64,000 bases of DNA from Actinomycetospora soli (GTDB lineage Bacteria; Actinomycetota; Actinomycetes; Mycobacteriales; Pseudonocardiaceae): the NCBI RefSeq assembly GCF_021026295.1, contig NZ_JAJNDA010000011.1, positions 62,001 to 126,000 on the forward strand, given 5' to 3'. The position numbers were made by a program, and so were the translations under genes. The notes below the pieces were generated by a model. That model was given only the letters and a program-made list of their open reading frames with translations. It ran no database searches and was not told where the DNA came from. Positions 1 through 64,000 of this stretch are shown in pieces; positions within the stretch are counted from its first letter, which is position 1; each line of letters starts with the position of its first letter.

Positions 1-637
1 CGGCAAGCAGCGTCGTTCCGCCAGTCCATCGTGCTGGTCTCCTCAGCTGGGTGCGACTCGGGGTTCGCACCGTGTTTGCGTCGTCGTGGGCGATTCCGTT
101 CGGGGCGGAATGCCACGGAACCGGATCGCTCCGGCTCCTCCGTACCGTTCTCGTGTGCGGGGAGGTCCGACTCCTCCGGTCTCCGACCTGCGGCGTCCTT
201 GCCGCCGGCCGGCCACCTGGTGGTGCCACCTCCCGTGCCCACCGGATCGCGGTGATCGCTCACCGTCTCCGGGGACCGGCCGTGCAGTTCTGCTCTCGCA
301 TTCCTGCCCGGCACTCGCGGGGGATGACCAAGAATCTGCAGGAGGAACGCGTCTGGATCGAGTCCCAAGCGGCTCGACGGGCTTGCGCGGGCGGTGAGTG
401 GATATCGGCGGACCGTGACCGCGCCGTCACTGCGACGAGCGGGAAACGCGACACGACGAGGCGTCGACCCGGGCGTCGGGCGACGACGAGCGGTCGGTAT
501 GCTCCGCACCAGCATCCCTGCAGCCTCGTCCAGGGGCCGTGAGGTCCCCCGAAGGCCGGATCAAGCCACCGTTCGTCGGCTTATGGTCCACGCCCGCCGG
601 AGCTCGCGTGACGCGGCTCACGACTGCTGGACGCCGC
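1..637. other. Intergenic stretch, no supportable gene
   Basis: No reading frame here has a recognisable protein family, a good ribosome binding site or convincing actinobacterial codon bias. Several short open frames overlap one another on both strands, as expected by chance at high G+C. The stretch is slightly less G+C-rich than its neighbours, so it may hold the regulatory region of a gene lying to the left of the window. The first 20 bases contain AGCGTCGTT, a fragment shared with the hairpins at 39627 and 42382, but the match is too short to call a copy. Confidence 0.5.
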
Positions 638-1567
638 TCAGACGATGACGCGCAGGGCGTCCGGCACCGCCGCGAACTCGACGTCGCTGCGCCGGCCCAG
701 GTGGTCGCCGTCGACCTGGAGGTTCACCGGCTCCTCCGAGGTGATCCGCAGCGCGGACACGTCGTCGCGCCGGACCACCGAGGAGAGGCCCCGGAAACCC
801 TCGGGCCGCAGGATCTGCCGGACGGTGCGCGCGATGGTCGGCAACCCGAGGTTGCACATCGCGAAGAACCCCAGCCCGCCGTCGAACGAGCAGCCCGGGT
901 TGGTGCGCACCGCGTTGCCGCCGAGGTAGGTCCACGGGTCGGTGTTCGAGACGACGGCCATCTTCGCGCCCTCGACCGGGTCCTCGCCGGGGATCTCGAT
1001 CGTCAGCGACGGCGGGTTCGCGCGGGCCCGGGCCCAGCGGCGGATGGCGGTGTTCACGTAGCGGGTCGGGGTGACCTCCCGGCCGTCGCCGCGCGCCCGC
1101 TCCATGGCGGCGATGACGTCGGCGTCCCAGCCGAGGCCCGCGTTGAAGCTGAACCAGCGCTCGTCGGCCTTCCCGAGCCCCACCGTGCGGCTGCGACCCG
1201 CCGCGAGCGCGCCGAGGAGCTGGTGCGTGGCCTCCAGCGGGTCGCGGGGGGCGCCGAGGGCGCGGGCGAACACGTTGGCCGACCCGCCGGGCACCACACC
1301 GAGTGCCGGGACCCGGGGGTGCGGCCCGTCGACGAGCAGCCCGTTGAGGGCCTCGTTCACCGTGCCGTCGCCACCGAGCACCACGACCAGGTCGACGCCC
1401 TCGTCCTTCGCGCGGGAGGCCAGCTCCGCCGCGTGCCCGCGGTACCGGGTGGCCACCACCTCGAGCTTGAGCTCGCTCGCGAGGGCGTGGGCGATGACGT
1501 CGCGACCCGCTGCCGTGGTGGTGGTGGCCGAGGGATTGGCCACGAGCAGGGCGCGCACGGCACTCAC
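638..1567 (-). CDS. Diacylglycerol kinase-family lipid kinase
   Basis: This 309-residue protein phosphorylates a lipid such as diacylglycerol or a sphingoid base using ATP, at the cytoplasmic face of the membrane. The N-terminal half carries the family nucleotide-binding signature VLGGDGTVNEALNG (GGDGT loop), and ALGVVPGGSANVFARALG follows with the second glycine-rich loop. The C-terminal beta-rich half is typical of bacterial DgkB/YegS-like kinases, and the length is normal. I chose the GTG at 1565-1567 because it opens directly on the first beta strand (SAVRALLVANPSA); the open frame continues upstream but with no family sequence. The substrate cannot be read from the sequence. It is divergent from a small membrane protein gene at 1646. 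Confidence 0.9.
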   Translation of the reverse strand: MSAVRALLVANPSATTTTAAGRDVIAHALASELKLEVVATRYRGHAAELASRAKDEGVDLVVVLGGDGTVNEALNGLLVDGPHPRVPALGVVPGGSANVFARALGAPRDPLEATHQLLGALAAGRSRTVGLGKADERWFSFNAGLGWDADVIAAMERARGDGREVTPTRYVNTAIRRWARARANPPSLTIEIPGEDPVEGAKMAVVSNTDPWTYLGGNAVRTNPGCSFDGGLGFFAMCNLGLPTIARTVRQILRPEGFRGLSSVVRRDDVSALRITSEEPVNLQVDGDHLGRRSDVEFAAVPDALRVIV

Positions 1568-1645
1568 CGTAGCCCCGCACGGTGCGTGGTTGGGCCGGGC
1601 GTGGGGCACGGAACGCGCACGCCCGCGACGCCTACGCTGGAGTAC

Positions 1646-2002
1646 GTGCTGTCGACCTCGCCGCCCCGCTCCGTCGTGGTGGCCGCACTGGTCTGTGCGG
1701 CGCAGGGGGCAGCGCTGTTCGTCACCGGAGCCCTGCTCCTCGTGGTGCAGGGCACGCCGCAGGTGTGGGCGTTCGTGCTCCTGCTCGGCCTCGGGATCGG
1801 CGCGGCGGGCGTGGCGCTCGCCCGCGGCCACCGCGGCGCGCGTGGTCCCGTGGTCGTCGCGCAGCTGATCGGGCTCGGCGTGGCCTTCTACGCGGGCGTG
1901 ACCTCCGACCGCCCGGACCTCGGCGTCCCCCTCGCGATCGTGTGCGTCGGCGTGCTGGCGGGCGTGCTCACCCGGGCCGGACGGGACTGGGCGGAGCAGT
2001 AG
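1646..2002 (+). CDS. Small integral membrane protein of unknown function
   Basis: This 118-residue protein is made almost entirely of hydrophobic segments. I count four likely membrane spans, separated by short charged loops (ARGHRGARG, TSDRPD), with a short charged tail ending RAGRDWAEQ. No catalytic motif is visible. It resembles the small uncharacterised four-helix membrane proteins common in actinomycetes, but I cannot assign a family. The GTG at 1646 follows the sequence GGAGTAC, a weak Shine-Dalgarno. The last 35 bases overlap the 3' end of the convergent TetR gene. Confidence 0.75.
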   Translation: MLSTSPPRSVVVAALVCAAQGAALFVTGALLLVVQGTPQVWAFVLLLGLGIGAAGVALARGHRGARGPVVVAQLIGLGVAFYAGVTSDRPDLGVPLAIVCVGVLAGVLTRAGRDWAEQ

Positions 2003-2651
2003 CCGGTAGCAGCCCACCGACGACGAGGTCGACGAGCGCGGCGGCCAGTGCCTCCACGTCCGCCTCGGGCTGGTCGGCCTGCGGCCGGAACCAGGTGTCG
2101 ACGGCGTTGAGGCTGCACAGCAGCGTGCGCGTCGCGAGCCGCGGGTCGACCGGGCGCACGGATCCGTCGTCGAGACCCTCCTGCAGGACCGCGCGGAACA
2201 TGTCCTCGTAGTCGGCGCGCAGCGAGCTCAGCTCCTGCAGGTCCTGCCGTTGGCGCGGTCGGAGGGCGGCGGACACCGTGCCGGCGACGCCCTGGTGGAT
2301 GGCGTGGTGGTAGGCGAGGTCCTCCATGAGGTTCGCGAGGTGGGCCCGGGCCATGGCGGCCAGCCGCTCCGCGCCGCGGCCGTCCGCCCGGGACCACGGC
2401 TCGACGCGGGCCCGCACGCGCGCCATCCCCTCGGCGTAGACCGCGAGGAAGACGTCGAACTTCGAGCGGAAGTGGTAGTAGATCAGGCCCTTGGTCGCCC
2501 CGACCTCGCGCGCCAAATCGTCGATGGTCGTCCCGGCGTACCCGGCGCGCATGAACGCCTCGGCCGAGGCGTCGAGGATCCGGGCTCGGATGTCGGTCTC
2601 CGCCGTCGCCTCCACTGTCACATCGGTCGCCTCCTCCGGGTCGCCGGTCAC
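1968..2651 (-). CDS. TetR-family transcriptional regulator
   Basis: This 227-residue cytoplasmic repressor has an N-terminal TetR helix-turn-helix at about residues 20-66: ILDASAEAFMRAGYAGTTID, then LAREVGATKGLIYYHFRSK. The C-terminal domain resembles TetR_C proteins of the acyl-CoA-responsive type and probably binds a small hydrophobic effector, which is an inference. The gene is divergent from the MFS transporter at 2774, and a perfect 14 bp palindrome lies between them at 2711. Local control of that transporter, together with autorepression, is the simplest reading. The GTG start at 2651 is taken from the frame; the usual helix 1 begins about 20 residues in. The 3' end overlaps the convergent membrane protein gene. 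Confidence 0.92.
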   Translation of the reverse strand: MTGDPEEATDVTVEATAETDIRARILDASAEAFMRAGYAGTTIDDLAREVGATKGLIYYHFRSKFDVFLAVYAEGMARVRARVEPWSRADGRGAERLAAMARAHLANLMEDLAYHHAIHQGVAGTVSAALRPRQRQDLQELSSLRADYEDMFRAVLQEGLDDGSVRPVDPRLATRTLLCSLNAVDTWFRPQADQPEADVEALAAALVDLVVGGLLPATAPPSPVRPG

Positions 2652-2710
2652 GGCCCCATCGTCGTCCTTGGCTCGTCGGCATTGACAGCCGATGTGTGTC
2701 GGGTGTCATG

Positions 2711-2724
2711 ATACTACGTAGTAT
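2711..2724. promoter_or_regulatory. Perfect palindrome, probable TetR operator
   Basis: ATACTACGTAGTAT is a perfect 14 bp palindrome in the 122 bp gap between the divergent TetR gene (start 2651) and the MFS gene (start 2774). It is strikingly A+T-rich for this genome. A TTGACA box lies upstream at 2682-2687, and a weak -10 (CATGAT, 2707-2712, 19 bp spacer) runs into the palindrome. A repressor bound here would therefore cover the start region of the transporter promoter. Assignment to the neighbouring TetR protein is inferred from position. Confidence 0.7.
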
Positions 2725-2773
2725 TGCAGCTCAGAGGCCCAATCGAAGCCTCTTCCACGAGAACGGCACCGTC

Positions 2774-4120
2774 ATGACCACGATGAGCGACGCGCTGCAC
2801 GAGCGCGCCACCCGCCTGGCGATGCGCCGGCTGCTGCCGGTCCTGCTCGCCGCGTACTTCATGTCGTACGTCGACCGCACGAACGTCGCGCTCGCCAAGA
2901 CCGACCTGGCGGCCGACGTCGGGATCGGGGCCGCCGCCTACGGCCTCGGTGCCGGGCTCTTCTTCCTCACCTACGCGCTCTTCGAGGTGCCGAGCAACCT
3001 CGTGCTCTACCGCGTCGGGGCCCGGATCTGGATCACGCGGATCGCCCTGACCTGGGGTGCGGTCTCGACCGCCATGATGTTCGTCCAGGGGCCGGTCTCC
3101 TACTACGTGCTGCGGCTGCTCCTCGGGGCCGCCGAGGCGGGTCTGTTCCCCGCGCTGATGTACCTGACGACCATCTGGTTCGCCCAGAAGCACCGGGTGA
3201 CCGTCATCGGGATCATCTACGTCGCGCCGACGTTCGCGATGGTCGTCGGGGCGCCGCTCGGCGGGGCCCTCATGGAGCTCGAGGGGGTCGCCGGGTTGCA
3301 GGGCTGGCAGTGGCTCTTCCTGGTGGAGGGCCTCCTGACCATGGTCATCGGCGTCGTCGTCTGGCGCCTGCTGCCGAACCGTCCGTCCGACGCGTCGTGG
3401 TTGTCGGCCGACGAGGCGGAGGTCCTCAGCGCCCGCGCCGCCGGAGGAGCCCCGCACGCCACCCGTCTGCGCGGCAACCTGCGCGCCGCGTTCGGCCGCC
3501 CCTTCGTCGTGGTGCTCGCCCTGATCTACTTCCTCAACCAGACGGTGGCCTCCGGCATCGGCTTCAACCTGCCCGCCACCGTGAAGGCACTCGGGGTGTC
3601 CGACCCGTTCGACATCGGACTGATCGTCGGGGCCGGCGGCATCGCCGCGCTGGTGGGCGTCCTGTTCTTCCCGTTCCTGGCCCGGCGCCACGGCCACGAG
3701 GTGCGGCTGATCGGGATCTGCGCGGTGGCGGCGATGCTCGCCGTCGCCGGCTCGCTGCTCGCCTTCGGGACGCTCGCCGGGGTGCTGCTGCTCTTCGTGG
3801 CCGGCTTCTTCACCTACGGCACGCTGCCCCTGTTCTGGTCGGTCGCCACGTCCCGGATGGCGGGCATCGTCGCCGCGGCCGGGCTGGCGTTCATCAACAC
3901 GATCGGTCTCGTCGGCGGCTTCGTCGGGCCGTTCGCCTTCGGTGCCATCGAGGAGGCGACGGGCGGGACCCGGGGCTCGTTCGTCATGATCACGGGCGTG
4001 GCGGTCCTCGGGGCCGCCCTCGTGCCGGTCCTCGCGCGGTGCCTGCGCCGCGAGCGGGTGGTCGAACCCCCGGCGGCGACGGCCCCGACTCCGGCGGACG
4101 ACGAGCCGAGCCGGGTCTGA
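2774..4120 (+). CDS. MFS transporter, anion:cation symporter type
   Basis: This is a 448-residue, 12-span major facilitator. The N-terminal motif YFMSYVDRTNVALAKTDL at the first span and the loop EVPSNLVLYRVGARIWITR are typical of the ACS subfamily (phthalate, tartrate, glucarate and hydroxy-acid carriers), so an organic anion imported with protons is likely. The substrate cannot be named. The cytoplasmic central loop follows WRLLPNRPSDASWLSADE, a segment conserved in this subfamily. The frame is open from 2696, but the ATG at 2774 begins a normal short N-terminus. It is divergent from a TetR gene across a palindromic operator and probably induced by its substrate. The C-terminal tail is short and Pro/Ala-rich. 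Confidence 0.9.
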   Translation: MTTMSDALHERATRLAMRRLLPVLLAAYFMSYVDRTNVALAKTDLAADVGIGAAAYGLGAGLFFLTYALFEVPSNLVLYRVGARIWITRIALTWGAVSTAMMFVQGPVSYYVLRLLLGAAEAGLFPALMYLTTIWFAQKHRVTVIGIIYVAPTFAMVVGAPLGGALMELEGVAGLQGWQWLFLVEGLLTMVIGVVVWRLLPNRPSDASWLSADEAEVLSARAAGGAPHATRLRGNLRAAFGRPFVVVLALIYFLNQTVASGIGFNLPATVKALGVSDPFDIGLIVGAGGIAALVGVLFFPFLARRHGHEVRLIGICAVAAMLAVAGSLLAFGTLAGVLLLFVAGFFTYGTLPLFWSVATSRMAGIVAAAGLAFINTIGLVGGFVGPFAFGAIEEATGGTRGSFVMITGVAVLGAALVPVLARCLRRERVVEPPAATAPTPADDEPSRV

Positions 4121-4157
4121 CCGCTCCGGTCCTCCGCCCCGACGTCGGGACGGGGGA

Positions 4158-4796
4158 TCAGTGGCGGTCGGCCGGCGGGGGAGGGGGCTCGGCCAGCCCG
4201 CCGGGCACGTTGAGCAGGTCGATGCGGTGCTCGCCGCGTTCGTGGCCGAGCACCGTCACCGACGCCGGGTCGAACGCGAAGCCCACCCCGGCCGAGGGCG
4301 GCAGCCCCAGGTAGCGGGCGACGAGCACCCGGGAGGCGTGGCCGTGCCCGACGAGGATGACGTCGCGCTCGGCGAGCTCGCGGTCGGCGTCGGCGATGAC
4401 GCGGTCGATGCGCTCGGCGATCGCGGCGTCGGTCTCCCCGTGCGGCACCGGGTGGGTCCAGATGGTCCAGCCCGGGTCCTCGGTGCGGATGTCCGGAGTG
4501 GTGCGGCCCTCGTAGTCGCCGTAGTCCCACTCGACCAGGTCCTCGCGCACCTCGTCGACGGTGAGTCCGGCGAGGGACGCCGTGTCCCGGGCGCGCGTGC
4601 GGGGGCTGGACCAGACCACCGGCCCGGGCTGGGCGTCACCGCGCAGTGTGCGCAGCAGGTCGCCGGCGATGCGCGCCTGTTCCTCGCCGCGGGCGGTGAG
4701 CGGGAGGTCGGTGCGACCCGTGTGCTGACCGGAGCGCGACCACTCCGTCTCCCCGTGACGCAGGAGATACAGCCGTCCGACCGGGCTCTCGCCCAT
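4158..4796 (-). CDS. Histidine phosphatase (phosphoglycerate mutase-like) protein
   Basis: This 212-residue cytoplasmic phosphohydrolase has the catalytic motif LYLLRHGETEWSRSGQHTGR near the N-terminus (RHGE; the His is phosphorylated during catalysis). The second catalytic histidine is in ILVGHGHASRVLVARYLGLP, and SSPRTRARDTA and PHGETDAAIAERIDRV supply the other family residues. The family includes cofactor-dependent phosphoglycerate mutases and small-molecule phosphatases, and the GHGHASR form is more common among the phosphatases. The ATG at 4796 is preceded by AGGGAGG with five intervening bases, which decides against the upstream in-frame start at 4814. It lies 65 bp downstream of sodN on the same strand. 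Confidence 0.9.
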   Translation of the reverse strand: MGESPVGRLYLLRHGETEWSRSGQHTGRTDLPLTARGEEQARIAGDLLRTLRGDAQPGPVVWSSPRTRARDTASLAGLTVDEVREDLVEWDYGDYEGRTTPDIRTEDPGWTIWTHPVPHGETDAAIAERIDRVIADADRELAERDVILVGHGHASRVLVARYLGLPPSAGVGFAFDPASVTVLGHERGEHRIDLLNVPGGLAEPPPPPADRH

Positions 4797-4861
4797 CACG
4801 ACCTCCCTGAACACGACGACGCGCCCGCCCCGACGGGGACGGGCGCGCCGACTCGTGGGTC

Positions 4862-5269
4862 TCAGCCCTTCTTGGTCTCCCAGAAGATGTCCGAGATCTC
4901 GCCGATGTAGCCGAGCAGCTCGTCACCGGTCTTCGGGTCCGTGGAGCCCTTGGTCCCGGTGGCGCCGGCCGCCTTGGTGGCCTTGTTGAACAGCTCGTGG
5001 AGCTGCGGGTACTTCTCGAAGTGCGGCGGCTTGAAGTAGTCCGTCCACAGCACCCAGAGGTGGTGCTTCACCAGGTCGGAGCGCTCCTCCTTGATCTGGA
5101 TGGCACGCTCCTTGAACTCCGGGTCGTCGGAGCCCTGGTACTTCTCCTGGATCGCCTTGACCGACTCGGCCTCGATCCGGGCCTGAGCCGGGTCGTACAC
5201 GCCGCAGGGGAGGTCGCAGTGCGCGGTGGCCTCCAGGCGCGGACGGAGGATGCTCGCGAGCAGTCCCAT
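4862..5269 (-). CDS. sodN: Nickel superoxide dismutase
   Basis: This enzyme dismutates superoxide to oxygen and hydrogen peroxide in the cytoplasm using nickel. The 135-residue precursor begins with a 16-residue propeptide (MGLLASILRPRLEATA) followed by HCDLPCGVYDP. In this nickel hook, mature His1, Cys2 and Cys6 are the known metal ligands, and cleavage before His1 exposes the N-terminal amine. The mature chain of about 119 residues matches the Streptomyces enzyme, with the four-helix bundle following. The ATG at 5269 is preceded by GGGAGG at good spacing, which rules out the start four codons upstream. The maturation protease gene sodX is divergent at 5371. In Streptomyces this pair is controlled by nickel through Nur; repeats at 5313 are a candidate control site. 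Confidence 0.97.
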   Translation of the reverse strand: MGLLASILRPRLEATAHCDLPCGVYDPAQARIEAESVKAIQEKYQGSDDPEFKERAIQIKEERSDLVKHHLWVLWTDYFKPPHFEKYPQLHELFNKATKAAGATGTKGSTDPKTGDELLGYIGEISDIFWETKKG

Positions 5270-5312
5270 GTCGCCTCCCATCTCCCCTCACCAGGGGGAT
5301 TCACGGTGATCG

Positions 5313-5346
5313 TTCCGACCGCGGCCCAACCTACTCCGACCGCGGC
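5313..5346. promoter_or_regulatory. Two 13 bp direct repeats in the sodN-sodX promoter gap
   Basis: TCCGACCGCGGCC occurs at 5313-5325 and again at 5334-5346, exactly 21 bp apart (two helical turns), in the 101 bp gap between the divergent sodN and sodX genes. A possible -10 for sodN on the minus strand (TAGGTT, 5327-5332) lies between the copies. Spacing and position suit a dimeric regulator. I cannot say whether it is a Nur, redox or other site, because the repeats do not look like the published Streptomyces Nur box. Confidence 0.5.
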
Positions 5347-5370
5347 CGGTGAGCAGGGGATGGGAGACGT

Positions 5371-5727
5371 GTGTTCGCGCTGGTGAGGCGTCTGCGGACG
5401 GCGTTTTCCGCGCTCGTCGCCGGGGTACCGCGGCGGGTCCTCGTCCGCGGCGGCTCGATGGCGCCGACGCTGCACGACGGCGACGTCGTCCTCGCCCTGC
5501 CCGCACGCCGGTCCCGGCCGGGCGACGTGGCCCTCGTGCGTTGGCCCGCGCGGCCCGGGCAGCTCTCGGTCAAGCGCCTCGCCCTTCCCGACGACGACGG
5601 GCGCTGGTTCGCCCTCGGCGACGCGGCGCTCGCGTCGACGGACTCCCGCACCCTCGGACCGGCCGAGGCGCTCGCCGTCGTGACCCACCGGCTCTGGCCG
5701 CACCCCGGGCGGCTGCCGCGCCGGTGA
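5371..5727 (+). CDS. sodX: Nickel SOD maturation protease SodX (S26 family)
   Basis: This 118-residue signal-peptidase-like serine protease is expected to remove the SodN propeptide so that His1 can bind nickel. The catalytic serine is in RGGSMAPTLHDGDVV (Ser29) and the general-base lysine in QLSVKRLAL (Lys68), the Ser/Lys dyad of family S26. The later segment WFALGDAALASTDSRTLGPA corresponds to the conserved GD.....S.DSR box. Unlike true signal peptidases it lacks a strong N-terminal membrane anchor, consistent with a cytoplasmic substrate. It starts with GTG at 5371 and is divergent from sodN. Confidence 0.93.
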   Translation: MFALVRRLRTAFSALVAGVPRRVLVRGGSMAPTLHDGDVVLALPARRSRPGDVALVRWPARPGQLSVKRLALPDDDGRWFALGDAALASTDSRTLGPAEALAVVTHRLWPHPGRLPRR

Positions 5728-5833
5728 TCTCGACCGGGTCACGATCGGGGGATATCCGGTCCGACCCGTTAGCGTCAGCGTGTCGCCCGGCGACAGTCCC
5801 TGTGACGGACATCCGGGGGGACGGGAGCGGCGC

Positions 5834-7462
5834 GTGGGTGACGAGCGGGGGCCGTGGATCGGCACGGCGTGGATGGTGTCCACGTCGGCGTCCGGGGGTC
5901 CGCGGCCGCGGGTGATGCTGACGTGGGCCGTCGGCGTCGTCCTCCTGCTCGGGGTGCTCGGCGCGGCCGGACCACGCACGATCAGCGCCGCGCTCCCGCT
6001 CCCGCCCGTCGACACCAGCGAGGTCGGGGCCACCGGCCGGGTCCCCGACGCCGGCCTCCCGCCCGCGCCGGCGGAGCTCCCGGGGGAGCCGCTGCTGCCG
6101 GGTGCGCCGCTGCCCGGCTCCGGCTCCGGCTCCGGGGTCCCCGAGACGATGCTCGCCGCCTACCGCGGCGCCGAGGCCTCGATGGGCGCCGCCGCCCCCG
6201 ACTGCCACCTCTCCTGGGCCCTGGTCGCCGGCATCGGCAAGGTCGAGTCGAGCCACGCCTACGGCGGCTCGCTGTCCTCCGACGGCACCACGACGAGCCC
6301 GATCCTCGGCCCGCAGCTGGACGGCACGAACGGCAACGCCGCGATCACCGACTCCGACGGCGGCGCGCTCGACCACGACACGGTCTGGGACCGCGCCGTC
6401 GGCCCCACCCAGTTCATCCCCACCAGCTGGCGCACCTACGGCGCGGACGGCAACGGCGACGGCACGGCCGACCCCGACAACGCCTTCGACGCCGCCCTGG
6501 CCACGGGCCGCTACCTCTGCGCGGGCGGCACCGACCTCGCCACGGCCTCCGGGCGGCACGACGCGGTCTTCCGCTACAACCACTCCGAGTCCTACGTCGC
6601 CACCGTCCTGCGGTGGGCCGACGCGTACGCCTCCGGTGCCCTGCCGGTGCCCGACACCGAGGGTGGCATCCCCGACGCCACCCTCGCCTCGGGCTCGCCG
6701 ACCCTCGCCGCCTTCCCGACGACGGGTGCGGGCGCGGCTCCCGCCGACGCCGGGTTGCTCGGCGGCAGCCCTGCTCCGGCCGCTCCGGGCGCCCCGGCGC
6801 CGTCGGCCGCGCCGGGTCTGCTGGACGGCACCCCGGTCGGGCCGTCGTCCTCCGCTGCGGCCGTGCCCGGCTCGCCGGCGGCGGCGCTCCCAGCCGCGAC
6901 GCCCGACTCGGCTGCCCTGCCCGCTGCGCCCGCTCTGCCTGCCGCGCCGCCCGTGCCCGCCGCGCCCTCGTCGTCGGCCGGCTCCTCGCCGCGGCCCACC
7001 TCGTCGACCGGCACCTCGAGCGGCACACCGTCGAAGCCCACCCCGCCGGCCTCGTCGAGCAGCACCCCGCCGGCCTCCACCACCCCGTCGACCACGTCGA
7101 CCACGCCGCCCGCGTCGACGACCACCACGCCGCCGAAGGCCACCCCCAGCGCGGCCGAGCGCTGCACGGCCTCGCTGCCCGCCGTCGCGAAGGCGTTCGG
7201 TGTGCCGGCCGCGGAGCTGAAGGCGGCGACGAGCCCGGGGCCGAAGACGGGTCAGCTGACCTGCACGGTGACGCGCGCCGGCAAGCCACTCGTCGTGGCG
7301 GTCGCGGCGACCACGGCCGATGCGCCGGCCCCGGTGGCCGGGGCAGGCGTCACGCGCAGCGTCGCCGGGGGACGGGTCGTGCTGACGGTGCCGACGACCG
7401 CGGACACCCCGCGGCCCGCCGCCACCGCTGCCCTGGCGAAGCTGGCCCCCGCCTGGGCCTGA
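5834..7462 (+). CDS. Secreted lytic murein transglycosylase (SLT-type) with low-complexity tail
   Basis: This cell-wall enzyme is predicted to cleave the peptidoglycan glycan strand between MurNAc and GlcNAc, leaving an anhydro end. It has 542 residues from the GTG at 5834. An N-terminal membrane or signal segment (MLTWAVGVVLLLGVLGAAGP) is followed by a Pro-rich linker, then the transglycosylase domain at about residues 100-270. In the domain, LSWALVAGIGKVESSHAYGG carries the catalytic Glu, and AVGPTQFIPTSWRTYGADGN and FRYNHSESYVATVL are typical of the MltB-like group. From about residue 275 to 440 the chain is Ala/Pro/Ser/Thr-rich and probably spans the wall; a Cys-containing C-terminal domain follows. 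The start is uncertain: ATG 5872 is an alternative. Confidence 0.85.
   Translation: MGDERGPWIGTAWMVSTSASGGPRPRVMLTWAVGVVLLLGVLGAAGPRTISAALPLPPVDTSEVGATGRVPDAGLPPAPAELPGEPLLPGAPLPGSGSGSGVPETMLAAYRGAEASMGAAAPDCHLSWALVAGIGKVESSHAYGGSLSSDGTTTSPILGPQLDGTNGNAAITDSDGGALDHDTVWDRAVGPTQFIPTSWRTYGADGNGDGTADPDNAFDAALATGRYLCAGGTDLATASGRHDAVFRYNHSESYVATVLRWADAYASGALPVPDTEGGIPDATLASGSPTLAAFPTTGAGAAPADAGLLGGSPAPAAPGAPAPSAAPGLLDGTPVGPSSSAAAVPGSPAAALPAATPDSAALPAAPALPAAPPVPAAPSSSAGSSPRPTSSTGTSSGTPSKPTPPASSSSTPPASTTPSTTSTTPPASTTTTPPKATPSAAERCTASLPAVAKAFGVPAAELKAATSPGPKTGQLTCTVTRAGKPLVVAVAATTADAPAPVAGAGVTRSVAGGRVVLTVPTTADTPRPAATAALAKLAPAWA
6713..6727 (+). repeat. Representative copy of an iterated 15-mer motif
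   Basis: TTCCCGACGACGGGT here lies inside the transglycosylase gene. The core TTCCCGACGRCGGG is also found at 14091, 41477, 44552, 49210 and 55393 (+ strand), and, as its complement, ending at 13488, 15682 and 31889. Close variants include 14663, 28261, 28856 and 52730 (TCCTGACGGCGGGT) and 31531 (GTCCCGACGGCGGGT). The copies fall in different reading frames and on both strands of unrelated genes. This single entry stands for the set; see the findings. Confidence 0.75.
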
Positions 7463-7464
7463 CC

Positions 7465-7658
7465 CGCGCAGCCGGCCGCAAGATCTCATCGCGCGGAGCG
7501 ATGTGCTCGCTGAGCGCGCACGTCGCTCCGCAGGTCTCGATCGTGGTCAGGGACGAGTCCCGGCGGCACCGACCGGCGGCCGCGCAGCCGGCTGCACGAT
7601 CTCGTCGCGCGGAGCGAAGTGCTCGCTCAGCGCGCACGTCGCTCCGCAGGTCCCGATC
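7465..7658. repeat. Tandem pair of 78 bp hairpin repeats in a convergent gap
   Basis: Copies at 7465-7542 and 7581-7658 (period 116 bp) are nearly identical. Each holds a large inverted repeat: arms GCGGAGCGA and TCGCTCCGC with further inner pairing (GTGC/GCAC), giving a stem of about 19 bp with two mismatches. They fill the 206 bp gap between the transglycosylase gene and the convergent rmlC-like gene, so they can serve as a two-way terminator. Differences between copies mostly fall outside the paired arms. Confidence 0.75.
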
Positions 7659-7668
7659 CTGCGCCGCC

Positions 7669-8286
7669 TCAGGACGCCCCGGCCACCAGCGCAGCCACGC
7701 GGGCGCGGCACGCCTCGTCGTCGGGAAGGGCCCCCGCCGCCCGGGCCTCCTCGAGCGACGGTGCCGCGGCGTCCTTGTCCGAGAGGATCAGGTCCCCAGC
7801 GGGTACATGCTCTGTCCAGGGCAGCTCGAGGGCGGGGTCGAGCGGGTTCACGCCGTGCTCCGCGCCCGGGTTGTAGGCCGTGGAGCAGAGGTAGGTGGCG
7901 ACGGTGCCGTCGACGAGCGCGAGGAACGCATGGCCGAGGCCCTCGGACAGGTAGACCGCGTTCAACGTCTCGCCGTCGAGCCGCACCGCGTCCCAGCGCC
8001 CGAAGGTGGGGGAGCCGACCCGGATGTCGACCACCACGTCGAGCAGCGCCCCGGACGAGCACTGCACGTACTTCGCCTGACCGGGCGGCACGTCCGCGTA
8101 GTGCAGCCCCCGAAGGACCCCGCGGCGGGATACGCTCGTGTTGGCCTGCGCCACATGCAGCGGGTGCCCGACCGTCCCGGCGAACACCTCCGCCTGGAAG
8201 GGCGCTGCGAACGCGCCGCGCGCGTCGGGGAAGACCGGCGGGGTGAACACCCACGCACCGGGCACCGCGAGTTCCTGGGCCTCCAC
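7669..8286 (-). CDS. dTDP-4-dehydrorhamnose 3,5-epimerase family protein
   Basis: This 205-residue cupin-fold protein resembles RmlC, which epimerises dTDP-4-keto-6-deoxyglucose at C3 and C5 during dTDP-L-rhamnose synthesis. The motif RRGVLRGLHYADVPPGQAK contains the catalytic base His (RGLHY), and VYLSEGLGHAFLAL followed by YLCSTAYNPGAEHGVNPLD matches the conserved end of the family fold. The length is slightly above the usual 180-200 because of an Ala-rich C-terminal extension. No other rhamnose gene is adjacent, so it could also act on another dTDP-keto sugar. The GTG at 8286 gives the normal family N-terminus (ELAVPGAWVFTPPVFPDARG); the open frame extends upstream without family sequence. 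Confidence 0.85.
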   Translation of the reverse strand: MEAQELAVPGAWVFTPPVFPDARGAFAAPFQAEVFAGTVGHPLHVAQANTSVSRRGVLRGLHYADVPPGQAKYVQCSSGALLDVVVDIRVGSPTFGRWDAVRLDGETLNAVYLSEGLGHAFLALVDGTVATYLCSTAYNPGAEHGVNPLDPALELPWTEHVPAGDLILSDKDAAAPSLEEARAAGALPDDEACRARVAALVAGAS

Positions 8287-8601
8287 GGCGCCGGACCCTA
8301 TCGGCCGCGGGGTCGGGAGCACCGGGAGCACGGCGACGCCTGTGACCGGTCCGACCCCGTCGGGGCGCAGACACCGCGCCCCGCGCACGCGAGGATCGAC
8401 CACCTCCGGGTCACCCCTGCCCGCTCCGCCCGTCGTGGGACACCCCTCCCCGGCGCCCGGCGGCGACCACCGCCCCCTGCGGACCCGACCGTCCGCGGCC
8501 GAGGGCGCACCCGTCGTCACCAGCCCCACCCGTCGTCACCGACCGGCTCCGCCGCGGGGCACGGGTCCCACCACCGCGACCACGACACGTAGGAGGACCG
8601 C
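8287..8601. other. Intergenic gap upstream of malic enzyme
   Basis: These 315 bases between divergent genes have no credible coding frame. A short direct repeat, CACCCGTCGTCACC, occurs twice around 8508-8540, and TAGGAGGA at 8590-8597 is the ribosome binding site of the malic enzyme gene. I see no clear promoter boxes or riboswitch. Confidence 0.5.
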
Positions 8602-9855
8602 GTGAGCAGCACGAGTTCCGTCCCGGCGGCCGACACCGGGTCCGCCACGGCCAGCGACCCGAGCGGCCGCGACCTCACCGAGGCCGACATCTTCGGCCCG
8701 CACGAGGGCGGGAAGCTCTCGATCGCGCCGACGGTGGCGCTCGCCGGCCGTCGCGACCTCTCCATCGCCTACACGCCCGGCGTCGCGAAGGTCAGCCGCG
8801 CCATCGCCGACGACGCCGCCCTCACCGCCCGCTACACCTGGACCCACCGGCTCGTCGCCGTGGTCAGTGACGGCACCGCCGTGCTCGGCCTCGGCGACAT
8901 CGGCCCGCGCGCGTCGCTGCCCGTGATGGAGGGCAAGTCGGCGCTGTTCAAGGCGTTCGCCGACCTCGACTCGATCCCGCTGGTGCTCGACACCACCGAC
9001 GTGGACGAGATCGTCCAGACCCTGGTGCACCTGCGGCCGAGTTTCGGGGCGGTCAACCTCGAGGACATCGCCGCCCCGCGGTGCTTCGAGATCGAGCGCC
9101 GGCTGATCGAGGCGCTGGACTGCCCGGTCATGCACGACGACCAGCACGGCACGGCCATCGTGGTGCTCGCCGCCCTGCGCGGGGCCGCCGCGGCCCTGGG
9201 GCGGGACCTCGAGCCGCTCAAGGTCGTCGTGAGCGGCGCGGGGGCCTCCGGCGTGGCGTGCGCCAAGATCCTGCTCGAGGCCGGCGTGGAGGACGTCACG
9301 GTGCTCGACTCCCGCGGGGTCATCCACACCGGCCGCGAGAACATGAACGTCGCCAAGTACGCGCTGGCCGAGCAGACGAACCCGCGCGGCCTGCGGGGCG
9401 ACCTCACGACGGCGCTCGCGGACGCGGACGTCTTCCTCGGCCTGTCCGGCTCCACGGTGCCCGAGGCCGTCATCGAGACGATGGCCGACGACGCCATCGT
9501 GTTCGCCCTGTCGAACCCGGACCCCGAGATCGACCCGGCCGTGGCCCGGAAGCACGCGTCCGTGGTCGCGACGGGGCGCAGCGACTACCCGAACCAGATC
9601 AACAACGTGCTGGCCTTCCCCGGCGTGTTCGCGGGCGCCCTGGACGCGTCGGCCCGCCGGATCACCGAGCACATGAAGCTCGCCGCGGCCGACGCCATCT
9701 TCACCATCGCGCAGGAGGAGCTCGGCGTCGACCACATCGTCCCGAGTGCCCTCGACCCCCGGGTGGCGCCCGCCGTGGCGAAGGCCGTGGCCGAGGCGGC
9801 GGGGCGGGACGGGGTGGTCCGGACGCACGTGGCCGAGGTCGCGAGCGACGGGTGA
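8602..9855 (+). CDS. NAD(P)-dependent malic enzyme
   Basis: This enzyme oxidatively decarboxylates malate to pyruvate, feeding gluconeogenesis or supplying reducing power. It is a 417-residue single-domain bacterial form without the phosphotransacetylase-like extension of MaeB. Visible motifs are SIAYTPGVAKVSRAI, the substrate/metal segment VNLEDIAAPRCFEIERRL and CPVMHDDQHGTAIVVLAAL, the nucleotide-binding loop VSGAGASGVACAKILLEAG, and ALSNPDPEIDP near the C-terminus. The GTG start at 8602 has an excellent TAGGAGGA site. The first about 25 residues are a low-complexity Ser/Ala/Thr leader. The gene stands alone and is followed by a hairpin at 9890. NAD versus NADP preference cannot be read with confidence. 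Confidence 0.94.
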   Translation: MSSTSSVPAADTGSATASDPSGRDLTEADIFGPHEGGKLSIAPTVALAGRRDLSIAYTPGVAKVSRAIADDAALTARYTWTHRLVAVVSDGTAVLGLGDIGPRASLPVMEGKSALFKAFADLDSIPLVLDTTDVDEIVQTLVHLRPSFGAVNLEDIAAPRCFEIERRLIEALDCPVMHDDQHGTAIVVLAALRGAAAALGRDLEPLKVVVSGAGASGVACAKILLEAGVEDVTVLDSRGVIHTGRENMNVAKYALAEQTNPRGLRGDLTTALADADVFLGLSGSTVPEAVIETMADDAIVFALSNPDPEIDPAVARKHASVVATGRSDYPNQINNVLAFPGVFAGALDASARRITEHMKLAAADAIFTIAQEELGVDHIVPSALDPRVAPAVAKAVAEAAGRDGVVRTHVAEVASDG

Positions 9856-9889
9856 CCGGGATCACCGTCGACGAGCGGCACGAACATCC

Positions 9890-9934
9890 GGGTGATCGGG
9901 TGTGAACCGATCGGGCAGTGGGTACCGATCACCC
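9890..9934. terminator. Inverted repeat after malic enzyme
   Basis: GGGTGATCGG (9890-9899) pairs perfectly with CCGATCACCC (9925-9934) across a 25-base loop, 35 bp after the malic enzyme stop codon. There is no T-tract, as is usual for actinomycete terminators. The loop is long, so a protein-binding site is an alternative. Confidence 0.5.
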
Positions 9935-10269
9935 CTCGCCGACGACCGCTGACGCTCCGGAGTTCGCACGCTTCGTGAGAGCGGGCACGCGTCTGAGTGA
10001 ATGGATGGCGGGGCGAACGACACGCGATCGGATCTGTGCCGTTCGTCGCCTCCACCGGCCGTCCTCGGACCGTTCACCGTCCGAGTTGAGACATACCCGT
10101 TGGACTTGATGCAGGCGACCGCGTGAGAGCGGACGGTCGGCGCCCGGGTGCACCCGACGGGGTGATGTGCCCGGACCTCGACGGGGTGTCCTTCGTTGCG
10201 GAGATCAGAAGGCGGTCCGACCGACCCACTCGGGTCGGGGGGTGCACCGCCGGTGAAGGGGTCGATCGC
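9935..10269. other. Leader region of the cyclic-di-GMP gene
   Basis: These 335 bases hold no confident gene. The stretch 10010-10055 contains an imperfect inverted repeat (GCGAACG with CGTTCG). The open frame of the downstream gene extends back to 10123, but that part lacks family sequence and a ribosome binding site. I looked for the conserved bases of a cyclic-di-GMP riboswitch and did not find them. Confidence 0.45.
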
Positions 10270-13221
10270 GTGAACGGAGCCAGGCGGATGCCGCGACTCG
10301 CCGTCGTCCGGGTGGCGGACGCCGACGCGTCCGACGTGCCCGCGGCCGTCGGCGAGCCGATCTCCGTCCCGGTCCACGCCGACACCCCGCGCAGCGACCT
10401 CGCCCCCGAGCAGGCCGCGCGGTCGTCGTACCGCCCGGCCGAGGACCGGGCCCCGGAGGACGACGCCCCGGGCCGGTGCGAGGCGGACACGCTCCCGACC
10501 GTCCCGCGCGGTCGTCCCGCCCGCACCGACGCCTCGTCGGGCCGTCCGAGCCCCCGCCCGCGCGAGGACGCGTCGGCCCGGCGCCGGCCCGCGCACCGGG
10601 CCGCCACGACGACCGCCCCGGAGGTCAGCCCGGTCGAGGCCGCCACGGTCGCCGCGGCCCCGGTCGCCGCGCCCGAGGGCACCGACCCGCTGCTGGAGCT
10701 GCTCCCGGAGGGGCCCGTCGTCGTCGTCGACGCCGACGGCCTCGTGGTCACCGCCTCCCGGGAGTTCGCCCGTCTCGTCGGCGCGCCGGTGGGGGAGATG
10801 GCCGGGACGTCGGTCGACACCTGGGTCGTCACCACCGCGAGCGGCTCCAGCGAGCGCGGCGAGGTCCGGCGACGCGGCGGGACGACGGTGCCGGTGCGCC
10901 TCGTGCGCTGGAACCGCCTGCCGGGGACCCCGCACCGCGCGCTGGTCGTCGTCGACGTCAGCGACCTCGACGAGGACGAGGTGGTGCGCCGCGCCGTGCA
11001 CTCCGCCGTCGCCGACGAGCGCCGCCGCCTCGAGGGCCTCACGCGGCTCGCCCAGGTCGGCTCCTGGGAGAACGACCGCACGGTCGACGCCTGGTCCTTC
11101 TCCTCGGTCGCCCGCACCCTGTTCGGGCTCCCCGCCCGCGGGACGGTCGGCCGCGCGACCGTCGCCGAGTGCGTCCACCCGATGGACCGCCCGCAGGTCA
11201 CCGCCCGCTGGACGGCGATGGTCGAGACCGGTGCGCGGCTCGACCTCGAGGTCCGCCCGGCCCACGACCCGTCGCGGCTGCTGCACGTCCGGGCGGAGCG
11301 CACCGCGGTCGGCCACCGCACGGTGGTGGCGGGCTCGGTGGAGGACGTCACGGAGCGCCGCGCCCTCGAGACGCGGATGCGCACCTCGAGCCGCCGCTTC
11401 ACCGACCTGCTGGCCGTCGCGCCCGTCGGCGTCGCGATCTTCGACGACCACGAGCGCCTCGTGCAGGCCAACCAGTCGCTGTGCCGGCTGCTCGGCGAGG
11501 GCCAGGAGTCGCTGCGCGGCCGCCGCGCCGACGAGCTGCTCGACCTCGCCGCCGAGCAGGGCCCCGACACCGTCGCGATGCCGACGCCGCTGCTCGCGCG
11601 GCCGGCGGGCTCCGCCGGCTCGATCAGCTGGTCCTGCGCGGCACGGGCGCTGCGCCGACGCGAGCGGGGTGCCCGCGGCGAGTTCACCGACCCGGTGTGG
11701 TGCGAGCTGCACGTGTCGGTCTCGGTCGACGACGCGGGCGGCGCCACCCACCTCGTCGTCTTCACCGACGTCACCGAGAACCGCCGCGTCGAGGCCTCCC
11801 TGCGCCACCAGGCGATGCACGACGAGCTCACCGGGCTGCCCAACCGTCGGGCCCTGACGCGGGCCGTGTCGCACCTGCTCGCGGGCCCGACCGCCCGCCG
11901 CACCGCCGTCCTGTTCTGCGACCTGGACAACTTCAAGCGGGTCAACGACTCCCTCGGTCACGACGCCGGCGACGAGCTGCTCGTCTGGCTCGCCGACCGC
12001 CTGCGCGACGGCCTGCCGCCCGGCTGCACCGCGACCCGCCACTCCGGCGACGAGTTCGTGGTCCTCTGCGCCGACGTCGACGCGCACGGCGGGCTCGACG
12101 CCCTCACCGACCTCGTCGGGAAGCTGCTGCGCACGGCGGTGCCGGTGCACGGCCAGCTGGTCCGCGTCTCGGCGACCATCGGCGCCGCCGTCGGGGCCGC
12201 CCTCGGCCTCGTCGCCACGGTCGACGGCCTCGAGGTCGACCCGTTCGCCGACCCCGTCGCCGGCGTCCTCGCCGCGGCCCGCGCCGACGCCGAGGACACC
12301 GAGGCGCCGGAGCACCCCGCCACCGCCGACCTCATCCGCTTCGCCGACGCCGCGCTGTTCGAGGCCAAGAGCGGCAGCACCCGGGTCGCGCTGGCCGACG
12401 AGGCGATCATGCGGGGCGCGGACGAGGCGCTGCGCCTGGAGATGCAGCTGCGCCAGGCGCTGGTGAACGACGAGCTGGTGCTGCACTTCCAGCCCGTGGT
12501 CGGGCCCGACGGCTGTGTGCAGACCGCCGAGGCGCTGGTGCGCTGGCAGCACCCCGAGCACGGCCTGATCTTCCCGGACAAGTTCCTGCCGATCGCCGAG
12601 GCCGCGGACCTGCTGGGCGAGCTCGACCGCTGGGTGCTCCGGACCGCCGTGCGCGAGGCCGCCACCTGGCCGGCCTACGGTGACCGCCCGGCCGCGTCGG
12701 TCGCGGTGAACCTCGCGGGCCTGCTGCCCGGCGACCCCGACTTCCTCGCCACGGTCGACGAGGCCGTCGCGGAGTCCGGGCTGCCCTGGGACCGGCTCGT
12801 GCTGGAGCTGGTGGAGACCTGCCTGGCCGACCTGCCGCCCTCGACGCTGCGCGAGATGAACGAGCTGATCGCGGCGGGCGTGCGGTTCGCGGTGGACGAC
12901 TTCGGCACCGGCTACTCGTCGCTCTCCCGGCTCACCGGCCTGCCCGCGCAGATCGTCAAGCTCGACCGCGGATTCGTCCGCGGCGTCGCCACCGGCGAGT
13001 CGGACCGGGCGGTGGCCCGCGCGGTCGTCGAGCTCGCCGCCGCCATCGGCCAGACCTGCGTCGCCGAGGGCGTCGAGGACGCCGACCAGTTCGCCGTGCT
13101 GCGCGACCTGGGTGTGGACGCCTACCAGGGCTGGCTGTTCGCCCGGGCCATGCCCGGCCCGAAACTCGCCGAGATCCTCGCTCGTGGGCCGATCGCGCCG
13201 GACGTGGCGGACGCCTCCTAA
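10270..13221 (+). CDS. PAS-GGDEF-EAL cyclic-di-GMP turnover protein
   Basis: This cytoplasmic signalling enzyme of about 983 residues can potentially make and break cyclic-di-GMP. A disordered, Arg/Pro-rich N-terminus is followed by PAS-like domains at about 138-230, 257-375 and 377-510, then GGDEF at about 520-715 and EAL at about 725-975. The GGDEF signature is SGDEF (Ser592), a permitted variant, and no RxxD inhibitory site precedes it. About 35 acidic residues are inserted before DLIRFADAALFEAK. The EAL domain looks intact: AEALVRWQHPEHG, VDDFGTGYSSLSRL, KLDRGFVRGV and CVAEGVED keep the metal and catalytic residues. GTG 10270 is preceded by AAGGGG; an in-frame start at 10123 has no ribosome binding site. 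Monocistronic. Confidence 0.9.
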   Translation: MNGARRMPRLAVVRVADADASDVPAAVGEPISVPVHADTPRSDLAPEQAARSSYRPAEDRAPEDDAPGRCEADTLPTVPRGRPARTDASSGRPSPRPREDASARRRPAHRAATTTAPEVSPVEAATVAAAPVAAPEGTDPLLELLPEGPVVVVDADGLVVTASREFARLVGAPVGEMAGTSVDTWVVTTASGSSERGEVRRRGGTTVPVRLVRWNRLPGTPHRALVVVDVSDLDEDEVVRRAVHSAVADERRRLEGLTRLAQVGSWENDRTVDAWSFSSVARTLFGLPARGTVGRATVAECVHPMDRPQVTARWTAMVETGARLDLEVRPAHDPSRLLHVRAERTAVGHRTVVAGSVEDVTERRALETRMRTSSRRFTDLLAVAPVGVAIFDDHERLVQANQSLCRLLGEGQESLRGRRADELLDLAAEQGPDTVAMPTPLLARPAGSAGSISWSCAARALRRRERGARGEFTDPVWCELHVSVSVDDAGGATHLVVFTDVTENRRVEASLRHQAMHDELTGLPNRRALTRAVSHLLAGPTARRTAVLFCDLDNFKRVNDSLGHDAGDELLVWLADRLRDGLPPGCTATRHSGDEFVVLCADVDAHGGLDALTDLVGKLLRTAVPVHGQLVRVSATIGAAVGAALGLVATVDGLEVDPFADPVAGVLAAARADAEDTEAPEHPATADLIRFADAALFEAKSGSTRVALADEAIMRGADEALRLEMQLRQALVNDELVLHFQPVVGPDGCVQTAEALVRWQHPEHGLIFPDKFLPIAEAADLLGELDRWVLRTAVREAATWPAYGDRPAASVAVNLAGLLPGDPDFLATVDEAVAESGLPWDRLVLELVETCLADLPPSTLREMNELIAAGVRFAVDDFGTGYSSLSRLTGLPAQIVKLDRGFVRGVATGESDRAVARAVVELAAAIGQTCVAEGVEDADQFAVLRDLGVDAYQGWLFARAMPGPKLAEILARGPIAPDVADAS

Positions 13222-13316
13222 GGGCGTTTCGCGCGCGGGTCGCGGGTCGTTCGGTTACGGTTCTGCGACCCAGGCGGCCGACCAGGCGCCGCCCTGGCCG
13301 CGGAGGAACCACTGCG

Positions 13317-14348
13317 GTGATCGAGTTCTCCGACGTGCGCAAGGCCTATCCCGACGGCACGGTCGCACTCCAGTCCCTCTCGCTGACCGCCCGCGAGGGT
13401 GAGATCACGGTGCTGGTCGGCCCCTCGGGGTGTGGGAAGACGACCACGCTCCGGATGGTCAACCGCATGGTGGACCCGTCGTCGGGAACGATCCGGCTGG
13501 ACGGCGTCGACGTGTCCACCCAGGACCCCCCGACGCTGCGGCGCGGCATCGGCTACGTCATCCAGAACGCCGGGCTGTTCCCGCATCGCACGGTGCTGGA
13601 CAACGTCGCGACGGTGCCCGTCCTGCTCGGCCGCAGCCGCGCCGAGGCCCGCTCGGCGGCCGGGGAGCTGCTCGAACGGGTGGGTCTCGACCCGCGCGTC
13701 GGCAGCCGCTACCCCGCGCAGCTCTCGGGTGGTCAGCAGCAGCGCGTCGGCGTCGCCCGCGCGCTCGCCGGCGACGCCCCCGTGCTGCTCATGGACGAGC
13801 CGTTCTCGGCGGTCGACCCCGTCGTGCGCGCGGACCTGCAGGACGAGCTGCTGCGCCTGCAGTCCGAGCTCGGCCGCACGATCCTGTTCGTCACCCACGA
13901 CATCGACGAGGCCATCCGCCTCGGCGACATGGTCGCCGTGCTGCGCGTCGGCGGCACGCTCGCGCAGTTCGCGCCGCCCGCGGACCTGCTCGCGGCGCCG
14001 GTCGACGACTTCGTCGCCGGCTTCGTCGGCCGCGACCGCGGCTACCGGCGGCTCCAGTTCGTCGGGGCGGGCTCGCTGGCCCTGAGTTCCTTCCCGACGA
14101 CGGGCGACGGCTGGCTGCTCGTCGTCGACGACGACGGACGGCCCACGGGCTGGCGGCAGGGCGACGACCACGTGGCCCTCGGCACGGTCCACGAGGAGGG
14201 CGAGTCGTTGCGCAGCGCGCTCGACGCCGCGCTCAGCTCCCCCTCGGGCCGCGGGGTGGCCGTCGACGAGGACGGCAAGGTGATCGGTGGCATCGAGCCC
14301 GAGGCCGTGATCACCCTGCTGCACGCGTCGGCGGAGCCGGCCCGGTGA
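13317..14348 (+). CDS. opuCA: Osmoprotectant ABC transporter, ATP-binding subunit
   Basis: This 343-residue ATPase powers import of glycine betaine, choline, carnitine or a similar osmolyte. Walker A is GPSGCGKTTTLRMVN, the signature LSGGQQQRVGVARALA, Walker B VLLMDEPFSAVDP and the switch histidine is in FVTHDIDEA. The C-terminal about 90 residues form a CBS-like regulatory segment (VVDDDGRPTGW, VDEDGKVIGGIEPEA), as in OpuCA/ProV. GTG 13317 follows GGAGGAACCACTGCG. It is the first gene of a four-gene operon and overlaps the next gene by four bases (GTGA). The 95 bp upstream gap contains the likely promoter but no motif I can identify. Confidence 0.93.
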   Translation: MIEFSDVRKAYPDGTVALQSLSLTAREGEITVLVGPSGCGKTTTLRMVNRMVDPSSGTIRLDGVDVSTQDPPTLRRGIGYVIQNAGLFPHRTVLDNVATVPVLLGRSRAEARSAAGELLERVGLDPRVGSRYPAQLSGGQQQRVGVARALAGDAPVLLMDEPFSAVDPVVRADLQDELLRLQSELGRTILFVTHDIDEAIRLGDMVAVLRVGGTLAQFAPPADLLAAPVDDFVAGFVGRDRGYRRLQFVGAGSLALSSFPTTGDGWLLVVDDDGRPTGWRQGDDHVALGTVHEEGESLRSALDAALSSPSGRGVAVDEDGKVIGGIEPEAVITLLHASAEPAR

Positions 14349-14992
14349 GGCTGTTCGGCGCGGACATCCTCCCGCTGGCGGCCGAGCACATCGTCCTCGC
14401 GCTGGTGCCGGTGCTGCTGGGCCTCGTCATCAGCCTGCCGCTGGGCTGGTGGGCGTGGCGCTCGCGCGGCGCACGACGCATCCTGCTGCCGCTGACCGGC
14501 GTGCTCTACACGATCCCGTCGCTCGCGCTGTTCGTCGTCATGCCGATCGTGCTCGGCACCCGGATCCTCGACCCGGTCAACGTGGTCGTCGCCCTGACCG
14601 TCTACGCCGTCGCGCTGCTGGTCCGCAGCGTCGTCGACGGCCTGGACGAGGTGCCCTCGGAGGTCCTGACGGCGGGTGTGGCCATGGGCTACCGGCCGCT
14701 CGGCCTCCTGGTCGGCGTGCAGCTGCCGCTGGCGGTGCCGGTGCTGATCGCGGGCGTGCGGGTCGCGGCGGTGAGCTCGTTCAGCCTCGTCGCCGTCGGC
14801 GCGATCATCGGCCAGGGCGCGCTCGGGGCGCTGTTCACCCAGGGGTTCGAGCGGTTCTACACGGCCCAGATCGTGTTCGGGCTCGTCTCGATCCTGGTCC
14901 TCGCGCTGGTGGTCGACGCGCTGCTGATGCTGCTCGGTCGTCTCCTCGCCCCGTGGGCCGCGGCGCGCGCGCCGAAGAAGCAGGGGGTCTGA
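14345..14992 (+). CDS. opuCB: Osmoprotectant ABC transporter, permease subunit
   Basis: This 215-residue membrane subunit has about five to six spans and forms half of the translocation pore. The cytoplasmic coupling segment EVPSEVLTAGVAMGYRPLGL, with the following LPLAVPVLIAGVRVAAVSS, is the EAA-type loop that docks on the ATPase. GVLYTIPSLALFVVMPIVLG is the conserved helix of OpuCB/ProW-type permeases. The GTG start overlaps the stop of the ATPase gene, and the stop is one base before the next gene, so translation is probably coupled. The C-terminus is basic (RAPKKQGV). Confidence 0.92.
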   Translation: MRLFGADILPLAAEHIVLALVPVLLGLVISLPLGWWAWRSRGARRILLPLTGVLYTIPSLALFVVMPIVLGTRILDPVNVVVALTVYAVALLVRSVVDGLDEVPSEVLTAGVAMGYRPLGLLVGVQLPLAVPVLIAGVRVAAVSSFSLVAVGAIIGQGALGALFTQGFERFYTAQIVFGLVSILVLALVVDALLMLLGRLLAPWAAARAPKKQGV

Positions 14993-14993
14993 C

Positions 14994-15710
14994 GTGCTGT
15001 CGAGTCTCATCGCCTGGTTCGGCGCCCCTGCGCAGTGGTCGGCGGCGGCCGGCATCCCCACCCGCCTGCTCCAGCACCTCGGGTACACCGCCCTCTCCGT
15101 GCTGGTCGGCGCCGTCATCGCCGTCCCGGTCGGGCTCTACATCGGCCACACCGGCCGGGGGCGCCTGCTGGTGGTCGGCCTCGCGAACGGCCTGCGCGCG
15201 CTGCCCGAGCTCGGCGTCCTCGTGCTGTTCGTGCTGCTCCTCGGGCTGGGCCTCACCCCCGTGGTCCTGGCGCTGATGCTGCTCGCGATCCCGCCGCTGC
15301 TCGCCGGCACCTACGCCGGCATCTCCGGGGTCGACCCGGCCGCCGTCGACGCCGCGCGGGGCATGGGGATGACCGAACGGCAGATCCTGTTCGGCGTCGA
15401 ACTGCCCAACGCGCTGCCGCTCATGGTCGCCGGGCTGCGGACCGCGACCCTGCAGGTCGTCGCCACCGCCACGATCGCGGCGTTCGTCTCGCTCGGCGGC
15501 CTCGGCCGCTACATCGTCGACGGCCAGGCCCAGCGCGACTTCACGCAGATGGCCGGCGGCGCGATCCTCGTCGCCCTGCTCGCGATCGTGCTCGAGGTCG
15601 CGCTGCAGGGCGTGCAGCGGGCGGTCACGCCCGGCACCCGCGCCCGTCCCGCGTCCGACCCCGCCACACCCGCCGTCGGGAAGCCCGACACCGTCACTGC
15701 TGGAGGCTGA
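14994..15710 (+). CDS. opuCD: Osmoprotectant ABC transporter, second permease subunit
   Basis: This 238-residue partner permease has the same family features: NGLRALPELGVLVLFVLLLG in the membrane, and GVDPAAVDAARGMGMTERQI with LPNALPLMVAGLRTA as the coupling loop. The segment TIAAFVSLGGLGRYIVDG is typical of OpuCB/OpuCD. A Pro/Ala-rich C-terminal tail of about 25 residues is likely cytoplasmic and disordered. It starts with GTG one base after the preceding stop, and its TGA overlaps the ATG of the binding-protein gene. Two different permeases beside one ATPase and one lipoprotein is the normal OpuC arrangement. Confidence 0.92.
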   Translation: MLSSLIAWFGAPAQWSAAAGIPTRLLQHLGYTALSVLVGAVIAVPVGLYIGHTGRGRLLVVGLANGLRALPELGVLVLFVLLLGLGLTPVVLALMLLAIPPLLAGTYAGISGVDPAAVDAARGMGMTERQILFGVELPNALPLMVAGLRTATLQVVATATIAAFVSLGGLGRYIVDGQAQRDFTQMAGGAILVALLAIVLEVALQGVQRAVTPGTRARPASDPATPAVGKPDTVTAGG

Positions 15711-16642
15711 TGCTCGTGAGACCGACCCGCGCCCTGGGCGCCTCGTTCCTGGCCGCCCTCGCGCTGCTCGTCGCCGCGTGCGGGGGCGGTGGGGGCGACC
15801 CGCTGGCCTCCCAACCGCAGGCCCCCGCCGCGACCGACACCATCCGGGTCGGCTCGGCGAACTTCACCGAGAACCGGCTGCTCGCCGAGATCTACGCGAC
15901 CGCGCTGTCGATCCGCGGCGTGAAGGTCGAGCGGCAGTTCGGCATCGGCAGCCGTGAGACCTACTTCCCGGGCCTGCGCGACGGGTCGATCGACCTCGTG
16001 CCGGAGTACACCGGCAACCTGCTGCAGTACCTCGACGGGCAGGCCACGGCCACGGCACCGGCCGACGTGTACCAGCAGGTGGTGGCGAAGCTGCCGCCGT
16101 CGCTGAAGGTCCTGCAGGCCAGCCCGGCCGAGGACAAGGACGCGGTGGTGGTCACCCGCGCGTTCGCCACGCAGAACAACCTCACCTCGCTGGACCAGAT
16201 CGGCCCGCTGTGCGGGAACATCGTCTTCGGCGGACCGCCCGAGTTCCAGACGCGGCCCTACGGGATCCCGGGCATCCAGAAGTCCTACGGGTGCACGTTC
16301 AAGGAGTTCCGCTCGCTCGACGCCGGTGGTCCGCTCACCGTCGCCGCGCTGCGGGACGGGTCGATCCAGGCCGCGGACCTGTTCACCACGGACCCGTCGA
16401 TCCCGAACAACGACTTCGTGATCCTGCAGGACCCGAAGTCGAACTTCGCCGCGCAGCAGGTCGTGCCGCTGATCAACGCGTCGAAGCTCGGTAACCCGGC
16501 CGTGGCCGACGTGCTCAACCTGATCTCGCAGAAGATGGACACCGCGACGCTGACGGACCTGAACAAGCGTCTGGACGCGCCGGACAAGCCGGACCCCGCC
16601 CAGGTGGCCCGGGACTGGCTGTCGTCGGCCGGGATCGGCTGA
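15710..16642 (+). CDS. opuCC: Osmoprotectant-binding lipoprotein
   Basis: This substrate-binding subunit is anchored outside the membrane. The signal peptide ends in LALLVAACGG, a good lipobox (LVAAC), so the Cys is expected to be lipidated. The mature part begins with a Gly-rich spacer, then IRVGSANFTENRLLAEIYA and the family segment RDGSIDLVPEYTGNLLQYL, typical of OpuAC/OpuCC quaternary-amine receptors. Length is 310 residues from ATG 15710, or 308 from GTG 15716. The second has better spacing from the GGAGG at 15702 and may be the true start. It is the last gene of the operon; a strong hairpin follows at 16663. Confidence 0.92.
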   Translation: MLVRPTRALGASFLAALALLVAACGGGGGDPLASQPQAPAATDTIRVGSANFTENRLLAEIYATALSIRGVKVERQFGIGSRETYFPGLRDGSIDLVPEYTGNLLQYLDGQATATAPADVYQQVVAKLPPSLKVLQASPAEDKDAVVVTRAFATQNNLTSLDQIGPLCGNIVFGGPPEFQTRPYGIPGIQKSYGCTFKEFRSLDAGGPLTVAALRDGSIQAADLFTTDPSIPNNDFVILQDPKSNFAAQQVVPLINASKLGNPAVADVLNLISQKMDTATLTDLNKRLDAPDKPDPAQVARDWLSSAGIG

Positions 16643-16662
16643 CCGGAGCACCCCTCCCGCAC

Positions 16663-16713
16663 GAACGAACGGCACTCTCGCGCACATAGATGCTGCGAGA
16701 GTGCCGTTCGTTC
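16663..16713. terminator. Perfect 19 bp hairpin between convergent genes
   Basis: GAACGAACGGCACTCTCGC (16663-16681) pairs without mismatch with its complement at 16695-16713 across a 13-base loop that can pair further (GCA/TGC). It closes the osmoprotectant operon. Its right arm reaches into the stop codon (16712-16714) of the convergent DUF6104 gene, so it can terminate both transcripts. There is no T-tract. Confidence 0.8.
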
Positions 16714-16894
16714 ATTCGGGCTCGTCGTCGGAGTCGTCGCGCGCCAGGAACACCGCGAAGCGGTCGGCGGCCCCGGCGTGCTCGGGGTGGGCGTCGACGA
16801 AGGCGCGGAGGCGGTCGGCCAGCCACGCCAGGCTGACCTCCTCCTCGCCCCGCCGGTCCTCGAGCTCCTCGATGCCGCGGTCGGTGAAGTACAC
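16712..16894 (-). CDS. Small DUF6104 family protein
   Basis: This 60-residue acidic cytoplasmic protein begins YFTDRGIEELEDRRGEEEVS, followed by LAWLADRLRAFVDAHPE, and ends in a run of acidic residues (DDSDDEPE). Its pattern matches the small DUF6104 proteins found beside the 2-oxoglutarate dehydrogenase gene in many actinomycetes; their function is unknown. The GTG at 16894 lies five bases after the kgd stop codon and uses GAGGGGAAG within the end of kgd as ribosome binding site, so it is probably co-translated with kgd. It is below the usual gene-finder length cut-off. Confidence 0.75.
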   Translation of the reverse strand: MYFTDRGIEELEDRRGEEEVSLAWLADRLRAFVDAHPEHAGAADRFAVFLARDDSDDEPE

Positions 16895-16899
16895 GACCG

Positions 16900-19800
16900 C
16901 TACTTCCCCTCGATCGCCTCGGCGATCAGCGCCTTCTGCTCCACCTCGTGCACCTTCGCGACGCCGGCCGCGGGTGCGGCCATGCGACGGCGGGAGATGC
17001 GGCGCAGTCCGCGCAGCCGCTCGACCTTCTCCGGGAGCATGAGGCCGAGGAACGGCCACGCACCCTGGTTGGCCGGCTCCTCCTGCACCCACGCGATGTC
17101 CTGCGCGCCGGAGTAGCGGCCGATGATCGACGCGATCTCGTCGGAGGCGATCGGGTAGAGCTGCTCGAGCCGGACGATCGCGATGTCGTCGTTCCGCCCG
17201 GCCTTCTCCCGCGCCGCGACGAGCTCGTAGTAGATCTTGCCCGCGCACATCAGGACCTTCGACGCCCCGGCGGCCTTGTCGTTCGAGGAGAACGTCGGGT
17301 CGTCGAGCACCGGGTGGTAGCTGCCCGAGGTGAAGTCCTCGACCGGGCTCACCGCGGCCTTGTTGCGCAGCATCGACTTCGGCGTGAACACGACCAGCGG
17401 ACGGCGCACGCCGTCGGTGGCGTGGCGGCGCAGCAGGTGGAAGTAGTTCGACGGCGACGACGGCAGCGCCACCGTCATCGAGCCCTCCGCGCACAGCTGC
17501 AGGAACCGCTCGATGCGCCCCGAGGTGTGGTCCGGGCCCTGGCCCTCGTGGCCGTGCGGCAGGAGCAGCACGACGTCGGAGGTCTGGCCCCACTTCGCCT
17601 CACCGGACGAGATGAACTCGTCGATGATCGACTGGGCGCCGTTGACGAAGTCGCCGAACTGCGCCTCCCAGCAGACCAGGGCGTCGTGGTTGACCACGGA
17701 GTAGCCGTACTCGAAGCCGACCGCGGCGAACTCCGAGAGCGCCGAGTCGTAGGGCATGAACTTGCCCTGATCGGCGGTCAGGTGCCGCAGCGGGACGTAC
17801 TCCTCGCCGGTCTTCCGGTCGATCAGCACCGAGTGGCGCTGGGTGAACGTGCCGCGGCGCGAGTCCTGCCCGGAGAGCCGGACGAGCTTGCCGTCGATCA
17901 GCAGCGACCCGAAGGCGAGCAGCTCGGCCCAGGCCCAGTCGATGCCCTCGGCGGTCTCGGTGGACGACGCCTTCCCGCGGCGCTCCAGCACCGGCTTGAC
18001 GCGCGGGTGGACGCTGAAGCCCTCCGGGGGCTCCGCGAACGCCTTCGCGATCCGCTGGATGACCTCGAGCGGCACCTTGGTCTGCAGCGAGTTCGGGACC
18101 GCCTGCTCCCACTCGACCGACGGGCTCGGCTCGATCTCCGCCTTCTCCAGCTCGCGGACCTCGTTGAAGACGTGCTCGAGCTGGCTGCCGTAGTCGCGCA
18201 GCGCGTGCTCGGCCTCGTCGAGGGAGATGTCACCGCGACCGATCAGCGACTCGGTGTAGGTCTTGCGCACCGAGCGCTTGGCGTCGATGACGTCGTACAT
18301 CTCCGGCTGGGTCATCGAGGGGTCGTCGCCCTCGTTGTGACCGCGGCGGCGGTAGCAGACCATGTCGATCACGACGTCGGAGTTCCAGCGCTCGCGGAAC
18401 TCGACCGCCAGGCGCGCCACCCAGACGCACGCCTCGGGGTCGTCGCCGTTCACGTGGAAGACCGGCGCGTCGATCATCTTGGCGACGTCGGTGCAGTAGT
18501 GCGTCGAGCGGGTGTGCTCCGGGGCGGTGGTGAAGCCGACCTGGTTGTTCACGACGACGTGCACCGTGCCGCCGGTGCGGTAGCCGCGCAGCAGCGCCAG
18601 GTTCAGCGTCTCGGCCACCACGCCCTGGCCCGCGAACGCGGCGTCGCCGTGCATGGCGACGGGCATGACGGTGAAGCCCTCGGGGCCCTTGTCGAGCATG
18701 TCCTGCTTCGCGCGGACGATGCCCTCGAGCACGGGGTCGACGGCCTCGAGGTGCGAGGGGTTGCTGGTCAGGGAGACCGTGGTCTCGCCGTCGCCGAACA
18801 TCCGGAAGAACTTGCCCTCGGCGCCGAGGTGGTACTTCACGTCGCCGGAGCCGTGGGCCTGGCCCGGGTCGAGGTTGCCCTCGAACTCGCGGAAGATCTG
18901 CGAGACCGGCTTCCCGACGATGTTCGCGAGCACGTTCAGCCGGCCGCGGTGCGGCATGCCGATGACGACCTCGTCCATCTCGTGCGCCGCGGCCTCGTCG
19001 AGCACCGCGTCGAGCAGCGGGATGACGGTCTCCGCGCCCTCGAGCGAGAAGCGCTTCTGGCCGACGTACTTGGTCTGCAGGAAGGCCTCGAACGCCTCCG
19101 CGGCGTTCAGCTTCGACAGGATGTACTTCTGCTCGGCCGCCGAGACCTTCTCGTGCGGGACCTCGATGCGCTCCTGCAGCCAGGCGCGCTTCTCGGGGTC
19201 GAGGATGTGCATGTACTCGACGCCGATCGTGCGGCAGTACGAGTCGCGCAGCACCCCGAGGATGTCGCGCAGCTTCATGCACGAGCGGCCCGCGAACCCG
19301 TCGACCGGGAACTCGCGGTCGAGGTCCCACAGCGTCAGCCCGTGGCTCTGGATGTCCAGGTCGGGGTGCTTGCGCTGCGGGTGGTCCAGCGGGTCGGTGT
19401 CGGCCATCAGGTGGCCGCGGTTGCGGTACGCGTCGATCAGCTCGAGGACCCGCGCGGAGCGGTCGATGTTCGACTCCGGCAGGTCCTGCACCCACCGGAT
19501 CGGCTCGTAGGGGATCCGCAGCGACGCGAAGATGTCGTCGTAGAACCCGTCCTCGCCGAGGACCAGGTGGTGGATGCGGCGCAGGAAGTCGCCGGACTCG
19601 GCGCCCTGGATGATCCGGTGGTCGTAGGTCGACGTCAGCGTGATGATCTTGCTGATGCCCATGTTGGCCAGGCGCTCGTCGCTGGCGCCCTGGAACTCGG
19701 CCGGGTACTCCATGGCCCCGACGCCGACGATGGTGCCCTGGCCGACGGTCAGACGCGGCACCGAGTGGTTGGTGCCGATCGTGCCCGGGTTGGTGAGGCT

Positions 19801-20760
19801 GATCGTCACGCCGGAGAAGTCCTCGGTGCCGAGCTTGCCCGAGCGCGCCTTGCGGACCATCTCCTCGTAGGCGGCCCAGAACTGCGCGAAGTTCATGTTC
19901 TCGCAGCCCTTGAGGGCCACGACCACCAGCGAGCGCGAGCCGTCCTTGCCCGGCAGGTCCATCGCCAGGCCGAGGTTCACGTGCCCCGGGTCGACGACGG
20001 CGGGCTTGCCCTTCGCGTCGGTGCCGTAGTGGCGGTTCATGTTCGGGAACTGCGCGAGCGCCCGGACCATCGCGTAGCCCAGCAGGTGGGTGAAGGAGAC
20101 CTTCCCGCCGCGGGTCCGCTTGAGGTGGTTGTTGATGACGATGCGGTTGTCGGCGAGCAGCTTCGCCGGCACCGCGCGCACGCTCGTCGCCGTCGGCAGC
20201 TCGAGCGAGGCCTGCATGTTCTTCGCGATCGCGTTCGCCGCGCCGCGCAGGGGCGTCACGCTCTCGTCCGACGACCCGCCGTCGGCGGCCTTGGCCGGCG
20301 TGGTGGACCCGGCGGCCGGCTTGCTCTCGCTCTTCGACCCGTTCTGCTGCTGCTCCTTCGGAGCGGGCTTCTCGGCCGCCTTCTGCGCGGTCGCGGAATC
20401 GGACCGGGCGGGCGCGCTGCCGTTCGACGACCCGGACGACCCGGCCGATCCCGACGACGCGGCGGAGCCGTTCGAGGAGGCCTTGGCCGCGCCACCGGTG
20501 CCCGACCCGCTCGAGCCGTTCTGCTCCCCGCGGCTCGCGCCGGAGTCGGCCGAGCCCGACGCGGAGGTGTCCGCGGACGCGCCGGTGGAGGACGCCGAGC
20601 TCGCCCCGGCGACGGAGGACCCGTCGTCGGGGGCGTAGTCGGCGAAGAACTCGTGCCAGGCGGCGTCGACGGAGTCCGGGTCGGCGAGGTACCGCTGGTA
20701 CATCTCGTCGACCAGCCACTCGTTGGGGCCGAACTGGGCTGCCGGGCTGCTCGTCGACAC
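16900..20760 (-). CDS. kgd: Multifunctional 2-oxoglutarate decarboxylase/dehydrogenase (E1-E2 fusion)
   Basis: This 1286-residue actinobacterial TCA-cycle enzyme decarboxylates 2-oxoglutarate with thiamine diphosphate. It provides E1 and, through its fused E2-like domain, succinyl transfer. The order is an N-terminal E1 helix ([20 protein letters not shown]), a Ser/Gly/Ala-rich linker at about 45-120, an E2 catalytic domain with [20 protein letters not shown] near residue 375, then the E1 core. In the core, [20 protein letters not shown] near residue 700 is the ThDP/metal motif, and [19 protein letters not shown] follows. The C-terminus ([20 protein letters not shown]) is typical. I chose GTG 20760 because it starts the conserved N-terminus; a TTG six codons upstream is possible. 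A DUF6104 gene follows. Confidence 0.95.
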
Positions 20761-20870
20761 GGCTGGAGATCGCCTCAATCACACGCGGGAGTGGAAACGG
20801 ACACCAGGTTAGCCCCCGGCGCGCGCGCGGGTGGGGCCCATGTCGCCCACTGCACCGGTTCACGAAGGGG

Positions 20871-21662
20871 TCACACGAACCGGGACCGCACCACCTCGTC
20901 GCCCTGGGTCGTCGTCACCACGAAACCGGTGGCCTCCCGGGGCAGGACCGGGGAGTTCAGCCGGCACACCATCTCGTTCCCACCCGTCCCGACGAAGGCG
21001 CCCGCCCCGACCGAGCGCCCGTCCCGGTCGGTGACGGCGACGAGGTAGATCCGCCCCGGCTCGAACCCGCGGGCGGTCAGCACCACCTCCACGCCCCAGG
21101 TGTGCGCGATGGTCGCGGCGTCGGCCTCGACACCGGGGACGAGGGCCTGCACGGCCACCGGTTCCTGCGGCCCCTCGGCGCCGCGCACGCCGAGCCCGTA
21201 CCCGACGGCGCCGCCCGCCAGGGCCACCACGACCGCGCCCGCCGCGAGCAGCAGTCGCACGCGGGGCCGGCGCCGCGCGAGAGGGGTCACGGCCGCGTCC
21301 TGCGGACGCGCCGTGCCCGCCAGGTCCGCCGTGCCCGCCAGGTCCGCCGTGCCCGCCAGGTCCGCCGCGTCCGCCAGGTCCGCCGTGTCCTGCGTGTCCT
21401 CCGCGTGGACCCGACGCCGGACCGCGTCGAGGCCGGCCGGACCGGGCCCGGCCGGAACCGCGTCGTCGAGTCGGTCCGGGTCGATCGCGCGCAGCGGCGC
21501 GGCGAGCGGGGCGATCGCGTCCCGCTCGGCACGGCAGGACGGGCAGTCGGTCAGGTGCGCGTCGACGGCCCGGTGTTCCGTGGCGTCGAGGCCACCGAGG
21601 ACGTAGGCCCCGAGCCGTTCGCGCAGCTCCCGGTGCTCCCAATCGTCGGGCGAGGGGTTCAC
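20871..21662 (-). CDS. Membrane anti-sigma factor with zinc-finger motif (RskA-like)
   Basis: This 263-residue inhibitor is predicted to hold the adjacent ECF sigma factor at the membrane. The N-terminal anti-sigma domain has HRAVDAHLTDCPSCRAE, an H-x3-C-x2-C zinc-binding motif, which can make release redox-sensitive. A repetitive Asp-Leu-Ala-Gly-Thr-Ala linker follows at about 86-115, encoded by 18 bp tandem repeats. One membrane span (VRLLLAAGAVVVALAGGAVG) is followed by an extracytoplasmic RskA-type beta domain ending GDEVVRSRFV. The GTG start overlaps the sigma factor stop by four bases, so the two are coupled. No protease site for regulated proteolysis can be identified by eye. Confidence 0.9.
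   Translation of the reverse strand: MNPSPDDWEHRELRERLGAYVLGGLDATEHRAVDAHLTDCPSCRAERDAIAPLAAPLRAIDPDRLDDAVPAGPGPAGLDAVRRRVHAEDTQDTADLADAADLAGTADLAGTADLAGTARPQDAAVTPLARRRPRVRLLLAAGAVVVALAGGAVGYGLGVRGAEGPQEPVAVQALVPGVEADAATIAHTWGVEVVLTARGFEPGRIYLVAVTDRDGRSVGAGAFVGTGGNEMVCRLNSPVLPREATGFVVTTTQGDEVVRSRFV
21310..21399 (-). repeat. 18 bp tandem repeats inside the anti-sigma gene
   Basis: Three perfect copies of GCCGTGCCCGCCAGGTCC (21310-21363) are followed by two degenerate copies up to 21399. On the coding strand each copy encodes one Asp-Leu-Ala-Gly-Thr-Ala hexapeptide, so the repeat sets the length of the linker between the zinc-finger domain and the membrane span. Perfect in-frame copies suggest recent slippage and strain-to-strain length variation. 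Confidence 0.85.
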
Positions 21663-22327
21663 AGCGGCACTCCCGTGTCGTCCATGATCGCGCGCAGGTT
21701 CCGCAGGCCGTGGAACACGCGACTGCGCAGTGTCCCCACCGGGACGTCGAGCTCGACGGCCACCTCCGCGTACGGGCGCCCCCGCAGCGCGGTCTCGACG
21801 ATCGCCACGCGCTGCTCGACGCTGATCAGGCCCAGGGCCTCCTCGACGAACCACGCCGTCACCAGGTCGTCGCTGAACGAGCGGGCCGACCCCCGCGAGG
21901 CCCGCTCGGCGACCTCGCCGAGCACGCCGGGGTCGGTCGGCCGCCCCGGGCGCGCCCGGTCCCGCCGGACCTGGTCGACCACCAGGTTGCGGGCGATCGT
22001 GAACAGCCACACCCGCAGGCTCGCCACCGCCCCGTCGTAGCGCGCCGCATGACGCCACGCACGGACGAACACCTCCTGCACCACGTCGGCGGCCGCCGCC
22101 GCGTCCCGGAGGTGACGGGTCGCGAAGCGGTGCAGCTCGCCGGCGTGCCGCTGGTAGGCGATCTCCAGGTCGGCGTCGCGCCGCAGGTCGAGCGCGGCGA
22201 GGACCTCGCCGTCGGTCTCGCCCACGCGGTCCTCCCGTGTCCCGTCCCGGTGCGCGGTCATCGTGCCTGCGCGGGCGTGTGGCCGGGGGGAAGCCCGGGG
22301 CGCGGTCGAGCGGGCCGTCGCCGTCAT
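21659..22327 (-). CDS. ECF RNA polymerase sigma factor (SigK/SigL-like)
   Basis: This 222-residue sigma-70 family factor has region 2 at about 50-115 (HLRDAAAAADVVQEVFVRAW, then LRVWLFTIARNLVVDQVRRD) and region 4 at about 160-215 (LGLISVEQRVAIVETALRGR, then PYAEVAVELDVPVGTLRSRV). It recognises a small regulon controlled by the membrane anti-sigma factor encoded immediately downstream. The ATG at 22327 is preceded by GGAGGG at ideal spacing, which decides against the shorter in-frame ATG at 22261. The gene pair is divergent from a secreted CHRD protein and a sortase, its likely targets. Target promoter elements cannot be assigned reliably. Confidence 0.93.
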   Translation of the reverse strand: MTATARSTAPRASPRPHARAGTMTAHRDGTREDRVGETDGEVLAALDLRRDADLEIAYQRHAGELHRFATRHLRDAAAAADVVQEVFVRAWRHAARYDGAVASLRVWLFTIARNLVVDQVRRDRARPGRPTDPGVLGEVAERASRGSARSFSDDLVTAWFVEEALGLISVEQRVAIVETALRGRPYAEVAVELDVPVGTLRSRVFHGLRNLRAIMDDTGVPL

Positions 22328-22481
22328 GGTGTCCCTCCGCCGGTGCTCGTCGCCGGTGGATACGGCGCCGCAGCCCGCCGCGTTGAGCCGGCGCCGGAGA
22401 AAGTCGCCGGGGCGGTCAACGCGGTCGGCGGGCGCTGCGTAGGGACGGGAGCAACCGGACGAAACGCCCAGGAGGATCCCC

Positions 22482-23171
22482 GTGCGCCGTACCCCCGTCA
22501 GGCTCGCCGCCCTGTCCGCCCTCACCGTCGGCGCGCTCGCGCTCTCCGGCGGGGCCGCCCTCGCGCAGGACGGGCAGGTCGACGAGCCCGCCCGCTTCAC
22601 CAGCATGTTCACTGTCATGGCGACGCCCGACATGGTGATCGGGCAGAACGGCCAGCCCGCTCCCGGCCAGCCGGGCGCCACCGGGAGCTTCGACTACCGG
22701 ATCAACTCCGACGAGGAGATCATCTGCTACGACCTGCGCCTCGAGGGCGTCACCGGCGAGTACCAGAGCCCGGCCCGGACGGCCACGCACATCCACGAGG
22801 CCGCCGCCGGCGCCTCGGGCCCGCCGCGCATCGCGTTCCCGAATCCGCAGGGCGAGGGCGCCACCCGGACCAGTTCCGGCTGCCTGCAGGGCCCCTTCAC
22901 CACCGGCGTCCAGGCGAACGGGCAGGACAGCGGCACCGGCTTCTCGCTCAAGCAGATCGAGGCGAACCCGGCCGCGTTCTTCGGCGACACGCACACCGCG
23001 GACTTCACCGCGGGCACCGTCCGCGGGCAGCTGACGCCCGTCCCGATGGGCGGCGTGGAGACCGGCGCCGGCGGCGCGACCGACTCCGCCGCCCCGATCG
23101 CCCTCGGTGCGGCGGCCCTCGCCGCGGCGGGCGCTGCGGGCGCGGTGGCGTACCGGCGGTCGCGGGCCTGA
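22482..23171 (+). CDS. Secreted CHRD-domain protein with C-terminal anchor
   Basis: This 229-residue exported protein has a signal peptide (MRRTPVRLAALSALTVGALA then LSGGAALAQ). One CHRD domain (about 40-185) contains the conserved YDLRLEGVT and THIHEAAAGASGPPRIAF segments and ends FTAGTVRGQLTP. CHRD domains occur in chordin and in many bacterial secreted proteins; their bacterial role is unknown. The tail has VPMGGVETGAGG, a hydrophobic stretch and basic RRSRA, which looks like a cell-wall sorting or membrane-anchor signal. A class F sortase gene begins five bases after the stop codon. GTG 22482 follows AGGAGG. It is divergent from the ECF sigma gene. Confidence 0.85.
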   Translation: MRRTPVRLAALSALTVGALALSGGAALAQDGQVDEPARFTSMFTVMATPDMVIGQNGQPAPGQPGATGSFDYRINSDEEIICYDLRLEGVTGEYQSPARTATHIHEAAAGASGPPRIAFPNPQGEGATRTSSGCLQGPFTTGVQANGQDSGTGFSLKQIEANPAAFFGDTHTADFTAGTVRGQLTPVPMGGVETGAGGATDSAAPIALGAAALAAAGAAGAVAYRRSRA

Positions 23172-23176
23172 AGCCG

Positions 23177-23743
23177 GTGACCGGTGCGCGGGCGACGCTC
23201 CTGCTGCTCCTGGGCCTGCTCCTCGCGGGCTGCGCCGCCCCGGTCCCGGCGGCGGGTGGTGCCGCACCCGCCGTCGGGCCGGTCGTGGGGCCGGTCACCG
23301 GGCCGGCCCCGGTGTCGGTGCGGGTGCCCGCGATCGGGGTGGACCGCGACGACGTGCAGCGGCTGGGTCTCGCGGCGGACGGCACCGCGGAGGTGCCGAC
23401 CGACTTCGACCGCGTCGGCTGGTTCGCCGGGGGACCGGCCCGGGAGGGGCGCGGGCCGACCGTGCTGCTCGGCCACGTCGACTCCCGGACCGGCCCCGCC
23501 GTCTTCTACCGGCTGCGCGACCTGCGTCCCGGCGACGTCGTCGAGGTCGGCCGCTCGGACGGGTCGGGAGCGCGCTACGCGGTGAGCAGGATCGAGCAGG
23601 TGCCGAAGGACCGGTTCCCCACCTTCGCGGTGTTCGGCGCGACGGCCGACGACGTCCTGCGGCTCGTGACGTGCGCCGGCGCGTTCGACCGGGGGGCGCG
23701 CAGCTACACCGACAACCTCGTGGTGCATGCGGAGCGTGTGTGA
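23177..23743 (+). CDS. Class F sortase, predicted lipoprotein
   Basis: This 188-residue transpeptidase-like enzyme acts outside the membrane. The N-terminus is a lipoprotein signal (LLLLLGLLLAGCAAP, Cys in LAGC) instead of the usual uncleaved anchor. The sortase fold carries the expected triad: His100 in LLGHVDSRTG, Cys166 in RLVTCAG and Arg175 in GARSYTDNLVVH. VPAIGVD near the start of the domain is typical of class F enzymes. It follows the CHRD gene by five bases, so both are likely one operon, and the CHRD protein is a plausible substrate. Proof of transpeptidation by class F sortases is limited. Confidence 0.9.
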   Translation: MTGARATLLLLLGLLLAGCAAPVPAAGGAAPAVGPVVGPVTGPAPVSVRVPAIGVDRDDVQRLGLAADGTAEVPTDFDRVGWFAGGPAREGRGPTVLLGHVDSRTGPAVFYRLRDLRPGDVVEVGRSDGSGARYAVSRIEQVPKDRFPTFAVFGATADDVLRLVTCAGAFDRGARSYTDNLVVHAERV

Positions 23744-23819
23744 ACCGGTACGGGGGGTGTCTGCGGAGGCCCTGTGACGGGGCCGTGGCGTCGAGGGGGC
23801 GCCGCGGCCCCGTTCCCCG

Positions 23820-27635
<3,816 letters not shown>

Positions 27636-27698
27636 GGAGTCCAGGCTAGGTGGGGGGTCCGACAGCGTGCCCGTCGGAGAAGGTGGTAAGAACATCAC

Positions 27699-27773
27699 GT
27701 GCAGCTCCGCGTCCGCATCGACCCGTTCTGGGTCAGCCGTCGCGCGCACATGTTCGACCAGTTCTGTCGCTGA
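27699..27773 (+). CDS. Short leader peptide, probable cysteine-responsive attenuator
   Basis: A 24-codon open frame from GTG 27699 to TGA 27773 encodes a peptide beginning VQLRVRIDPFWVSRRAHM and ending FDQFCR. It precedes the cysteine dioxygenase gene by 90 bp. Arg-rich leader peptides ending in Cys-Arg occur upstream of sulfur genes in other actinomycetes, where translation reports Cys-tRNA supply. TAAGAA lies six bases before the GTG, so the transcript may start at or near the GTG and be leaderless. The single Cys codon (TGT) is the second-last sense codon. Function is inferred from position and composition. Confidence 0.65.
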   Translation: MQLRVRIDPFWVSRRAHMFDQFCR

Positions 27774-27863
27774 CGAACGCCCTCCGTTCCCCGCGCGGCC
27801 GTGTGCCCGGGGGAGCGCTCCCCGCGGTCGAGCCCCGGCCGCGCACCCCCGCGAGGCGTCGTC

Positions 27864-28454
27864 ATGACCGCAGTCCTGCCTGCCCCCTCCTTCCTGCCCC
27901 GCACGCTGCACGGCGACCGTCGCCGCTGGCACGACGGGCCCACCCCGGTGAGCCTCGGTGACCTCACCGCGCTGACCCGACAGGTCGCCGCCGAGGTCGT
28001 CGCCGGGCACCACGCCGTCGAGATCGACACGACCCACCGCTGGTCGCGCCGCCTGCACGCCGACCCGCACCTCGACGTCTGGCTGATCAGCTGGGCCACC
28101 GAGCAGGCCGCCGAGCTGCACGACCACGGCGGGTCGATCGGCGCCCTCACCGTCGTCAGCGGCGAGCTGACCGAGTGGCGCTGGAGCGCCGGGCAGGCCG
28201 ACGACCACCTGGCCACCCCCGAGGAGATCGCGTCCCGCGGGCCCGGCCTGCGACGCCGGGTCCTGACGGCGGGTGCGGGCGCCGCCTTCCCGCTCGGGCA
28301 CGTCCACGACGTCTCGAACCGCCGCACCGAGGCCGCCGTCAGCGTCCACGCCTACTCACCGCCGCTCTCGGCGATGTCGTACTACGCGGTCGAGCGCGGG
28401 ACCCTGACCCGGACGCGCTCGGAGCTCGTGGAACCGGGAGCATCGCCGGAGTGA
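27864..28454 (+). CDS. Cysteine dioxygenase family protein
   Basis: This 196-residue cupin-fold, iron-dependent thiol dioxygenase is expected to oxidise cysteine to cysteine sulfinate. The metal-binding histidines lie in QAAELHDHGGSIGALTVVSG (HxH) and FPLGHVHDVSNRRTEAA, with a conserved HAYSPPLSAMSYY near the end. These match bacterial type I cysteine dioxygenases, although 3-mercaptopropionate dioxygenases share the fold. ATG 27864 follows CGCGAGGCGTC. Its stop overlaps the GTG of the rhodanese gene, so the two are translationally coupled. The leader peptide at 27699 probably controls the operon according to cysteine supply. Confidence 0.88.
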   Translation: MTAVLPAPSFLPRTLHGDRRRWHDGPTPVSLGDLTALTRQVAAEVVAGHHAVEIDTTHRWSRRLHADPHLDVWLISWATEQAAELHDHGGSIGALTVVSGELTEWRWSAGQADDHLATPEEIASRGPGLRRRVLTAGAGAAFPLGHVHDVSNRRTEAAVSVHAYSPPLSAMSYYAVERGTLTRTRSELVEPGASPE

Positions 28455-28861
28455 CCACGATCGCCGACCTCCTCGCCGCCGCCCGCGCCCGCCTGACGCG
28501 GCTCGAGCCGACCGACGCGGCCCGCGTGCTCGAGCGGGGCGGCCGGCTCGTCGACATCCGGCCCGGCTGGCAGCGGGTCGCCGAGGGCGAGGTGCCCGGC
28601 GCCGTCGTCATCGAGCGCAACCACCTGGAGTGGCGCCTCGACCCCACGTCGGACGCCCGCATCCCGGAGGCGACCGACCACGACGTGCCGTGGGTGGTGC
28701 TGTGCTCCGAGGGCTACACGTCCTCGCTGGCCGCCGCGGCCCTCCAGGACCTCGGCATCCATCGGGCCACCGACGTCGTCGGCGGGTTCCGTGCCTGGCA
28801 GGACGCCGGCCTCCCCACCGAGCCCGGCACGGGGGAGCCGCCGGAGTACGCCCGTTCCTGA
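28451..28861 (+). CDS. Rhodanese-domain sulfurtransferase
   Basis: This 136-residue single-domain rhodanese carries its catalytic loop in VVLCSEGYTSSLAAAALQDLG: the active-site Cys accepts a sulfane sulfur as a persulfide and passes it to a thiol. The N-terminal LVDIRPGWQRVAEGEVPGAV and C-terminal VVGGFRAWQDAGLP are standard family segments. It overlaps the cysteine dioxygenase gene by four bases (GTGA). A dioxygenase plus a sulfurtransferase suggests disposal or rerouting of excess cysteine sulfur. The stop codon lies in TTCCTGACGGCGGGT, a copy of the iterated motif. Confidence 0.92.
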   Translation: MTTIADLLAAARARLTRLEPTDAARVLERGGRLVDIRPGWQRVAEGEVPGAVVIERNHLEWRLDPTSDARIPEATDHDVPWVVLCSEGYTSSLAAAALQDLGIHRATDVVGGFRAWQDAGLPTEPGTGEPPEYARS

Positions 28862-28884
28862 CGGCGGGTCGGGTCGGGTCGGGG

Positions 28885-28940
28885 GTCAGCGGTGGCACAC
28901 GGCTGACACCTGACGTCAGGGCGGCGCCACGCTCGGCGCC
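28885..28940. repeat. 56 bp dispersed repeat, copy 1
   Basis: This intergenic segment matches 38243-38298 at about 46 of 56 positions. The left part is an inverted repeat, GTCAGC-GTGG...CAC-GCTGAC, followed by CCTGACGTCAGG (a perfect 12 bp palindrome in this copy) and GCCACGCTCG. It lies after the rhodanese gene and beyond the 3' end of the convergent frameshifted membrane gene. Copy 2 lies just upstream of the uridine-kinase-like gene. Confidence 0.6.
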
Positions 28941-29064
28941 GACGGCGCCTGGTCCGCCGGCCGACGATGGCGGTCTGCTCCCACTGGACGCGAGCAACGC
29001 GCCATCGTGGATCCGGGTGCGGCGAGCCGCCCGGCGAAGCGCGACGAGGACCTCGTGGTGGCGC

Positions 29065-29711
29065 TCATGTCCGGACCTCCTGCTCGACGAGGGCGGTCAG
29101 GCCCTCCACGCACACAGCGCCGCTGACGACGGCGGCGACGACGATCGCGGCGACCGTCACCACGCCGCCGAACCACGGCAGCCACGACTCCGGACGGCGT
29201 AGGCGCCGCCGGCCCGGCCCCCGCAGTCGAGGCCGAGCACCGCGCCCCAGACCGCCGTGTAGCGACGCTCGAGGCGGCGGAAGGGGGCGGAGCCGGCGGA
29301 GAGCCGGTGCCACGCGGCGACCTTCGCGGCGTCGCCGCGCGTGACGAACGGGATCAGGCCGGCCGACATGATCGGCGTCCCGCCGCGGCAGGAGAGCAGC
29401 ATCGCGACCGCGATCGTGGCGCTGACCAGCGCGTCCTTCGCGACGACGAGGCGCGGATCGCCGACGACGAGACCGGCGAGGATGCCGACGACCGACGTGG
29501 CGAGCATCAGGGCGGCGAGCCGGTCGAGGTGGTGGCCGCCGAGCACCGACCCGACGGTGCGCACGACCGGGATCACCGCACCGGCGGTCAGCGCGGCGAC
29601 GGTGCTGCCGCCGAGGTGGGCGACGACGACCGCCGCGGCGAGAGGCAGGGCGACGTCGACGACCAGGGGCGCGAGGGAGGAGCCGGAGCGCCTCGGCGCT
29701 GTGGTTGGCAC
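29065..29711 (-). pseudogene. VC0807-like membrane protein gene with apparent frameshift
   Basis: The first about 165 residues form a four-to-five-span membrane protein: LVVDVALPLAAAVVVAHLGG, VLGGHHLDRLAALMLATSVV and AKDALVSATIAVAMLLSCRG, then the family-like loop RRLERRYTAVWGAVLG. This resembles VC0807-family proteins of unknown function. The frame then loses membrane character and stops at 29157. A neighbouring frame supplies the missing last helix (PESWLPWFGGVVTVAAIVVA and onward) and ends at 29065 with a normal charged tail. The switch falls near 29200-29215. It is either a real one-base disruption or a sequence error. The gene starts with GTG at 29711, seven bases from its -10 box, and is divergent from a TetR gene. 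Confidence 0.65.
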
Positions 29712-29718
29712 GAGCCTG

Positions 29719-29747
29719 AACTTAGGCTGGACCTAACAATGGGTCAA
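29719..29747 (-). promoter_or_regulatory. Promoter of the membrane protein gene, likely leaderless
   Basis: On the minus strand TTGACC (complement of 29742-29747) is followed by exactly 17 bp and TAAGTT (complement of 29719-29724), then seven bases and the GTG start at 29711. Both boxes and the spacer are close to the housekeeping consensus. The short distance predicts a transcript beginning at or next to the start codon. Confidence 0.7.
29722..29736. promoter_or_regulatory. Inverted repeat, probable TetR operator
   Basis: TTAGG-CTGGA-CCTAA is a perfect 5+5 inverted repeat with a 5 bp spacer. It overlaps the -10 and spacer of the leftward promoter and the likely -35 (TGGACC) of the rightward TetR gene, whose -10 (TAGGCT, 29753-29758) sits six bases before its GTG. 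A repressor bound here would block both promoters. Confidence 0.7.
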
Positions 29748-29764
29748 GCGGATAGGCTGCGGCC

Positions 29765-30361
29765 GTGGTCCAGGGGCTGCGGGAACGCAAGAAGCAGGCG
29801 ACGCGCGCGCACATCTCGGCGGTCGCCACGCGGCTGTTCGTCGAGCAGGGGTTCGAGGCGACGACGATCGCGCAGATCGCGGAGCAGGCCGAGGTCGCGA
29901 AGATGACGGTGACGAACTACTTCCCGCTGAAGGAGGACCTGTTCTTCGACCGGGCGCCGGAGATCGTCGCCCTGCTGGCGGACGTGGTCACCGGGCGGCC
30001 GGCGGGCACGACGCCGGCCGCCGCGGTGTGCGCGGCCTATCTCGAGGGGCTCGACGCGCGCTGGCCGCCGCTCGGGTTCGGCAGCGCGGACTTCACCGCC
30101 GCGATCGCGGCGAGCCCCGCCCTGCAGGCCCGCGGCCGGTCGATGCTGGCCGAGCAGGAGGAGGCCCTCGCTGCGGTGCTCGTGGCCGAGGCGCGGGCCG
30201 CCGATCCCGACGACGACGGGCTCGACGCCCGCCTCGAGGCGGCCCGGCTCGCCGGGATCGTGCGGGTGCTGGTCGCGGACCTGGTCGGGCGCGTCCAGGC
30301 CGGCGAGCCGGAGGACGCGGTCCTGGAGCGGGTGCGGCGAGCCGCCCGTGAGTACTTCTGA
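29765..30361 (+). CDS. TetR-family transcriptional regulator
   Basis: This 198-residue repressor begins QGLRERKKQATRAHISAVAT, then RLFVEQGFEATTIAQIAEQA and EVAKMTVTNYFPLKEDLFF, a complete TetR helix-turn-helix at about residues 8-55 of the MftR/AcrR-like type. The C-terminal domain (55-198) is helical and probably binds a small ligand. It is divergent from the frameshifted VC0807-like membrane gene and probably controls it through the inverted repeat at 29722. GTG 29765 lies six bases after a TAGGCT -10 box, so its transcript is probably leaderless. Confidence 0.92.
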   Translation: MVQGLRERKKQATRAHISAVATRLFVEQGFEATTIAQIAEQAEVAKMTVTNYFPLKEDLFFDRAPEIVALLADVVTGRPAGTTPAAAVCAAYLEGLDARWPPLGFGSADFTAAIAASPALQARGRSMLAEQEEALAAVLVAEARAADPDDDGLDARLEAARLAGIVRVLVADLVGRVQAGEPEDAVLERVRRAAREYF

Positions 30362-30383
30362 CGGTCATACCCGTCACGACTAC

Positions 30384-32729
30384 TCACAGGCGCGCAGCGC
30401 ACCGCACGATCGCGTCCGCATCGATGTCGTGCAGCGCGTGCGCGGACGCCAGGTCGGAGGACTGCCCGAAGCCGCTGACGCCGAGGTGCTCCGCCCGCAC
30501 GCCGTGCACGCCCGCGAGGAACGCCAGCGTGTGCGGGTGCCCGTCGAGCACCGTGACCAGCGGCGCCGCACGGTCGACCGGGAAGCAGGCGTCGAGGATC
30601 CACGTCGGGTCGCCGGTGTCGGCGCGGCGGGCCCGCACGGCGCGGAACAGCCGGTCGGCACTGGTCACGACGACGACGTCCGCCGGGACCCCGAGAGCCC
30701 CCAGCCGGTCCGCCGCGGCCAGCGCGTTCGGCACGGTCGCGCCCATCGCCGCGATCGTCACCCGCGGCGCCCCGGGGGCGCGCCGCAGGACGTACCCGCC
30801 CGCCACGACCTGCCGCCGCCGCTCCTCGCGGGCGGCGGGGTCCTCGGGGACGGCCGCGAGCGACTGGTCCACCGGTGCCGTCGAGAGCCGCAGGTACGAC
30901 GACGACCCGTCGGGCCGGCCGAGGCGACCGAGCCCGTCGAGCAGGCACCACGTCACCTCGATCGCGAACGCCGGCTCGAACGCCACGCAGCCCGGCTGCT
31001 CCAGGCCGATCGACGGCGTGGTGATCGACTGGTGCGCGCCGCCCTCGGGTGCCAGCGACACCCCGGACGGCGTCCCGACCAGGATCGACTGCCCGCCCGC
31101 GTACATCCCGAACGACCACGGCTCCAGCGCGCGCGAGACGAAGGGGTCGTAGAGCACCCCGATCGGCAGCAGCGGCTCGCCCCAGCGCGACCAGGTCGCC
31201 CCGAGCTCCCCGAGCAGTCCGACCAGGTTCGTCTCGGCGATGCCCAGCTCGATGTGCTGCCCGGTCGGCCGTTCGCGCCAGTGCAGGATCGTCTCGGCGT
31301 CGTCGTCGAACCAGTCCCGGCGCTCCGAGGCCGCCCACGAGCCGACCTTGTTCAGCCAGCCGCCGAGGTTGGTCGAGCTCGCCACGTCCGGCGAGCAGGT
31401 CACGACCCGGCGCGCCGCCTCCGGCGCGGACCGGGTCAGGTCGAGCAGGGCCCGGCCCAGGGCCTGCTGGGTGTTGCCCGTCCCCGACGGCGGGCGGCCC
31501 AGGTCGGTCGGGACGCTCACCGCGGGGGCCGTCCCGACGGCGGGTCGGTCGAGTCGGGTGGCGACGGTCGCGCACAGGTCGGCGGCGGCACCGCCGCGCG
31601 GCAGCGGCGCCCACGGCTCGTCGAGGTCGGCCCCGACACGTGCGGCGAGCTCGCGCATCTGCGGCTCGGAGAGCAGCGAGCTGTGGTTCTGCGGGTGGCC
31701 CTGCGTCGCGAGCCCGTAGCCCTTGACGGTGTACGCGAAGATCACCGTGGGGCGGGTGTCGTCGATGCGGGCGTAGGCGTCGAGCAGGGCGCCGAGGTCG
31801 TGGCCGCCGAGGTTGCGGATGGCGGCGTGGACCCCGTCGTCGTCGATCGTCTCCAGCAGCGCCGCGAGCCGCGGCCCGTCGTCGGGAAGGCCCTGGGGGA
31901 GCCGTTCCCGCAGCTGGGTGGGGGTGCAGCGCAGGAGGCGCTGGTACTCCGGGTTGGTCATCGTGTCGATGCGCCGGCGCAGCGCGTCGCCGCCCTCGCG
32001 GGCGAACAGCTCGGTCAGGATCCGCCCGTACTTGACGGTGACGACCTGCCAGCCGGCCGCCTCGAACAGGCCCTGCAGGCGGGTGGCGGAGATGTCGGGG
32101 ACGACGCGGTCGAGCGACTGGCGGTTGAAGTCGACGATCCAGGTGATCTCGCCGAGCTCGCGGACCATGGGGTCGAGCACGGCCTCCCAGACCGCGCCCT
32201 CGTCGAGTTCCGCGTCGCCGACCAGCGAGAACTGGCGTCCGGTGCCGGCGCGGCCGCTGACCCCGTCGGCGTACCGGCGGGCGATCGCACCCCAGATCGG
32301 GGCGGTCGCGCCGATCCCGACCGAGCCCGTGGAGTAGTCGACGGGGTCGGGGTCCTTCGAGCGCGACGGGTAGGACTGCAGCCCGCCCTGCTCGCGCAGC
32401 GTCGTCAGGAACCGGGGGTCCAACCGCCCCAGCAGGTGGTTGATCGCGTGCAGCACCGGCGAGGCGTGCGGCTTGACCGAGACCCGGTCCTCGGCGCGCA
32501 GCGCCCCGAACCAGAGCGCGGTCATGATCGAGACGATGGACGCCGACGAGGCCTGGTGTCCGCCCACCTTGAGCCCGCCCGGGTTGGGCCGCACGCGGTT
32601 GGCGTGGTCGACGATCGCCGTCGCGAGCCAGAGCACGCGGCGTTCCACGTCGGCGAGGGCGTCCAGGGTGGGCGTGCTGGTCGTCGTCGTGGTGGTCGTC
32701 GTGGTCGGCTCGGTGACGCGGGCGGTCAT
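30384..32729 (-). CDS. 2-oxoacid (pyruvate/2-oxobutyrate) dehydrogenase E1, MdeB-like
   Basis: This 781-residue thiamine-diphosphate enzyme is of the homodimeric AceE type, shorter than AceE (about 890). The ThDP-binding motif is LVGDAELDEGAVWEAVLDPM followed by WIVDFNRQSLDRVVP. GGLKVGGHQASSASIVSIMT near the N-terminus and YAGGQSILVGTPSGVSLAPE with GGAHQSITTPSIGLE in the second half are conserved in E1 proteins. In Pseudomonas, MdeB is a similar E1 acting on 2-oxobutyrate from methionine, with an Lrp-type regulator MdeR. Here an Lrp gene is divergent at 32933, but no methionine lyase, E2 or E3 gene is nearby. The N-terminus has an unusual run of about ten Thr. ATG 32729 follows GGAG. Confidence 0.85.
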   Translation of the reverse strand: MTARVTEPTTTTTTTTTSTPTLDALADVERRVLWLATAIVDHANRVRPNPGGLKVGGHQASSASIVSIMTALWFGALRAEDRVSVKPHASPVLHAINHLLGRLDPRFLTTLREQGGLQSYPSRSKDPDPVDYSTGSVGIGATAPIWGAIARRYADGVSGRAGTGRQFSLVGDAELDEGAVWEAVLDPMVRELGEITWIVDFNRQSLDRVVPDISATRLQGLFEAAGWQVVTVKYGRILTELFAREGGDALRRRIDTMTNPEYQRLLRCTPTQLRERLPQGLPDDGPRLAALLETIDDDGVHAAIRNLGGHDLGALLDAYARIDDTRPTVIFAYTVKGYGLATQGHPQNHSSLLSEPQMRELAARVGADLDEPWAPLPRGGAAADLCATVATRLDRPAVGTAPAVSVPTDLGRPPSGTGNTQQALGRALLDLTRSAPEAARRVVTCSPDVASSTNLGGWLNKVGSWAASERRDWFDDDAETILHWRERPTGQHIELGIAETNLVGLLGELGATWSRWGEPLLPIGVLYDPFVSRALEPWSFGMYAGGQSILVGTPSGVSLAPEGGAHQSITTPSIGLEQPGCVAFEPAFAIEVTWCLLDGLGRLGRPDGSSSYLRLSTAPVDQSLAAVPEDPAAREERRRQVVAGGYVLRRAPGAPRVTIAAMGATVPNALAAADRLGALGVPADVVVVTSADRLFRAVRARRADTGDPTWILDACFPVDRAAPLVTVLDGHPHTLAFLAGVHGVRAEHLGVSGFGQSSDLASAHALHDIDADAIVRCAARL

Positions 32730-32881
32730 CGCGGGGCTCCGGAGGGCGTGGGAGGTCGGGGTCGGCGGGGCCGGCGGGGGGTGACCCGCCGGCGACCGCA
32801 CGCGGACGGCCGGCTCCGGTGGGACGGCACGTCGAACCGTCATCGAACCCACCACGCGCACCAGGAACAAGTCGGACGCCG

Positions 32882-32892
32882 TTGCGGCGCAA
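32882..32892. promoter_or_regulatory. Short palindrome in the E1-Lrp divergent gap
   Basis: TTGCG-G-CGCAA is a perfect 11 bp inverted repeat in the 203 bp gap between the MdeB-like gene (start 32729) and the Lrp gene (start 32933). TTGCG recurs 47 bases to the right, just before the Lrp start codon. Lrp/AsnC proteins bind short palindromes of this kind, so it is a plausible operator, but the assignment rests on position only. Confidence 0.45.
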
Positions 32893-32932
32893 AGCTCGAC
32901 GCGGATCGGGGCGTTCGACGAGGATTAGTTGC

Positions 32933-33394
32933 GTGGAGCACCCCCGCAGCCCCGGCGCCGCCGACGTCGACGAGACCGACCACCGCCTGCTCGCCCTGCT
33001 GCGCGAGGACGGGCGGCGGACCTTCTCCGACATGGCCCCGCGCCTCGGGCTGTCGGTGGCCGCGGTGAAGCGGCGCGTCGACCGGCTCCGGGAGATCGGG
33101 GTGATCACCGGATTCACGGTGCAGGTCGACGCCGCCCGCCTCGGGTGGGGCGTGGAGGCCTTCACCGAGGTCCGCTACGCGGGCAGCACGCCGGTGGACG
33201 ACATCGTGTCCACGGCGTCGACGGTGCCGGAGGTCCAGGCGGTGTACACGATCGCCGGGGACCCGGACGCGCTCGTCCAGGTCCGGGCACGGGACCTCGC
33301 CGACCTGCAGCGCGTGATCGACCGGCTCCGCCGCGCGGGGACGATCACCGGGACGAAGACGTTGATGGTGCTGGGGCGCTGGACGCGGGCATGA
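32933..33394 (+). CDS. Lrp/AsnC-family transcriptional regulator
   Basis: This 153-residue regulator has an N-terminal winged helix-turn-helix (DETDHRLLALLREDGRRTFS, DMAPRLGLSVAAVKRRVDRL) and a C-terminal RAM/AsnC effector domain (FTEVRYAGSTPVDDIVSTAS, AVYTIAGDPDALVQVRARDL), the standard Lrp layout and size. It probably forms dimers or octamers and senses an amino acid or 2-oxoacid. It is divergent from the MdeB-like E1 gene and its stop overlaps the ATG of the acyl-CoA synthetase gene, so it may control both sides. The Pseudomonas mdeR-mdeB arrangement supports the first. Confidence 0.93.
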   Translation: MEHPRSPGAADVDETDHRLLALLREDGRRTFSDMAPRLGLSVAAVKRRVDRLREIGVITGFTVQVDAARLGWGVEAFTEVRYAGSTPVDDIVSTASTVPEVQAVYTIAGDPDALVQVRARDLADLQRVIDRLRRAGTITGTKTLMVLGRWTRA

Positions 33395-35034
33395 TGCCGG
33401 GCGTGACGAGCCAGACGTGGATCACCGAGCTCACGCCCCTGTCGTTCCTGCGCCGCTCGGCGGCCGTCTTCCCCGAGAAGACGGCGATCGTGCACGGGGC
33501 GTCGCGCTGGACCTACGCCGAGTTCGGCCGGGACGCGCAGCGGCTGGCGCGCGGTCTGCGGGCGTCGGGCGTGCAGCCGGGCGACCGGGTCGCGTGCCTG
33601 CTGCCGAACGTCCCGGCGATGCTGCACGCGCACTTCGGGGTGCCGCTGGCGGGCGCGGTGCTGGTCGCGGTGAACACGCGCCTGTCGGCCGAGGAGGTCC
33701 GCTACATCCTCGACCACTCCGGCGCGACCGTGCTGATCGTCGACTCGGAGCTGCTGGCCGCGGTCGACCCGATCCGCGAGTCGCTGGAGACGGTCCGCGA
33801 GATCGTCGTGCACGTCGACCCGGAGGGGCCGGGGAGCGGGTCCGACGGCTACGCCGACCTGCTGGCCCGCGGCGACGAGGGCGACGACCTCTCGTGGGAC
33901 GTCGCCGACGAGCGCTCCACGATCACGATCAACTACACGTCCGGGACCACCGGCCGCCCCAAGGGCGTCCAGTACCACCACCGCGGGGCGTACCTGAACT
34001 CGTTCGGCGAGATCGTGCACAGCTACCACGACCCGGCCAGCGTCTACCTGTGGACGCTGCCGATGTTCCACTGCAACGGCTGGTGCACCCCGTGGGCGAT
34101 CACCGCGATCGGCGGCACCCACGTCTGCCTGCGCGAGGTCCGCGGCGACACGATCTGGCGGCTGATCGGCGAGCACCGCGTGACCCACCTCAACGGCGCC
34201 CCGACCGTCGTCACGACGATCATGAACGCGGCCGAGGCGCGCGAGCTCGACTACCAGCTGGTCGTCACGACCGCGGGGGCGCCGCCGAGCCCGACGACGA
34301 TCCTCGAGATGGAGCGCCTCGGGTTCCGGGTGGTGCACGTCTACGGGCTCACCGAGGTCTACGGGCCCTACACGGTCTGCCAGTGGCAGGACGACTGGGC
34401 CGCGCTGGAGGCCACCGAGCGGGCGCGGCTGCAGGCCCGCCAGGGCGTCGCGATGGTGCAGGCCGACCCGGTGCGGGTGGTCGGGACGCTCGACGAGGAC
34501 GTGACCGACTGGGCCTCGGTGGAGCTCGTCGACGTGCCCGCGGACGGCACGACGATGGGCGAGATCGTCATGCGCGGCAACAACGTCATGAGCGGCTACT
34601 ACCGCGACGACGAGGCGACCGCGAAGGCGTTCGCCGGCGGCTGGTACCACTCCGGCGACCTCGGCGTGATGCACCCCGACGGCTACGTCGAGCTCCGCGA
34701 CCGCGCCAAGGACGTGATCATCTCCGGCGGCGAGAACATCTCCACCGTCGAGGTCGAGCAGGCGGTGCTCTCCCACCCCGCCGTGCTCGAGGCCGCCGTC
34801 GTCGGGGTCCCCGACGAGCGCTGGGGCGAGCGCCCCAAGGCGTTCGTCACGCTGCGGCAGGGACAGTCGGTCGAGCCCGACGACGTCGTCGAGCACGTCA
34901 AGACCCAGATCGCCCGGTACAAGGCACCGCGCGAGGTCGAGGTCGTCGACGAGCTGCCCAAGACCTCCACCGGCAAGATCCAGAAGTTCGAGCTGCGGGC
35001 CAAGGAGTGGGGCGGGCAGGAGCGGAAGATCTAG
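33391..35034 (+). CDS. Acyl-CoA synthetase (AMP-forming)
   Basis: This 547-residue adenylating enzyme activates a carboxylic acid as acyl-AMP and then as a CoA thioester. Motifs in order are ITINYTSGTTGRPKGVQYHH (P-loop-like), VYLWTLPMFHCNGWCTPWAI, VVHVYGLTEVYGPYTVCQW, WYHSGDLGVMHPDGYVELRD, the hinge RAKDVIISGGENISTVEVEQ, and LPKTSTGKIQKFELR with the catalytic Lys. The fold and the FHCNGWC segment fit medium- or long-chain acyl-CoA synthetases of the FadD/AlkK type; the exact acid is unknown. The ATG at 33391 overlaps the Lrp stop codon; GTG 33403 is a second possible start. Confidence 0.92.
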   Translation: MMPGVTSQTWITELTPLSFLRRSAAVFPEKTAIVHGASRWTYAEFGRDAQRLARGLRASGVQPGDRVACLLPNVPAMLHAHFGVPLAGAVLVAVNTRLSAEEVRYILDHSGATVLIVDSELLAAVDPIRESLETVREIVVHVDPEGPGSGSDGYADLLARGDEGDDLSWDVADERSTITINYTSGTTGRPKGVQYHHRGAYLNSFGEIVHSYHDPASVYLWTLPMFHCNGWCTPWAITAIGGTHVCLREVRGDTIWRLIGEHRVTHLNGAPTVVTTIMNAAEARELDYQLVVTTAGAPPSPTTILEMERLGFRVVHVYGLTEVYGPYTVCQWQDDWAALEATERARLQARQGVAMVQADPVRVVGTLDEDVTDWASVELVDVPADGTTMGEIVMRGNNVMSGYYRDDEATAKAFAGGWYHSGDLGVMHPDGYVELRDRAKDVIISGGENISTVEVEQAVLSHPAVLEAAVVGVPDERWGERPKAFVTLRQGQSVEPDDVVEHVKTQIARYKAPREVEVVDELPKTSTGKIQKFELRAKEWGGQERKI

Positions 35035-35136
35035 GTGCTCCGCAGCCGGGCACCGAGGGTGGCGAGTTCTCCCGCTCGCGGGGCGCCACATCACGGGGAG
35101 GTAACGGCGGGCGGTGTTAGGCCGATAGGCCCAACG

Positions 35137-35613
35137 ATGAGCCTTCCGACCGATCCGTTCGCCGCACCCTCGACCGCCCCGCAGGCGGTCGTCCTGCGCC
35201 GGGCCGCGGCCGAGCCCGACGCGCGCCGGACCCGGCCGGCACTGATCGCGGGCGGCGCGGTGGGCCTGTTCGCGGTCGGTGCGACCGTCACGGGGGTCGT
35301 CCTGACGACGGCTGGCCCGCCCGCCGCGCCGGCCGCCCTCGCCCCGTCCGCGGGTGCCGCCGCCACGCTCGTCCCGCCACTCGTCGGGGCCCCGATCGTG
35401 CCCACCGAGGTCGCGCCGCCCGTCGTCACCACCCGCGAGCGACCGGCGGCGCGGACCACCCGCACCACGCCCGAGCGGCGCCCGCGCACGGTGTCGCCGC
35501 AGGTGAGGGACGCGCGCGAGATCGTCGCGGTGGTCCGCGAGCGGATCGCGCAGGCCCGGGAGGAGGCCCGCGAGCGGGCGCGGTCGCACCGCCACGGGCC
35601 GCATCACCGCTGA
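35137..35613 (+). CDS. Hypothetical single-span membrane protein
   Basis: This 158-residue protein has no recognised domain. A short cytoplasmic N-terminus (SLPTDPFAAPSTAPQAVVLR) leads to one membrane span (LIAGGAVGLFAVGATVTGVV). An Ala/Pro/Thr-rich extracytoplasmic linker follows and then a strongly charged helical tail (REIVAVVRERIAQAREEARE, then RARSHRHGPHHR). The His/Arg-rich end is unusual and might bind metal or polyanions, which is speculation. ATG 35137 follows GGGGAGG at 35094 only distantly, so the start is uncertain. An imperfect inverted repeat (GTGGCG/CGCCAC) lies at 35058-35090. Confidence 0.65.
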   Translation: MSLPTDPFAAPSTAPQAVVLRRAAAEPDARRTRPALIAGGAVGLFAVGATVTGVVLTTAGPPAAPAALAPSAGAAATLVPPLVGAPIVPTEVAPPVVTTRERPAARTTRTTPERRPRTVSPQVRDAREIVAVVRERIAQAREEARERARSHRHGPHHR

Positions 35614-35694
35614 CGCCAGGCATGGCCCGCCCCGGTGCGGGGAACGCAGCCCCGACCGTGCACCATGCACACGACGAGATCGGGAGCGAGCACC

Positions 35695-36246
35695 GTGAGC
35701 GAGCAGTACGAGGCCGTCGTCGACAACGACACGAGCCCCCTCGACGACGAGCCGTCGGTCGTGCTCGACGAGGACCGCATCGGCACCGACCCGCTCGAGG
35801 ACGGCATGGACACCGCGGAGGACTACAGCCGCGACGTCAAGCTGGGCGGGGACGACAACGACCCCGACCGCGACTCCATCGCCTACCGCCTCCCGCAGGA
35901 GGAGCCCGACGTCACCGAGGGGCTGGAGGAGCCTCCGGGCCGTCCGATCGCCGCGACCCCCGCGATGGACCTCGACGAGTCCGTCGACGACCCGCAGAAC
36001 GCCGTCGACGGCGTGGGCGACGTCGGCACCAGCAGCGCCCCGGTGGCCGACCCGCTCGACCCCGACGGCGCCGTGGAGGCGCAGCTCGAGGGCGAGGTCC
36101 AGGTCGGGCTGTCGTCCGCGGACGATGCGGCCGAGCAGACCGGCCTGCCGGCCGACGACCGCGTCGGCGAGGCGTCCGCGGTGGAGAACGAGTGGCCGAC
36201 CGAGGGCGCCGAGCAGCAGGCGCTGCACGTGGACCAGGAGAGCTGA
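35695..36246 (+). CDS. DUF5709 family acidic protein
   Basis: This 183-residue, very acidic, hydrophilic protein has the DUF5709 pattern: SEQYEAVVDNDTSPLDDEPS, then GTDPLEDGMDTAEDYSRDVK. A more variable Glu/Asp-rich C-terminus contains SIAYRLPQEEPDVTE. It lacks membrane segments and Cys residues and is probably disordered. The family is common in actinomycetes and has no known function. I chose GTG 35695 because the conserved sequence begins there and GGGAGCG precedes it; the open frame continues further upstream. The next gene overlaps its 3' end or starts just after it. Confidence 0.75.
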   Translation: MSEQYEAVVDNDTSPLDDEPSVVLDEDRIGTDPLEDGMDTAEDYSRDVKLGGDDNDPDRDSIAYRLPQEEPDVTEGLEEPPGRPIAATPAMDLDESVDDPQNAVDGVGDVGTSSAPVADPLDPDGAVEAQLEGEVQVGLSSADDAAEQTGLPADDRVGEASAVENEWPTEGAEQQALHVDQES

Positions 36247-36815
36247 GCGCCCTGGAACTCCCCGCCGCCCTCCGCGACCGCCGCCTCCGCACGGGGGCGG
36301 CGGCGGTCGTGCTGGTGCTCGTGGTCTTCGCTGCGGGCGCGCTGGTGGGCGGTTGGCGGCCGTTCTCCTCGCAGCCCGAGGTCTACACGTTCGGACCGGG
36401 CGGCGACCTGGCCGCGTTCACGCTCTTCGACGGGCAGTGCGCCAACGGCCGGCTGGCCACCGGCGCCGGCTACACCGACTCCTCCAACGCCCCGTGCGGG
36501 GACGCGCACGACGTGGAGGTCGTCGGCAGCGCCACGCCGCTGAACTCCAGCCGCGAGGTGAGCTACCCGGGGGCCGCGGCGTTCGCGGAGTACGGGCGCG
36601 CGTTCTGCGCGATGGTCGTGGCGTCGGGACAGGTGGCGCCGTCCTCGGGTGGCGTGGACAAGTCGGCGCTGCGGGTGGCCGCGGTGGTCCCGGCGCAGGC
36701 GGTGTTCGACGCGCCGAACGGTCCGGCGGCGGGCTCGTCCGGCGGCCGTCTGGTCTCGTGCGTCGTCAGCCGTGCGGACGGCGAGAAGCTGACGGACCGC
36801 TTCTCCGTGATCTGA
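36192..36815 (+). CDS. Septum-formation-like membrane protein (start uncertain)
   Basis: The well-supported part encodes a membrane span (GAAAVVLVLVVFAAGALVGG) followed by an extracytoplasmic domain. That domain contains DGQCANGRLATGAG, APCGDAHDVEVVGSA, RAFCAMVVASGQVAP and RLVSCVVSRADGEKLTDRFS. Spaced cysteines and the PCGDAHDVEVVG segment resemble the actinobacterial septum-formation domain, of unknown biochemical role. No standard start lies close to the span: GTG 36192 would overlap the DUF5709 gene by 55 bp, whereas an AGGAG at 36237 points to a non-standard start near 36255. Length is 207 residues from 36192. Confidence 0.65.
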   Translation: MADRGRRAAGAARGPGELSALELPAALRDRRLRTGAAAVVLVLVVFAAGALVGGWRPFSSQPEVYTFGPGGDLAAFTLFDGQCANGRLATGAGYTDSSNAPCGDAHDVEVVGSATPLNSSREVSYPGAAAFAEYGRAFCAMVVASGQVAPSSGGVDKSALRVAAVVPAQAVFDAPNGPAAGSSGGRLVSCVVSRADGEKLTDRFSVI

Positions 36816-36876
36816 GCCTTCCGCCGTGTGAAGTTCCCGTTGCCTCACGTGGGTGTGACGCGCACCATGCTTCGCC

Positions 36877-38229
36877 ATGGCCGATGCAGCAGCCGCCCAG
36901 CTGAACGATCCCGTCGCCCGACGGCGCATCAAACGCCGCGCCGTCGTCGCCAGCACCGTCGGCACCACGATCGAGTGGTACGACTTCTTCCTCTACAACA
37001 CCGCCGCCGCGCTCGTGTTCGGCCCGTTGTTCTTCAACAACTCCGAGTCCGGCGGCGTGCTGCTCGCGTTCTCGACGCAGTTCGTCGGCTTCGCCGCCCG
37101 TCCCCTCGGCGCGGCGATCTTCGGCCACTACGGCGACCGAATCGGCCGGAAGTACTCGCTCGTCGCCACTCTGCTGATCATGGGCGGCGCGACCGTGCTC
37201 ATCGGTCTGCTGCCCACCTACGACACGATCGGCGTCTGGGCCCCGGTCCTGTTGACGATCCTGCGCGTGCTGCAGGGCATCGGCGTCGGCGGCGAGTGGG
37301 GCGGCTCGGTGCTGATGGCGATGGAGTGGGGCCACCGTCGCCAGCGCGGACTGATGGCGGCCTGGCCGCAGGCGGGCGTCCCGATCGGGCTCGCCGTCGG
37401 GACCTTCGTCGTCTGGGCCTTCGCCGGCCCGGGCTTCCTCGACGGCGGGTGGCGCTGGCCGTTCATCGCCTCGGTCGTGCTCATCGCGATCGGCCTGGTC
37501 GTGCGCCTGACGGTGCTGGAGTCACCCGCGTTCGCCGCGGTCCGCTCGAGCGGCACGGTCGCGAAGCTGCCGCTGGTCGACACGTTCAAGCACCAGTGGC
37601 GCGACGTGCTGAAGGCGCTGTTCGTGCGCACCGCCGAGCAGGCGCCGTTCTACCTCTTCACCTCGTTCGTGCTGGTCTACGGCACGCAGCAGTTGGAGCT
37701 GGCGCGTGCCGACCTGCTGCTCTACCTCATCGTCGCCGCACTCATCGGCATCGTGAGCGTGCCGTTCTTCGGGTGGCTCTCCGACGTGCTCGGACGCCGC
37801 CTGGTCTACGGCGCGGGCGTGGTGCTGACCGGGCTGTACGCGTTCCCGTACTTCTGGCTGCTCGACACGCGGGTCGGCGGGCTGGTGATCCTCGGGATGA
37901 TCCTGGGCCTGGTCTTCCACGACATGATGTACGGCCCGCAGGCGGCGCTGATCTCCGAGTCGTTCGGCACCGGGATCCGCTACACCGGCGCCGGGCTGGG
38001 CTACCAGCTGGCGTCGATCACCGCGGGCGGCCCGGCCCCGCTGATCGCGACCGCCGTGCTCGCCTCCACGGGCGGCACGTTCTGGATCTCGATCTACATC
38101 ATCGGGTGCGCCGTGGTGTCGCTGATCGCGCTCGCGACGATGCACCCGAGGCCGCCGGACGAGTACGACGAGCACTCCGAGGACGGGTCCGCCGTGCCGG
38201 TGGTCGAGGGGGAGCGGGCGCAGGCCTGA
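36877..38229 (+). CDS. MHS-family MFS transporter
   Basis: This 450-residue, 12-span proton symporter belongs to the metabolite:H+ symporter group. It shows ASTVGTTIEWYDFFLYNTAA in span 1, GHYGDRIGRKYSLVATLLIM in loop 2-3, LRVLQGIGVGGEWGGSVLMA in span 4 and TGIRYTGAGLGYQLASITAG in the C-terminal half, all hallmarks of ProP/ShiA/KgtP-like carriers. The substrate is probably an organic acid or zwitterion. It has no regulatory gene beside it. ATG 36877 opens a short Ala-rich N-terminus; the last 35 residues are acidic and cytoplasmic. A second member of the family is encoded at 52189. Confidence 0.92.
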   Translation: MADAAAAQLNDPVARRRIKRRAVVASTVGTTIEWYDFFLYNTAAALVFGPLFFNNSESGGVLLAFSTQFVGFAARPLGAAIFGHYGDRIGRKYSLVATLLIMGGATVLIGLLPTYDTIGVWAPVLLTILRVLQGIGVGGEWGGSVLMAMEWGHRRQRGLMAAWPQAGVPIGLAVGTFVVWAFAGPGFLDGGWRWPFIASVVLIAIGLVVRLTVLESPAFAAVRSSGTVAKLPLVDTFKHQWRDVLKALFVRTAEQAPFYLFTSFVLVYGTQQLELARADLLLYLIVAALIGIVSVPFFGWLSDVLGRRLVYGAGVVLTGLYAFPYFWLLDTRVGGLVILGMILGLVFHDMMYGPQAALISESFGTGIRYTGAGLGYQLASITAGGPAPLIATAVLASTGGTFWISIYIIGCAVVSLIALATMHPRPPDEYDEHSEDGSAVPVVEGERAQA

Positions 38230-38242
38230 GGGGCGCGTCCAG

Positions 38243-38298
38243 GTCAGCCGTGGCCCACCGCTGACACCGGGCGTCAGCAGGTCGCCACGCTCGCCGCC
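38243..38298. repeat. 56 bp dispersed repeat, copy 2
   Basis: This segment matches 28885-28940 at about 46 of 56 positions. The inverted repeat at the left (GTCAGC-C-GTGG...CCAC-C-GCTGAC) is perfect in this copy and is followed by GCGTCAGC and GCCACGCTCG. It lies 14 bp after the MHS transporter stop and ends 16 bp before the ATG of the uridine-kinase-like gene, where it could act as an operator or terminator. Confidence 0.6.
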
Positions 38299-38314
38299 GG
38301 GCATCCTGGACGCG

Positions 38315-38995
38315 ATGTCGATCGCACCCCTCACCCCGGACGCCCTGCTCGACCGGCTCACCGAGGCCGTGCACGCGCTGCCCCTTCCCGGTCACGACGA
38401 GCACGCCGACCGGGGCTCGGGCGACGGAGCGCAGCGGAGCCCGACCCCGGGAGCCGTGCGGGTCCTGCTGGACGGTGCGGCGGCGGCGCGGCCGGACCGG
38501 TGGGCCGACGGGCTCGTCGACCGGCTGCAACGGCTGTCGCGGCCGGTCCTGCGGGTGTCGGCGTGGGACTTCCTGCGCCCGGCGTCGGTGCGGCTGGAGC
38601 GGGGCCGCACCGACCCGGACGCCTTCTACGACGACTGGCTCGACGCGGGGGCCCTCGTGCGCGAGGTGCTGGCGCCGGCCGCCGTCGGGAAGCCGGTCCT
38701 GCCGCGGCTGTGGGACGTCGCGACCGACCGCGCCGTGCGCGCCGAGCGGGTGCCGCTCGGGCCGGGCGGCGTCGTGCTCGTCGACGGGCCCCTGCTGCTC
38801 GGCCGCGGCCTGCCGGCGGAGCTCGAGGTGCACGTGGCGATGTCCGCGGCGGCGCTCGCGCGGCGCACGCCCGACGACGAGGCCTGGACGCTGCCCGCGT
38901 ACGACCGCTACGACGAGGAGGTGGCGCCGCAGGACCTGGTGCCGTTCGTCGTGCTCGCCGACCACCCGGACCGGCCCGCCCTCAAGACCCCCTGA
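38315..38995 (+). CDS. Uridine-kinase-like protein lacking the P-loop
   Basis: This 226-residue cytoplasmic protein resembles the uridine kinase-like P-loop proteins of actinomycetes: VRVLLDGAAAARPDRWADGL aligns with the usual VR(V/I)(A)(V/I)DG...AGKT..A..L start. SVRLERGRTDPDAFYDDWLD, GALVREVLAPAA, VLVDGPLLLGRGLPAELEVH and YDRYDEEVAP follow as in the family. The Gly-Lys-Ser/Thr of Walker A is missing, replaced by AARPDR. Phosphoryl transfer is therefore doubtful, and the protein may bind a nucleotide without catalysis or be a decayed kinase. The last gene product residue block is PDRPALKTP. It is followed by an unknown gene after 27 bp. Confidence 0.7.
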   Translation: MSIAPLTPDALLDRLTEAVHALPLPGHDEHADRGSGDGAQRSPTPGAVRVLLDGAAAARPDRWADGLVDRLQRLSRPVLRVSAWDFLRPASVRLERGRTDPDAFYDDWLDAGALVREVLAPAAVGKPVLPRLWDVATDRAVRAERVPLGPGGVVLVDGPLLLGRGLPAELEVHVAMSAAALARRTPDDEAWTLPAYDRYDEEVAPQDLVPFVVLADHPDRPALKTP

Positions 38996-39022
38996 CGCCC
39001 GCCCGAGCCCCGAGGAGCCGCC

Positions 39023-39607
39023 GTGCAGATCGTCTACAGCTTCACCCGCCTCGCCGTCGTCGTCCGGCGGTGGTTCGAGATCGGGCCGGACGCGACGATG
39101 GAGCACGGCACCCGGGTGGAGCTGCGGCTGCTGGAGCCGCAGGAGCACCGGGGGACCGAGTCGGCGGCGCAGCGGCTGGTCGTCGACGACGCGGTGTGGC
39201 GGGCGGACCTGTTCGACCGGCTCGACCGCCCGGCGGGCTCCTTCTCGGCGGCGCACCACCACCCGACGTTCGACGGCGTCGAGCCCTCGGACCGGGTGTG
39301 GTCCGACGCGCTGACCGCCGACCCGTGGGGCTGGCTCGCCGAGCAGCTCGCGGACGTCGAGCGACTGCTGCGGGACGGGGGCGTCGATCCCGCCCTCGCC
39401 GCGGACGACGCCGACGACCTCCGCGAACAGGTGCCGCACATCGTCGCCGCCGCGCGCCGGTTCGGCCCCGAGGACCCGCTCACGCGGGACGGGGACTTCC
39501 GGCTGACCCGCGACGCCGCCGAGCGCGTCCGGCGGATGCTCGACCTGATCGAGGAGCCCTCGCCGGACGTCCGGGAGCACCTGCGTCCGTGGCTCGAGCA
39601 GCGCTGA
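39023..39607 (+). CDS. Hypothetical protein
   Basis: This 194-residue soluble protein has no family I can name. The N-terminus QIVYSFTRLAVVVRRWFEIG, then PDATMEHGTRVELRLLEPQE, looks like a compact beta-rich domain. HHHPTFDGVEPSDRVWSDAL is a histidine-containing loop, and the rest is helical and acidic (DWDRLLRDGG-like, LAADDADDLREQVPHIVAAA). There is no signal peptide or membrane span. GTG 39023 follows CGAGGAGCCGCC, a good ribosome binding site. Probably co-transcribed with the uridine-kinase-like gene; the hairpin at 39627 ends the unit. Confidence 0.7.
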   Translation: MQIVYSFTRLAVVVRRWFEIGPDATMEHGTRVELRLLEPQEHRGTESAAQRLVVDDAVWRADLFDRLDRPAGSFSAAHHHPTFDGVEPSDRVWSDALTADPWGWLAEQLADVERLLRDGGVDPALAADDADDLREQVPHIVAAARRFGPEDPLTRDGDFRLTRDAAERVRRMLDLIEEPSPDVREHLRPWLEQR

Positions 39608-39626
39608 GCCCGCCCTCAGCCCCCGT

Positions 39627-39679
39627 GGCAGCGAAGCGTCGTTGCTGTCAGCCGGTGGCAGCAACGACGCTTCGCTGCC
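39627..39679. terminator. Perfect 21 bp hairpin between convergent genes
   Basis: The 21-base arm 39627-39647 (beginning GGCAGCGAAGCGTCGTTG) pairs perfectly with 39659-39679 across an 11-base loop. It lies 19 bp after the upstream stop and 6 bp from the convergent FAD-oxidase stop, so it can terminate both. The core AAGCGTCGTTGCTGTC is shared with the hairpin at 42382. Confidence 0.85.
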
Positions 39680-39685
39680 CCGTCG

Positions 39686-41065
39686 TCAGGGGGTGACCCC
39701 GCACCCCGGGTTGAGCAGCCCGTCCGGGTCGAGCGCAGCACGGACGCGGGCCATCACGGCGAGTGCCCCCGGGTCGCCGAGCTCCGCGAGCGCCGCGGCC
39801 TTGGCCCGCCCGACGCCGTGCTCGCCGGAGACCGCCCCGCCCAGCGCGACGCCCGCGGCGAGGATCTCGTGCAGCGTCCTCTCCAGGGCGTCGGGGTCGG
39901 GCTGGAACACCGCGAAGTGCACGTTCCCGTCGCCCGCGTGCCCGCAGCCGAGCACCCGCGACCCGTGCGCCGCGCCGATCTCGCGGGAGCGCCCGATGAA
40001 CTCCGCCATCGCCGAGCGCGGCACCACGACGTCGACGATCTCGTCCGCGCCGCGCGCCTTGATCGTCCAGAACGTCTGCTCCCGGGCCTCCACGAGCCGG
40101 CGGGCCGAGCCCTCGGGCAGGGCGTAGACGTCGGGCGCGCCCAGGGCGGTGAGCAGCTCGCCGAGCTCCGCGAGGTCCTCGTCGACCCGGTCCTCGCGAC
40201 GCCCGACCAGCTCGACGACGAGGTAGGCGTCGGCTCCCGCGCGGACGTCGTCGGGGACGCCGAGCGAGAGGTCGGCGGCCGCGCAGATCGCGTCCATCGT
40301 CGGGTCGTCGAGGTACTCGCACAGTGCCGGCGCGAGGCCGGAGCCGACGACGCGGGCCACCGCGGCAGTCGTCGTCGGGAGGTCGGGGAACGGCGCGAGC
40401 ACGGTGCGGCGCACGGGCAGGTGCGGCTGGAGCCGGACCGTGACCTCCGTGACCAGCGCCAACGTGCCCTCGGAGCCGGTCAGCAGCTGCACGACGTCGT
40501 AGCCCGACGACACCTTCGCCAGCCGCCCACCGGCCCGCACCACGGTGCCGTCGGCGAGCACGGCCTCGAGCCCGACGACGTGCGCGCGCGTCACCCCGTA
40601 CCGCACGGCGTGCATGCCGCCGGCGTTCGTCGCGACCGTCCCTCCCAGCGACGCGCTCTGCTCGCCGGGCCGGACGGGGTAGGTCAGGCCGTGCTCGCGC
40701 GCCGCCGCGTCGAGCTGCGCCAGGGTGACGCCGGGCCCGACGACCGCCACGTGGTCGACGTCGTCGATCGTCACGTCGGTGAGCCGGTCGAGGCAGACCA
40801 CCACGGCACCGTCCGGCGCGTTCGCGCCGCCCGAGAGCCCGGTCCCCGCTCCGCGCGCCACGATCGGCGTCCCGCTCGCCCGGCACGCGTGCACGATCCC
40901 GACGACGTCGGCCGTGTCCCCGGGCCGCACCACGAGCGCCGGCGTCCCGTGCGGCACCGCGAGCGCCTCGTCGTGGGCGTCGTCGGGAGCATCGGCCCCG
41001 GCACGGACGTGTGCGGCGCCGACGACCTCGACCAGCCGGTGCTCCAGGTCACCCATGCCCTGCAT
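39686..41065 (-). CDS. FAD-linked 2-hydroxyacid oxidase (GlcD/D-lactate dehydrogenase-like)
   Basis: This 459-residue flavoprotein is of the vanillyl-alcohol-oxidase fold. PIVARGAGTGLSGGANAPDG and the following SLGGTVATNAGGMHAVRYGV are the PP-loop FAD-binding segments. The C-terminal GCGHAGDGNVHFAVFQPDPD and GGAVSGEHGVGRAKAAAL are conserved in GlcD and D-lactate dehydrogenases and include substrate- and metal-associated histidines. It likely oxidises glycolate, D-lactate or another 2-hydroxyacid, passing electrons to the respiratory chain. No GlcE/GlcF partner is adjacent. Starts at 41065 or 41056 (MGDLEHRLVEV) are both possible. It is divergent from the CoA transferase gene at 41128. Confidence 0.9.
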   Translation of the reverse strand: MQGMGDLEHRLVEVVGAAHVRAGADAPDDAHDEALAVPHGTPALVVRPGDTADVVGIVHACRASGTPIVARGAGTGLSGGANAPDGAVVVCLDRLTDVTIDDVDHVAVVGPGVTLAQLDAAAREHGLTYPVRPGEQSASLGGTVATNAGGMHAVRYGVTRAHVVGLEAVLADGTVVRAGGRLAKVSSGYDVVQLLTGSEGTLALVTEVTVRLQPHLPVRRTVLAPFPDLPTTTAAVARVVGSGLAPALCEYLDDPTMDAICAAADLSLGVPDDVRAGADAYLVVELVGRREDRVDEDLAELGELLTALGAPDVYALPEGSARRLVEAREQTFWTIKARGADEIVDVVVPRSAMAEFIGRSREIGAAHGSRVLGCGHAGDGNVHFAVFQPDPDALERTLHEILAAGVALGGAVSGEHGVGRAKAAALAELGDPGALAVMARVRAALDPDGLLNPGCGVTP

Positions 41066-41127
41066 CCTGATGCACGCACTGCGTCACTGCTTGCGCTCAA
41101 CGCCAGGAAAGCCACATCGTCGACGGC

Positions 41128-42381
41128 GTGATCGACGCGGCCCTGCACGACCTCTGGCGCTCCCTCGACACCGACCGCCCCGCCCCGGAGCCGCGCTGGA
41201 CCGGCGACTCCACCGGCCTCGCCTGCCCGCTGCCCGTCGAGGCGCTCGCCCTCGGCGCGGTCGCCGCGGCGGCCGGTGCCGCCGGACACCGCACGCCGGA
41301 GATCGACCTCGCCCGCGTCGGCAGCTCCTTCCGCGCCGACCAGCTGCTGCGGGTCGACGGCACGACGCCGGCCGGCTTCGCGCCGCTCTCCGGGTTCTGG
41401 CCGGCCGCGGACGGGTGGGTCCGCACGCACGCGAACTACCCCCACCACCGCGCCCGGCTCCTCGATGCCCTGGGCGTTCCCGACGACGGGGTGGGCGCGG
41501 CCGTCGCCGCGCGTCCGGCGCTCGAGGTGGAGGAGCTCGTCGTCGGGACGGGAGGGATCGCGGTCGCCGTCCGGGACCGGCCGACCTGGGCCGCGAGCGA
41601 GCAGGGGCGGGCCGTGGCCGCCGAGCCGCTGGTCGGGGTGCGTCGCGTCGGGGCGACCGCACCCGACGTCCGGAACCCGCGGGTGCTGGACCTGACCCGG
41701 GTGATCGCCGGACCGGTCGCGACGCGTGCGCTGGCGTTCTTCGGTGCCGACGTGCTGCGCGTCGACCCGCCGTCGATGCCCGAGCTGCCGGCGCAGCACC
41801 TCGACACCGGGCTCGGCAAGCGCACGACGGTCCTCGACGCGTCCGACCTGCGGCTGCGGGACCTGGCGGACACCGCGGACGTCGTCGTGACCGGCTACCG
41901 GCCCGGCGCGCTCGACCGGTACGGCCTGGGCGCGGAGGACCTGCTGGCGCGGCGGCCCGGCCTCGTCGTCGTGCAGCTCGACGCGTGGGGGTGGACCGGG
42001 CCGTGGGCGGGGCGGCGCGGGTTCGACTCGATCGTGCAGGCGGCGAGCGGGATCGCCGTCGCGTGCGGCACCGACGGACGGCCGGGCGCACTGCCGGCGC
42101 AGGCGCTCGACCACGCGACCGGCTACCTCGTCGCCGCATCCGCGCTGCTCGGGCTCGCGGAGCGGTCGACGCGCGGCGGCTCGATCCGCGAGCTCGCCCT
42201 GGCACGGACGGCCGAGTGGCTGTGGCGGCACCCGGAGCTGGTCACGGACGCGCCGGCGGTCGAGCCGGTGCGGCAGCGGCTCGGGGTGGTCGAGGTGCCG
42301 CCGCCGGTGTTCGGCGGGGAGTGGGCGGCGCCGGCCCACGAGCTGGGCGCCGACGCGCCGGAGTGGCGCTCACCCCGATGA
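41128..42381 (+). CDS. CaiB/BaiF-type CoA transferase with permuted segment order
   Basis: This 417-residue class III CoA transferase moves CoA between carboxylic acids. The recognisable large-domain start, NPRVLDLTRVIAGPVATRAL, appears only at about residue 185, followed by GFDSIVQAASGIAVACGTDG with the catalytic-type Asp. The first about 180 residues (FWPAADGWVRTHANYPHHRA, RPTWAASEQGRAVAAEPLVG) look like the segment that normally comes after the large domain. The order is therefore C-terminal part first, as in a circular permutation. Length is near normal. The substrate is unknown. GTG 41128 is 62 bp from the divergent FAD-oxidase start. A hairpin follows at once. Confidence 0.78.
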   Translation: MIDAALHDLWRSLDTDRPAPEPRWTGDSTGLACPLPVEALALGAVAAAAGAAGHRTPEIDLARVGSSFRADQLLRVDGTTPAGFAPLSGFWPAADGWVRTHANYPHHRARLLDALGVPDDGVGAAVAARPALEVEELVVGTGGIAVAVRDRPTWAASEQGRAVAAEPLVGVRRVGATAPDVRNPRVLDLTRVIAGPVATRALAFFGADVLRVDPPSMPELPAQHLDTGLGKRTTVLDASDLRLRDLADTADVVVTGYRPGALDRYGLGAEDLLARRPGLVVVQLDAWGWTGPWAGRRGFDSIVQAASGIAVACGTDGRPGALPAQALDHATGYLVAASALLGLAERSTRGGSIRELALARTAEWLWRHPELVTDAPAVEPVRQRLGVVEVPPPVFGGEWAAPAHELGADAPEWRSPR

Positions 42382-42430
42382 CAGGAAAGCGTCGTTGCTG
42401 TCGTCCGACGACAGCAACGACGCTTTCCTG
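42382..42430. terminator. Perfect 22 bp hairpin between convergent genes
   Basis: The 22-base arm 42382-42403 (CAGGAAAGCGTCGTTGCTGT...) pairs perfectly with 42409-42430 across a 5-base loop. It starts one base after the CoA transferase stop codon and ends 15 bp before the convergent GH15 stop. It shares a 16 bp core with the hairpin at 39627. Confidence 0.85.
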
Positions 42431-42445
42431 CCACGGGGCGGGGGA

Positions 42446-44314
42446 CTACCGCCGCGCCGCCCGCTTCTCGGCGCGCACGATGTTCATCACCGCCTGGATG
42501 AGCCCGAGGTGCGTGAACGCCTGCGGGAAGTTGCCCAGGTGCCGCCCGGAGTGCGGGTCGATCTCCTCGGCGTAGAGGTGCAGCGACGACGCGGCGCCCA
42601 GCAGCTTCTCGCACAGCGCGGTCGCCCGGTCCACCTCGCCGATGACCGCCAACGCCGACACGAGCGCGAACGAGCAGATCGTGAACGTGCCCTCCTCGCC
42701 GGAGAGCCCGTCGTCGGTGTCCTCGACGAGGTAGCGCAGCACCAGGTCGTCCTCGGTGAGTTCGTCGGCGATCGCGAGGACGGTCGCGCGGCAGCGCGGG
42801 TCGTCGGGGGAGAGGAACCCGACGATCGGCATGAGCAGCAGCGACGCGTCGAGGCCGGTGGTCGCGTAGTGCTGGCAGAGGACGCCGCGGTCGTCCACGG
42901 CGTGGGTCAGCACGTCCTCGCGGATCTCCTCCGCCGCGCGCCGCCAGCGGTCCTCCCGCTTCTCGTCGCCGCGCAGGGCCGCGAGCCGGGCGCCGCGGTC
43001 GGCCGCGAGCCAGCACGCGATCTTCGACGTCGTGAAGTGCTGCGGCTCGCCGCGCACCTCCCACGGCCCGCGGTCGGGGCCGCGCCAGTTCTCCAGGGCC
43101 GCCTCGACCTGCGTGACGACGATCGACCACAGCCGGTCGTCGAGCCGGTCGCGGCTGCGGACGTACTGGTAGATCGCACCCACGGCGGCGCCCCAGACGT
43201 CGTGCTGGGCCTGGTCGTACGCGCCGTTCCCGATCCGCACCGGGTACGCGCCCTCGTACCCGTCGAGGTGGCCGAGGACCTCCTCGTCGAGCCGGGCGCG
43301 CCCGTCGACGCCGTACATGATCTGCAGGTGACCGGCCGCCGCCTCGGCCGCCTCGGCGACGAAGTAGAAGAAGTCGTTGGCCTCCCAGTCGAAGCCCAAC
43401 GCGTAGAGCGCCCACAGCGCGAGCGCCGAGTCGCGGATCCACGAGTAGCGGTAGTCCCAGTTGCGCTCGCCGCCCGGGGTCTCGGGCAGCGAGGTCGTCG
43501 CGGCGGCCGCGATCGCGCCCGTCGGGGCGAACGTCAGGCCCTTCAGCGTCAGCGCCGACCGCTGCAGGTAGGGCAGCCACCGGTGGTCGGGGAAGTCGCC
43601 GCGGTCGAGCCAGTGCCGCCAGTGGTGCTCGGTCCACGTGAGCCGCTCGAGGGCCTCGTCGACGTTGGCGGGCGGGGCGTGCTCGCTCCACGAGAGCGCG
43701 ACGAACCGCCACTCGCCCTCCTTGAGCAGCGTCCGCGACGTGGCGAGCGAGCCCTCGAAGCCGATGTTCGTGTCGGTCGTCAGCAGCAGCTCCGAACCGC
43801 CGCCGGACGCGCGGGCCGCGCGGTACCCGCCGTCGGGATAGCTCCACTGCGCGGGCTCACGGCCGTAGTCGAAGACCGGCGCGCACTCCATCCGCAGCTG
43901 CACCTGCCCCGAGATGCAGCGGGCGACGCGGAGCAGGACGTGGTCGGCGTCGTAGTCGGTGGGGGCGCGCCGGTGCGAGCCCGAGCGCTCCGTCTCGTGG
44001 TGCCACGGCCCCATGAGCAGCACGTCGAGGACCTGCAGCCAGCCCGACCGCGTGCACCACGTCGTCTCGAGCACCATCGTGCCGGGCACGTAGCGGCGTG
44101 CGGCCGGGACGTCGGCGCCGTCGGGGTGCAGCCGGAAGGTGCCCGCGTCGCGGTCGAGGATCGCCCCGAACACGCTCGGCGAGTCCATCCGCGGCAGGCA
44201 CAGCCACTCGACGGCCCCGTTCGGGGCGACCAGTGCGGTCGTCTCGCAGTCGGAGAGGAACCCGTAGTCGGCGATCGGCGGGAAGGCGCTCCCGGCCCGC
44301 GGCTCGACGTTCAT
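42446..44314 (-). CDS. Glycoside hydrolase family 15 protein (trehalase/glucoamylase-like)
   Basis: This 622-residue cytoplasmic alpha-glucoside hydrolase is probably a GH15 trehalase, as in mycobacteria, although glucoamylase activity is possible. The N-terminal beta domain begins FPPIADYGFLSDCETTALVA. The (alpha/alpha)6 barrel has ERNWDYRYSWIRDSALALWA with the substrate-binding RNWDYR...RD motif, YEGAYPVRIGNGAYDQAQHD, LSGEEGTFTICSFALVSALA with a conserved acidic pair, and GRHLGNFPQAFTHLGLIQA at the end. I chose ATG 44314, the usual family start, because the alternative GTG 44359 lies inside an inverted repeat (44356-44371). It has no signal peptide and is divergent from a siderophore-interacting protein. 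Confidence 0.9.
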   Translation of the reverse strand: MNVEPRAGSAFPPIADYGFLSDCETTALVAPNGAVEWLCLPRMDSPSVFGAILDRDAGTFRLHPDGADVPAARRYVPGTMVLETTWCTRSGWLQVLDVLLMGPWHHETERSGSHRRAPTDYDADHVLLRVARCISGQVQLRMECAPVFDYGREPAQWSYPDGGYRAARASGGGSELLLTTDTNIGFEGSLATSRTLLKEGEWRFVALSWSEHAPPANVDEALERLTWTEHHWRHWLDRGDFPDHRWLPYLQRSALTLKGLTFAPTGAIAAAATTSLPETPGGERNWDYRYSWIRDSALALWALYALGFDWEANDFFYFVAEAAEAAAGHLQIMYGVDGRARLDEEVLGHLDGYEGAYPVRIGNGAYDQAQHDVWGAAVGAIYQYVRSRDRLDDRLWSIVVTQVEAALENWRGPDRGPWEVRGEPQHFTTSKIACWLAADRGARLAALRGDEKREDRWRRAAEEIREDVLTHAVDDRGVLCQHYATTGLDASLLLMPIVGFLSPDDPRCRATVLAIADELTEDDLVLRYLVEDTDDGLSGEEGTFTICSFALVSALAVIGEVDRATALCEKLLGAASSLHLYAEEIDPHSGRHLGNFPQAFTHLGLIQAVMNIVRAEKRAARR

Positions 44315-44355
44315 GGCGGGAGGATGCCTCGCCGTGCCCGGATCGTCGCGCTGCG

Positions 44356-44371
44356 TCACCGATTACGGTGA
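44356..44371. promoter_or_regulatory. Inverted repeat in a divergent promoter gap
   Basis: TCACCG-ATTA-CGGTGA is a perfect 6+6 inverted repeat with a 4 bp A+T spacer, ending six bases before the ATG of the siderophore-interacting protein gene and 42 bp upstream of the GH15 start. It may be an operator for one or both genes. The bound regulator is unknown; it does not look like an iron box of the DtxR type. Confidence 0.45.
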
Positions 44372-44377
44372 CCGGAC

Positions 44378-45166
44378 ATGGTCGTCCGCAATGCACCCGT
44401 GATCTCCCCGCAGGCCCACGACGACGTCGAGCCGGTGCGGGTCGAGGTCGTCGGCTGGGAGGACCTGACGCCGCGGATGCGCCGCGTCCGCCTCGCCGGC
44501 GAGGTCGACGGGCTGCCGGTCTCCGGCCCCACCGACCACGCCAAGCTCTTCTTCCCGACGGCGGGTCGCGCGGATCCGGAGCGCCCGGAGATCGGCCCGC
44601 GGGGGCTGGTGGCTCCGGCACCCGGACGACCGCGTGCGTACCGGGAGTACACGCTGCGGTCGGTGGCCGACGGGGTCGTCGAGGTCGACTTCGTGCGGCA
44701 CGGGCACGGGCTCGCCGGGACGTGGGTGGAGGACCCGGGCGGCGCGCTCTGGCTCTACGGCCCGCGGTCGTCGCTGCGGCACGACCCGCGCGACTGGTAC
44801 CTGCTCGGCGGGGACGAGACGGCGCTGCCGGCCCTGGGTCGGTGGCTGCGGTCGTTGCCGTCCGACGCCGTGGGCACCGTGTTCGTCGAGGTCGCGGACG
44901 CTGCGGAGGAGCAGGTGCTGGACGGTCCGTCGGGGATGTCGGTCGTGTGGCTGCACCGCGACGGCGCCGAGCCCGGGACGACGTCGCTGCTCGGCGACGC
45001 GGTGGAGGGCTGGACCCGCCCCGAGGGGGACGGCCTCGTCTGGATGGGCGCCGAGGCGTCGGCCCTGCGCCCCGTGCGGCGGCGCCTGCGCGACCTGCTG
45101 CCCACCGAGTGGATCGACCTCGACGGGTACTGGCGCCGGGGTGTGGAGGGCACGGGCCTGGGCTGA
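44378..45166 (+). CDS. Siderophore-interacting protein (ferric-siderophore reductase, ViuB-like)
   Basis: This 262-residue flavoprotein releases iron from imported ferric siderophores by reduction. The FAD-binding motif REYTLRSVADGVVEVDFVRH (RxYTxR) and GLAGTWVEDPGGALWLYGPR match SIP proteins. WYLLGGDETALPALGRWLRS begins the NAD(P)H domain, and LVWMGAEASALRPVRRRLRD with LDGYWRRGVEG closes it. The length is typical. No siderophore biosynthesis or ABC transporter genes are adjacent, and I see no iron box upstream. ATG 44378 lies next to the inverted repeat at 44356. Confidence 0.92.
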   Translation: MVVRNAPVISPQAHDDVEPVRVEVVGWEDLTPRMRRVRLAGEVDGLPVSGPTDHAKLFFPTAGRADPERPEIGPRGLVAPAPGRPRAYREYTLRSVADGVVEVDFVRHGHGLAGTWVEDPGGALWLYGPRSSLRHDPRDWYLLGGDETALPALGRWLRSLPSDAVGTVFVEVADAAEEQVLDGPSGMSVVWLHRDGAEPGTTSLLGDAVEGWTRPEGDGLVWMGAEASALRPVRRRLRDLLPTEWIDLDGYWRRGVEGTGLG

Positions 45167-45499
45167 TCGCGTGGTGCGGGGCAGTCGCTGCAGCATCCTG
45201 CGCGCCACGCACACAGTCCGGGCGGCGGAGCGGACTGCGCTCCGCGAATCCTGCGCGTCGCGCACACATCTCACGGGGGCGCGACCCCGACCCACCCGCG
45301 AGGTCCACCTGGGGCAGGTCCGGGGGCCTGCGGGCGTGCGTGGTGTGTCCCTCGCGGCGGTGACCCGCGGAGTGTGTGCGGGGCGCGCGGGTTCTGCCGG
45401 GGTCGAGTGCCCGGCCGGCCGGCCGGAGTGTGCGCGGGGACGCACGGGCCTCGGCGGCGTGCGCCGCCGACGTCGTGCCCGACCCGCACCGACCCGGCG
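45167..45499. repeat. Repeat-filled convergent gap (21 bp repeat cluster)
   Basis: This 333 bp gap has no credible gene. It holds two direct copies of NTCCTGCGCGNNGCGCACACA (45195-45215 and 45248-45268), one inverted copy (45373-45393, 18 of 21 matching the first copy) and a degenerate inverted copy near 45427-45450. Between the first two, GCGGAGCG and CGCTCCGC form a small hairpin. The same repeat builds the cluster at 55655-55951. The gap separates the convergent SIP and hydrolase genes and may act as a terminator. Confidence 0.7.
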
Positions 45500-46351
45500 T
45501 CAGGAACCCAGGACCTCGCGGAGCCGCGGGGCGAACGTCGTGGCCCGCCCCGGCCAGGCCTCGTCCTCGCCCGCGAACCCGTCGTGGCCGCCCGGGAAGA
45601 CCACGAGCTCGGCGCCGAGGAGGTCGGCGGTCGCGCGGGCGGTGCGCGCGGTGAAGGTGTCGCCGGTCTCCTCGCCCACGGCGAGCAGAACGCGCGTCGG
45701 GGCGGCCCGCAGCGCCTCGACGACCGGCCGGTACCGGACGATCGCGAGCGAGCGGTCGCTGAGCAGCGGGTCGTCGCGGGAACCGTCGTCCTCGGTGGGC
45801 ATCCCGAACGCGGCCGGGTCGGGCGCCGGCTGCGCGAAGTAGTCCGGGGTGAACTCGCCCGACCAGGACACGTACGTCATGAACGCGGCCATGCCCGCAC
45901 CCCAGCCGCGCTCGGCGTAGGCGCGGCGGATGTCGTCGTAGGCCCGCCAGGCCGCGTCGGCGTCGGGCAGCGTGTCGATCAACGGCGGCTCGTGGGCCAC
46001 GAGGGTGGCCACGTCGTCGGGGTACGCCGCCACCCACGCCAGCGCCGAGACCGCGGCGCCGCTCGAGGCGAACACGTCGACCGGCCCCGCGTCGAGCGCG
46101 GTGACCAGCGCGTGCAGGTCGGAGGCCTGGACCTCGGGCACGGCGGTGACCTCGCCGTCGGAGCGCACCGAGCGCCCCGCGCCGCGCGGGTCGTAGAGCA
46201 CCACGCGGAGGTCCGGCAGGTGCGACGCCAGGGCGTGGGCGCCCTCGGCCGTCATCGGCTGGCCGATCAGCACCAGCGGACGGCCCTGGGCGGCCCCCAG
46301 CACGTCGTAGGCGAGCTCGACCCCGGGCAGCGACAGCGTGTGCGTGGTCAC
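45500..46351 (-). CDS. Alpha/beta hydrolase
   Basis: This 283-residue alpha/beta-fold protein has VVLYDPRGAGRSVRSDGEVT (oxyanion strand region), the nucleophile elbow VDVFASSGAAVSALAWVAAY with Ser in S-S-G in place of the usual G-x-S-x-G, and VVFPGGHDGFAGE carrying the catalytic His. The acid is probably the Asp/Glu in LLAVGEETGD. The reaction and substrate are unknown; such proteins are often esterases or haloperoxidase-like enzymes. There is no signal peptide. It starts with GTG 46351 and lies 18 bp after a small membrane protein gene on the same strand, so it may be the last gene of a three-gene unit. Confidence 0.85.
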   Translation of the reverse strand: MTTHTLSLPGVELAYDVLGAAQGRPLVLIGQPMTAEGAHALASHLPDLRVVLYDPRGAGRSVRSDGEVTAVPEVQASDLHALVTALDAGPVDVFASSGAAVSALAWVAAYPDDVATLVAHEPPLIDTLPDADAAWRAYDDIRRAYAERGWGAGMAAFMTYVSWSGEFTPDYFAQPAPDPAAFGMPTEDDGSRDDPLLSDRSLAIVRYRPVVEALRAAPTRVLLAVGEETGDTFTARTARATADLLGAELVVFPGGHDGFAGEDEAWPGRATTFAPRLREVLGS

Positions 46352-46369
46352 GTCGGTACGGTATCAGGA

Positions 46370-46753
46370 CTAGTCGGTAGAGTGGTACAACCAGAGCAGG
46401 CCGAGGATCGGCAGGATCAGCGGGAAGAAGCCGTAGCCGATGCCGAAGTCGGTCCACACCGTGTCGTCGGCGAAGTCCTGCGGTGCGAGCAGCGTGAACA
46501 GGCCGACGCCGACCACGCCCACCAGCTCGATCCACACCGCGACCTGGGCGAGCCGCCGCTGCCGCCGCCCGATCGCGACCGCCGCGAGGATGTAGACCGC
46601 GGCCGAGAACGCGGAGAGCAGGTAGGCGAGCGGCGCGACGGAGAACTGGGTCGCGATCTGGTAGACCGACCGGGCCCCCGCGGAGATCGCGAACAGCACG
46701 TAGACCGCCAGCAGGACCTTGCCCGGCCCGCTGTCGAGGCGCCGCTCAGACAC
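46370..46753 (-). CDS. Small four-span membrane protein
   Basis: This 127-residue membrane protein has four hydrophobic segments: KVLLAVYVLFAISAGARSVY, LAYLLSAFSAAVYILAAVAI, VAVWIELVGVVGVGLFTLLA and GYGFFPLILPILGLLWLYHS. Basic loops such as GRRQRRLAQ suggest a cytoplasmic N-terminus. Related proteins are widespread in actinomycetes and uncharacterised. Its start overlaps the end of the next gene upstream (46746-47117) by eight bases, so the two probably form a complex or are at least co-expressed. Confidence 0.82.
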   Translation of the reverse strand: MSERRLDSGPGKVLLAVYVLFAISAGARSVYQIATQFSVAPLAYLLSAFSAAVYILAAVAIGRRQRRLAQVAVWIELVGVVGVGLFTLLAPQDFADDTVWTDFGIGYGFFPLILPILGLLWLYHSTD

Positions 46754-47117
46754 CGGTCACCTCCCACACCTGCGTGGTGCGCAGGACCAGCACCGCGAAC
46801 GTCACGCCCGCGATCGCCAGCACCACCGAGCCGTACCGGGTGCGCTCCCCGTAGGCCAGGGCGGCGCCGATCGGCAGCACCACGAGCAGGGCGATGAGGT
46901 AGCCGACGATCTCCGCCACCGCTCCGGCCGACCGGCCCGGCGACACGACGAGCAGCACGACCGCGATCACGGCCTGGACCAGCGCGAGCACCTCGAGGCC
47001 CACCAGGGCGAGGCGGTGGTGGTAGGTCGGCGCCTGGTTCACGGCGGCGGACACCCCGCACCACAGCGCCCAGCCGAGGCCCGCCAGGCCGAGGACCCAG
47101 GCGAGGAGAACGATCAC
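46746..47117 (-). CDS. Small four-span membrane protein
   Basis: This 123-residue membrane protein has four likely spans: MIVLLAWVLGLAGLGWALWC, LALVGLEVLALVQAVIAVVL, IVGYLIALLVVLPIGAALAY and GSVVLAIAGVTFAVLVLRTT. No motif identifies a function. The gene overlaps the next membrane-protein gene by eight bases and is divergent, at 44 bp, from the ABC-ATPase-domain gene at 47162. The conserved pairing of two small membrane proteins suggests a two-component membrane complex, which is an inference. Confidence 0.82.
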   Translation of the reverse strand: MIVLLAWVLGLAGLGWALWCGVSAAVNQAPTYHHRLALVGLEVLALVQAVIAVVLLVVSPGRSAGAVAEIVGYLIALLVVLPIGAALAYGERTRYGSVVLAIAGVTFAVLVLRTTQVWEVTGV

Positions 47118-47161
47118 GCCCGCCAGTATGGCCGCGCCGCGCGTCGGGCACTCTCCCGCCC

Positions 47162-48835
47162 ATGGCCCGCCGCGACCTCGCCTCGACCCTCCGCGACCTC
47201 GACGGGCAGAGCTACGGGCGGTACCGGTCGCTGGTCGGGTCGTGGGACATCGACGACGGCACGCTCGAGGTCGTCCGCGTCCAGGCCGACCCGTTCGCCC
47301 CGCCGTCCCGGGTCCGCGTCACCCTGCCCGGGGCCGCCCCCGACGAGCTGACCGGCACGGCCGACCGCCGCCGCGCCCACGCCACGTTCCTGCTCCGCCG
47401 CCTGCACCGGCAGCTGCGCGGCACGCCCCTGCAGCTCGACGCCGGCGGTCAGGAGGTCCTCGACCGCACCGCCGGGCGCGTGCTCGCCGACGGCACCGTC
47501 GTCGTCGAACTCGGTGCGCCCCTCCCCGGGCCGAAGCGCCACATCCTCGGCCGGGAGGCCGCGACGCTGCTGGGGGAGACGCTGCCGGCGGCGGTCGCCA
47601 CCCTGCGCTGGGATGCCCTTCCCGACGACGAGCGTGGTGCGGCGACGCGGTTCGCCGCGGTCGTCGAGGACGCCGTCGCGCTGCGGGCCGCGCTGGCCGA
47701 CCACGGACTCGTCGCGTTCGTCGCCGACGGTGCCGTGCTGCCGCGGCGCTCCGGCATCGACGACCGCCCGCTCGAGCGCGCCACGGCCTTCGCGGCCCCC
47801 GAGGGCCTCCGGGTGACGCTGGCGACGCCGAACGCGGGACCCGTCGTCGGGATGGGGATCCCGGAGGGCGTGACGCTGATCGTCGGCGGCGGCTACCACG
47901 GCAAGTCGACGCTGCTGCGCGCGATCGAGGCGGGCGTGCACGACCACGGGCCCGGCGACGGGCGCGAGCAGGTCGTCGCGCGCGCCGACGCGGTGAAGGT
48001 GCGGGCGGAGGACGGCCGCAGCGTGGTGCGCAGCGACGTGTCGGCCTTCGTCTCGCACCTGCCGTCGGGCGAGCCGACCGACGACTTCTCGACGACGAAC
48101 GCCTCCGGCTCGACCAGTCAGGCCGCGTCGATGGTGGAGGCGGTCGAGGCCGGGGCGGGCGTGCTGCTGGTCGACGAGGACACGTCGGCCACCAACATGA
48201 TGATCCGCGACGCCCGGATGCAGCAGCTCATCGCGACCGAGCCGCTCGTGCCGTTCGTGGAGCGCATCCGCCCGCTGCACGCCGAGCGCGGGGTGTCCTC
48301 GGTGCTGGTGATGGGCGGGTCGGGCGACTACCTCGGGGTGGCCGACACCGTGATCATGATGTCCTCGTACGTCGCGAGCGAGGTGACCGCGCGGGCGCAC
48401 GAGATCGCCGCGGCCACCCCGGGCCGGACCCAGGAGCACACCGGGTTCCCCGTGGTCGCCGCCCGGGTGGTCGACCCGGGCTCGGTGGACCCGTCGGGGC
48501 GGCAGGGCAAGCGCCGCATCGCCGCGCGGGGGACCGACACGCTGACCTTCGGCGAGGACGACGTCGACCTGTCCGCCGTGGAGCAGGTGGTCGACCGGTC
48601 GCAGGTGACCGGGATCGGCCGGGCGATGGCGCTGCTGGGCGACCACGTGCTCGACGGCGGGATCACGCTCGCCGAGGCGCTGGACCTCGTCGACGCGCAG
48701 ATCGCCCGCGAGGGGGTGGACGCGCTGCGCGACGGCCCCCGGGACCCCGCGGACCTCGCCCTGCCCCGCCGGCACGAGATCGCGGCCGCGCTCAACCGGC
48801 TCCGCTCGCTGCGCGTGCGCTCCCTGCAACGATGA
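47162..48835 (+). CDS. ABC-ATPase domain protein (PF09818-like)
   Basis: This 557-residue soluble protein has an unusual single ABC-type ATPase. Walker A is LIVGGGYHGKSTLLRAIEAG, the signature-like NASGSTSQAASMVEAVEAGA, and Walker B VLLVDEDTSATNMMIRDAR. VSSVLVMGGSGDYLGVADTV follows. The N-terminal 220 residues are specific to this family (DGQSYGRYRSLVGSWDIDDG). Homologs occur from bacteria to trypanosomes, where MRB1590 binds RNA in mitochondrial editing complexes, so an RNA-related role is possible but unproven. It has no membrane partner. ATG 47162 is 44 bp from the divergent membrane-protein gene. Confidence 0.9.
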   Translation: MARRDLASTLRDLDGQSYGRYRSLVGSWDIDDGTLEVVRVQADPFAPPSRVRVTLPGAAPDELTGTADRRRAHATFLLRRLHRQLRGTPLQLDAGGQEVLDRTAGRVLADGTVVVELGAPLPGPKRHILGREAATLLGETLPAAVATLRWDALPDDERGAATRFAAVVEDAVALRAALADHGLVAFVADGAVLPRRSGIDDRPLERATAFAAPEGLRVTLATPNAGPVVGMGIPEGVTLIVGGGYHGKSTLLRAIEAGVHDHGPGDGREQVVARADAVKVRAEDGRSVVRSDVSAFVSHLPSGEPTDDFSTTNASGSTSQAASMVEAVEAGAGVLLVDEDTSATNMMIRDARMQQLIATEPLVPFVERIRPLHAERGVSSVLVMGGSGDYLGVADTVIMMSSYVASEVTARAHEIAAATPGRTQEHTGFPVVAARVVDPGSVDPSGRQGKRRIAARGTDTLTFGEDDVDLSAVEQVVDRSQVTGIGRAMALLGDHVLDGGITLAEALDLVDAQIAREGVDALRDGPRDPADLALPRRHEIAAALNRLRSLRVRSLQR

Positions 48836-48869
48836 GGAACGGGACACTCCGTACTCGGACGACCCGATT

Positions 48870-48913
48870 CGATTGCGCTCAACGGGTGACGACCGACCGG
48901 TAGGGCGCAATCG
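48870..48913. terminator. Inverted repeat with long loop
   Basis: CGATTGCGC (48870-48878) pairs perfectly with GCGCAATCG (48905-48913) across 26 bases. It lies 35 bp after the ABC-ATPase gene and 55 bp before the small gene at 48968. It may be a terminator or part of the promoter region of that small gene. Confidence 0.45.
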
Positions 48914-48967
48914 TGTGGAACTCTGTGCAACGGCGGGGGGCCAGGGGGAGCGCAGAGGGGGCGGGTC

Positions 48968-49138
48968 GTGAGCACGATGCCGACGGACGTCGCGGAGCCG
49001 GGGGGATCCGTCGACGACGAACTGCGGTGGGCGTTCTACCGCACGGCGATGGCGGCCTGGGTCGAGGCGGCCGGGCGCGCGCCCGTCCCCTCGCCGCGCA
49101 CCTCACCCGAGGACACCCTGCGTCGCGTCCCTCGCTAG
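48968..49138 (+). CDS. Small hypothetical protein
   Basis: A 56-codon frame encodes VSTMPTDVAEPGGSVDDELR, then WAFYRTAMAAWVEAAGRAP and a Pro/Arg-rich tail ending LRRVPR. The central segment could form one amphipathic helix. GTG 48968 is preceded by GAGGGGG at six-base spacing, which, with the plausible codon use, is the main support. I recognise no family. It is convergent with the IclR gene, whose stop is 29 bp away. Confidence 0.5.
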   Translation: MSTMPTDVAEPGGSVDDELRWAFYRTAMAAWVEAAGRAPVPSPRTSPEDTLRRVPR

Positions 49139-49166
49139 GGGCGCGGCGCAGCGGTCACCCGGCTGG

Positions 49167-49982
49167 TCACCCCACGCGCAGCGGGCGCTCCACGGGGCGC
49201 ACGGGGGTCTTCCCGACGACGGGTGCCGCGGCCCGGCCGTGGCCCGTGGCCTCCAGGGCGCGCCGGATGCGGGCCGCCACCGCGGTGAGAAGGGCGGGCA
49301 GCTCTCCCGGCCCCGTGCCGTCGTCCCGGACGACGAGGCTGAGCGCGGCGGCCACGTCGCCGCGCCGGTCGTGCACGGGCACCGCGACCGCCATGGCGTC
49401 GTCGGTGATCTGCCCGCGGAGCACCGCGACCCCGTCGCGCCGGACCTGGGCGAGGCGCACCCGGAGCAGCGCGGGGTCGACCTGCGTGCGCGCGGTGTAG
49501 CGGGCGAGCGGACGCGCGAGGACCTCGTCGACCTCGGCGGGATCGGCGTGGGCGAGCAGCACGATCCCGGTGCCCGTGGCGTGCAGCGGCCAGCGGTCGC
49601 CCACGCGGCTGGACACCTGGGCGGTGCGGCGCGACCGCAACGCCTCGACGTAGACCACCTCGTGCCCGTCGCGCACGCCCAGGTGGACGTTGCCGCCCGT
49701 GACGCGGTGCAGGTCGTCGAGATGGGGGAACGCGATCTCGCGCAGACCGAGGCCGCGCGGGGCGAGGGCGGAGAGCTCGAGCAGGCGCAGGCCGACCGAG
49801 AAGCGGCCGTCCTCGCCGCGCTCGAGGGCGCCCCAGGCCTGCAGCTCGCCGACGAGCCGGTGGGTCGTCGAGAGCGACAGGCCGGCGCGGCGCCCGATCT
49901 CGGAGAGGCTCAGCGCGCGGTGATCGGGCCCGAAGGCGCCGAGCACGTCGAGGACGCGGCTCGCGGCGGTGCGGTGGGGCAT
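49167..49982 (-). CDS. IclR-family transcriptional regulator
   Basis: This 271-residue regulator has an N-terminal winged helix-turn-helix (SRVLDVLGAFGPDHRALSLS, EIGRRAGLSLSTTHRLVGEL) and a C-terminal effector domain (HLGVRDGHEVVYVEALRSRR, PLHATGTGIVLLAHADPAEV, GQITDDAMAVAVPVHDRRGD). IclR proteins usually control catabolism of aromatic or other organic acids. It is divergent, across 62 bp, from an amidohydrolase-P450-transporter series that it probably controls. A 12 bp palindrome at 50017 is the candidate site. The last 25 residues are a Pro/Arg-rich extension. Confidence 0.92.
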   Translation of the reverse strand: MPHRTAASRVLDVLGAFGPDHRALSLSEIGRRAGLSLSTTHRLVGELQAWGALERGEDGRFSVGLRLLELSALAPRGLGLREIAFPHLDDLHRVTGGNVHLGVRDGHEVVYVEALRSRRTAQVSSRVGDRWPLHATGTGIVLLAHADPAEVDEVLARPLARYTARTQVDPALLRVRLAQVRRDGVAVLRGQITDDAMAVAVPVHDRRGDVAAALSLVVRDDGTGPGELPALLTAVAARIRRALEATGHGRAAAPVVGKTPVRPVERPLRVG

Positions 49983-50016
49983 CCCTCCGATGTCATCACA
50001 CCGGAGAGGTGGATCA

Positions 50017-50028
50017 CAAGGTTCCTTG
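50017..50028. promoter_or_regulatory. Palindrome upstream of the catabolic operon
   Basis: CAAGG-TT-CCTTG is a 5+5 inverted repeat with a two-base centre, 16 bp before the amidohydrolase start and 34 bp upstream of the divergent IclR start. A second short palindrome, GATGTCATC (49989-49997), lies nearer the IclR gene. IclR regulators bind such short inverted repeats. Confidence 0.5.
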
Positions 50029-50044
50029 ATGATGGGGTGGGGTC

Positions 50045-50908
50045 ATGAACCTCGACGCCCTGGACGCCGTCGACGTGCACGTGCACGTCGAGGCCGACGC
50101 GCACGGCCACTGCTCGCTCGACCCCGAGCTGCTCGACGCGTCCGCCGGCTACTTCAAGGCCGGCGAGAACCGGACCCCGACGGTCGAGGACATCGCGGCC
50201 TACTACCGCGAGCGGAACACCGCCGCGGTCGTGTTCACCGTCGACGCCACGAGCGCCACTGGCCACCCGGCGCTGTCCAGCGAGGAGATCGCCGACCGCG
50301 CCGCCGCGCACGCCGACGTGCTCATCCCGTTCGGCTCGGTCGACCCGCACGGCGGGGCGGCGTCGGTCCGGCGCATCCGCTCGCTCGTCGCCGACCACGG
50401 CGTGCGGGGCTTCAAGTTCCACCCGAGCCTGCAGGGCTTCGAGCCCCACGACCGGCGGTTCTACCCGCTCTACGAGGCGATCACCGAGCTCGGCGTGCCG
50501 GTCGTGTTCCACACCGGCCAGACCGGCATTGGCGCCGGGCTGCCGGGCGGGCGCGGCATCAAGCTGCGCTACTCCGATCCGATGCTGCTCGACGACGTCG
50601 CGGCGGACTTCGCCGAGCTGACGATCGTCATGGCCCACCCCAGCGTGCCGTGGCAGGACGCGGCCATCTCGATCGCGACGCACAAGGCGAACGTGTACAT
50701 CGACCTCTCCGGGTGGTCCCCGAAGTACTTCCCGCCGCAGCTCGTGCGGGCCGCGGGGCGGTGGTTGTCGGACAAGGTCCTCTTCGGTTCCGACTACCCG
50801 GTGCTCACCCCGGACCGCTGGCGCCGGGACTTCGCGACGCTGAATCTCCCGGACGAGGTGCGCCCCCGCATCCTCAAGGACAACGCCCGCCGGCTGCTGG
50901 GGATCTGA
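50045..50908 (+). CDS. Amidohydrolase family 2 (metal-dependent hydrolase/decarboxylase)
   Basis: This 287-residue TIM-barrel protein begins LDALDAVDVHVHVEADAHGH (the HxH metal site), continues GVRGFKFHPSLQGFEPHDRR, ELGVPVVFHTGQTGIGAGLP, ELTIVMAHPSVPWQDAAISI and VLFGSDYPVLTPDRWRRDF (the conserved Asp). This is the pattern of amidohydrolase_2 enzymes such as gamma-resorcylate and related decarboxylases or lactone hydrolases. It probably acts on an aromatic or carboxylated ring-cleavage intermediate. It is the first gene of a probable operon with a P450 and an MHS transporter, under the divergent IclR regulator. Confidence 0.88.
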   Translation: MNLDALDAVDVHVHVEADAHGHCSLDPELLDASAGYFKAGENRTPTVEDIAAYYRERNTAAVVFTVDATSATGHPALSSEEIADRAAAHADVLIPFGSVDPHGGAASVRRIRSLVADHGVRGFKFHPSLQGFEPHDRRFYPLYEAITELGVPVVFHTGQTGIGAGLPGGRGIKLRYSDPMLLDDVAADFAELTIVMAHPSVPWQDAAISIATHKANVYIDLSGWSPKYFPPQLVRAAGRWLSDKVLFGSDYPVLTPDRWRRDFATLNLPDEVRPRILKDNARRLLGI

Positions 50909-50968
50909 CTTCCGCCTGACGGAGACCCGCTTGTCCGGTTCGGCCCGGTGCGGGCAGGTTGCGGAGCC

Positions 50969-52192
50969 GTGCTCAGCGTCGACGCGCCCGTGCTCGACGT
51001 CGACCCGTTCGCGCTCGACGTCCTCGCCGACCCGCTGCCCGCCGACACCGCGATCCGCGAGACGGCGCCGGCGGTGTTCCTGCCCGCCCACCGGGTGTTC
51101 GCCACCGGGCGGTACGCGCACGTGGCGGCCGCCTTCCGCGACGCGGCGACGTTCTCCTCGGCCGCCGGCACCGGGCTCGCCGACATCCGGCGCGGCGCGG
51201 GCTGGCGGCCGCCGAGCGTCCTGCTCGACACCGACCCGCCCGAGCACGACGCCGCCCGCCGCGTGATGAACCGGGTCCTCTCCCCGCGCGCCCTGGCCGG
51301 GCTGGAGGCGCGGTTCGCGGTGGTCGCGGCGACGCTCGTCGACGAGGCCTGCGCGGCCGAGGAGATCGACGCGGCCGGGATCGCGGAGCGGTTCCCGCTG
51401 ACGGTGCTCCCGGACGCGGTCGGCATGGCGCCTGAGGGGCGCGACCACCTCCTGCCCTACGCGGCGCTGAACTTCGAGTCGATGGGCCCGCCCGGCGTGC
51501 TGCGGGACGCCGCCGAGCAGGGCGCGGCTGCCGGGGCGGGGGAGTGGGCGACCGCCCGCGAGTACGTCACGTGGCAGATGCGCCGCGAGGCCCTGTCCGA
51601 CGACGGGATCGGCGCGGCGATCTACGCCTTCGCCGACCGCGGCGACATCTCCGCGGCCGACGCCGGGCTGCTCGTGCGTTCGTTCCTCTCCGCCGGGATC
51701 GACACGACGGTGCTCGCGCTCGCCTCGGTGCTCCACGAGCTCGCCCGCCGCCCGGAGGTCTGGGCCCTGCTGCGCGCCGACCCGTCCCGCGTGCGCGGGG
51801 TGTTCGAGGAGGGCATGCGGCTGCACACCCCGAGCCCGGTGATCGGTCGCACGACGACGCGGCCCGTCGACCTGGACGGCGTCACCGTGCCCGCGGACGC
51901 CCGGCTGCTGCTCTGCCTCGGGGCCGCCAACCGCGATCCCCGCCGTTTCGACGACCCGGACGCCTTCGACCCGGTCCGGACGGCCGGTGCGGTGACCTTC
52001 GGCGCCGGGGTCCACAACTGCGTCGGCCAGGCCATCGCCCGGCTCGAGGCCCAGGCGCTGCTCGGCGAGCTCGTGCGCCGCGTCGAGCGGATCGAGCCGG
52101 CCGGGGAGTCCGTCCCCCGGCTGTCCAACTGGCTGCGCGGGTTCGCGTCCGTCCCCGTCCGTCTCGTCCCGTCGTCGAAGGAGGCGCCATGA
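50969..52192 (+). CDS. Cytochrome P450
   Basis: This 407-residue soluble bacterial P450 inserts one oxygen atom from O2 into an organic substrate. Visible motifs are the I-helix SFLSAGIDTTVLALASVLHE (AGxDT), the K-helix FEEGMRLHTPSPVIGRTTTR (ExxR as EGMR), and the haem loop VTFGAGVHNCVGQAIARLEA with the axial Cys at residue 351. The Cys loop and size fit class I enzymes using ferredoxin; no ferredoxin or reductase gene is adjacent. GTG 50969 follows GGAG; GTG 50948 is less likely. Its TGA overlaps the ATG of the transporter gene, suggesting co-translation. Confidence 0.93.
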   Translation: MLSVDAPVLDVDPFALDVLADPLPADTAIRETAPAVFLPAHRVFATGRYAHVAAAFRDAATFSSAAGTGLADIRRGAGWRPPSVLLDTDPPEHDAARRVMNRVLSPRALAGLEARFAVVAATLVDEACAAEEIDAAGIAERFPLTVLPDAVGMAPEGRDHLLPYAALNFESMGPPGVLRDAAEQGAAAGAGEWATAREYVTWQMRREALSDDGIGAAIYAFADRGDISAADAGLLVRSFLSAGIDTTVLALASVLHELARRPEVWALLRADPSRVRGVFEEGMRLHTPSPVIGRTTTRPVDLDGVTVPADARLLLCLGAANRDPRRFDDPDAFDPVRTAGAVTFGAGVHNCVGQAIARLEAQALLGELVRRVERIEPAGESVPRLSNWLRGFASVPVRLVPSSKEAP

Positions 52193-53493
52193 AGGCCCGG
52201 ACCAGCACCGGAACGTCGTCGGGAACGGATCCCCGCAAGGTCGCGCTCGCGAGCCTCGTCGGCACCAGCATCGAGTGGTACGACTTCTACATCTACGGGC
52301 TCGCGGCCGTCACCGTGTTCGCCCCGCAGTTCTTCCCGGGGTCCTCGCCGCTCGCAGGCAGCCTCGCCGCGTTCGGCACCTTCGCCGTCGGGTTCATCGC
52401 CCGGCCGATCGGCGGCGTGCTGTTCGGGCACCTCGGCGACCGCGTCGGGCGGCGGAACACCCTGGTGATCACGCTCGTGACGATGGGCGTCGCGACGTTC
52501 CTGATCGGCCTGCTGCCCTCCTACGCCACGATCGGCGTCGCCGCGCCGGTGCTGCTCGTGGTGCTGCGACTCGTGCAGGGCTTCGCGGTCGGCGGCGAGT
52601 GGGGCGGCGCGGTGCTGCTCTCCACCGAGCACGCACCGGGCGGGCGGCGGGGGTTCTACGGCAGCTTCCCGCAGCTCGGCGTCCCGATCGGGCTGATCGC
52701 CTCGAACGCGGTCTTCCTCGTCCTGACGGCGGGTCTCTCGCCCGAGGCGTTCTCCTCCTGGGGCTGGCGGGTGCCGTTCCTCGCCTCGGCGCTGCTCGTG
52801 ATCGTCGGGCTGTGGGTCCGCCTGCAGGTCTCGGAGTCCTCCGAGTTCGAGGCCGCGAGGGACCGCTCGATGGTGCTGCCGATCGCCGGGGTGCTGCGCC
52901 ACCACCTGCCCCAGGTGCTAGGCGGGATCGCGCTGTTCACCGGCATCACCGGCGTCGGGTACATGGCCGCGACGTTCTCCATCCAGTACGGCGCGAGCGC
53001 CTACGGGATGCCGCGGACCGGGCTCATCGCGGTCGTCCTGGTGGTCGCCGTGCTCGAGGTGCCGATCATCCTGTGGTTCTCGTCGGCCGCGGACCGTTGG
53101 GGGCTCTCCCGCACGATCCTCGGCGGCGCGATCGCGACCGCCGTCGTCATGGCGGTGTTCCTGCCCCTGCTCGCCTCGGCGTCGCTGGTGCTCACCGCGA
53201 TCGCCGTCGCCGGCGCCCGCTGGGCGTCCGCGCCGATGTGGGGGCCGTCCGGGGCGCTCGCCGCGCAGGCCTACCCGGCCGAGGTGCGCTACAGCGGCGC
53301 GTCGGTCGGCTACCAGCTCGGCTCGATCACCGGTGGCGCGCTCGCCCCGATCCTGACGACGCTGCTGCTGGCCAGCCCGCTCGGCATGGCCGGGGCGTCG
53401 GTGTATCTCGTCGCGATCGTCGTGCTCTCCGGGATCGGGGCGGTGCTCGCCGCCCGCCTCATTCAGAAGCGGGAGATCTCCTCGTCGGTGTAG
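52189..53493 (+). CDS. MHS-family MFS transporter
   Basis: This 434-residue, 12-span metabolite:H+ symporter has SLVGTSIEWYDFYIYGLAAV, GHLGDRVGRRNTLVITLVTM, LRLVQGFAVGGEWGGAVLLS and VRYSGASVGYQLGSITGGAL, the same hallmark segments as the paralogue at 36877. It probably imports the substrate degraded by the surrounding catabolic genes, such as an aromatic or dicarboxylic acid. The ATG overlaps the P450 stop by four bases (ATGA). The 3' end overlaps the convergent CoA transferase gene by 31 bp, so transcription termination between them must occur inside coding sequence. Confidence 0.93.
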   Translation: MKARTSTGTSSGTDPRKVALASLVGTSIEWYDFYIYGLAAVTVFAPQFFPGSSPLAGSLAAFGTFAVGFIARPIGGVLFGHLGDRVGRRNTLVITLVTMGVATFLIGLLPSYATIGVAAPVLLVVLRLVQGFAVGGEWGGAVLLSTEHAPGGRRGFYGSFPQLGVPIGLIASNAVFLVLTAGLSPEAFSSWGWRVPFLASALLVIVGLWVRLQVSESSEFEAARDRSMVLPIAGVLRHHLPQVLGGIALFTGITGVGYMAATFSIQYGASAYGMPRTGLIAVVLVVAVLEVPIILWFSSAADRWGLSRTILGGAIATAVVMAVFLPLLASASLVLTAIAVAGARWASAPMWGPSGALAAQAYPAEVRYSGASVGYQLGSITGGALAPILTTLLLASPLGMAGASVYLVAIVVLSGIGAVLAARLIQKREISSSV

Positions 53494-54644
53494 CCGAGCT
53501 CGCGCAGCACCTCGTCGGTGTGCTGCCCCATGCCGGGCGGCGGGCCGGTGGGTGCCGGCGGGGTGTCGCTCGCGTGCACCGGGAAGCCGGTGCCGACGTA
53601 GGTGCCGATCCCGGGCTGCTCGAGCGTCACGTGGTGGCCGCGCTCGTGCGACCAGGGGTCGGCGTAGAGGTCGTCGAGGGTGTTGATGGGTCCGCACGGG
53701 ACACCGGCCGCCTCGAACCGCTCGGCCCAGTGCGCCACGGGCTGCGTGGTCAGGACGCCCTCGACGAGCGCCATCAGCTCGTCCCGGTTCTCCGAGCGGG
53801 CGGCGTTGGAGGCGAAGCGCGGGTCGGCGACGAGCTCGTCGAGGCCGAGCACGCCGCAGAACCGGGCCCACAGCCGCTCGCTGCCGACGGCCACCACGAG
53901 CGTGCCGTCCGCGCAGGTCATCGGCTGGTAGGGCACGACCGTCGGGTGCGCCACACCGAGCCGGCGGGCGCGCCGCCGGTCGTGGAACACGGCCTGCGCG
54001 GCGTAGGTGTGCCAGACGGTCTGCGCGTCGAGCAGGGAGACGTCGAGGTACTGGCCGCGGCCGGTCGTGTGCCGGGCGTGCAGGGCCATGAGCACGCCGA
54101 CGATCGCCCACGTCCCCGCGTTGAGGTCGGCGACGGGGAGACCGACCTTGGTCGGGGGGCCGTCCGGCTCCCCGGTGAGGCTCATGATCCCGCCCATCGC
54201 CTGCGCCAGGACGTCGTACCCGGGCTTGTCGCGGTACGGCCCGGTCTGCCCGAACCCGGAGATCGCGACGTGGATCAACCGCTCGTTGCGCGCGCTCAGG
54301 GTGGCGTGGTCCAGCCCCCAGCGCTCCAGCGTCCCCGGGCGGAAGTTCTCGACGAGGACGTCGGCTCGGTCGGCGAGCCGGCGCGCGGCGTCCTGGCCGT
54401 GCTCGGTGGCGAGGTCGAGCACGATGCCGCGCTTGTTGCGGTTGGTCGACAGGTAGTACAGCGACTGCCGGTGCTCGGCGTCCCCGAGGAACGGCGGGCC
54501 CCAGCCGCGGGTGTCGTCGCCGCCCGGCGGCTCGACCTTGATCACGTCGGCGCCCATCTCGCCGAGCCACTGCGTGGCGAAGGGGCCCGCCAGCACCCTC
54601 GACAGGTCCAGGACACGGATGCCTTCCAGGGGACGCACGATCAC
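53463..54644 (-). CDS. CaiB/BaiF-family CoA transferase
   Basis: This 393-residue class III CoA transferase begins PLEGIRVLDLSRVLAGPFAT, then GEMGADVIKVEPPGGDDTRG. It continues GYDVLAQAMGGIMSLTGEPD, with the Asp expected to form the acyl-enzyme anhydride, and MTCADGTLVVAVGSERLWAR, and ends ELGYTDEEISRF. Order and length are standard, in contrast to the permuted protein at 41128. It likely activates an organic acid with CoA from succinyl-CoA or another donor. It is convergent with the P450/MHS operon and divergent, at 18 bp, from the CobW gene. GTG 54644 has AGGG just upstream; GTG 54638 is an alternative. Confidence 0.92.
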   Translation of the reverse strand: MIVRPLEGIRVLDLSRVLAGPFATQWLGEMGADVIKVEPPGGDDTRGWGPPFLGDAEHRQSLYYLSTNRNKRGIVLDLATEHGQDAARRLADRADVLVENFRPGTLERWGLDHATLSARNERLIHVAISGFGQTGPYRDKPGYDVLAQAMGGIMSLTGEPDGPPTKVGLPVADLNAGTWAIVGVLMALHARHTTGRGQYLDVSLLDAQTVWHTYAAQAVFHDRRRARRLGVAHPTVVPYQPMTCADGTLVVAVGSERLWARFCGVLGLDELVADPRFASNAARSENRDELMALVEGVLTTQPVAHWAERFEAAGVPCGPINTLDDLYADPWSHERGHHVTLEQPGIGTYVGTGFPVHASDTPPAPTGPPPGMGQHTDEVLRELGYTDEEISRF

Positions 54645-54662
54645 CGACCCTATGCTCGACGG

Positions 54663-55655
54663 ATGCGCACCGTCCCCGTGGTCCTCGTCGCGGGCCACCT
54701 CGGGGTGGGGAAGTCGTCGCTGGTCAACCATCTGCTGCGGCACGCCGACGCGACACGGATCGGGGTCGTGGTCAACGACTTCGGGGCGCTCGGGATCGAC
54801 GCCATGCTGGTGGCGGGCCAGGCGTCCTCGGTGACGGCCTTGTCGAACGGCTGCCTGTGCTGCGTCACCGACGCCGACGGGCTCTCCGGGGTGCTCGCGG
54901 ATCTCGTGGCGCCGGCGACCGGGCTCGACCTCGTCGTCGTGGAGGCCAGCGGCCTCGCCGAACCCCGTGAGCTGGTGCGGCTGCTGCTGGCCTCGCCCGA
55001 CCCGCACGCGGTGTACGGCGGTCTCGTCGCCGTCCTCGACGCCTGCGCCCCCGATCTCGACCATGCCCGCCTGGCCGACCTCGCCGTCGTGAACGGGCTG
55101 GACCGCTGCGGGGCCGCGGGGGTCGAGGCCGTCCGCGCGGTCGCGCCGGGCGCGGTCGTCGGGACCTCGCACGGCGCGCTCGACCCGGCGCTGCTCGTCG
55201 ACCCGGTGCGCCGCGAGCAGCCCGCCCAGCTGACGCTCGACGCCCTGCTCCGCGAGGCCGACGGCGAGCACCCGCACGTCGCGGCCTCCAGCGTGTCGTT
55301 CACCTCGGAGCGCCCGCTCGACGCGCGCCGGCTCGCCGCGTTCCTGGAGTCGGGCCCCGCGGGGGTCGTCCGGATGAAGGGCATCGTGCGCCTTCCCGAC
55401 GGCGGGGGTGAGGGCTTCGCCGAGACCCCGGACGTCTGGGAGGTGCAGACGGTCGGCACCGCGATCCGGGTCCGCCCCGCACCGGGACGGTTGACGACCC
55501 GCGGCGCCCGCCTGGTCCTCATCGGCACCGACCTGGACGAGCCGGCGCTGCGTGCTGCGCTGGAGGGGTGCGCGGTGGGCGAGGACGAGCCCGCGCCGTC
55601 CGAGCACGCCGCCCTGGCCCTGACCCGGTACCGGATCGACCTGACGTCGGCGTGA
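54663..55655 (+). CDS. CobW/COG0523-family GTPase (metal chaperone-like)
   Basis: This 330-residue G3E GTPase has the P-loop VAGHLGVGKSSLVNHLLRHA, the metal-binding CxCC motif in LSNGCLCCVTDADGLSGVLA and the switch LVVVEASGLAEPRELVRLLL. The smaller C-terminal CobW_C domain starts near WEVQTVGTAIRVRPAPGRL. COG0523 proteins insert or deliver Zn, Co or Ni. The metal here is unknown, and no Zur-like palindrome or cobalamin gene is visible next to it. ATG 54663 lies 18 bp from the divergent CoA transferase start, so both promoters lie within or close to coding sequence. Confidence 0.9.
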   Translation: MRTVPVVLVAGHLGVGKSSLVNHLLRHADATRIGVVVNDFGALGIDAMLVAGQASSVTALSNGCLCCVTDADGLSGVLADLVAPATGLDLVVVEASGLAEPRELVRLLLASPDPHAVYGGLVAVLDACAPDLDHARLADLAVVNGLDRCGAAGVEAVRAVAPGAVVGTSHGALDPALLVDPVRREQPAQLTLDALLREADGEHPHVAASSVSFTSERPLDARRLAAFLESGPAGVVRMKGIVRLPDGGGEGFAETPDVWEVQTVGTAIRVRPAPGRLTTRGARLVLIGTDLDEPALRAALEGCAVGEDEPAPSEHAALALTRYRIDLTSA

Positions 55656-55951
55656 TCCGTGTGCGCGGCGCACACATCTTGGTGCGGGCGCGGTTCTGGT
55701 CTGGTGAATCCTGCGCGTGGCGCACACATTCTGGTGCGGGGCGCGCCCGCCGTTCCTCTTGTCGCGGGAAACCGGCTCCCATGGCCGCCTTGTCGTTGTG
55801 AATCACCACGACAAGGCGGCACCCCGGCGCCGACTGCCCGCGACAAGGTGACGCCGAGCGCGCCGGTCCGGGTCGGAGTGTGTGCGTGCCGCGCAGGAGT
55901 CGCGGGACCTGAGCTCCGATGCGGCCGGAGTGTGTGCGCCCCGCGCAGGAC
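55655..55951. repeat. Nested composite palindrome built from 21 bp repeats
   Basis: Two direct copies of NTCCTGCGCGNNGCGCACACA (55655-55676, with one extra base, and 55708-55728) face two inverted copies (55879-55899 and 55931-55951). Between them CTTGTCGCGGG (55758-55768) pairs with CCCGCGACAAG (55838-55848). At the centre a 17 bp arm (55784-55800) pairs with 55804-55820 with one mismatch around a 3-base loop. Repeat 1 partly overlaps the cobW stop codon. No gene lies in the gap 55656-56029. The layout resembles a composite extragenic repeat element. Confidence 0.75.
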
Positions 55952-56029
55952 TCGCGCGACGAACCCGGAGGGGGACCCCCGACGGCGCCCCGCTTGACCC
56001 CACCAGCCCCGCCGTCCACCGTCACACGC

Positions 56030-56986
56030 GTGGCGAGCGAACCGGACGAGACGCGCGACGGCGTCGGGCTGACCCATCTCGACCAGGCGCTGCTGGCCGA
56101 CGACACCGTCACGAAGCGGCAGCTCGTCGACCACCTCGACGCCGTCGCGGAGCGCATGCTGCCGTTGCTGACGAACCGGCCGCTGTCGGTGATCCGGGCC
56201 CGCGGCGACCAGCGCTTCATGCAGAAGAACCTGCCCAAGGGCGCGCCCGACTGGATCCGCAGCGTCACGTTCTGGTCCGACAGCTCGCAGCGCGACGTCC
56301 ACTACGCGCTCGCCGAGGACCGCGCGACGCTGCTGTGGTTCGCCAACCAGCGGGCGATCGAGTACCACGTCCCGCTCACCACGGCGGACGAGCCGGGCAC
56401 CCCGACGCACCTCGTCATCGACCTCGATCCGCCGGAGGGCGCCGACCTCGCGCCCGTCGTCACCGCCGCGCGTGCCGTCCGTCGAGTCCTGCAGGACGCC
56501 GGGTTCGAGCCCGCCGTGAAGACGTCGGGGGCGAAGGGTCTGCACGTCGTCACACCGATCCGGCCCGCGGCCATGGAGGACGTCCACGCGGCCACACGGG
56601 CGGTCGCCGCCCGCGCCGAGCAGCTCGAGCCCGCCACCACGACGACGGCCTTCATCCGCGCCGACCGGGGCGGCAAGGTCTTCCTCGACGCCACGCGGGC
56701 CGGCGGCGCGACCGTCGTCGCCGCGTACAGCCCGCGCGTGCGACCCGGGCTGCCGGTGAGCTGCCCGGTCGACTGGGACGACCTCGACGAGGTGGTGCCG
56801 CGCGAGATCACGGTGTCCACGCCGGAGCGGTACCTGGAGGGCCCGACCTGGACCGAGCGGCTCGGGGACGCCCGCCCGATCCCGCAGGACCTCGTCGACG
56901 AGGGGCACACGATCCCGGTCGCCCGGGTCGCGGCGATGCACGAGGGGAAACGCCGCAAGCGGGCGGCCGAGCGCGGGGACGGCTGA
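56030..56986 (+). CDS. LigD-type polymerase/primase domain protein
   Basis: This 318-residue stand-alone polymerase domain is of the archaeo-eukaryotic primase fold, as in the LigD protein of non-homologous end joining. Residues RRMLPLLTNRP-like (AERMLPLLTNRPLSVIRARG), DQRFMQKNLPKGAPDW and THLVIDLDPPEGADLAPVVT (the DLD metal motif), then AVKTSGAKGLHVVTPIRPA (SGxxGxH) are all typical. The third acidic position is probably in KVFLDATRAG. It can add nucleotides at broken ends or fill gaps; no ligase, nuclease or Ku gene is next to it. GTG 56030 begins the normal N-terminus. Confidence 0.88.
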   Translation: MASEPDETRDGVGLTHLDQALLADDTVTKRQLVDHLDAVAERMLPLLTNRPLSVIRARGDQRFMQKNLPKGAPDWIRSVTFWSDSSQRDVHYALAEDRATLLWFANQRAIEYHVPLTTADEPGTPTHLVIDLDPPEGADLAPVVTAARAVRRVLQDAGFEPAVKTSGAKGLHVVTPIRPAAMEDVHAATRAVAARAEQLEPATTTTAFIRADRGGKVFLDATRAGGATVVAAYSPRVRPGLPVSCPVDWDDLDEVVPREITVSTPERYLEGPTWTERLGDARPIPQDLVDEGHTIPVARVAAMHEGKRRKRAAERGDG

Positions 56987-57046
56987 CGGAACCGCAAGTA
57001 TCAGGTACCGTCGGTACCGACTACAACGTCGGACCGAGGAGGAACC

Positions 57047-57250
57047 GTGCTCGGAGACATCGCCGGGATCGGACCCGTCAAGGACGCGCTCACCATCACC
57101 AACGCCCTGCTCGAGCGGGTGCTGGCCGAACTCAAGGTCACCAACATGACCCAGCTCGAGGCCGTCGTCACCGAGCTGCGGGCGGTGCGGGAGTCGGTCG
57201 ACCGGCTCGTCACGTTGCAGGAGTCCCAGCCGCAGGTCGCGGCCGGCTGA
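57047..57250 (+). CDS. Small coiled-coil hypothetical protein
   Basis: This 67-residue protein has a strongly helical heptad-like core: LLERVLAELKVTNMTQLEAV, then VTELRAVRESVDRLVTLQES. There is no signal peptide or known family. GTG 57047 is preceded by GAGGAGGAACC, an excellent ribosome binding site, which makes the gene credible despite its size. It lies 60 bp after the LigD-like polymerase gene, a gap containing a direct repeat GGTACCG (57004 and 57013), and 33 bp before the hydrolase gene. Confidence 0.75.
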   Translation: MLGDIAGIGPVKDALTITNALLERVLAELKVTNMTQLEAVVTELRAVRESVDRLVTLQESQPQVAAG

Positions 57251-57283
57251 GCGGAGCCGCGCCGCCGTGAGGACACTGGGCCG

Positions 57284-58252
57284 GTGCGGTGGCTGCGGCG
57301 GGCGGGGATCGCGCTGCTCACGGTCGTCGTCCTGGTGCTCGCGGCGTCCGGGCTCTACCTCGCGTGGGACGACCTCGCGCCGGTCCGGGTGGCGGTCGAC
57401 GTCCCGGGTGCCACGGTCGACGCGGCCGGGGTCCCGACCCACGTCGAGCACTGGCCCGCGCTGCGGCCGTCCGGGAGGCCGCCGCTGGTGCTGGTGCCGG
57501 GCTTCGCGGAGTCGACCTACGTCTTCTCCCGGCTCGCGCCGCGCCTGGCCGCCGACCGCGAGGTGTACGCCTACGACGTGCGCGGCTACGGGTTCACCGC
57601 CCACGTACCGCCCTACGACCTCCCCGCCGACACCGACCAGCTCGCAGGCCTGATCAGCGCCCTGCACCTGACGCGGCCGGTCGTCCTCGGCCACTCGTCG
57701 GGGGTCGCCGTCGCGCTGTCGCTCGCGCTCCGGGACCCCGCGGCGGTGAGCGGGGTCGTCGCCGCGAACGGCGACGGCACGCCGTACTTCGGGGCCGACC
57801 GCACGACCCCGGGCGGTGGTGGCGGCCTGCGGACGGTGCTGACCCTGCCGCCGGTCGGACCCGCCGTCGTGACCGCGATCGTGCGGCACCGCGGCCCGGT
57901 CCGCAGCCTCGTCGGGAGCCAGTGCGGGCCCGGCTGCCCGGTCGACGACGCCGCGATCGACCGCTGGCGCGCCCCCTTCCTGACGCCGGGTGGGGTCACC
58001 GCGCTGCTCGCGATCGCGCGGCAGCCGCTGATCGGCCTGACCGACGACGAGGAGCGGCGCCTGCAGGTGCCCGTCGCGATCGTGTTCTCCGAGCTGGACA
58101 CGAGCTTCGACCGCGACGCCGCCGCCGCGATGGCCGAGCGTGTCCGGACCCCGCTCGTCGCCGGACTGCCCGGCGCCCGCCACCTCGCCCTGCTCGGCGA
58201 CCCGGAGCGGTTCGCGGCGGCTGTCACCCCTCTGCTCGATCGGCTCGGGTGA
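57284..58252 (+). CDS. Membrane-anchored alpha/beta hydrolase
   Basis: This 322-residue protein has an N-terminal anchor or signal (MRWLRRAGIALLTVVVLVLA) followed by an alpha/beta hydrolase fold outside the membrane. PLVLVPGFAESTYVFSRLAP carries the oxyanion-hole segment, PVVLGHSSGVAVALSLALRD the nucleophile Ser (GHSSG), AIVFSELDTSFDRDAAAA the Asp, and PGARHLALLGDPERF the His. A pair of Cys (QCGPGCPVDD) may form a disulfide. The substrate is unknown (ester or lactone hydrolase). GTG 57284 gives a good N-terminus. Confidence 0.87.
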   Translation: MRWLRRAGIALLTVVVLVLAASGLYLAWDDLAPVRVAVDVPGATVDAAGVPTHVEHWPALRPSGRPPLVLVPGFAESTYVFSRLAPRLAADREVYAYDVRGYGFTAHVPPYDLPADTDQLAGLISALHLTRPVVLGHSSGVAVALSLALRDPAAVSGVVAANGDGTPYFGADRTTPGGGGGLRTVLTLPPVGPAVVTAIVRHRGPVRSLVGSQCGPGCPVDDAAIDRWRAPFLTPGGVTALLAIARQPLIGLTDDEERRLQVPVAIVFSELDTSFDRDAAAAMAERVRTPLVAGLPGARHLALLGDPERFAAAVTPLLDRLG

Positions 58253-58280
58253 CGCCCCGGTCCGGTGGGCACCCGGCCCC

Positions 58281-58715
58281 ATGGCTGACACCCGCAACGG
58301 TCCCGAGCTCCACCCGATGACGACCGAGCTCGCGAACGGCGCGAACTTCGCCTCGGTCTCGACGATCCTGCCGAGCGGCCTGATCCAGACGCAGATCCTG
58401 TGGGTCGGCATCAAGGACGGCCGGCTCGTGCTGAACACGGAGACCCATCGCACGCGGTACCGGAACCTGCAGCGCGACCCGCGGATCACGGTGCTGATCC
58501 GCGACGAGTCCGACCCCTACCGCTACGCCGAGATCCGGGGCGAGGTCACCGAGTTCACCACCGGCGACGAGGCCCGCAAGCACATCGACGAGGTGGCGCA
58601 GAAGTACACCGGCGGCGACTACCCGCCCGAGGCGATCAAGTCCGAGCGCGTGATCCTCTGGGTCACCCCGGAGCGTCAGACGATCGTCGACCAGAACGTC
58701 GACACCAGCGACTGA
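58281..58715 (+). CDS. F420-dependent pyridoxamine-oxidase-fold protein
   Basis: This 144-residue split-barrel protein is of the F420-binding PPOX class. Its sequence ANFASVSTILPSGLIQTQIL, then WVGIKDGRLVLNTETHRTRY, RNLQRDPRITVLIRDESDPY and RYAEIRGEVTEF is characteristic of actinobacterial F420-dependent reductases and F420-binding proteins. It probably works as a dimer binding F420 rather than FMN, although cofactor choice cannot be proven by eye. ATG 58281 follows the hydrolase stop by 28 bp. It is convergent with the AbiEi-like gene, 17 bp away. Confidence 0.88.
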   Translation: MADTRNGPELHPMTTELANGANFASVSTILPSGLIQTQILWVGIKDGRLVLNTETHRTRYRNLQRDPRITVLIRDESDPYRYAEIRGEVTEFTTGDEARKHIDEVAQKYTGGDYPPEAIKSERVILWVTPERQTIVDQNVDTSD

Positions 58716-58732
58716 CCGCCCGGTCCCTGCCG

Positions 58733-59653
58733 TCACCGCCGTCGCGGGTCCAGCCGGCTCCGGCCGTCGTCGAACCACCCGTGGTCGTCCGGTGGGAGGG
58801 GCAGCTCCCACCACGGCTTCGGGCGCGCGAGCAGTCTCGGCGGGTCCCAGCGGGTCAGGAGACGTTCCAGGCGGGTGGCCAGGCCGTCGACGTCGTCGGT
58901 GGTCGGGTCGGGCCACTCGAGCACCTCCCACCCGACGTCTCGTGCCCCGGCCGCAGCCCCCGTGTGCAGCGCCAGCCCGGTCCTGGCGGCGGGCCAGGCC
59001 AGGCAGAGGTGCGCGACCCCGCGGTCCGGCCCGGACAACACACGGTCGACCAGAGGTCGCGGCAGCCCCCGCGCGAGGAGGGCGACCCGGAGGCGCGACG
59101 CCGCGGGCCCCGGGCTCCGGGCGTCCAGCCACGCGAGTGCGGGCTCGACGGCGGTGCGGTCACGGTCCTCGGGATGCGCTGCGAGCACCGATCGGACGTC
59201 GTCGGCGTCGAGTGCGGTGGCCCGGACCAGCGCGTCGAGGACGACGACGGCCTCGCCCCGTGGCAGCCACCGCGCGACGTCGTAGGCGGTGCGGGCCGGC
59301 GTCGTCACCCGGGTGCCGTCCACCGCGGCGATCTCGTCGGGTGCCAGGGCGAGGCGACGCCGACGGAGTCCGGCGACCTCCCGGACGCCCGCGACGTCCA
59401 CGACGAGGTCGACGGTCGGCTCCAGCGGCGCGACGTGGGCGCGGTGCAGGGCCGCGGCCGCCACGCCGGCGACCACGACGCGCTCGTGGACCAACCCGGC
59501 GGCGCGGGCCCGGACCGCCATGGACAGGTGTCGGTCCCGCGCGATGGCGACCTTCGGGAACAGCGTGCGGAACTCGGTGGACCGCGCCATGTCCCGGCTC
59601 AGGGTGCCGTCGGCGAGGGCGCGGTCGATACGAAAGGGTCCGTCGAGGCTCAC
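58733..59653 (-). CDS. AbiEi-like / DUF559-type protein
   Basis: This 306-residue protein is similar in layout to the many actinobacterial proteins with an AbiEi-like fold and a VSR/DUF559-like C-terminus. The N-terminal GTLSRDMARSTEFRTLFPKV and LVHERVVVAGVAAAALHRAH, then RVTTPARTAYDVARWLPRGE with VVVLDALVRATALDADDVRS, form the regulator-like part. The C-terminal region (LALHTGAAAGARDVGWEVLE, then WPDPTTDDVDGLATRLERLL) lacks the clear acidic nuclease triad of DUF559. No AbiEii toxin is adjacent, so it is probably an orphan. It starts with GTG 59653. Confidence 0.65.
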   Translation of the reverse strand: MSLDGPFRIDRALADGTLSRDMARSTEFRTLFPKVAIARDRHLSMAVRARAAGLVHERVVVAGVAAAALHRAHVAPLEPTVDLVVDVAGVREVAGLRRRRLALAPDEIAAVDGTRVTTPARTAYDVARWLPRGEAVVVLDALVRATALDADDVRSVLAAHPEDRDRTAVEPALAWLDARSPGPAASRLRVALLARGLPRPLVDRVLSGPDRGVAHLCLAWPAARTGLALHTGAAAGARDVGWEVLEWPDPTTDDVDGLATRLERLLTRWDPPRLLARPKPWWELPLPPDDHGWFDDGRSRLDPRRR

Positions 59654-59718
59654 ACGGGCTCGGACTCCCGCCGAGGCCGATCGGTTCCCGACTCGCTAGG
59701 TCGATGACCGCCGTGTCC

Positions 59719-59756
59719 GGTGCGCAGGGATCCTGTGCACCACAGACGCCGGTCTG
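59719..59756 (-). terminator. Two adjacent hairpins after the glycosyltransferase gene
   Basis: GGTGCGCAGG pairs with CCTGTGCACC (59719-59741, one mismatch, three-base loop), and next to it CAGAC-GCCG-GTCTG (59743-59756) forms a second stem. Both lie 21-58 bp beyond the stop codon of the leftward glycosyltransferase gene and upstream of the AbiEi-like gene. Confidence 0.55.
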
Positions 59757-59776
59757 CGACCTACGCCCGCGGGAGC

Positions 59777-61081
59777 TCAGTGCCCGGTCAGCCGGTCCAC
59801 CTCGGCGAGCAGGTCCGACACCTGGCGGACGACGCTGAACTTCTCCCGCGCGTAGGCGGCCGCCCCCGGCCCCTTCGACCGCTTCCAGTCCTCGTCCAGC
59901 GCGCGGTCGATCGCGGCGGCCAGGGAGTCGGTGAGCGCCTGCCGGTCGTCGGTCTCGGGGACCAGCACGCCGACCTCGGGGGTCACGAAGTCGCGCGGGC
60001 CACCGGAGTCCGCGCCGATCACGGGTGTCCCGCACGCCATGCACTCGAGGAACACGAGGCCGAACGGCTCGCGGTAGGACGGGAACACGCCCACGTCGGC
60101 CGCGGCGAACATCGTCGCGAGGTCCGCCTGCTGTCGCGGGCCGAGGAACAGGACGCGCCGCAGGCCGAGCTCGGCGACGAGGTCGCGCATCGCCCGCTGC
60201 TGCTCCTCCGGCCCGCCGCCGGCGACGACGGTGAGGATCCGACGCTCCTCCTGCTCGTACTGCGCCGCTGCCCGCAGCAGGGCGTCGAGCCGCTTCCAGT
60301 CGGCGAACTTGCCGCAGAAGGCCACCACCGCGTCGAAGTCCGGGACCTCGTCGGCCAGCGAGGCGAGCGCGGCGGCGGGGTCGGCGTCCGATTCGCGGAA
60401 GACGCGGTCGTTGTAACCGTTGTGCGAGAGCACGACGCGGTCGCGGGGGAACTCGGGGAAGACGTCGGCGAAGGCGTCGATCTGCTCGGAGGAGATCGAC
60501 GCGACCACGTCCACGCCGCCCGGGAAGATGTGCTCCCCCTGCATGAACGGCAGGAACCGCAGCGGGAACTCCTCGGGCTCCTGCCCGGCCTGCTCCTTGG
60601 CGAACATCTTCAGCTCGGTGCCGTGCACGAAGCAGACGAGCGGGATCCGCGGCTTCCCGGCGGCGACGCGGGCGGCGATCACGTCGCGCATGACGACCGG
60701 GTTCATGAAGGCGTGGTGGGCGATCGCGAGGGCGAACTCGTCGCCGGTCGAGGCCTCGACCTCGTCCATGAACGCCGTGACCTCGCGGGTCAGCCGCGCG
60801 CGGTAGGCGTCCACCTCGTCGGGGCTCATGGCGTGCCAGCGGTAGCTCGAGACGGGGGAGACCGACTCGCAGATCGGGATGTCGTGGTCGAGCTCGAAGA
60901 CCCGGACGTCCTCCTCGCGGAACCGCTGCACGCGGGAGGGGTACATCGAGTACGCGCGGACGCCGTCGATCTCGTTGTACGCCCGGTGGTGCGCCTCGTG
61001 GAGGATCCCCGACCCGGGGGCGAACTCACCGCCGCGCTGCCAGTTGTTGGTCCCGAGCTGGAAGATCAACCGGTCGCCCAT
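59777..61081 (-). CDS. Glycosyltransferase family 4 protein
   Basis: This 434-residue cytoplasmic retaining glycosyltransferase of the GT-B fold transfers a sugar from a nucleotide donor. The N-terminal acceptor domain has LIFQLGTNNWQRGGEFAPGS and IPLVCFVHGTELKMFAKEQA. The C-terminal donor domain has DAVVAFCGKFADWKRLDALL, RILTVVAGGGPEEQQRAMRD and DVGVFPSYREPFGLVFLECM (the E-x7-E motif), followed by ACGTPVIGADSGGPRDFVTP. The fold fits GT4 enzymes of the sucrose-synthase/MshA-like group, but the sugar and acceptor are unknown. A tRNA gene lies 29 bp upstream on the same strand. Confidence 0.9.
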   Translation of the reverse strand: MGDRLIFQLGTNNWQRGGEFAPGSGILHEAHHRAYNEIDGVRAYSMYPSRVQRFREEDVRVFELDHDIPICESVSPVSSYRWHAMSPDEVDAYRARLTREVTAFMDEVEASTGDEFALAIAHHAFMNPVVMRDVIAARVAAGKPRIPLVCFVHGTELKMFAKEQAGQEPEEFPLRFLPFMQGEHIFPGGVDVVASISSEQIDAFADVFPEFPRDRVVLSHNGYNDRVFRESDADPAAALASLADEVPDFDAVVAFCGKFADWKRLDALLRAAAQYEQEERRILTVVAGGGPEEQQRAMRDLVAELGLRRVLFLGPRQQADLATMFAAADVGVFPSYREPFGLVFLECMACGTPVIGADSGGPRDFVTPEVGVLVPETDDRQALTDSLAAAIDRALDEDWKRSKGPGAAAYAREKFSVVRQVSDLLAEVDRLTGH

Positions 61082-61110
61082 GCGGCGATCGTAGAGAAGC
61101 GGTGGATGGG

Positions 61111-61182
61111 TGCCCCCGGCAGGATTCGAACCTGCGCTCCCGCCTCCGGAGGGCGGTGCTCTATCCCCTGAGCTACGGGGGC
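61111..61182 (-). tRNA. tRNA-Arg (anticodon CCG)
   Basis: The complementary strand folds as a complete cloverleaf: acceptor GCCCCCG/CGGGGGC (7 bp), D arm GCTC/GAGC, anticodon arm CCGCC-CTCCGGA-GGCGG and T arm GCAGG-TTCGAAT-CCTGC with discriminator A. The loop CTCCGGA gives anticodon CCG, reading the CGG arginine codon, which is common in this genome. CCA is not encoded (the bases after A are CCC), as is usual in actinomycetes. The variable loop is short (4 bases). It sits about 1.7 kb from argS. Confidence 0.95.
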
Positions 61183-61216
61183 GGTACCGCGGACGAGCCT
61201 ACTGCATGCCCGCGAT

Positions 61217-61918
61217 CTAGTTCATCGGCAGGGGGGCCGCTCCCCGTGCCGCGAGCATCTGGGTCATCGTCTGCGCCTCGGCCTTCTGCGTGGTCACCAT
61301 CGACGACGCGAGCGCGCGCACGGGGGAGACCGACGCGTCGGCGGCGGCCATCTCCATCATGTGCAGCCCGCCCTCGTGGTGGCGCAGCATCAGCTGCAGG
61401 AACTCGACGTCGAGCCCCTGCCCCGTGCTCGCCCGGAACCGCTGCAGGTCGGCCTCGGTGGCCATGCCGGGCATCGCGGCCATCGGCATCCCCATCCACG
61501 CCATGTACTGCCCCGGCGCGGTCTCGGTCGGCTCGTCCCAGAGCTGCAGCCAGCCCTGCATCATGCCGAGCTGCTGGGTCTGCGAGGACTCGATGTCGAA
61601 CGCCAGCTGTCGCAGCGCCGGGTCGGTGGTGTTCGACCGCTCCCACACCGCCATCTGGATCGCCTGGCGGTGGTGCACGCTCATGTCCTGCAGGAACCCG
61701 ACGTCGACCGATCCCGCCGCCGGGCCGTACGTGGGCGCCGTGCGCTGGCCGATCAGGGCGCCGACGAGCCCGCCGACGAGCAGCAGGATGAGCACGAGGC
61801 CGCCGGCGAGGACGCCCTTGGCCCAGCCGGGGGAGTTCGACCACCAGCCGCCCTCGTCGTCGGGCCCGTCGTCGACGACGGGTGGCTCGGGCGGGGAGCT
61901 CACGGACGAGGCCGTCAT
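61217..61918 (-). CDS. DUF305 family membrane-anchored protein
   Basis: This 233-residue protein has an acidic N-terminus, one membrane span (GVLAGGLVLILLLVGGLVGA) and an extracytoplasmic four-helix DUF305 domain. Conserved His/Met segments are FLQDMSVHHRQAIQMAVWER, GMPMAAMPGMATEADLQRFR and EFLQLMLRHHEGGLHMMEMA. DUF305 proteins resemble ferritin-like bundles and often occur with copper genes; the Met/His content suggests copper or another soft metal, which is unproven here. ATG 61918 follows GGGAGGTGCCGG and overlaps the stop of the DUF3105 gene. Confidence 0.92.
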   Translation of the reverse strand: MTASSVSSPPEPPVVDDGPDDEGGWWSNSPGWAKGVLAGGLVLILLLVGGLVGALIGQRTAPTYGPAAGSVDVGFLQDMSVHHRQAIQMAVWERSNTTDPALRQLAFDIESSQTQQLGMMQGWLQLWDEPTETAPGQYMAWMGMPMAAMPGMATEADLQRFRASTGQGLDVEFLQLMLRHHEGGLHMMEMAAADASVSPVRALASSMVTTQKAEAQTMTQMLAARGAAPLPMN

Positions 61919-62745
61919 CCGGCACCTCCCATGCCGCCGGCGCCCGAGGTGCCCTGGTAGTCCATCGGCAGGGCGTCGCGCGGGTAGGGCGGCGGGTCGA
62001 AGGCGGGCGGGTTCGCCGGGTCGAAGTAGCCCGGGCCGAGGGCGTCGCAGCTGGCGCCGACCTCGGGGTACACGCCGTAGGGGTTGCCCTTGAGCGAGGT
62101 GATGAACTGGTCGATCCGCGGGTCGGTCGGGTCGGACACCTTGAGCTGGTGGCCCCACGACTGCAGCGAGATCGGCTGGTCGAGGCCGGGGAACGGCGAC
62201 ATCACCATCTGGTTCTGTCCCTGCACCCGGGCGGCGAGCGCGTCCCGGGCGGCGCCGGTGACGCGGGCCGGGTCGTAGGCGATCCAGACGGCGCCGTGCT
62301 CGAGCGAGTGCACCATGTTCTCGGTGCGGACCGCCTGCGGGTAGATCTGCCCGTTGCAGGCCGCCCAGTAGCCGTCGTGCGGGCCGCCGAACGCGGGGAA
62401 CCGGTCGTAGGCCACGCGCTGCTGCGGCGTCACGTGGTGGCTGCCCTCGTAGGCCTGCGTGACGATGCCCGGGATCGCGAGCGACGGGTCGCGGTTCGAG
62501 TCGCTCGGGCGCCACGGGCTGATCTGCGAGGAGCGGTCGAACAGGAAGAAGCCGATCCCGCCGATCAGGGCGAGGACGACGACGACCGCGCCGATCAGCA
62601 GCCACGGCACCTGCCGGGCCTTCGGGGCGCCGCGGCCCGCGGAGGAGGTCCGCTTGCGCGCACCCGCGACGGGGTTCTTGCCGCGTTGCGGCGGGCGTCC
62701 ACCCTTGCCACGCTGCGGGGTCCCGGTGGAGCGTCCACTCGCCAT
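61915..62745 (-). CDS. DUF3105 family membrane protein
   Basis: This 276-residue protein has a basic cytoplasmic N-terminus (KGGRPPQRGKNPVAGARKRT), a membrane span (VPWLLIGAVVVVLALIGGIG) and an extracytoplasmic DUF3105 domain. The domain carries GSHHVTPQQRVAYDRFPAFG, HDGYWAACNGQIYPQAVRTE and NMVHSLEHGAVWIAYDP. The two His-rich clusters and conserved Cys suggest metal or redox chemistry; no function is known. Its stop overlaps the DUF305 start by four bases, so they are one translational unit. The -10 box TAGAAT lies eight bases before the ATG, predicting a leaderless transcript. It is divergent from argS. Confidence 0.92.
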   Translation of the reverse strand: MASGRSTGTPQRGKGGRPPQRGKNPVAGARKRTSSAGRGAPKARQVPWLLIGAVVVVLALIGGIGFFLFDRSSQISPWRPSDSNRDPSLAIPGIVTQAYEGSHHVTPQQRVAYDRFPAFGGPHDGYWAACNGQIYPQAVRTENMVHSLEHGAVWIAYDPARVTGAARDALAARVQGQNQMVMSPFPGLDQPISLQSWGHQLKVSDPTDPRIDQFITSLKGNPYGVYPEVGASCDALGPGYFDPANPPAFDPPPYPRDALPMDYQGTSGAGGMGGAG

Positions 62746-62753
62746 GTCACCCG

Positions 62754-62759
62754 ATTCTA
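62754..62759 (-). promoter_or_regulatory. -10 box of the DUF3105-DUF305 operon
   Basis: TAGAAT on the minus strand (complement of 62754-62759) ends eight bases before the ATG at 62745, a spacing typical of leaderless actinobacterial transcripts. A -35 box is not obvious. It mirrors the argS -10 box in the same gap. Confidence 0.65.
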
Positions 62760-62834
62760 GGGATGAGCTGCGTGTGAGTTCCCCCTACCCGGCGTGATCG
62801 GTAGGCACCGGCGTCCCCGCCGGTCCGGGCTCCC

Positions 62835-62840
62835 TAGACT
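62835..62840 (+). promoter_or_regulatory. -10 box of argS
   Basis: TAGACT at 62835-62840 is followed by eight bases and the GTG start of argS at 62849. No Shine-Dalgarno sequence lies between them, so transcription probably starts at or next to the GTG and the mRNA is leaderless. Confidence 0.65.
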
Positions 62841-62848
62841 CGGTACAC

Positions 62849-64000
62849 GTGACCCCCGCTGCGCTCGCCGATCTCCTGCACGCCGTCGCGGTCGACGTGC
62901 TGACCGAGCGCGGCCTCGACACGGCCGCGCTGCCCGACGAGGTCACCGTCGAGCGCCCGCGCAACCCCGAGCACGGCGACTACGCCACCAACCTCGCCCT
63001 GCGCAGCGCGAAGAAGGCCGGCGTGAAGCCCGCCGACCTGGCGGGCTGGCTGGCCGAGCGGCTGGAGACGACCGACGGGGTCGCCGCCGCGGAGGTCGCG
63101 GGCCCGGGCTTCCTCAACCTGCGGCTGGCCGCCGACGCGCAGGCCGGCATCGTCGCCGAGATCCTCGAGCAGGGCGCCGGCTACGGCCACGGCGACGCGC
63201 TCACCGGGCAGGCGATCAACCTCGAGTTCGTCTCGGCGAACCCCACCGGCCCGATCCACCTCGGCGGGACCCGCTGGGCCGCCGTCGGCGACGCGCTCGG
63301 GCGCGTGCTCGAGGCGCAGGGCGCGGCCGTGACGCGGGAGTACTACGTCAACGACGCGGGTGCGCAGATCGACCGCTTCGCCGAGTCGCTGATCGCCGCG
63401 GCGCAGGGCCGCCCCGTGCCGGAGAACGGCTACGGCGGCGCCTACGTGGCCGAGGTCGCCGCGAAGGTCGTCGAGACCGAGCCCGGCGTCCTCGACCAGC
63501 CCGAGGACCAGCAGCTCCAGGCGTTCAAGCGCCTCGGCGTGGCGGTGATGCTCGACGAGATGCGGACGTCGCTGGAGTCGTTCGGCACGCACTTCGACGT
63601 CTGGTCCTCCGAGCTCGCGCTGCACGCGTCCGGCGCGGTCGAGGACTCGGTGCAGAAGCTCAAGGACGACGACGCCCTGTACTTCACCGACGGCGCCTGG
63701 TGGCTGCGCTCGACCGAGCACGGCGACGACAAGGACCGCGTCGTCATCAAGTCCGACGGGCGGCCCGCCTACATCGCGGGCGACATCGCCTACTACCGCG
63801 ACAAGCGGGCCCGTGGTGCCGACCTCGCCATCTACATGCTCGGCGCGGACCACCACGGCTACATCCACCGGCTCAAGGCGGTCGCGGCGGCCTTCGGCGA
63901 CGACCCGGCCACGGTCGAGGTGCTGATCGGCCAGCTGGTGAATCTGCTGCGCGACGGCGAGCCGGTCAAGATGTCCAAGCGCGCGGGCACGATCATCACG
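62849..64000 (+). CDS. argS: Arginyl-tRNA synthetase, 5' part (cut by window end)
   Basis: This class I synthetase attaches arginine to tRNA-Arg. The 384 codons present (full length is about 550) cover the N-terminal tRNA-binding domain ([20 protein letters not shown]) and most of the catalytic domain. The HIGH motif is in [38 protein letters not shown] is conserved, and KMSKRAGT lies at the very end of the window (KMSKS-like loop). The frame is open to base 64000. GTG 62849 starts the normal N-terminus and is probably leaderless (-10 at 62835). A tRNA-Arg(CCG) gene lies 1.7 kb upstream on the other strand. Confidence 0.96.

Follow-up and report, generated by a model that had tools for sequence, protein, structure and literature searches.

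The 64-kb window, the whole stretch of Actinomycetospora soli DNA analyzed here, carries genes of varied function, called with a simple purpose-made gene caller, and scattered through and between them is a single repeated word, the 14-mer TTCCCGACGRCGGG (Table 1). The initial annotation had reported nine copies and all nine were found, starting on the + strand at 6713, 14091, 41477, 44552, 49210 and 55393 and lying on the - strand at 13475-13488, 15669-15682 and 31875-31888; its positions held except for one end coordinate, given as 31889 for the copy that ends at 31888. It had also put the chance expectation well under once, and this estimate stands: a third-order Markov model predicts 0.016 copies and dinucleotide shuffles 0.02. 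With up to two mismatches, 42 matches were present versus 6.3 expected. Starts listed for the variant TCCTGACGGCGGGT were right in two of four cases, the others truly lying at 14664 and 52721, and five of the six positions noted for the short form TTCCCGAC were 1-9 bases from the true starts, with three of the six on the - strand. The window holds 17 copies of TTCCCGAC in total (10 on +, 7 on -), and its G+C content is 74.3% rather than 72% as had been stated. Eight of the nine 14-mers fall within called genes, where they occur on either strand and in several different frames, in agreement with the remark that the copies encode different residues.

Table 1. Copies and one-mismatch variants of the word in the window, with their gene context.
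Feature	Position	Strand	Context
Exact 15-mer TTCCCGACGACGGGT	6713..6727	+	within called gene 5834-7462 + (SLT_2 transglycosylase domain)
Exact 15-mer	13474..13488	-	antisense in ABC-transporter ATPase gene 13317-14348 +
14-mer exact, last base C	14091..14105	+	in ABC-transporter ATPase gene 13317-14348 +
Exact 15-mer (GGC)	15668..15682	-	antisense, near 3' end of permease gene 14994-15710 + (BPD_transp_1)
Variant TTCCTGACGGCGGGT, one mismatch	28855..28869	+	overruns end of called gene 28451-28861 +
Variant GTCCCGACGGCGGGT, one mismatch	31531..31545	+	antisense in gene 30384-32729 - (transketolase/PDH E1-like)
14-mer exact, last base C	31874..31888	-	sense in gene 30384-32729 - (transketolase/PDH E1-like)
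14-mer exact, last base G	41477..41491	+	in CoA-transferase III gene 41128-42381 +
Variant ATCCCGACGGCGGGT, one mismatch	43825..43839	-	in called gene 42446-44314 -
Exact 15-mer (GGC)	44552..44566	+	in siderophore-interacting-protein gene 44399-45166 +
Variant ATCCCGACGACGGGT, one mismatch	47839..47853	-	antisense in called gene 47162-48835 +
Exact 15-mer	49210..49224	+	antisense in IclR-type regulator gene 49167-49982 -
14-mer exact, last base G	55393..55407	+	outside called genes

The 6.52-Mb source genome contains 519 copies of TTCCCGACGRCGGG and none of the reversed control, as would be expected of the genome-wide iterated signal that the initial annotation had proposed. That proposal would have lost its basis if the genome count had been near the Markov expectation or if codon and dipeptide usage had explained the enrichment, and neither was the case. 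In 456.6 kb of the source genome, the 15-mer was seen 35 times where a fourth-order Markov model predicts 0.028. When synonymous codons were shuffled within genes, ~1-2 coding copies per species sample were obtained versus 31-74 observed, so that the word cannot be put down to codon and dipeptide usage. The G+C content is very high and the word can encode PDDG, FPTTG and similar peptides, as a compositional or codon-usage artefact would have it, but the shuffles, the near-absence of the reversed word (just 0-2 per genome with up to one mismatch) and a congener, G017, which was sampled alike and has no 15-mer in 437 kb, leave such an artefact a practically negligible probability.

The word is restricted to part of the single genus Actinomycetospora. 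Exact TTCCCGACGRCGGGT is abundant in five species, hereafter the rich species (G000, 440 copies; G001, 375; G003, 386; G007, 400; G015, 408), occurs at low copy in three congeners (G010, 21; G014, 11 in an assembly that is 59% complete; G016, 37), and was found once in one and not at all in nine of the remaining 10. With up to one mismatch the counts per genome were 1070-1278, 79-203 and 2-13, respectively. In a one-gene tree, the five rich species form one clade (support 100/100), with G010 and G016 as its sister. A. chiangmaiensis DSM 45062 belongs to the rich species and A. callitridis to those free of the motif. Over-representation is graded and drops as mismatch load rises: the fold excess over the motif-free G017 was at least 150 for exact words, at least 250 with one mismatch, 21-23 with two, 1.6-1.8 with three and near 1 with five or more. 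The same gradation is described for the uptake sequences of the Neisseriaceae (DUS) and Pasteurellaceae (USS) in passages of PMC1939737.

We examined where the copies lie in samples of three species, whose stretches are 89-91% coding. Copies occupy all six reading frames of genes as well as intergenic DNA, and exact 14-mers within genes were divided between sense and antisense as 19/13, 40/34 and 17/14 (76 versus 61 in sum). Outside genes were 12 of 44, 21 of 95 and 16 of 47 copies, an intergenic density 2.4-5.2 times the genic one. Extreme over-representation in genic and intergenic DNA, in both orientations, is a trait shared with DUS and USS. Positions along genes look even, and there is one strict-core site (up to one mismatch) per ~5 kb. 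Between divergent genes, the poorest intergenic class, there were 12 sites in 50.2 kb, versus 24 in 24.0 kb between convergent genes, the densest. A promoter or transcription-factor element, with enrichment upstream of genes, was rejected on this ground. The intergenic excess with its convergent peak, together with a few inverted pairs that could form hairpins, would suit a regulatory or transcription-termination site; we nevertheless consider this very unlikely, given that the majority of copies are intragenic in both orientations, that divergent gaps are poorest, and that inverted pairs within 60 bp number just 2 among 344 strict-core sites of the three species. Pairs of this kind, possibly hairpin-forming, are found in L132 near 7892 and in L088 near 15205, and G003 has three further inverted pairs ~16-24 bp apart. 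Selection for an RNA or single-stranded DNA hairpin was also set aside: across 1.73 Mb, double changes between CCCG and CGGG that keep pairing numbered 4, all in one pair, versus 1 that breaks it, too few to support it.

Chi, KOPS and architecture-imparting sequences are short chromosomal words for DNA-handling motors and are strand-polarized by replichore. On the complete chromosome of G003, no replichore polarity was detected among 171 sites in 835 kb, about half of it one 438-kb block (maximum split bias 0.064, permutation mean 0.128, P 0.98), and words of this class are not typically confined to a section of one genus. A polar sequence of the KOPS/Chi type was therefore rejected. Of the three analogies first offered for the word, recombination or segregation signals of the polar type are disfavored because strand polarity is absent, and uptake sequences fit best.

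We compared copies between species to see how they change. Rich-to-rich alignments came from six directed comparisons that are not independent of one another. The motif was identical in 66 of 154 of these alignments, versus 198 of 835 controls, and a gap of at least 8 bases over the motif was present in 2 of 154, versus 6 of 835 controls (by comparison, 0/30, 0/16, 0/37, 2/29 for G003-G007, 0/20 and 0/22). Among 102 ungapped alignments, mismatches affected 0-2% at the core GACG, 14-17% at the flanks of the motif and 32% at R; divergence at these flanks (0.14-0.17) exceeded that at control positions (0.11). Of the window's sites, the one at 13474..13488 is aligned in congeners with substituted versions and no gaps, and the one at 14091..14105, which ends in C in the window, has the final T in the 4 aligned rich congeners. 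Among rich species, copies come and go by substitution and rarely by insertion. DUS and USS arise by point mutation where constraint is weak, a further trait that the word shows among these species.

REP and REPIN elements are high in copy number, hairpin-capable, extragenic and spread by insertion. The Actinomycetospora word resembles them in copy number and hairpin capability but is mostly genic and changes by substitution, and a REP/REPIN or miniature mobile element was rejected since clean insertions against empty sites were no feature of the alignments (2/154 versus 6/835). A tiny mobile or REP-like element more generally, spread by insertion, would be in keeping with a high copy number confined to one clade, with the 2 of 29 G003-G007 alignments gapped over the motif by at least 8 bases, and with gaps within the motif in 53 of 81 alignments to motif-poor G016 and G017 (79 of 536 controls). 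First gains are not cleanly readable against those two genomes because such in-motif gaps are frequent; gaps of at least 8 bases over the motif were seen there in 2 of 81 alignments and 4 of 536 controls. With long rich-to-rich gaps no more frequent than controls would suggest, and with the flanks of 34 copies having little in common beyond the word, we regard an insertion-spread element as extremely unlikely.

The word is scarce in recently acquired DNA, as are DUS and USS, an observation drawn from one prophage and one 438-kb block. The prophage region holds 1 site in 40 kb. In the G003 block, unshared genes, for which the sampled stretches of congeners gave no match, have 4 sites in 68.6 kb, versus 67 in 331.7 kb of matched genes (Poisson P 0.002). 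A motif-free stretch is not necessarily foreign, as L079 demonstrates. Under a HIP1-like explanation, in which a repair, replication, methylation or nucleoid protein binds the word genome-wide and selection within the cell keeps it, this scarcity would merely reflect time. That explanation accounts equally well for genic and intergenic copies, turnover by substitution and base-level conservation, and a dimeric protein could fit the near-palindromic core CCCGACGNCGGG. HIP1 of cyanobacteria (GCGATCGC) is likewise a genome-wide iterated word of unsettled function with quick gain and loss between relatives, including fast clade-specific gain of HIP variants, according to passages of PMC4390886. 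The same passages present HIP words as short palindromes linked to methyltransferase sites. HIP1 itself is a perfect 8-bp palindrome tied to orphan methyltransferases, whereas the Actinomycetospora word has 15 bp and is asymmetric, with TT and T edges. At position 9, the palindromic T occurred in 3, 3 and 3 copies versus R in 35, 66 and 39. Overall, we find a HIP1-like role in chromosome maintenance possible but rather doubtful.

Most of what is known about uptake sequences comes from two families of Proteobacteria. Parts of three reports (PMC1939737, PMC3630211, PMC2346458) describe DUS and USS much as we find the Actinomycetospora word: hundreds to more than 1000 copies on both strands, mostly genic with an intergenic excess, point-mutation spread, a strict core with tolerant edges, distribution by clade and no genome-wide orientation bias. 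The differences are that this word has 15 bp, is actinobacterial, lies in DNA of 74% G+C and is accompanied by a Tad pilus, with N-methyl pilins not found in 18 genomes. Published DUS and USS also favor one reading-frame orientation, and Pasteurellaceae words favor gene ends (both in passages of PMC2346458), unlike the near-balanced sense and antisense copies and even positions seen here. The word is sparser, too, than the uptake sequences of Neisseria or Haemophilus. Their density is roughly one per kb.

Judging from these sequence comparisons, we see an even chance that TTCCCGACGRCGGGT marks DNA as "self", in a sequence-specific manner, for exchange within one Actinomycetospora clade, as the equivalent of DUS and USS. 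A putative receptor in the DNA-import machinery would prefer word-bearing fragments; it may be a minor pilin of the Tad pilus that passes DNA to ComEA-ComEC. Imported fragments would swap with their chromosomal counterparts through homologous recombination, and word-bearing alleles would win because of this replacement. By such molecular drive, the word would build up through point mutation wherever protein and promoter constraint permit. In the low-copy sister species, the maintaining process would have been lost. If the word does mark DNA exchange, it would point to unsuspected natural transformation in this actinomycete family, which is a source of natural products and hard to engineer. If it is no uptake sequence, it is still an unexplained signal of the chromosome, strong and conserved base by base.

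A similar drive could operate through cell-to-cell transfer outside competence, with the word read by an FtsK-like conjugative translocase (as are TraB-type clt repeats) or used as a packaging signal; polarity would not be required. Conjugation in which a double-stranded DNA translocase reads short repeats is known in actinomycetes, but known clt-like repeats are far fewer than the ~1070-1280 sites per genome counted with up to one mismatch, and we consider a transfer word of this type improbable.

Candidate machinery for DNA uptake is encoded. There is a ComEA (SLBB+HHH)-ComEC operon and a Tad operon whose pilin is DUF4244. Micrococcus luteus transforms using comEA, comEC and a Tad/Flp pilus, as described in parts of PMC6370729. 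Since ComEC and the Tad ATPase were also found in congeners without the motif, the machinery does not predict the word. None of 18 genomes yielded a PF07963 N-methyl pilin, making a ComP-type receptor unlikely; the Flp_Fap pilin was likewise found in 0 of 18, and a literature search with the genus name and "natural competence" returned no paper.

A more specific proposal can be made, which we regard as a real but not a probable prospect: that this is an uptake sequence outside the Proteobacteria, a within-genus 15-bp self word read by a Tad-pilus/ComEA-ComEC system, and that the sister clade represents the system after loss, with near-neutral decay of the word and, in A. endophytica (G016), a disrupted Tad system. 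The Tad ATPase of this low-copy species is split in its Walker A codons by an integrase-bearing element. In the low-copy G010, the Tad ATPase, TadB and TadC reading frames are open, so the broken ATPase of G016 accounts for at most one low genome. The mismatch spectrum of G016 comes from 310 kb of sampled sequence, in which the raw counts were 1 exact and 5 one-mismatch words. It lies near what neutral decay would make of a rich-type spectrum (fitted d 0.24); a weak continuing drive would also fit. We know of no earlier uptake sequence outside the Proteobacteria, and with knowledge centered on two families, the debate on how uptake sequences arose has drawn on old, saturated systems. Actinomycetospora has rich, low and empty species together in one genus, and origin, maintenance and loss thus become directly testable.

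Finally, we looked for similar words elsewhere. Viral stretches with the 15-mer numbered 90; among the 80 matches listed, 79 hold one copy and 1 holds two, and in none of these 80 was the word iterated. Near-universal single copies in viral stretches of so huge a collection look like chance. A search for dialect words in 437 kb of the motif-free G017 revealed no 10- or 12-mer of comparable enrichment. Of the loci sampled from other genera, none longer than 24 kb, those of Saccharopolyspora had the strongest repeated words.

All nine copies of TTCCCGACGRCGGG reported in the initial annotation were present in the window, against an expectation of 0.02 from dinucleotide shuffles and 0.016 from a third-order Markov model; some coordinates in its secondary list were slightly off. 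In the genome containing the window (G000) the 14-mer matched 257 times on one strand and 262 on the other, and the reversed control gave 0. The 15-mer with a final T occurred 440 times in G000 and 375, 386, 400 and 408 times in four of 17 congeners (G001, G003, G007 and G015; with G000, the rich five). Three low genomes, G010, G014 and G016 (A. endophytica), held 21, 11 and 37 copies, G006 held 1 and the other nine held 0. With up to one mismatch, the rich five gave 1203, 1072, 1278, 1070 and 1095 copies, the low three gave 148, 79 and 203, and the other ten 2-13; the control gave 0-2. Outside the genus but within its family and order, 20 of 132 genomes had one or two copies and the others 0. 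A draw of 394 genomes across the class, with no Actinomycetospora congener among them, gave a single copy in 25 besides G000.

Single-substitution counts from three rich species (456.6, 834.6 and 438.4 kb) defined a near-strict core made up of positions 1 (T), 2 (C), 5-8 (GACG) and 10 (C), numbered from 0. At position 9, R was favoured over C or T, and positions 0 (T, then G and A), 3, 4, 11 and 14 were tolerant. Relative to motif-free G017, exact copies were in excess at least 150-fold and one-mismatch copies at least 250-fold. Both figures are lower bounds set by a floor of 0.5 per Mb, since G017 had none in either class; the excess dropped to 21-23-fold at 2 mismatches, 1.6-1.8-fold at 3 and about 1 from 5 on.

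Gene boundaries are approximate, as they come from a simple in-house caller based on codon usage. Exact 14-mers lay within genes in 32 of 44 cases in G000, 74 of 95 in G003 and 31 of 47 in G007, and since this DNA is 89-91% coding, intergenic density was 2.4-5.2 times genic. Copies occupied all six frames in each genome, with 19, 40 and 17 in sense and 13, 34 and 14 in antisense; 40 synonymous-codon shuffles within genes yielded means of only 0.4-1.2 sense and 0.25-0.93 antisense copies. The favoured sense frame encodes x-P-D-(D/G)-G, a reading that would fit surface loops. Pooled over three species, word matches keeping the core (strict-core sites) that were not wholly genic were sparsest between divergent genes (12 in 50.2 kb), intermediate between co-directional genes (48 in 85.5 kb) and densest between convergent genes (24 in 24.0 kb); one unclassed site at a stretch edge is left out of these sums.

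We give roughly even odds to the word being a DNA-exchange signal. Its footprint agrees with what is reported of uptake sequences: an excess that is graded, an origin by point mutation, and molecular drive (PMC1939737); words that follow clades and have a strict core (PMC3630211); and 65% of copies genic where 86% is coding, with genome-wide orientation bias absent (PMC2346458). Uptake sequences are also reported to prefer one orientation within reading frames and to lie more often at gene ends (PMC2346458), two traits that we did not see in the Actinomycetospora word. In the literature as far as searched, which covered few subscription papers, the 14-mer was not found in any of four spellings; nor did we find a paper on natural competence in Actinomycetospora, or anything apparently relevant on its repeats or motifs or on uptake sequences in naturally transformable Actinobacteria. 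The main rival is a chromosome function like that of HIP1, the iterated word of cyanobacteria. We found no replichore bias among 171 sites in G003, where about half of the sampled DNA was one block (P 0.98), and counts per 20 kb were near Poisson, with means and variances of 4.10 and 5.14 in G003, 3.89 and 3.67 in G000, and 3.86 and 2.50 in G007.

Among 12 Actinomycetospora genomes, ComEC was found in 11, whether these were rich, low or empty in the word, and the one genome lacking a match is 83% complete. In G000 the ComEC gene lies downstream of an SLBB-HHH ComEA gene. An unbroken Tad-type secretion ATPase gave one match each in 14 of 15 near-complete genomes, and in G000 it neighbours two T2SSF genes, a DUF4244 pilin gene and, by weak matches below cut-offs, a ParA/MinD-like gene. 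In the draft genome G016 the ATPase gene is split into two parts separated by about 57 kb, possibly through assembly error. The break falls at what we take to be the Walker A codons, and the first called gene inside the intervening element is a serine-type integrase. In G010, as low in copies as G016, ATPase, TadB and TadC are open. Competence genes interrupted by mobile elements have been described before (PMC4774983), and in the actinobacterium M. luteus comEA and comEC are present and a Tad/Flp pilus is required for transformation (PMC6370729).

A one-gene, midpoint-rooted tree of 2-oxoglutarate dehydrogenase (15 Actinomycetospora rows, several partial, plus 2 Pseudonocardia; G004, G008 and G014 absent) placed the rich five in a single clade (100/100). 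The pair G010 and G016 (99/99) was sister to it, with a joint node at 97/97, and eight motif-free or near-free species formed a separate group. Whole-genome counts gave 59.5-69.2 exact copies per Mb in rich and 3.1-5.3 in low genomes, with one-mismatch/exact ratios of 1.7-2.3 and 4.5-6.2. A simple model in which the rich spectrum decays neutrally fits G016 at d 0.24; this treatment is crude, and d comes from the fit, not from independent measurement. The predicted excess per Mb at 0-3 mismatches was 3.4, 19.6, 57 and 109 and the observed 3.2, 16.1, 75 and 147, from 310 kb with raw counts of 1, 5, 26 and 123. Weak drive would leave a similar spectrum.

Within the rich clade the word was identical in 66 of 154 directed alignments (30, 16, 37, 29, 20 and 22; reciprocal, hence not independent) versus 198 of 835 control positions. 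This contrast was strong for G000-G003 (19/30 versus 44/149) and weak for G003-G007 (9/29 versus 36/143). Gaps of at least 8 bases crossed the word in 2/154 (controls 6/835), and any gap fell inside it in 20/154 (controls 76/835). Over 102 ungapped alignments, per-base mismatch was 0.00-0.02 at GACG, 0.32 at R and 0.20 at position 0, and the two flanks stood at 0.167 and 0.142 versus 0.11 at control positions, which places the sites in less constrained stretches even though the word is conserved; selecting them by exact query biases against, not toward, this result. Among sites aligned from rich species, identity was 0/13, 0/19 and 0/12 in G017 and 1/9, 1/18 and 0/10 in G016. Because 53 of 81 alignments to these two were gapped inside the word (controls 79/536), first gains are unreadable in those comparisons.

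A prophage region of G003, with proteins matching terminase, portal, head protease, major head, tape-measure and tail families, held 1 word site where about 8 were expected. Four of 40 full 20-kb stretches of G003 were word-empty, and not all such gaps are foreign, as one carries ATP-synthase-like and mutase genes. In a 438-kb block of G003, genes without a congener match (judged on sampled stretches of four congeners, prophage included) held 4 sites in 68.6 kb, those matched in rich species only 23 in 93.4 kb, and those matched also in G016 or G017 44 in 238.3 kb.

Coordinates of features in the window and in two congeners
Feature	Sequence	Position	Strand	Remark
2-oxoglutarate dehydrogenase gene	window	16900-20760	-	multi-domain
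tRNA gene	window	61111-61182	-	sole Rfam match in window at gathering threshold
Prophage region	G003:C1 (complete chromosome)	3,002,913-3,042,912		L077-L078; bounds are those of the stretches covered
Word-empty stretch 1 of 4	G003			prophage
Word-empty stretch 2 of 4	G003			adjoins prophage; ATP-synthase-like and mutase genes
Word-empty stretch 3 of 4	G003:C1	1-20000		L051; chromosome start; 65.6% G+C, 35% called coding
Word-empty stretch 4 of 4	G003			L056
About 57-kb element in Tad pilus ATPase gene	G016:C9	about 1,815,237-1,872,584		L358, L359

Other repeats were also seen. In G000 a second repeat, longer than the first, centres on GACAGCAACGACGCTTTCCTGCCA and frequently includes an inverted arm (stretches L133, L134, L136-L138, L142, L144, L146 and L147). 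Its core AACGACGCTT has 21 copies in 457 kb; k-mers of this family appear also in G003. This hairpin family is common to G000 and G003, and others occur in A. termitidis (arms AACGGCACTCTCGC / GCGAGAGTGCCGTT; L033, L151, L155, L158, L164, L167 and L170) and A. endophytica (TAGGTGCGCT...GTGAGCAGTAATTGACGC...; L036, L112, L114, L116, L118-L122, L126 and L127), where the TAG of the repeat may be a stop codon for the preceding gene. Saccharopolyspora has a repeated word, AGGAAGGTTCCC / GGGAACCTTCCT, with 4-7 spaced copies per 20-24 kb (L205, L208, L195 and L207).
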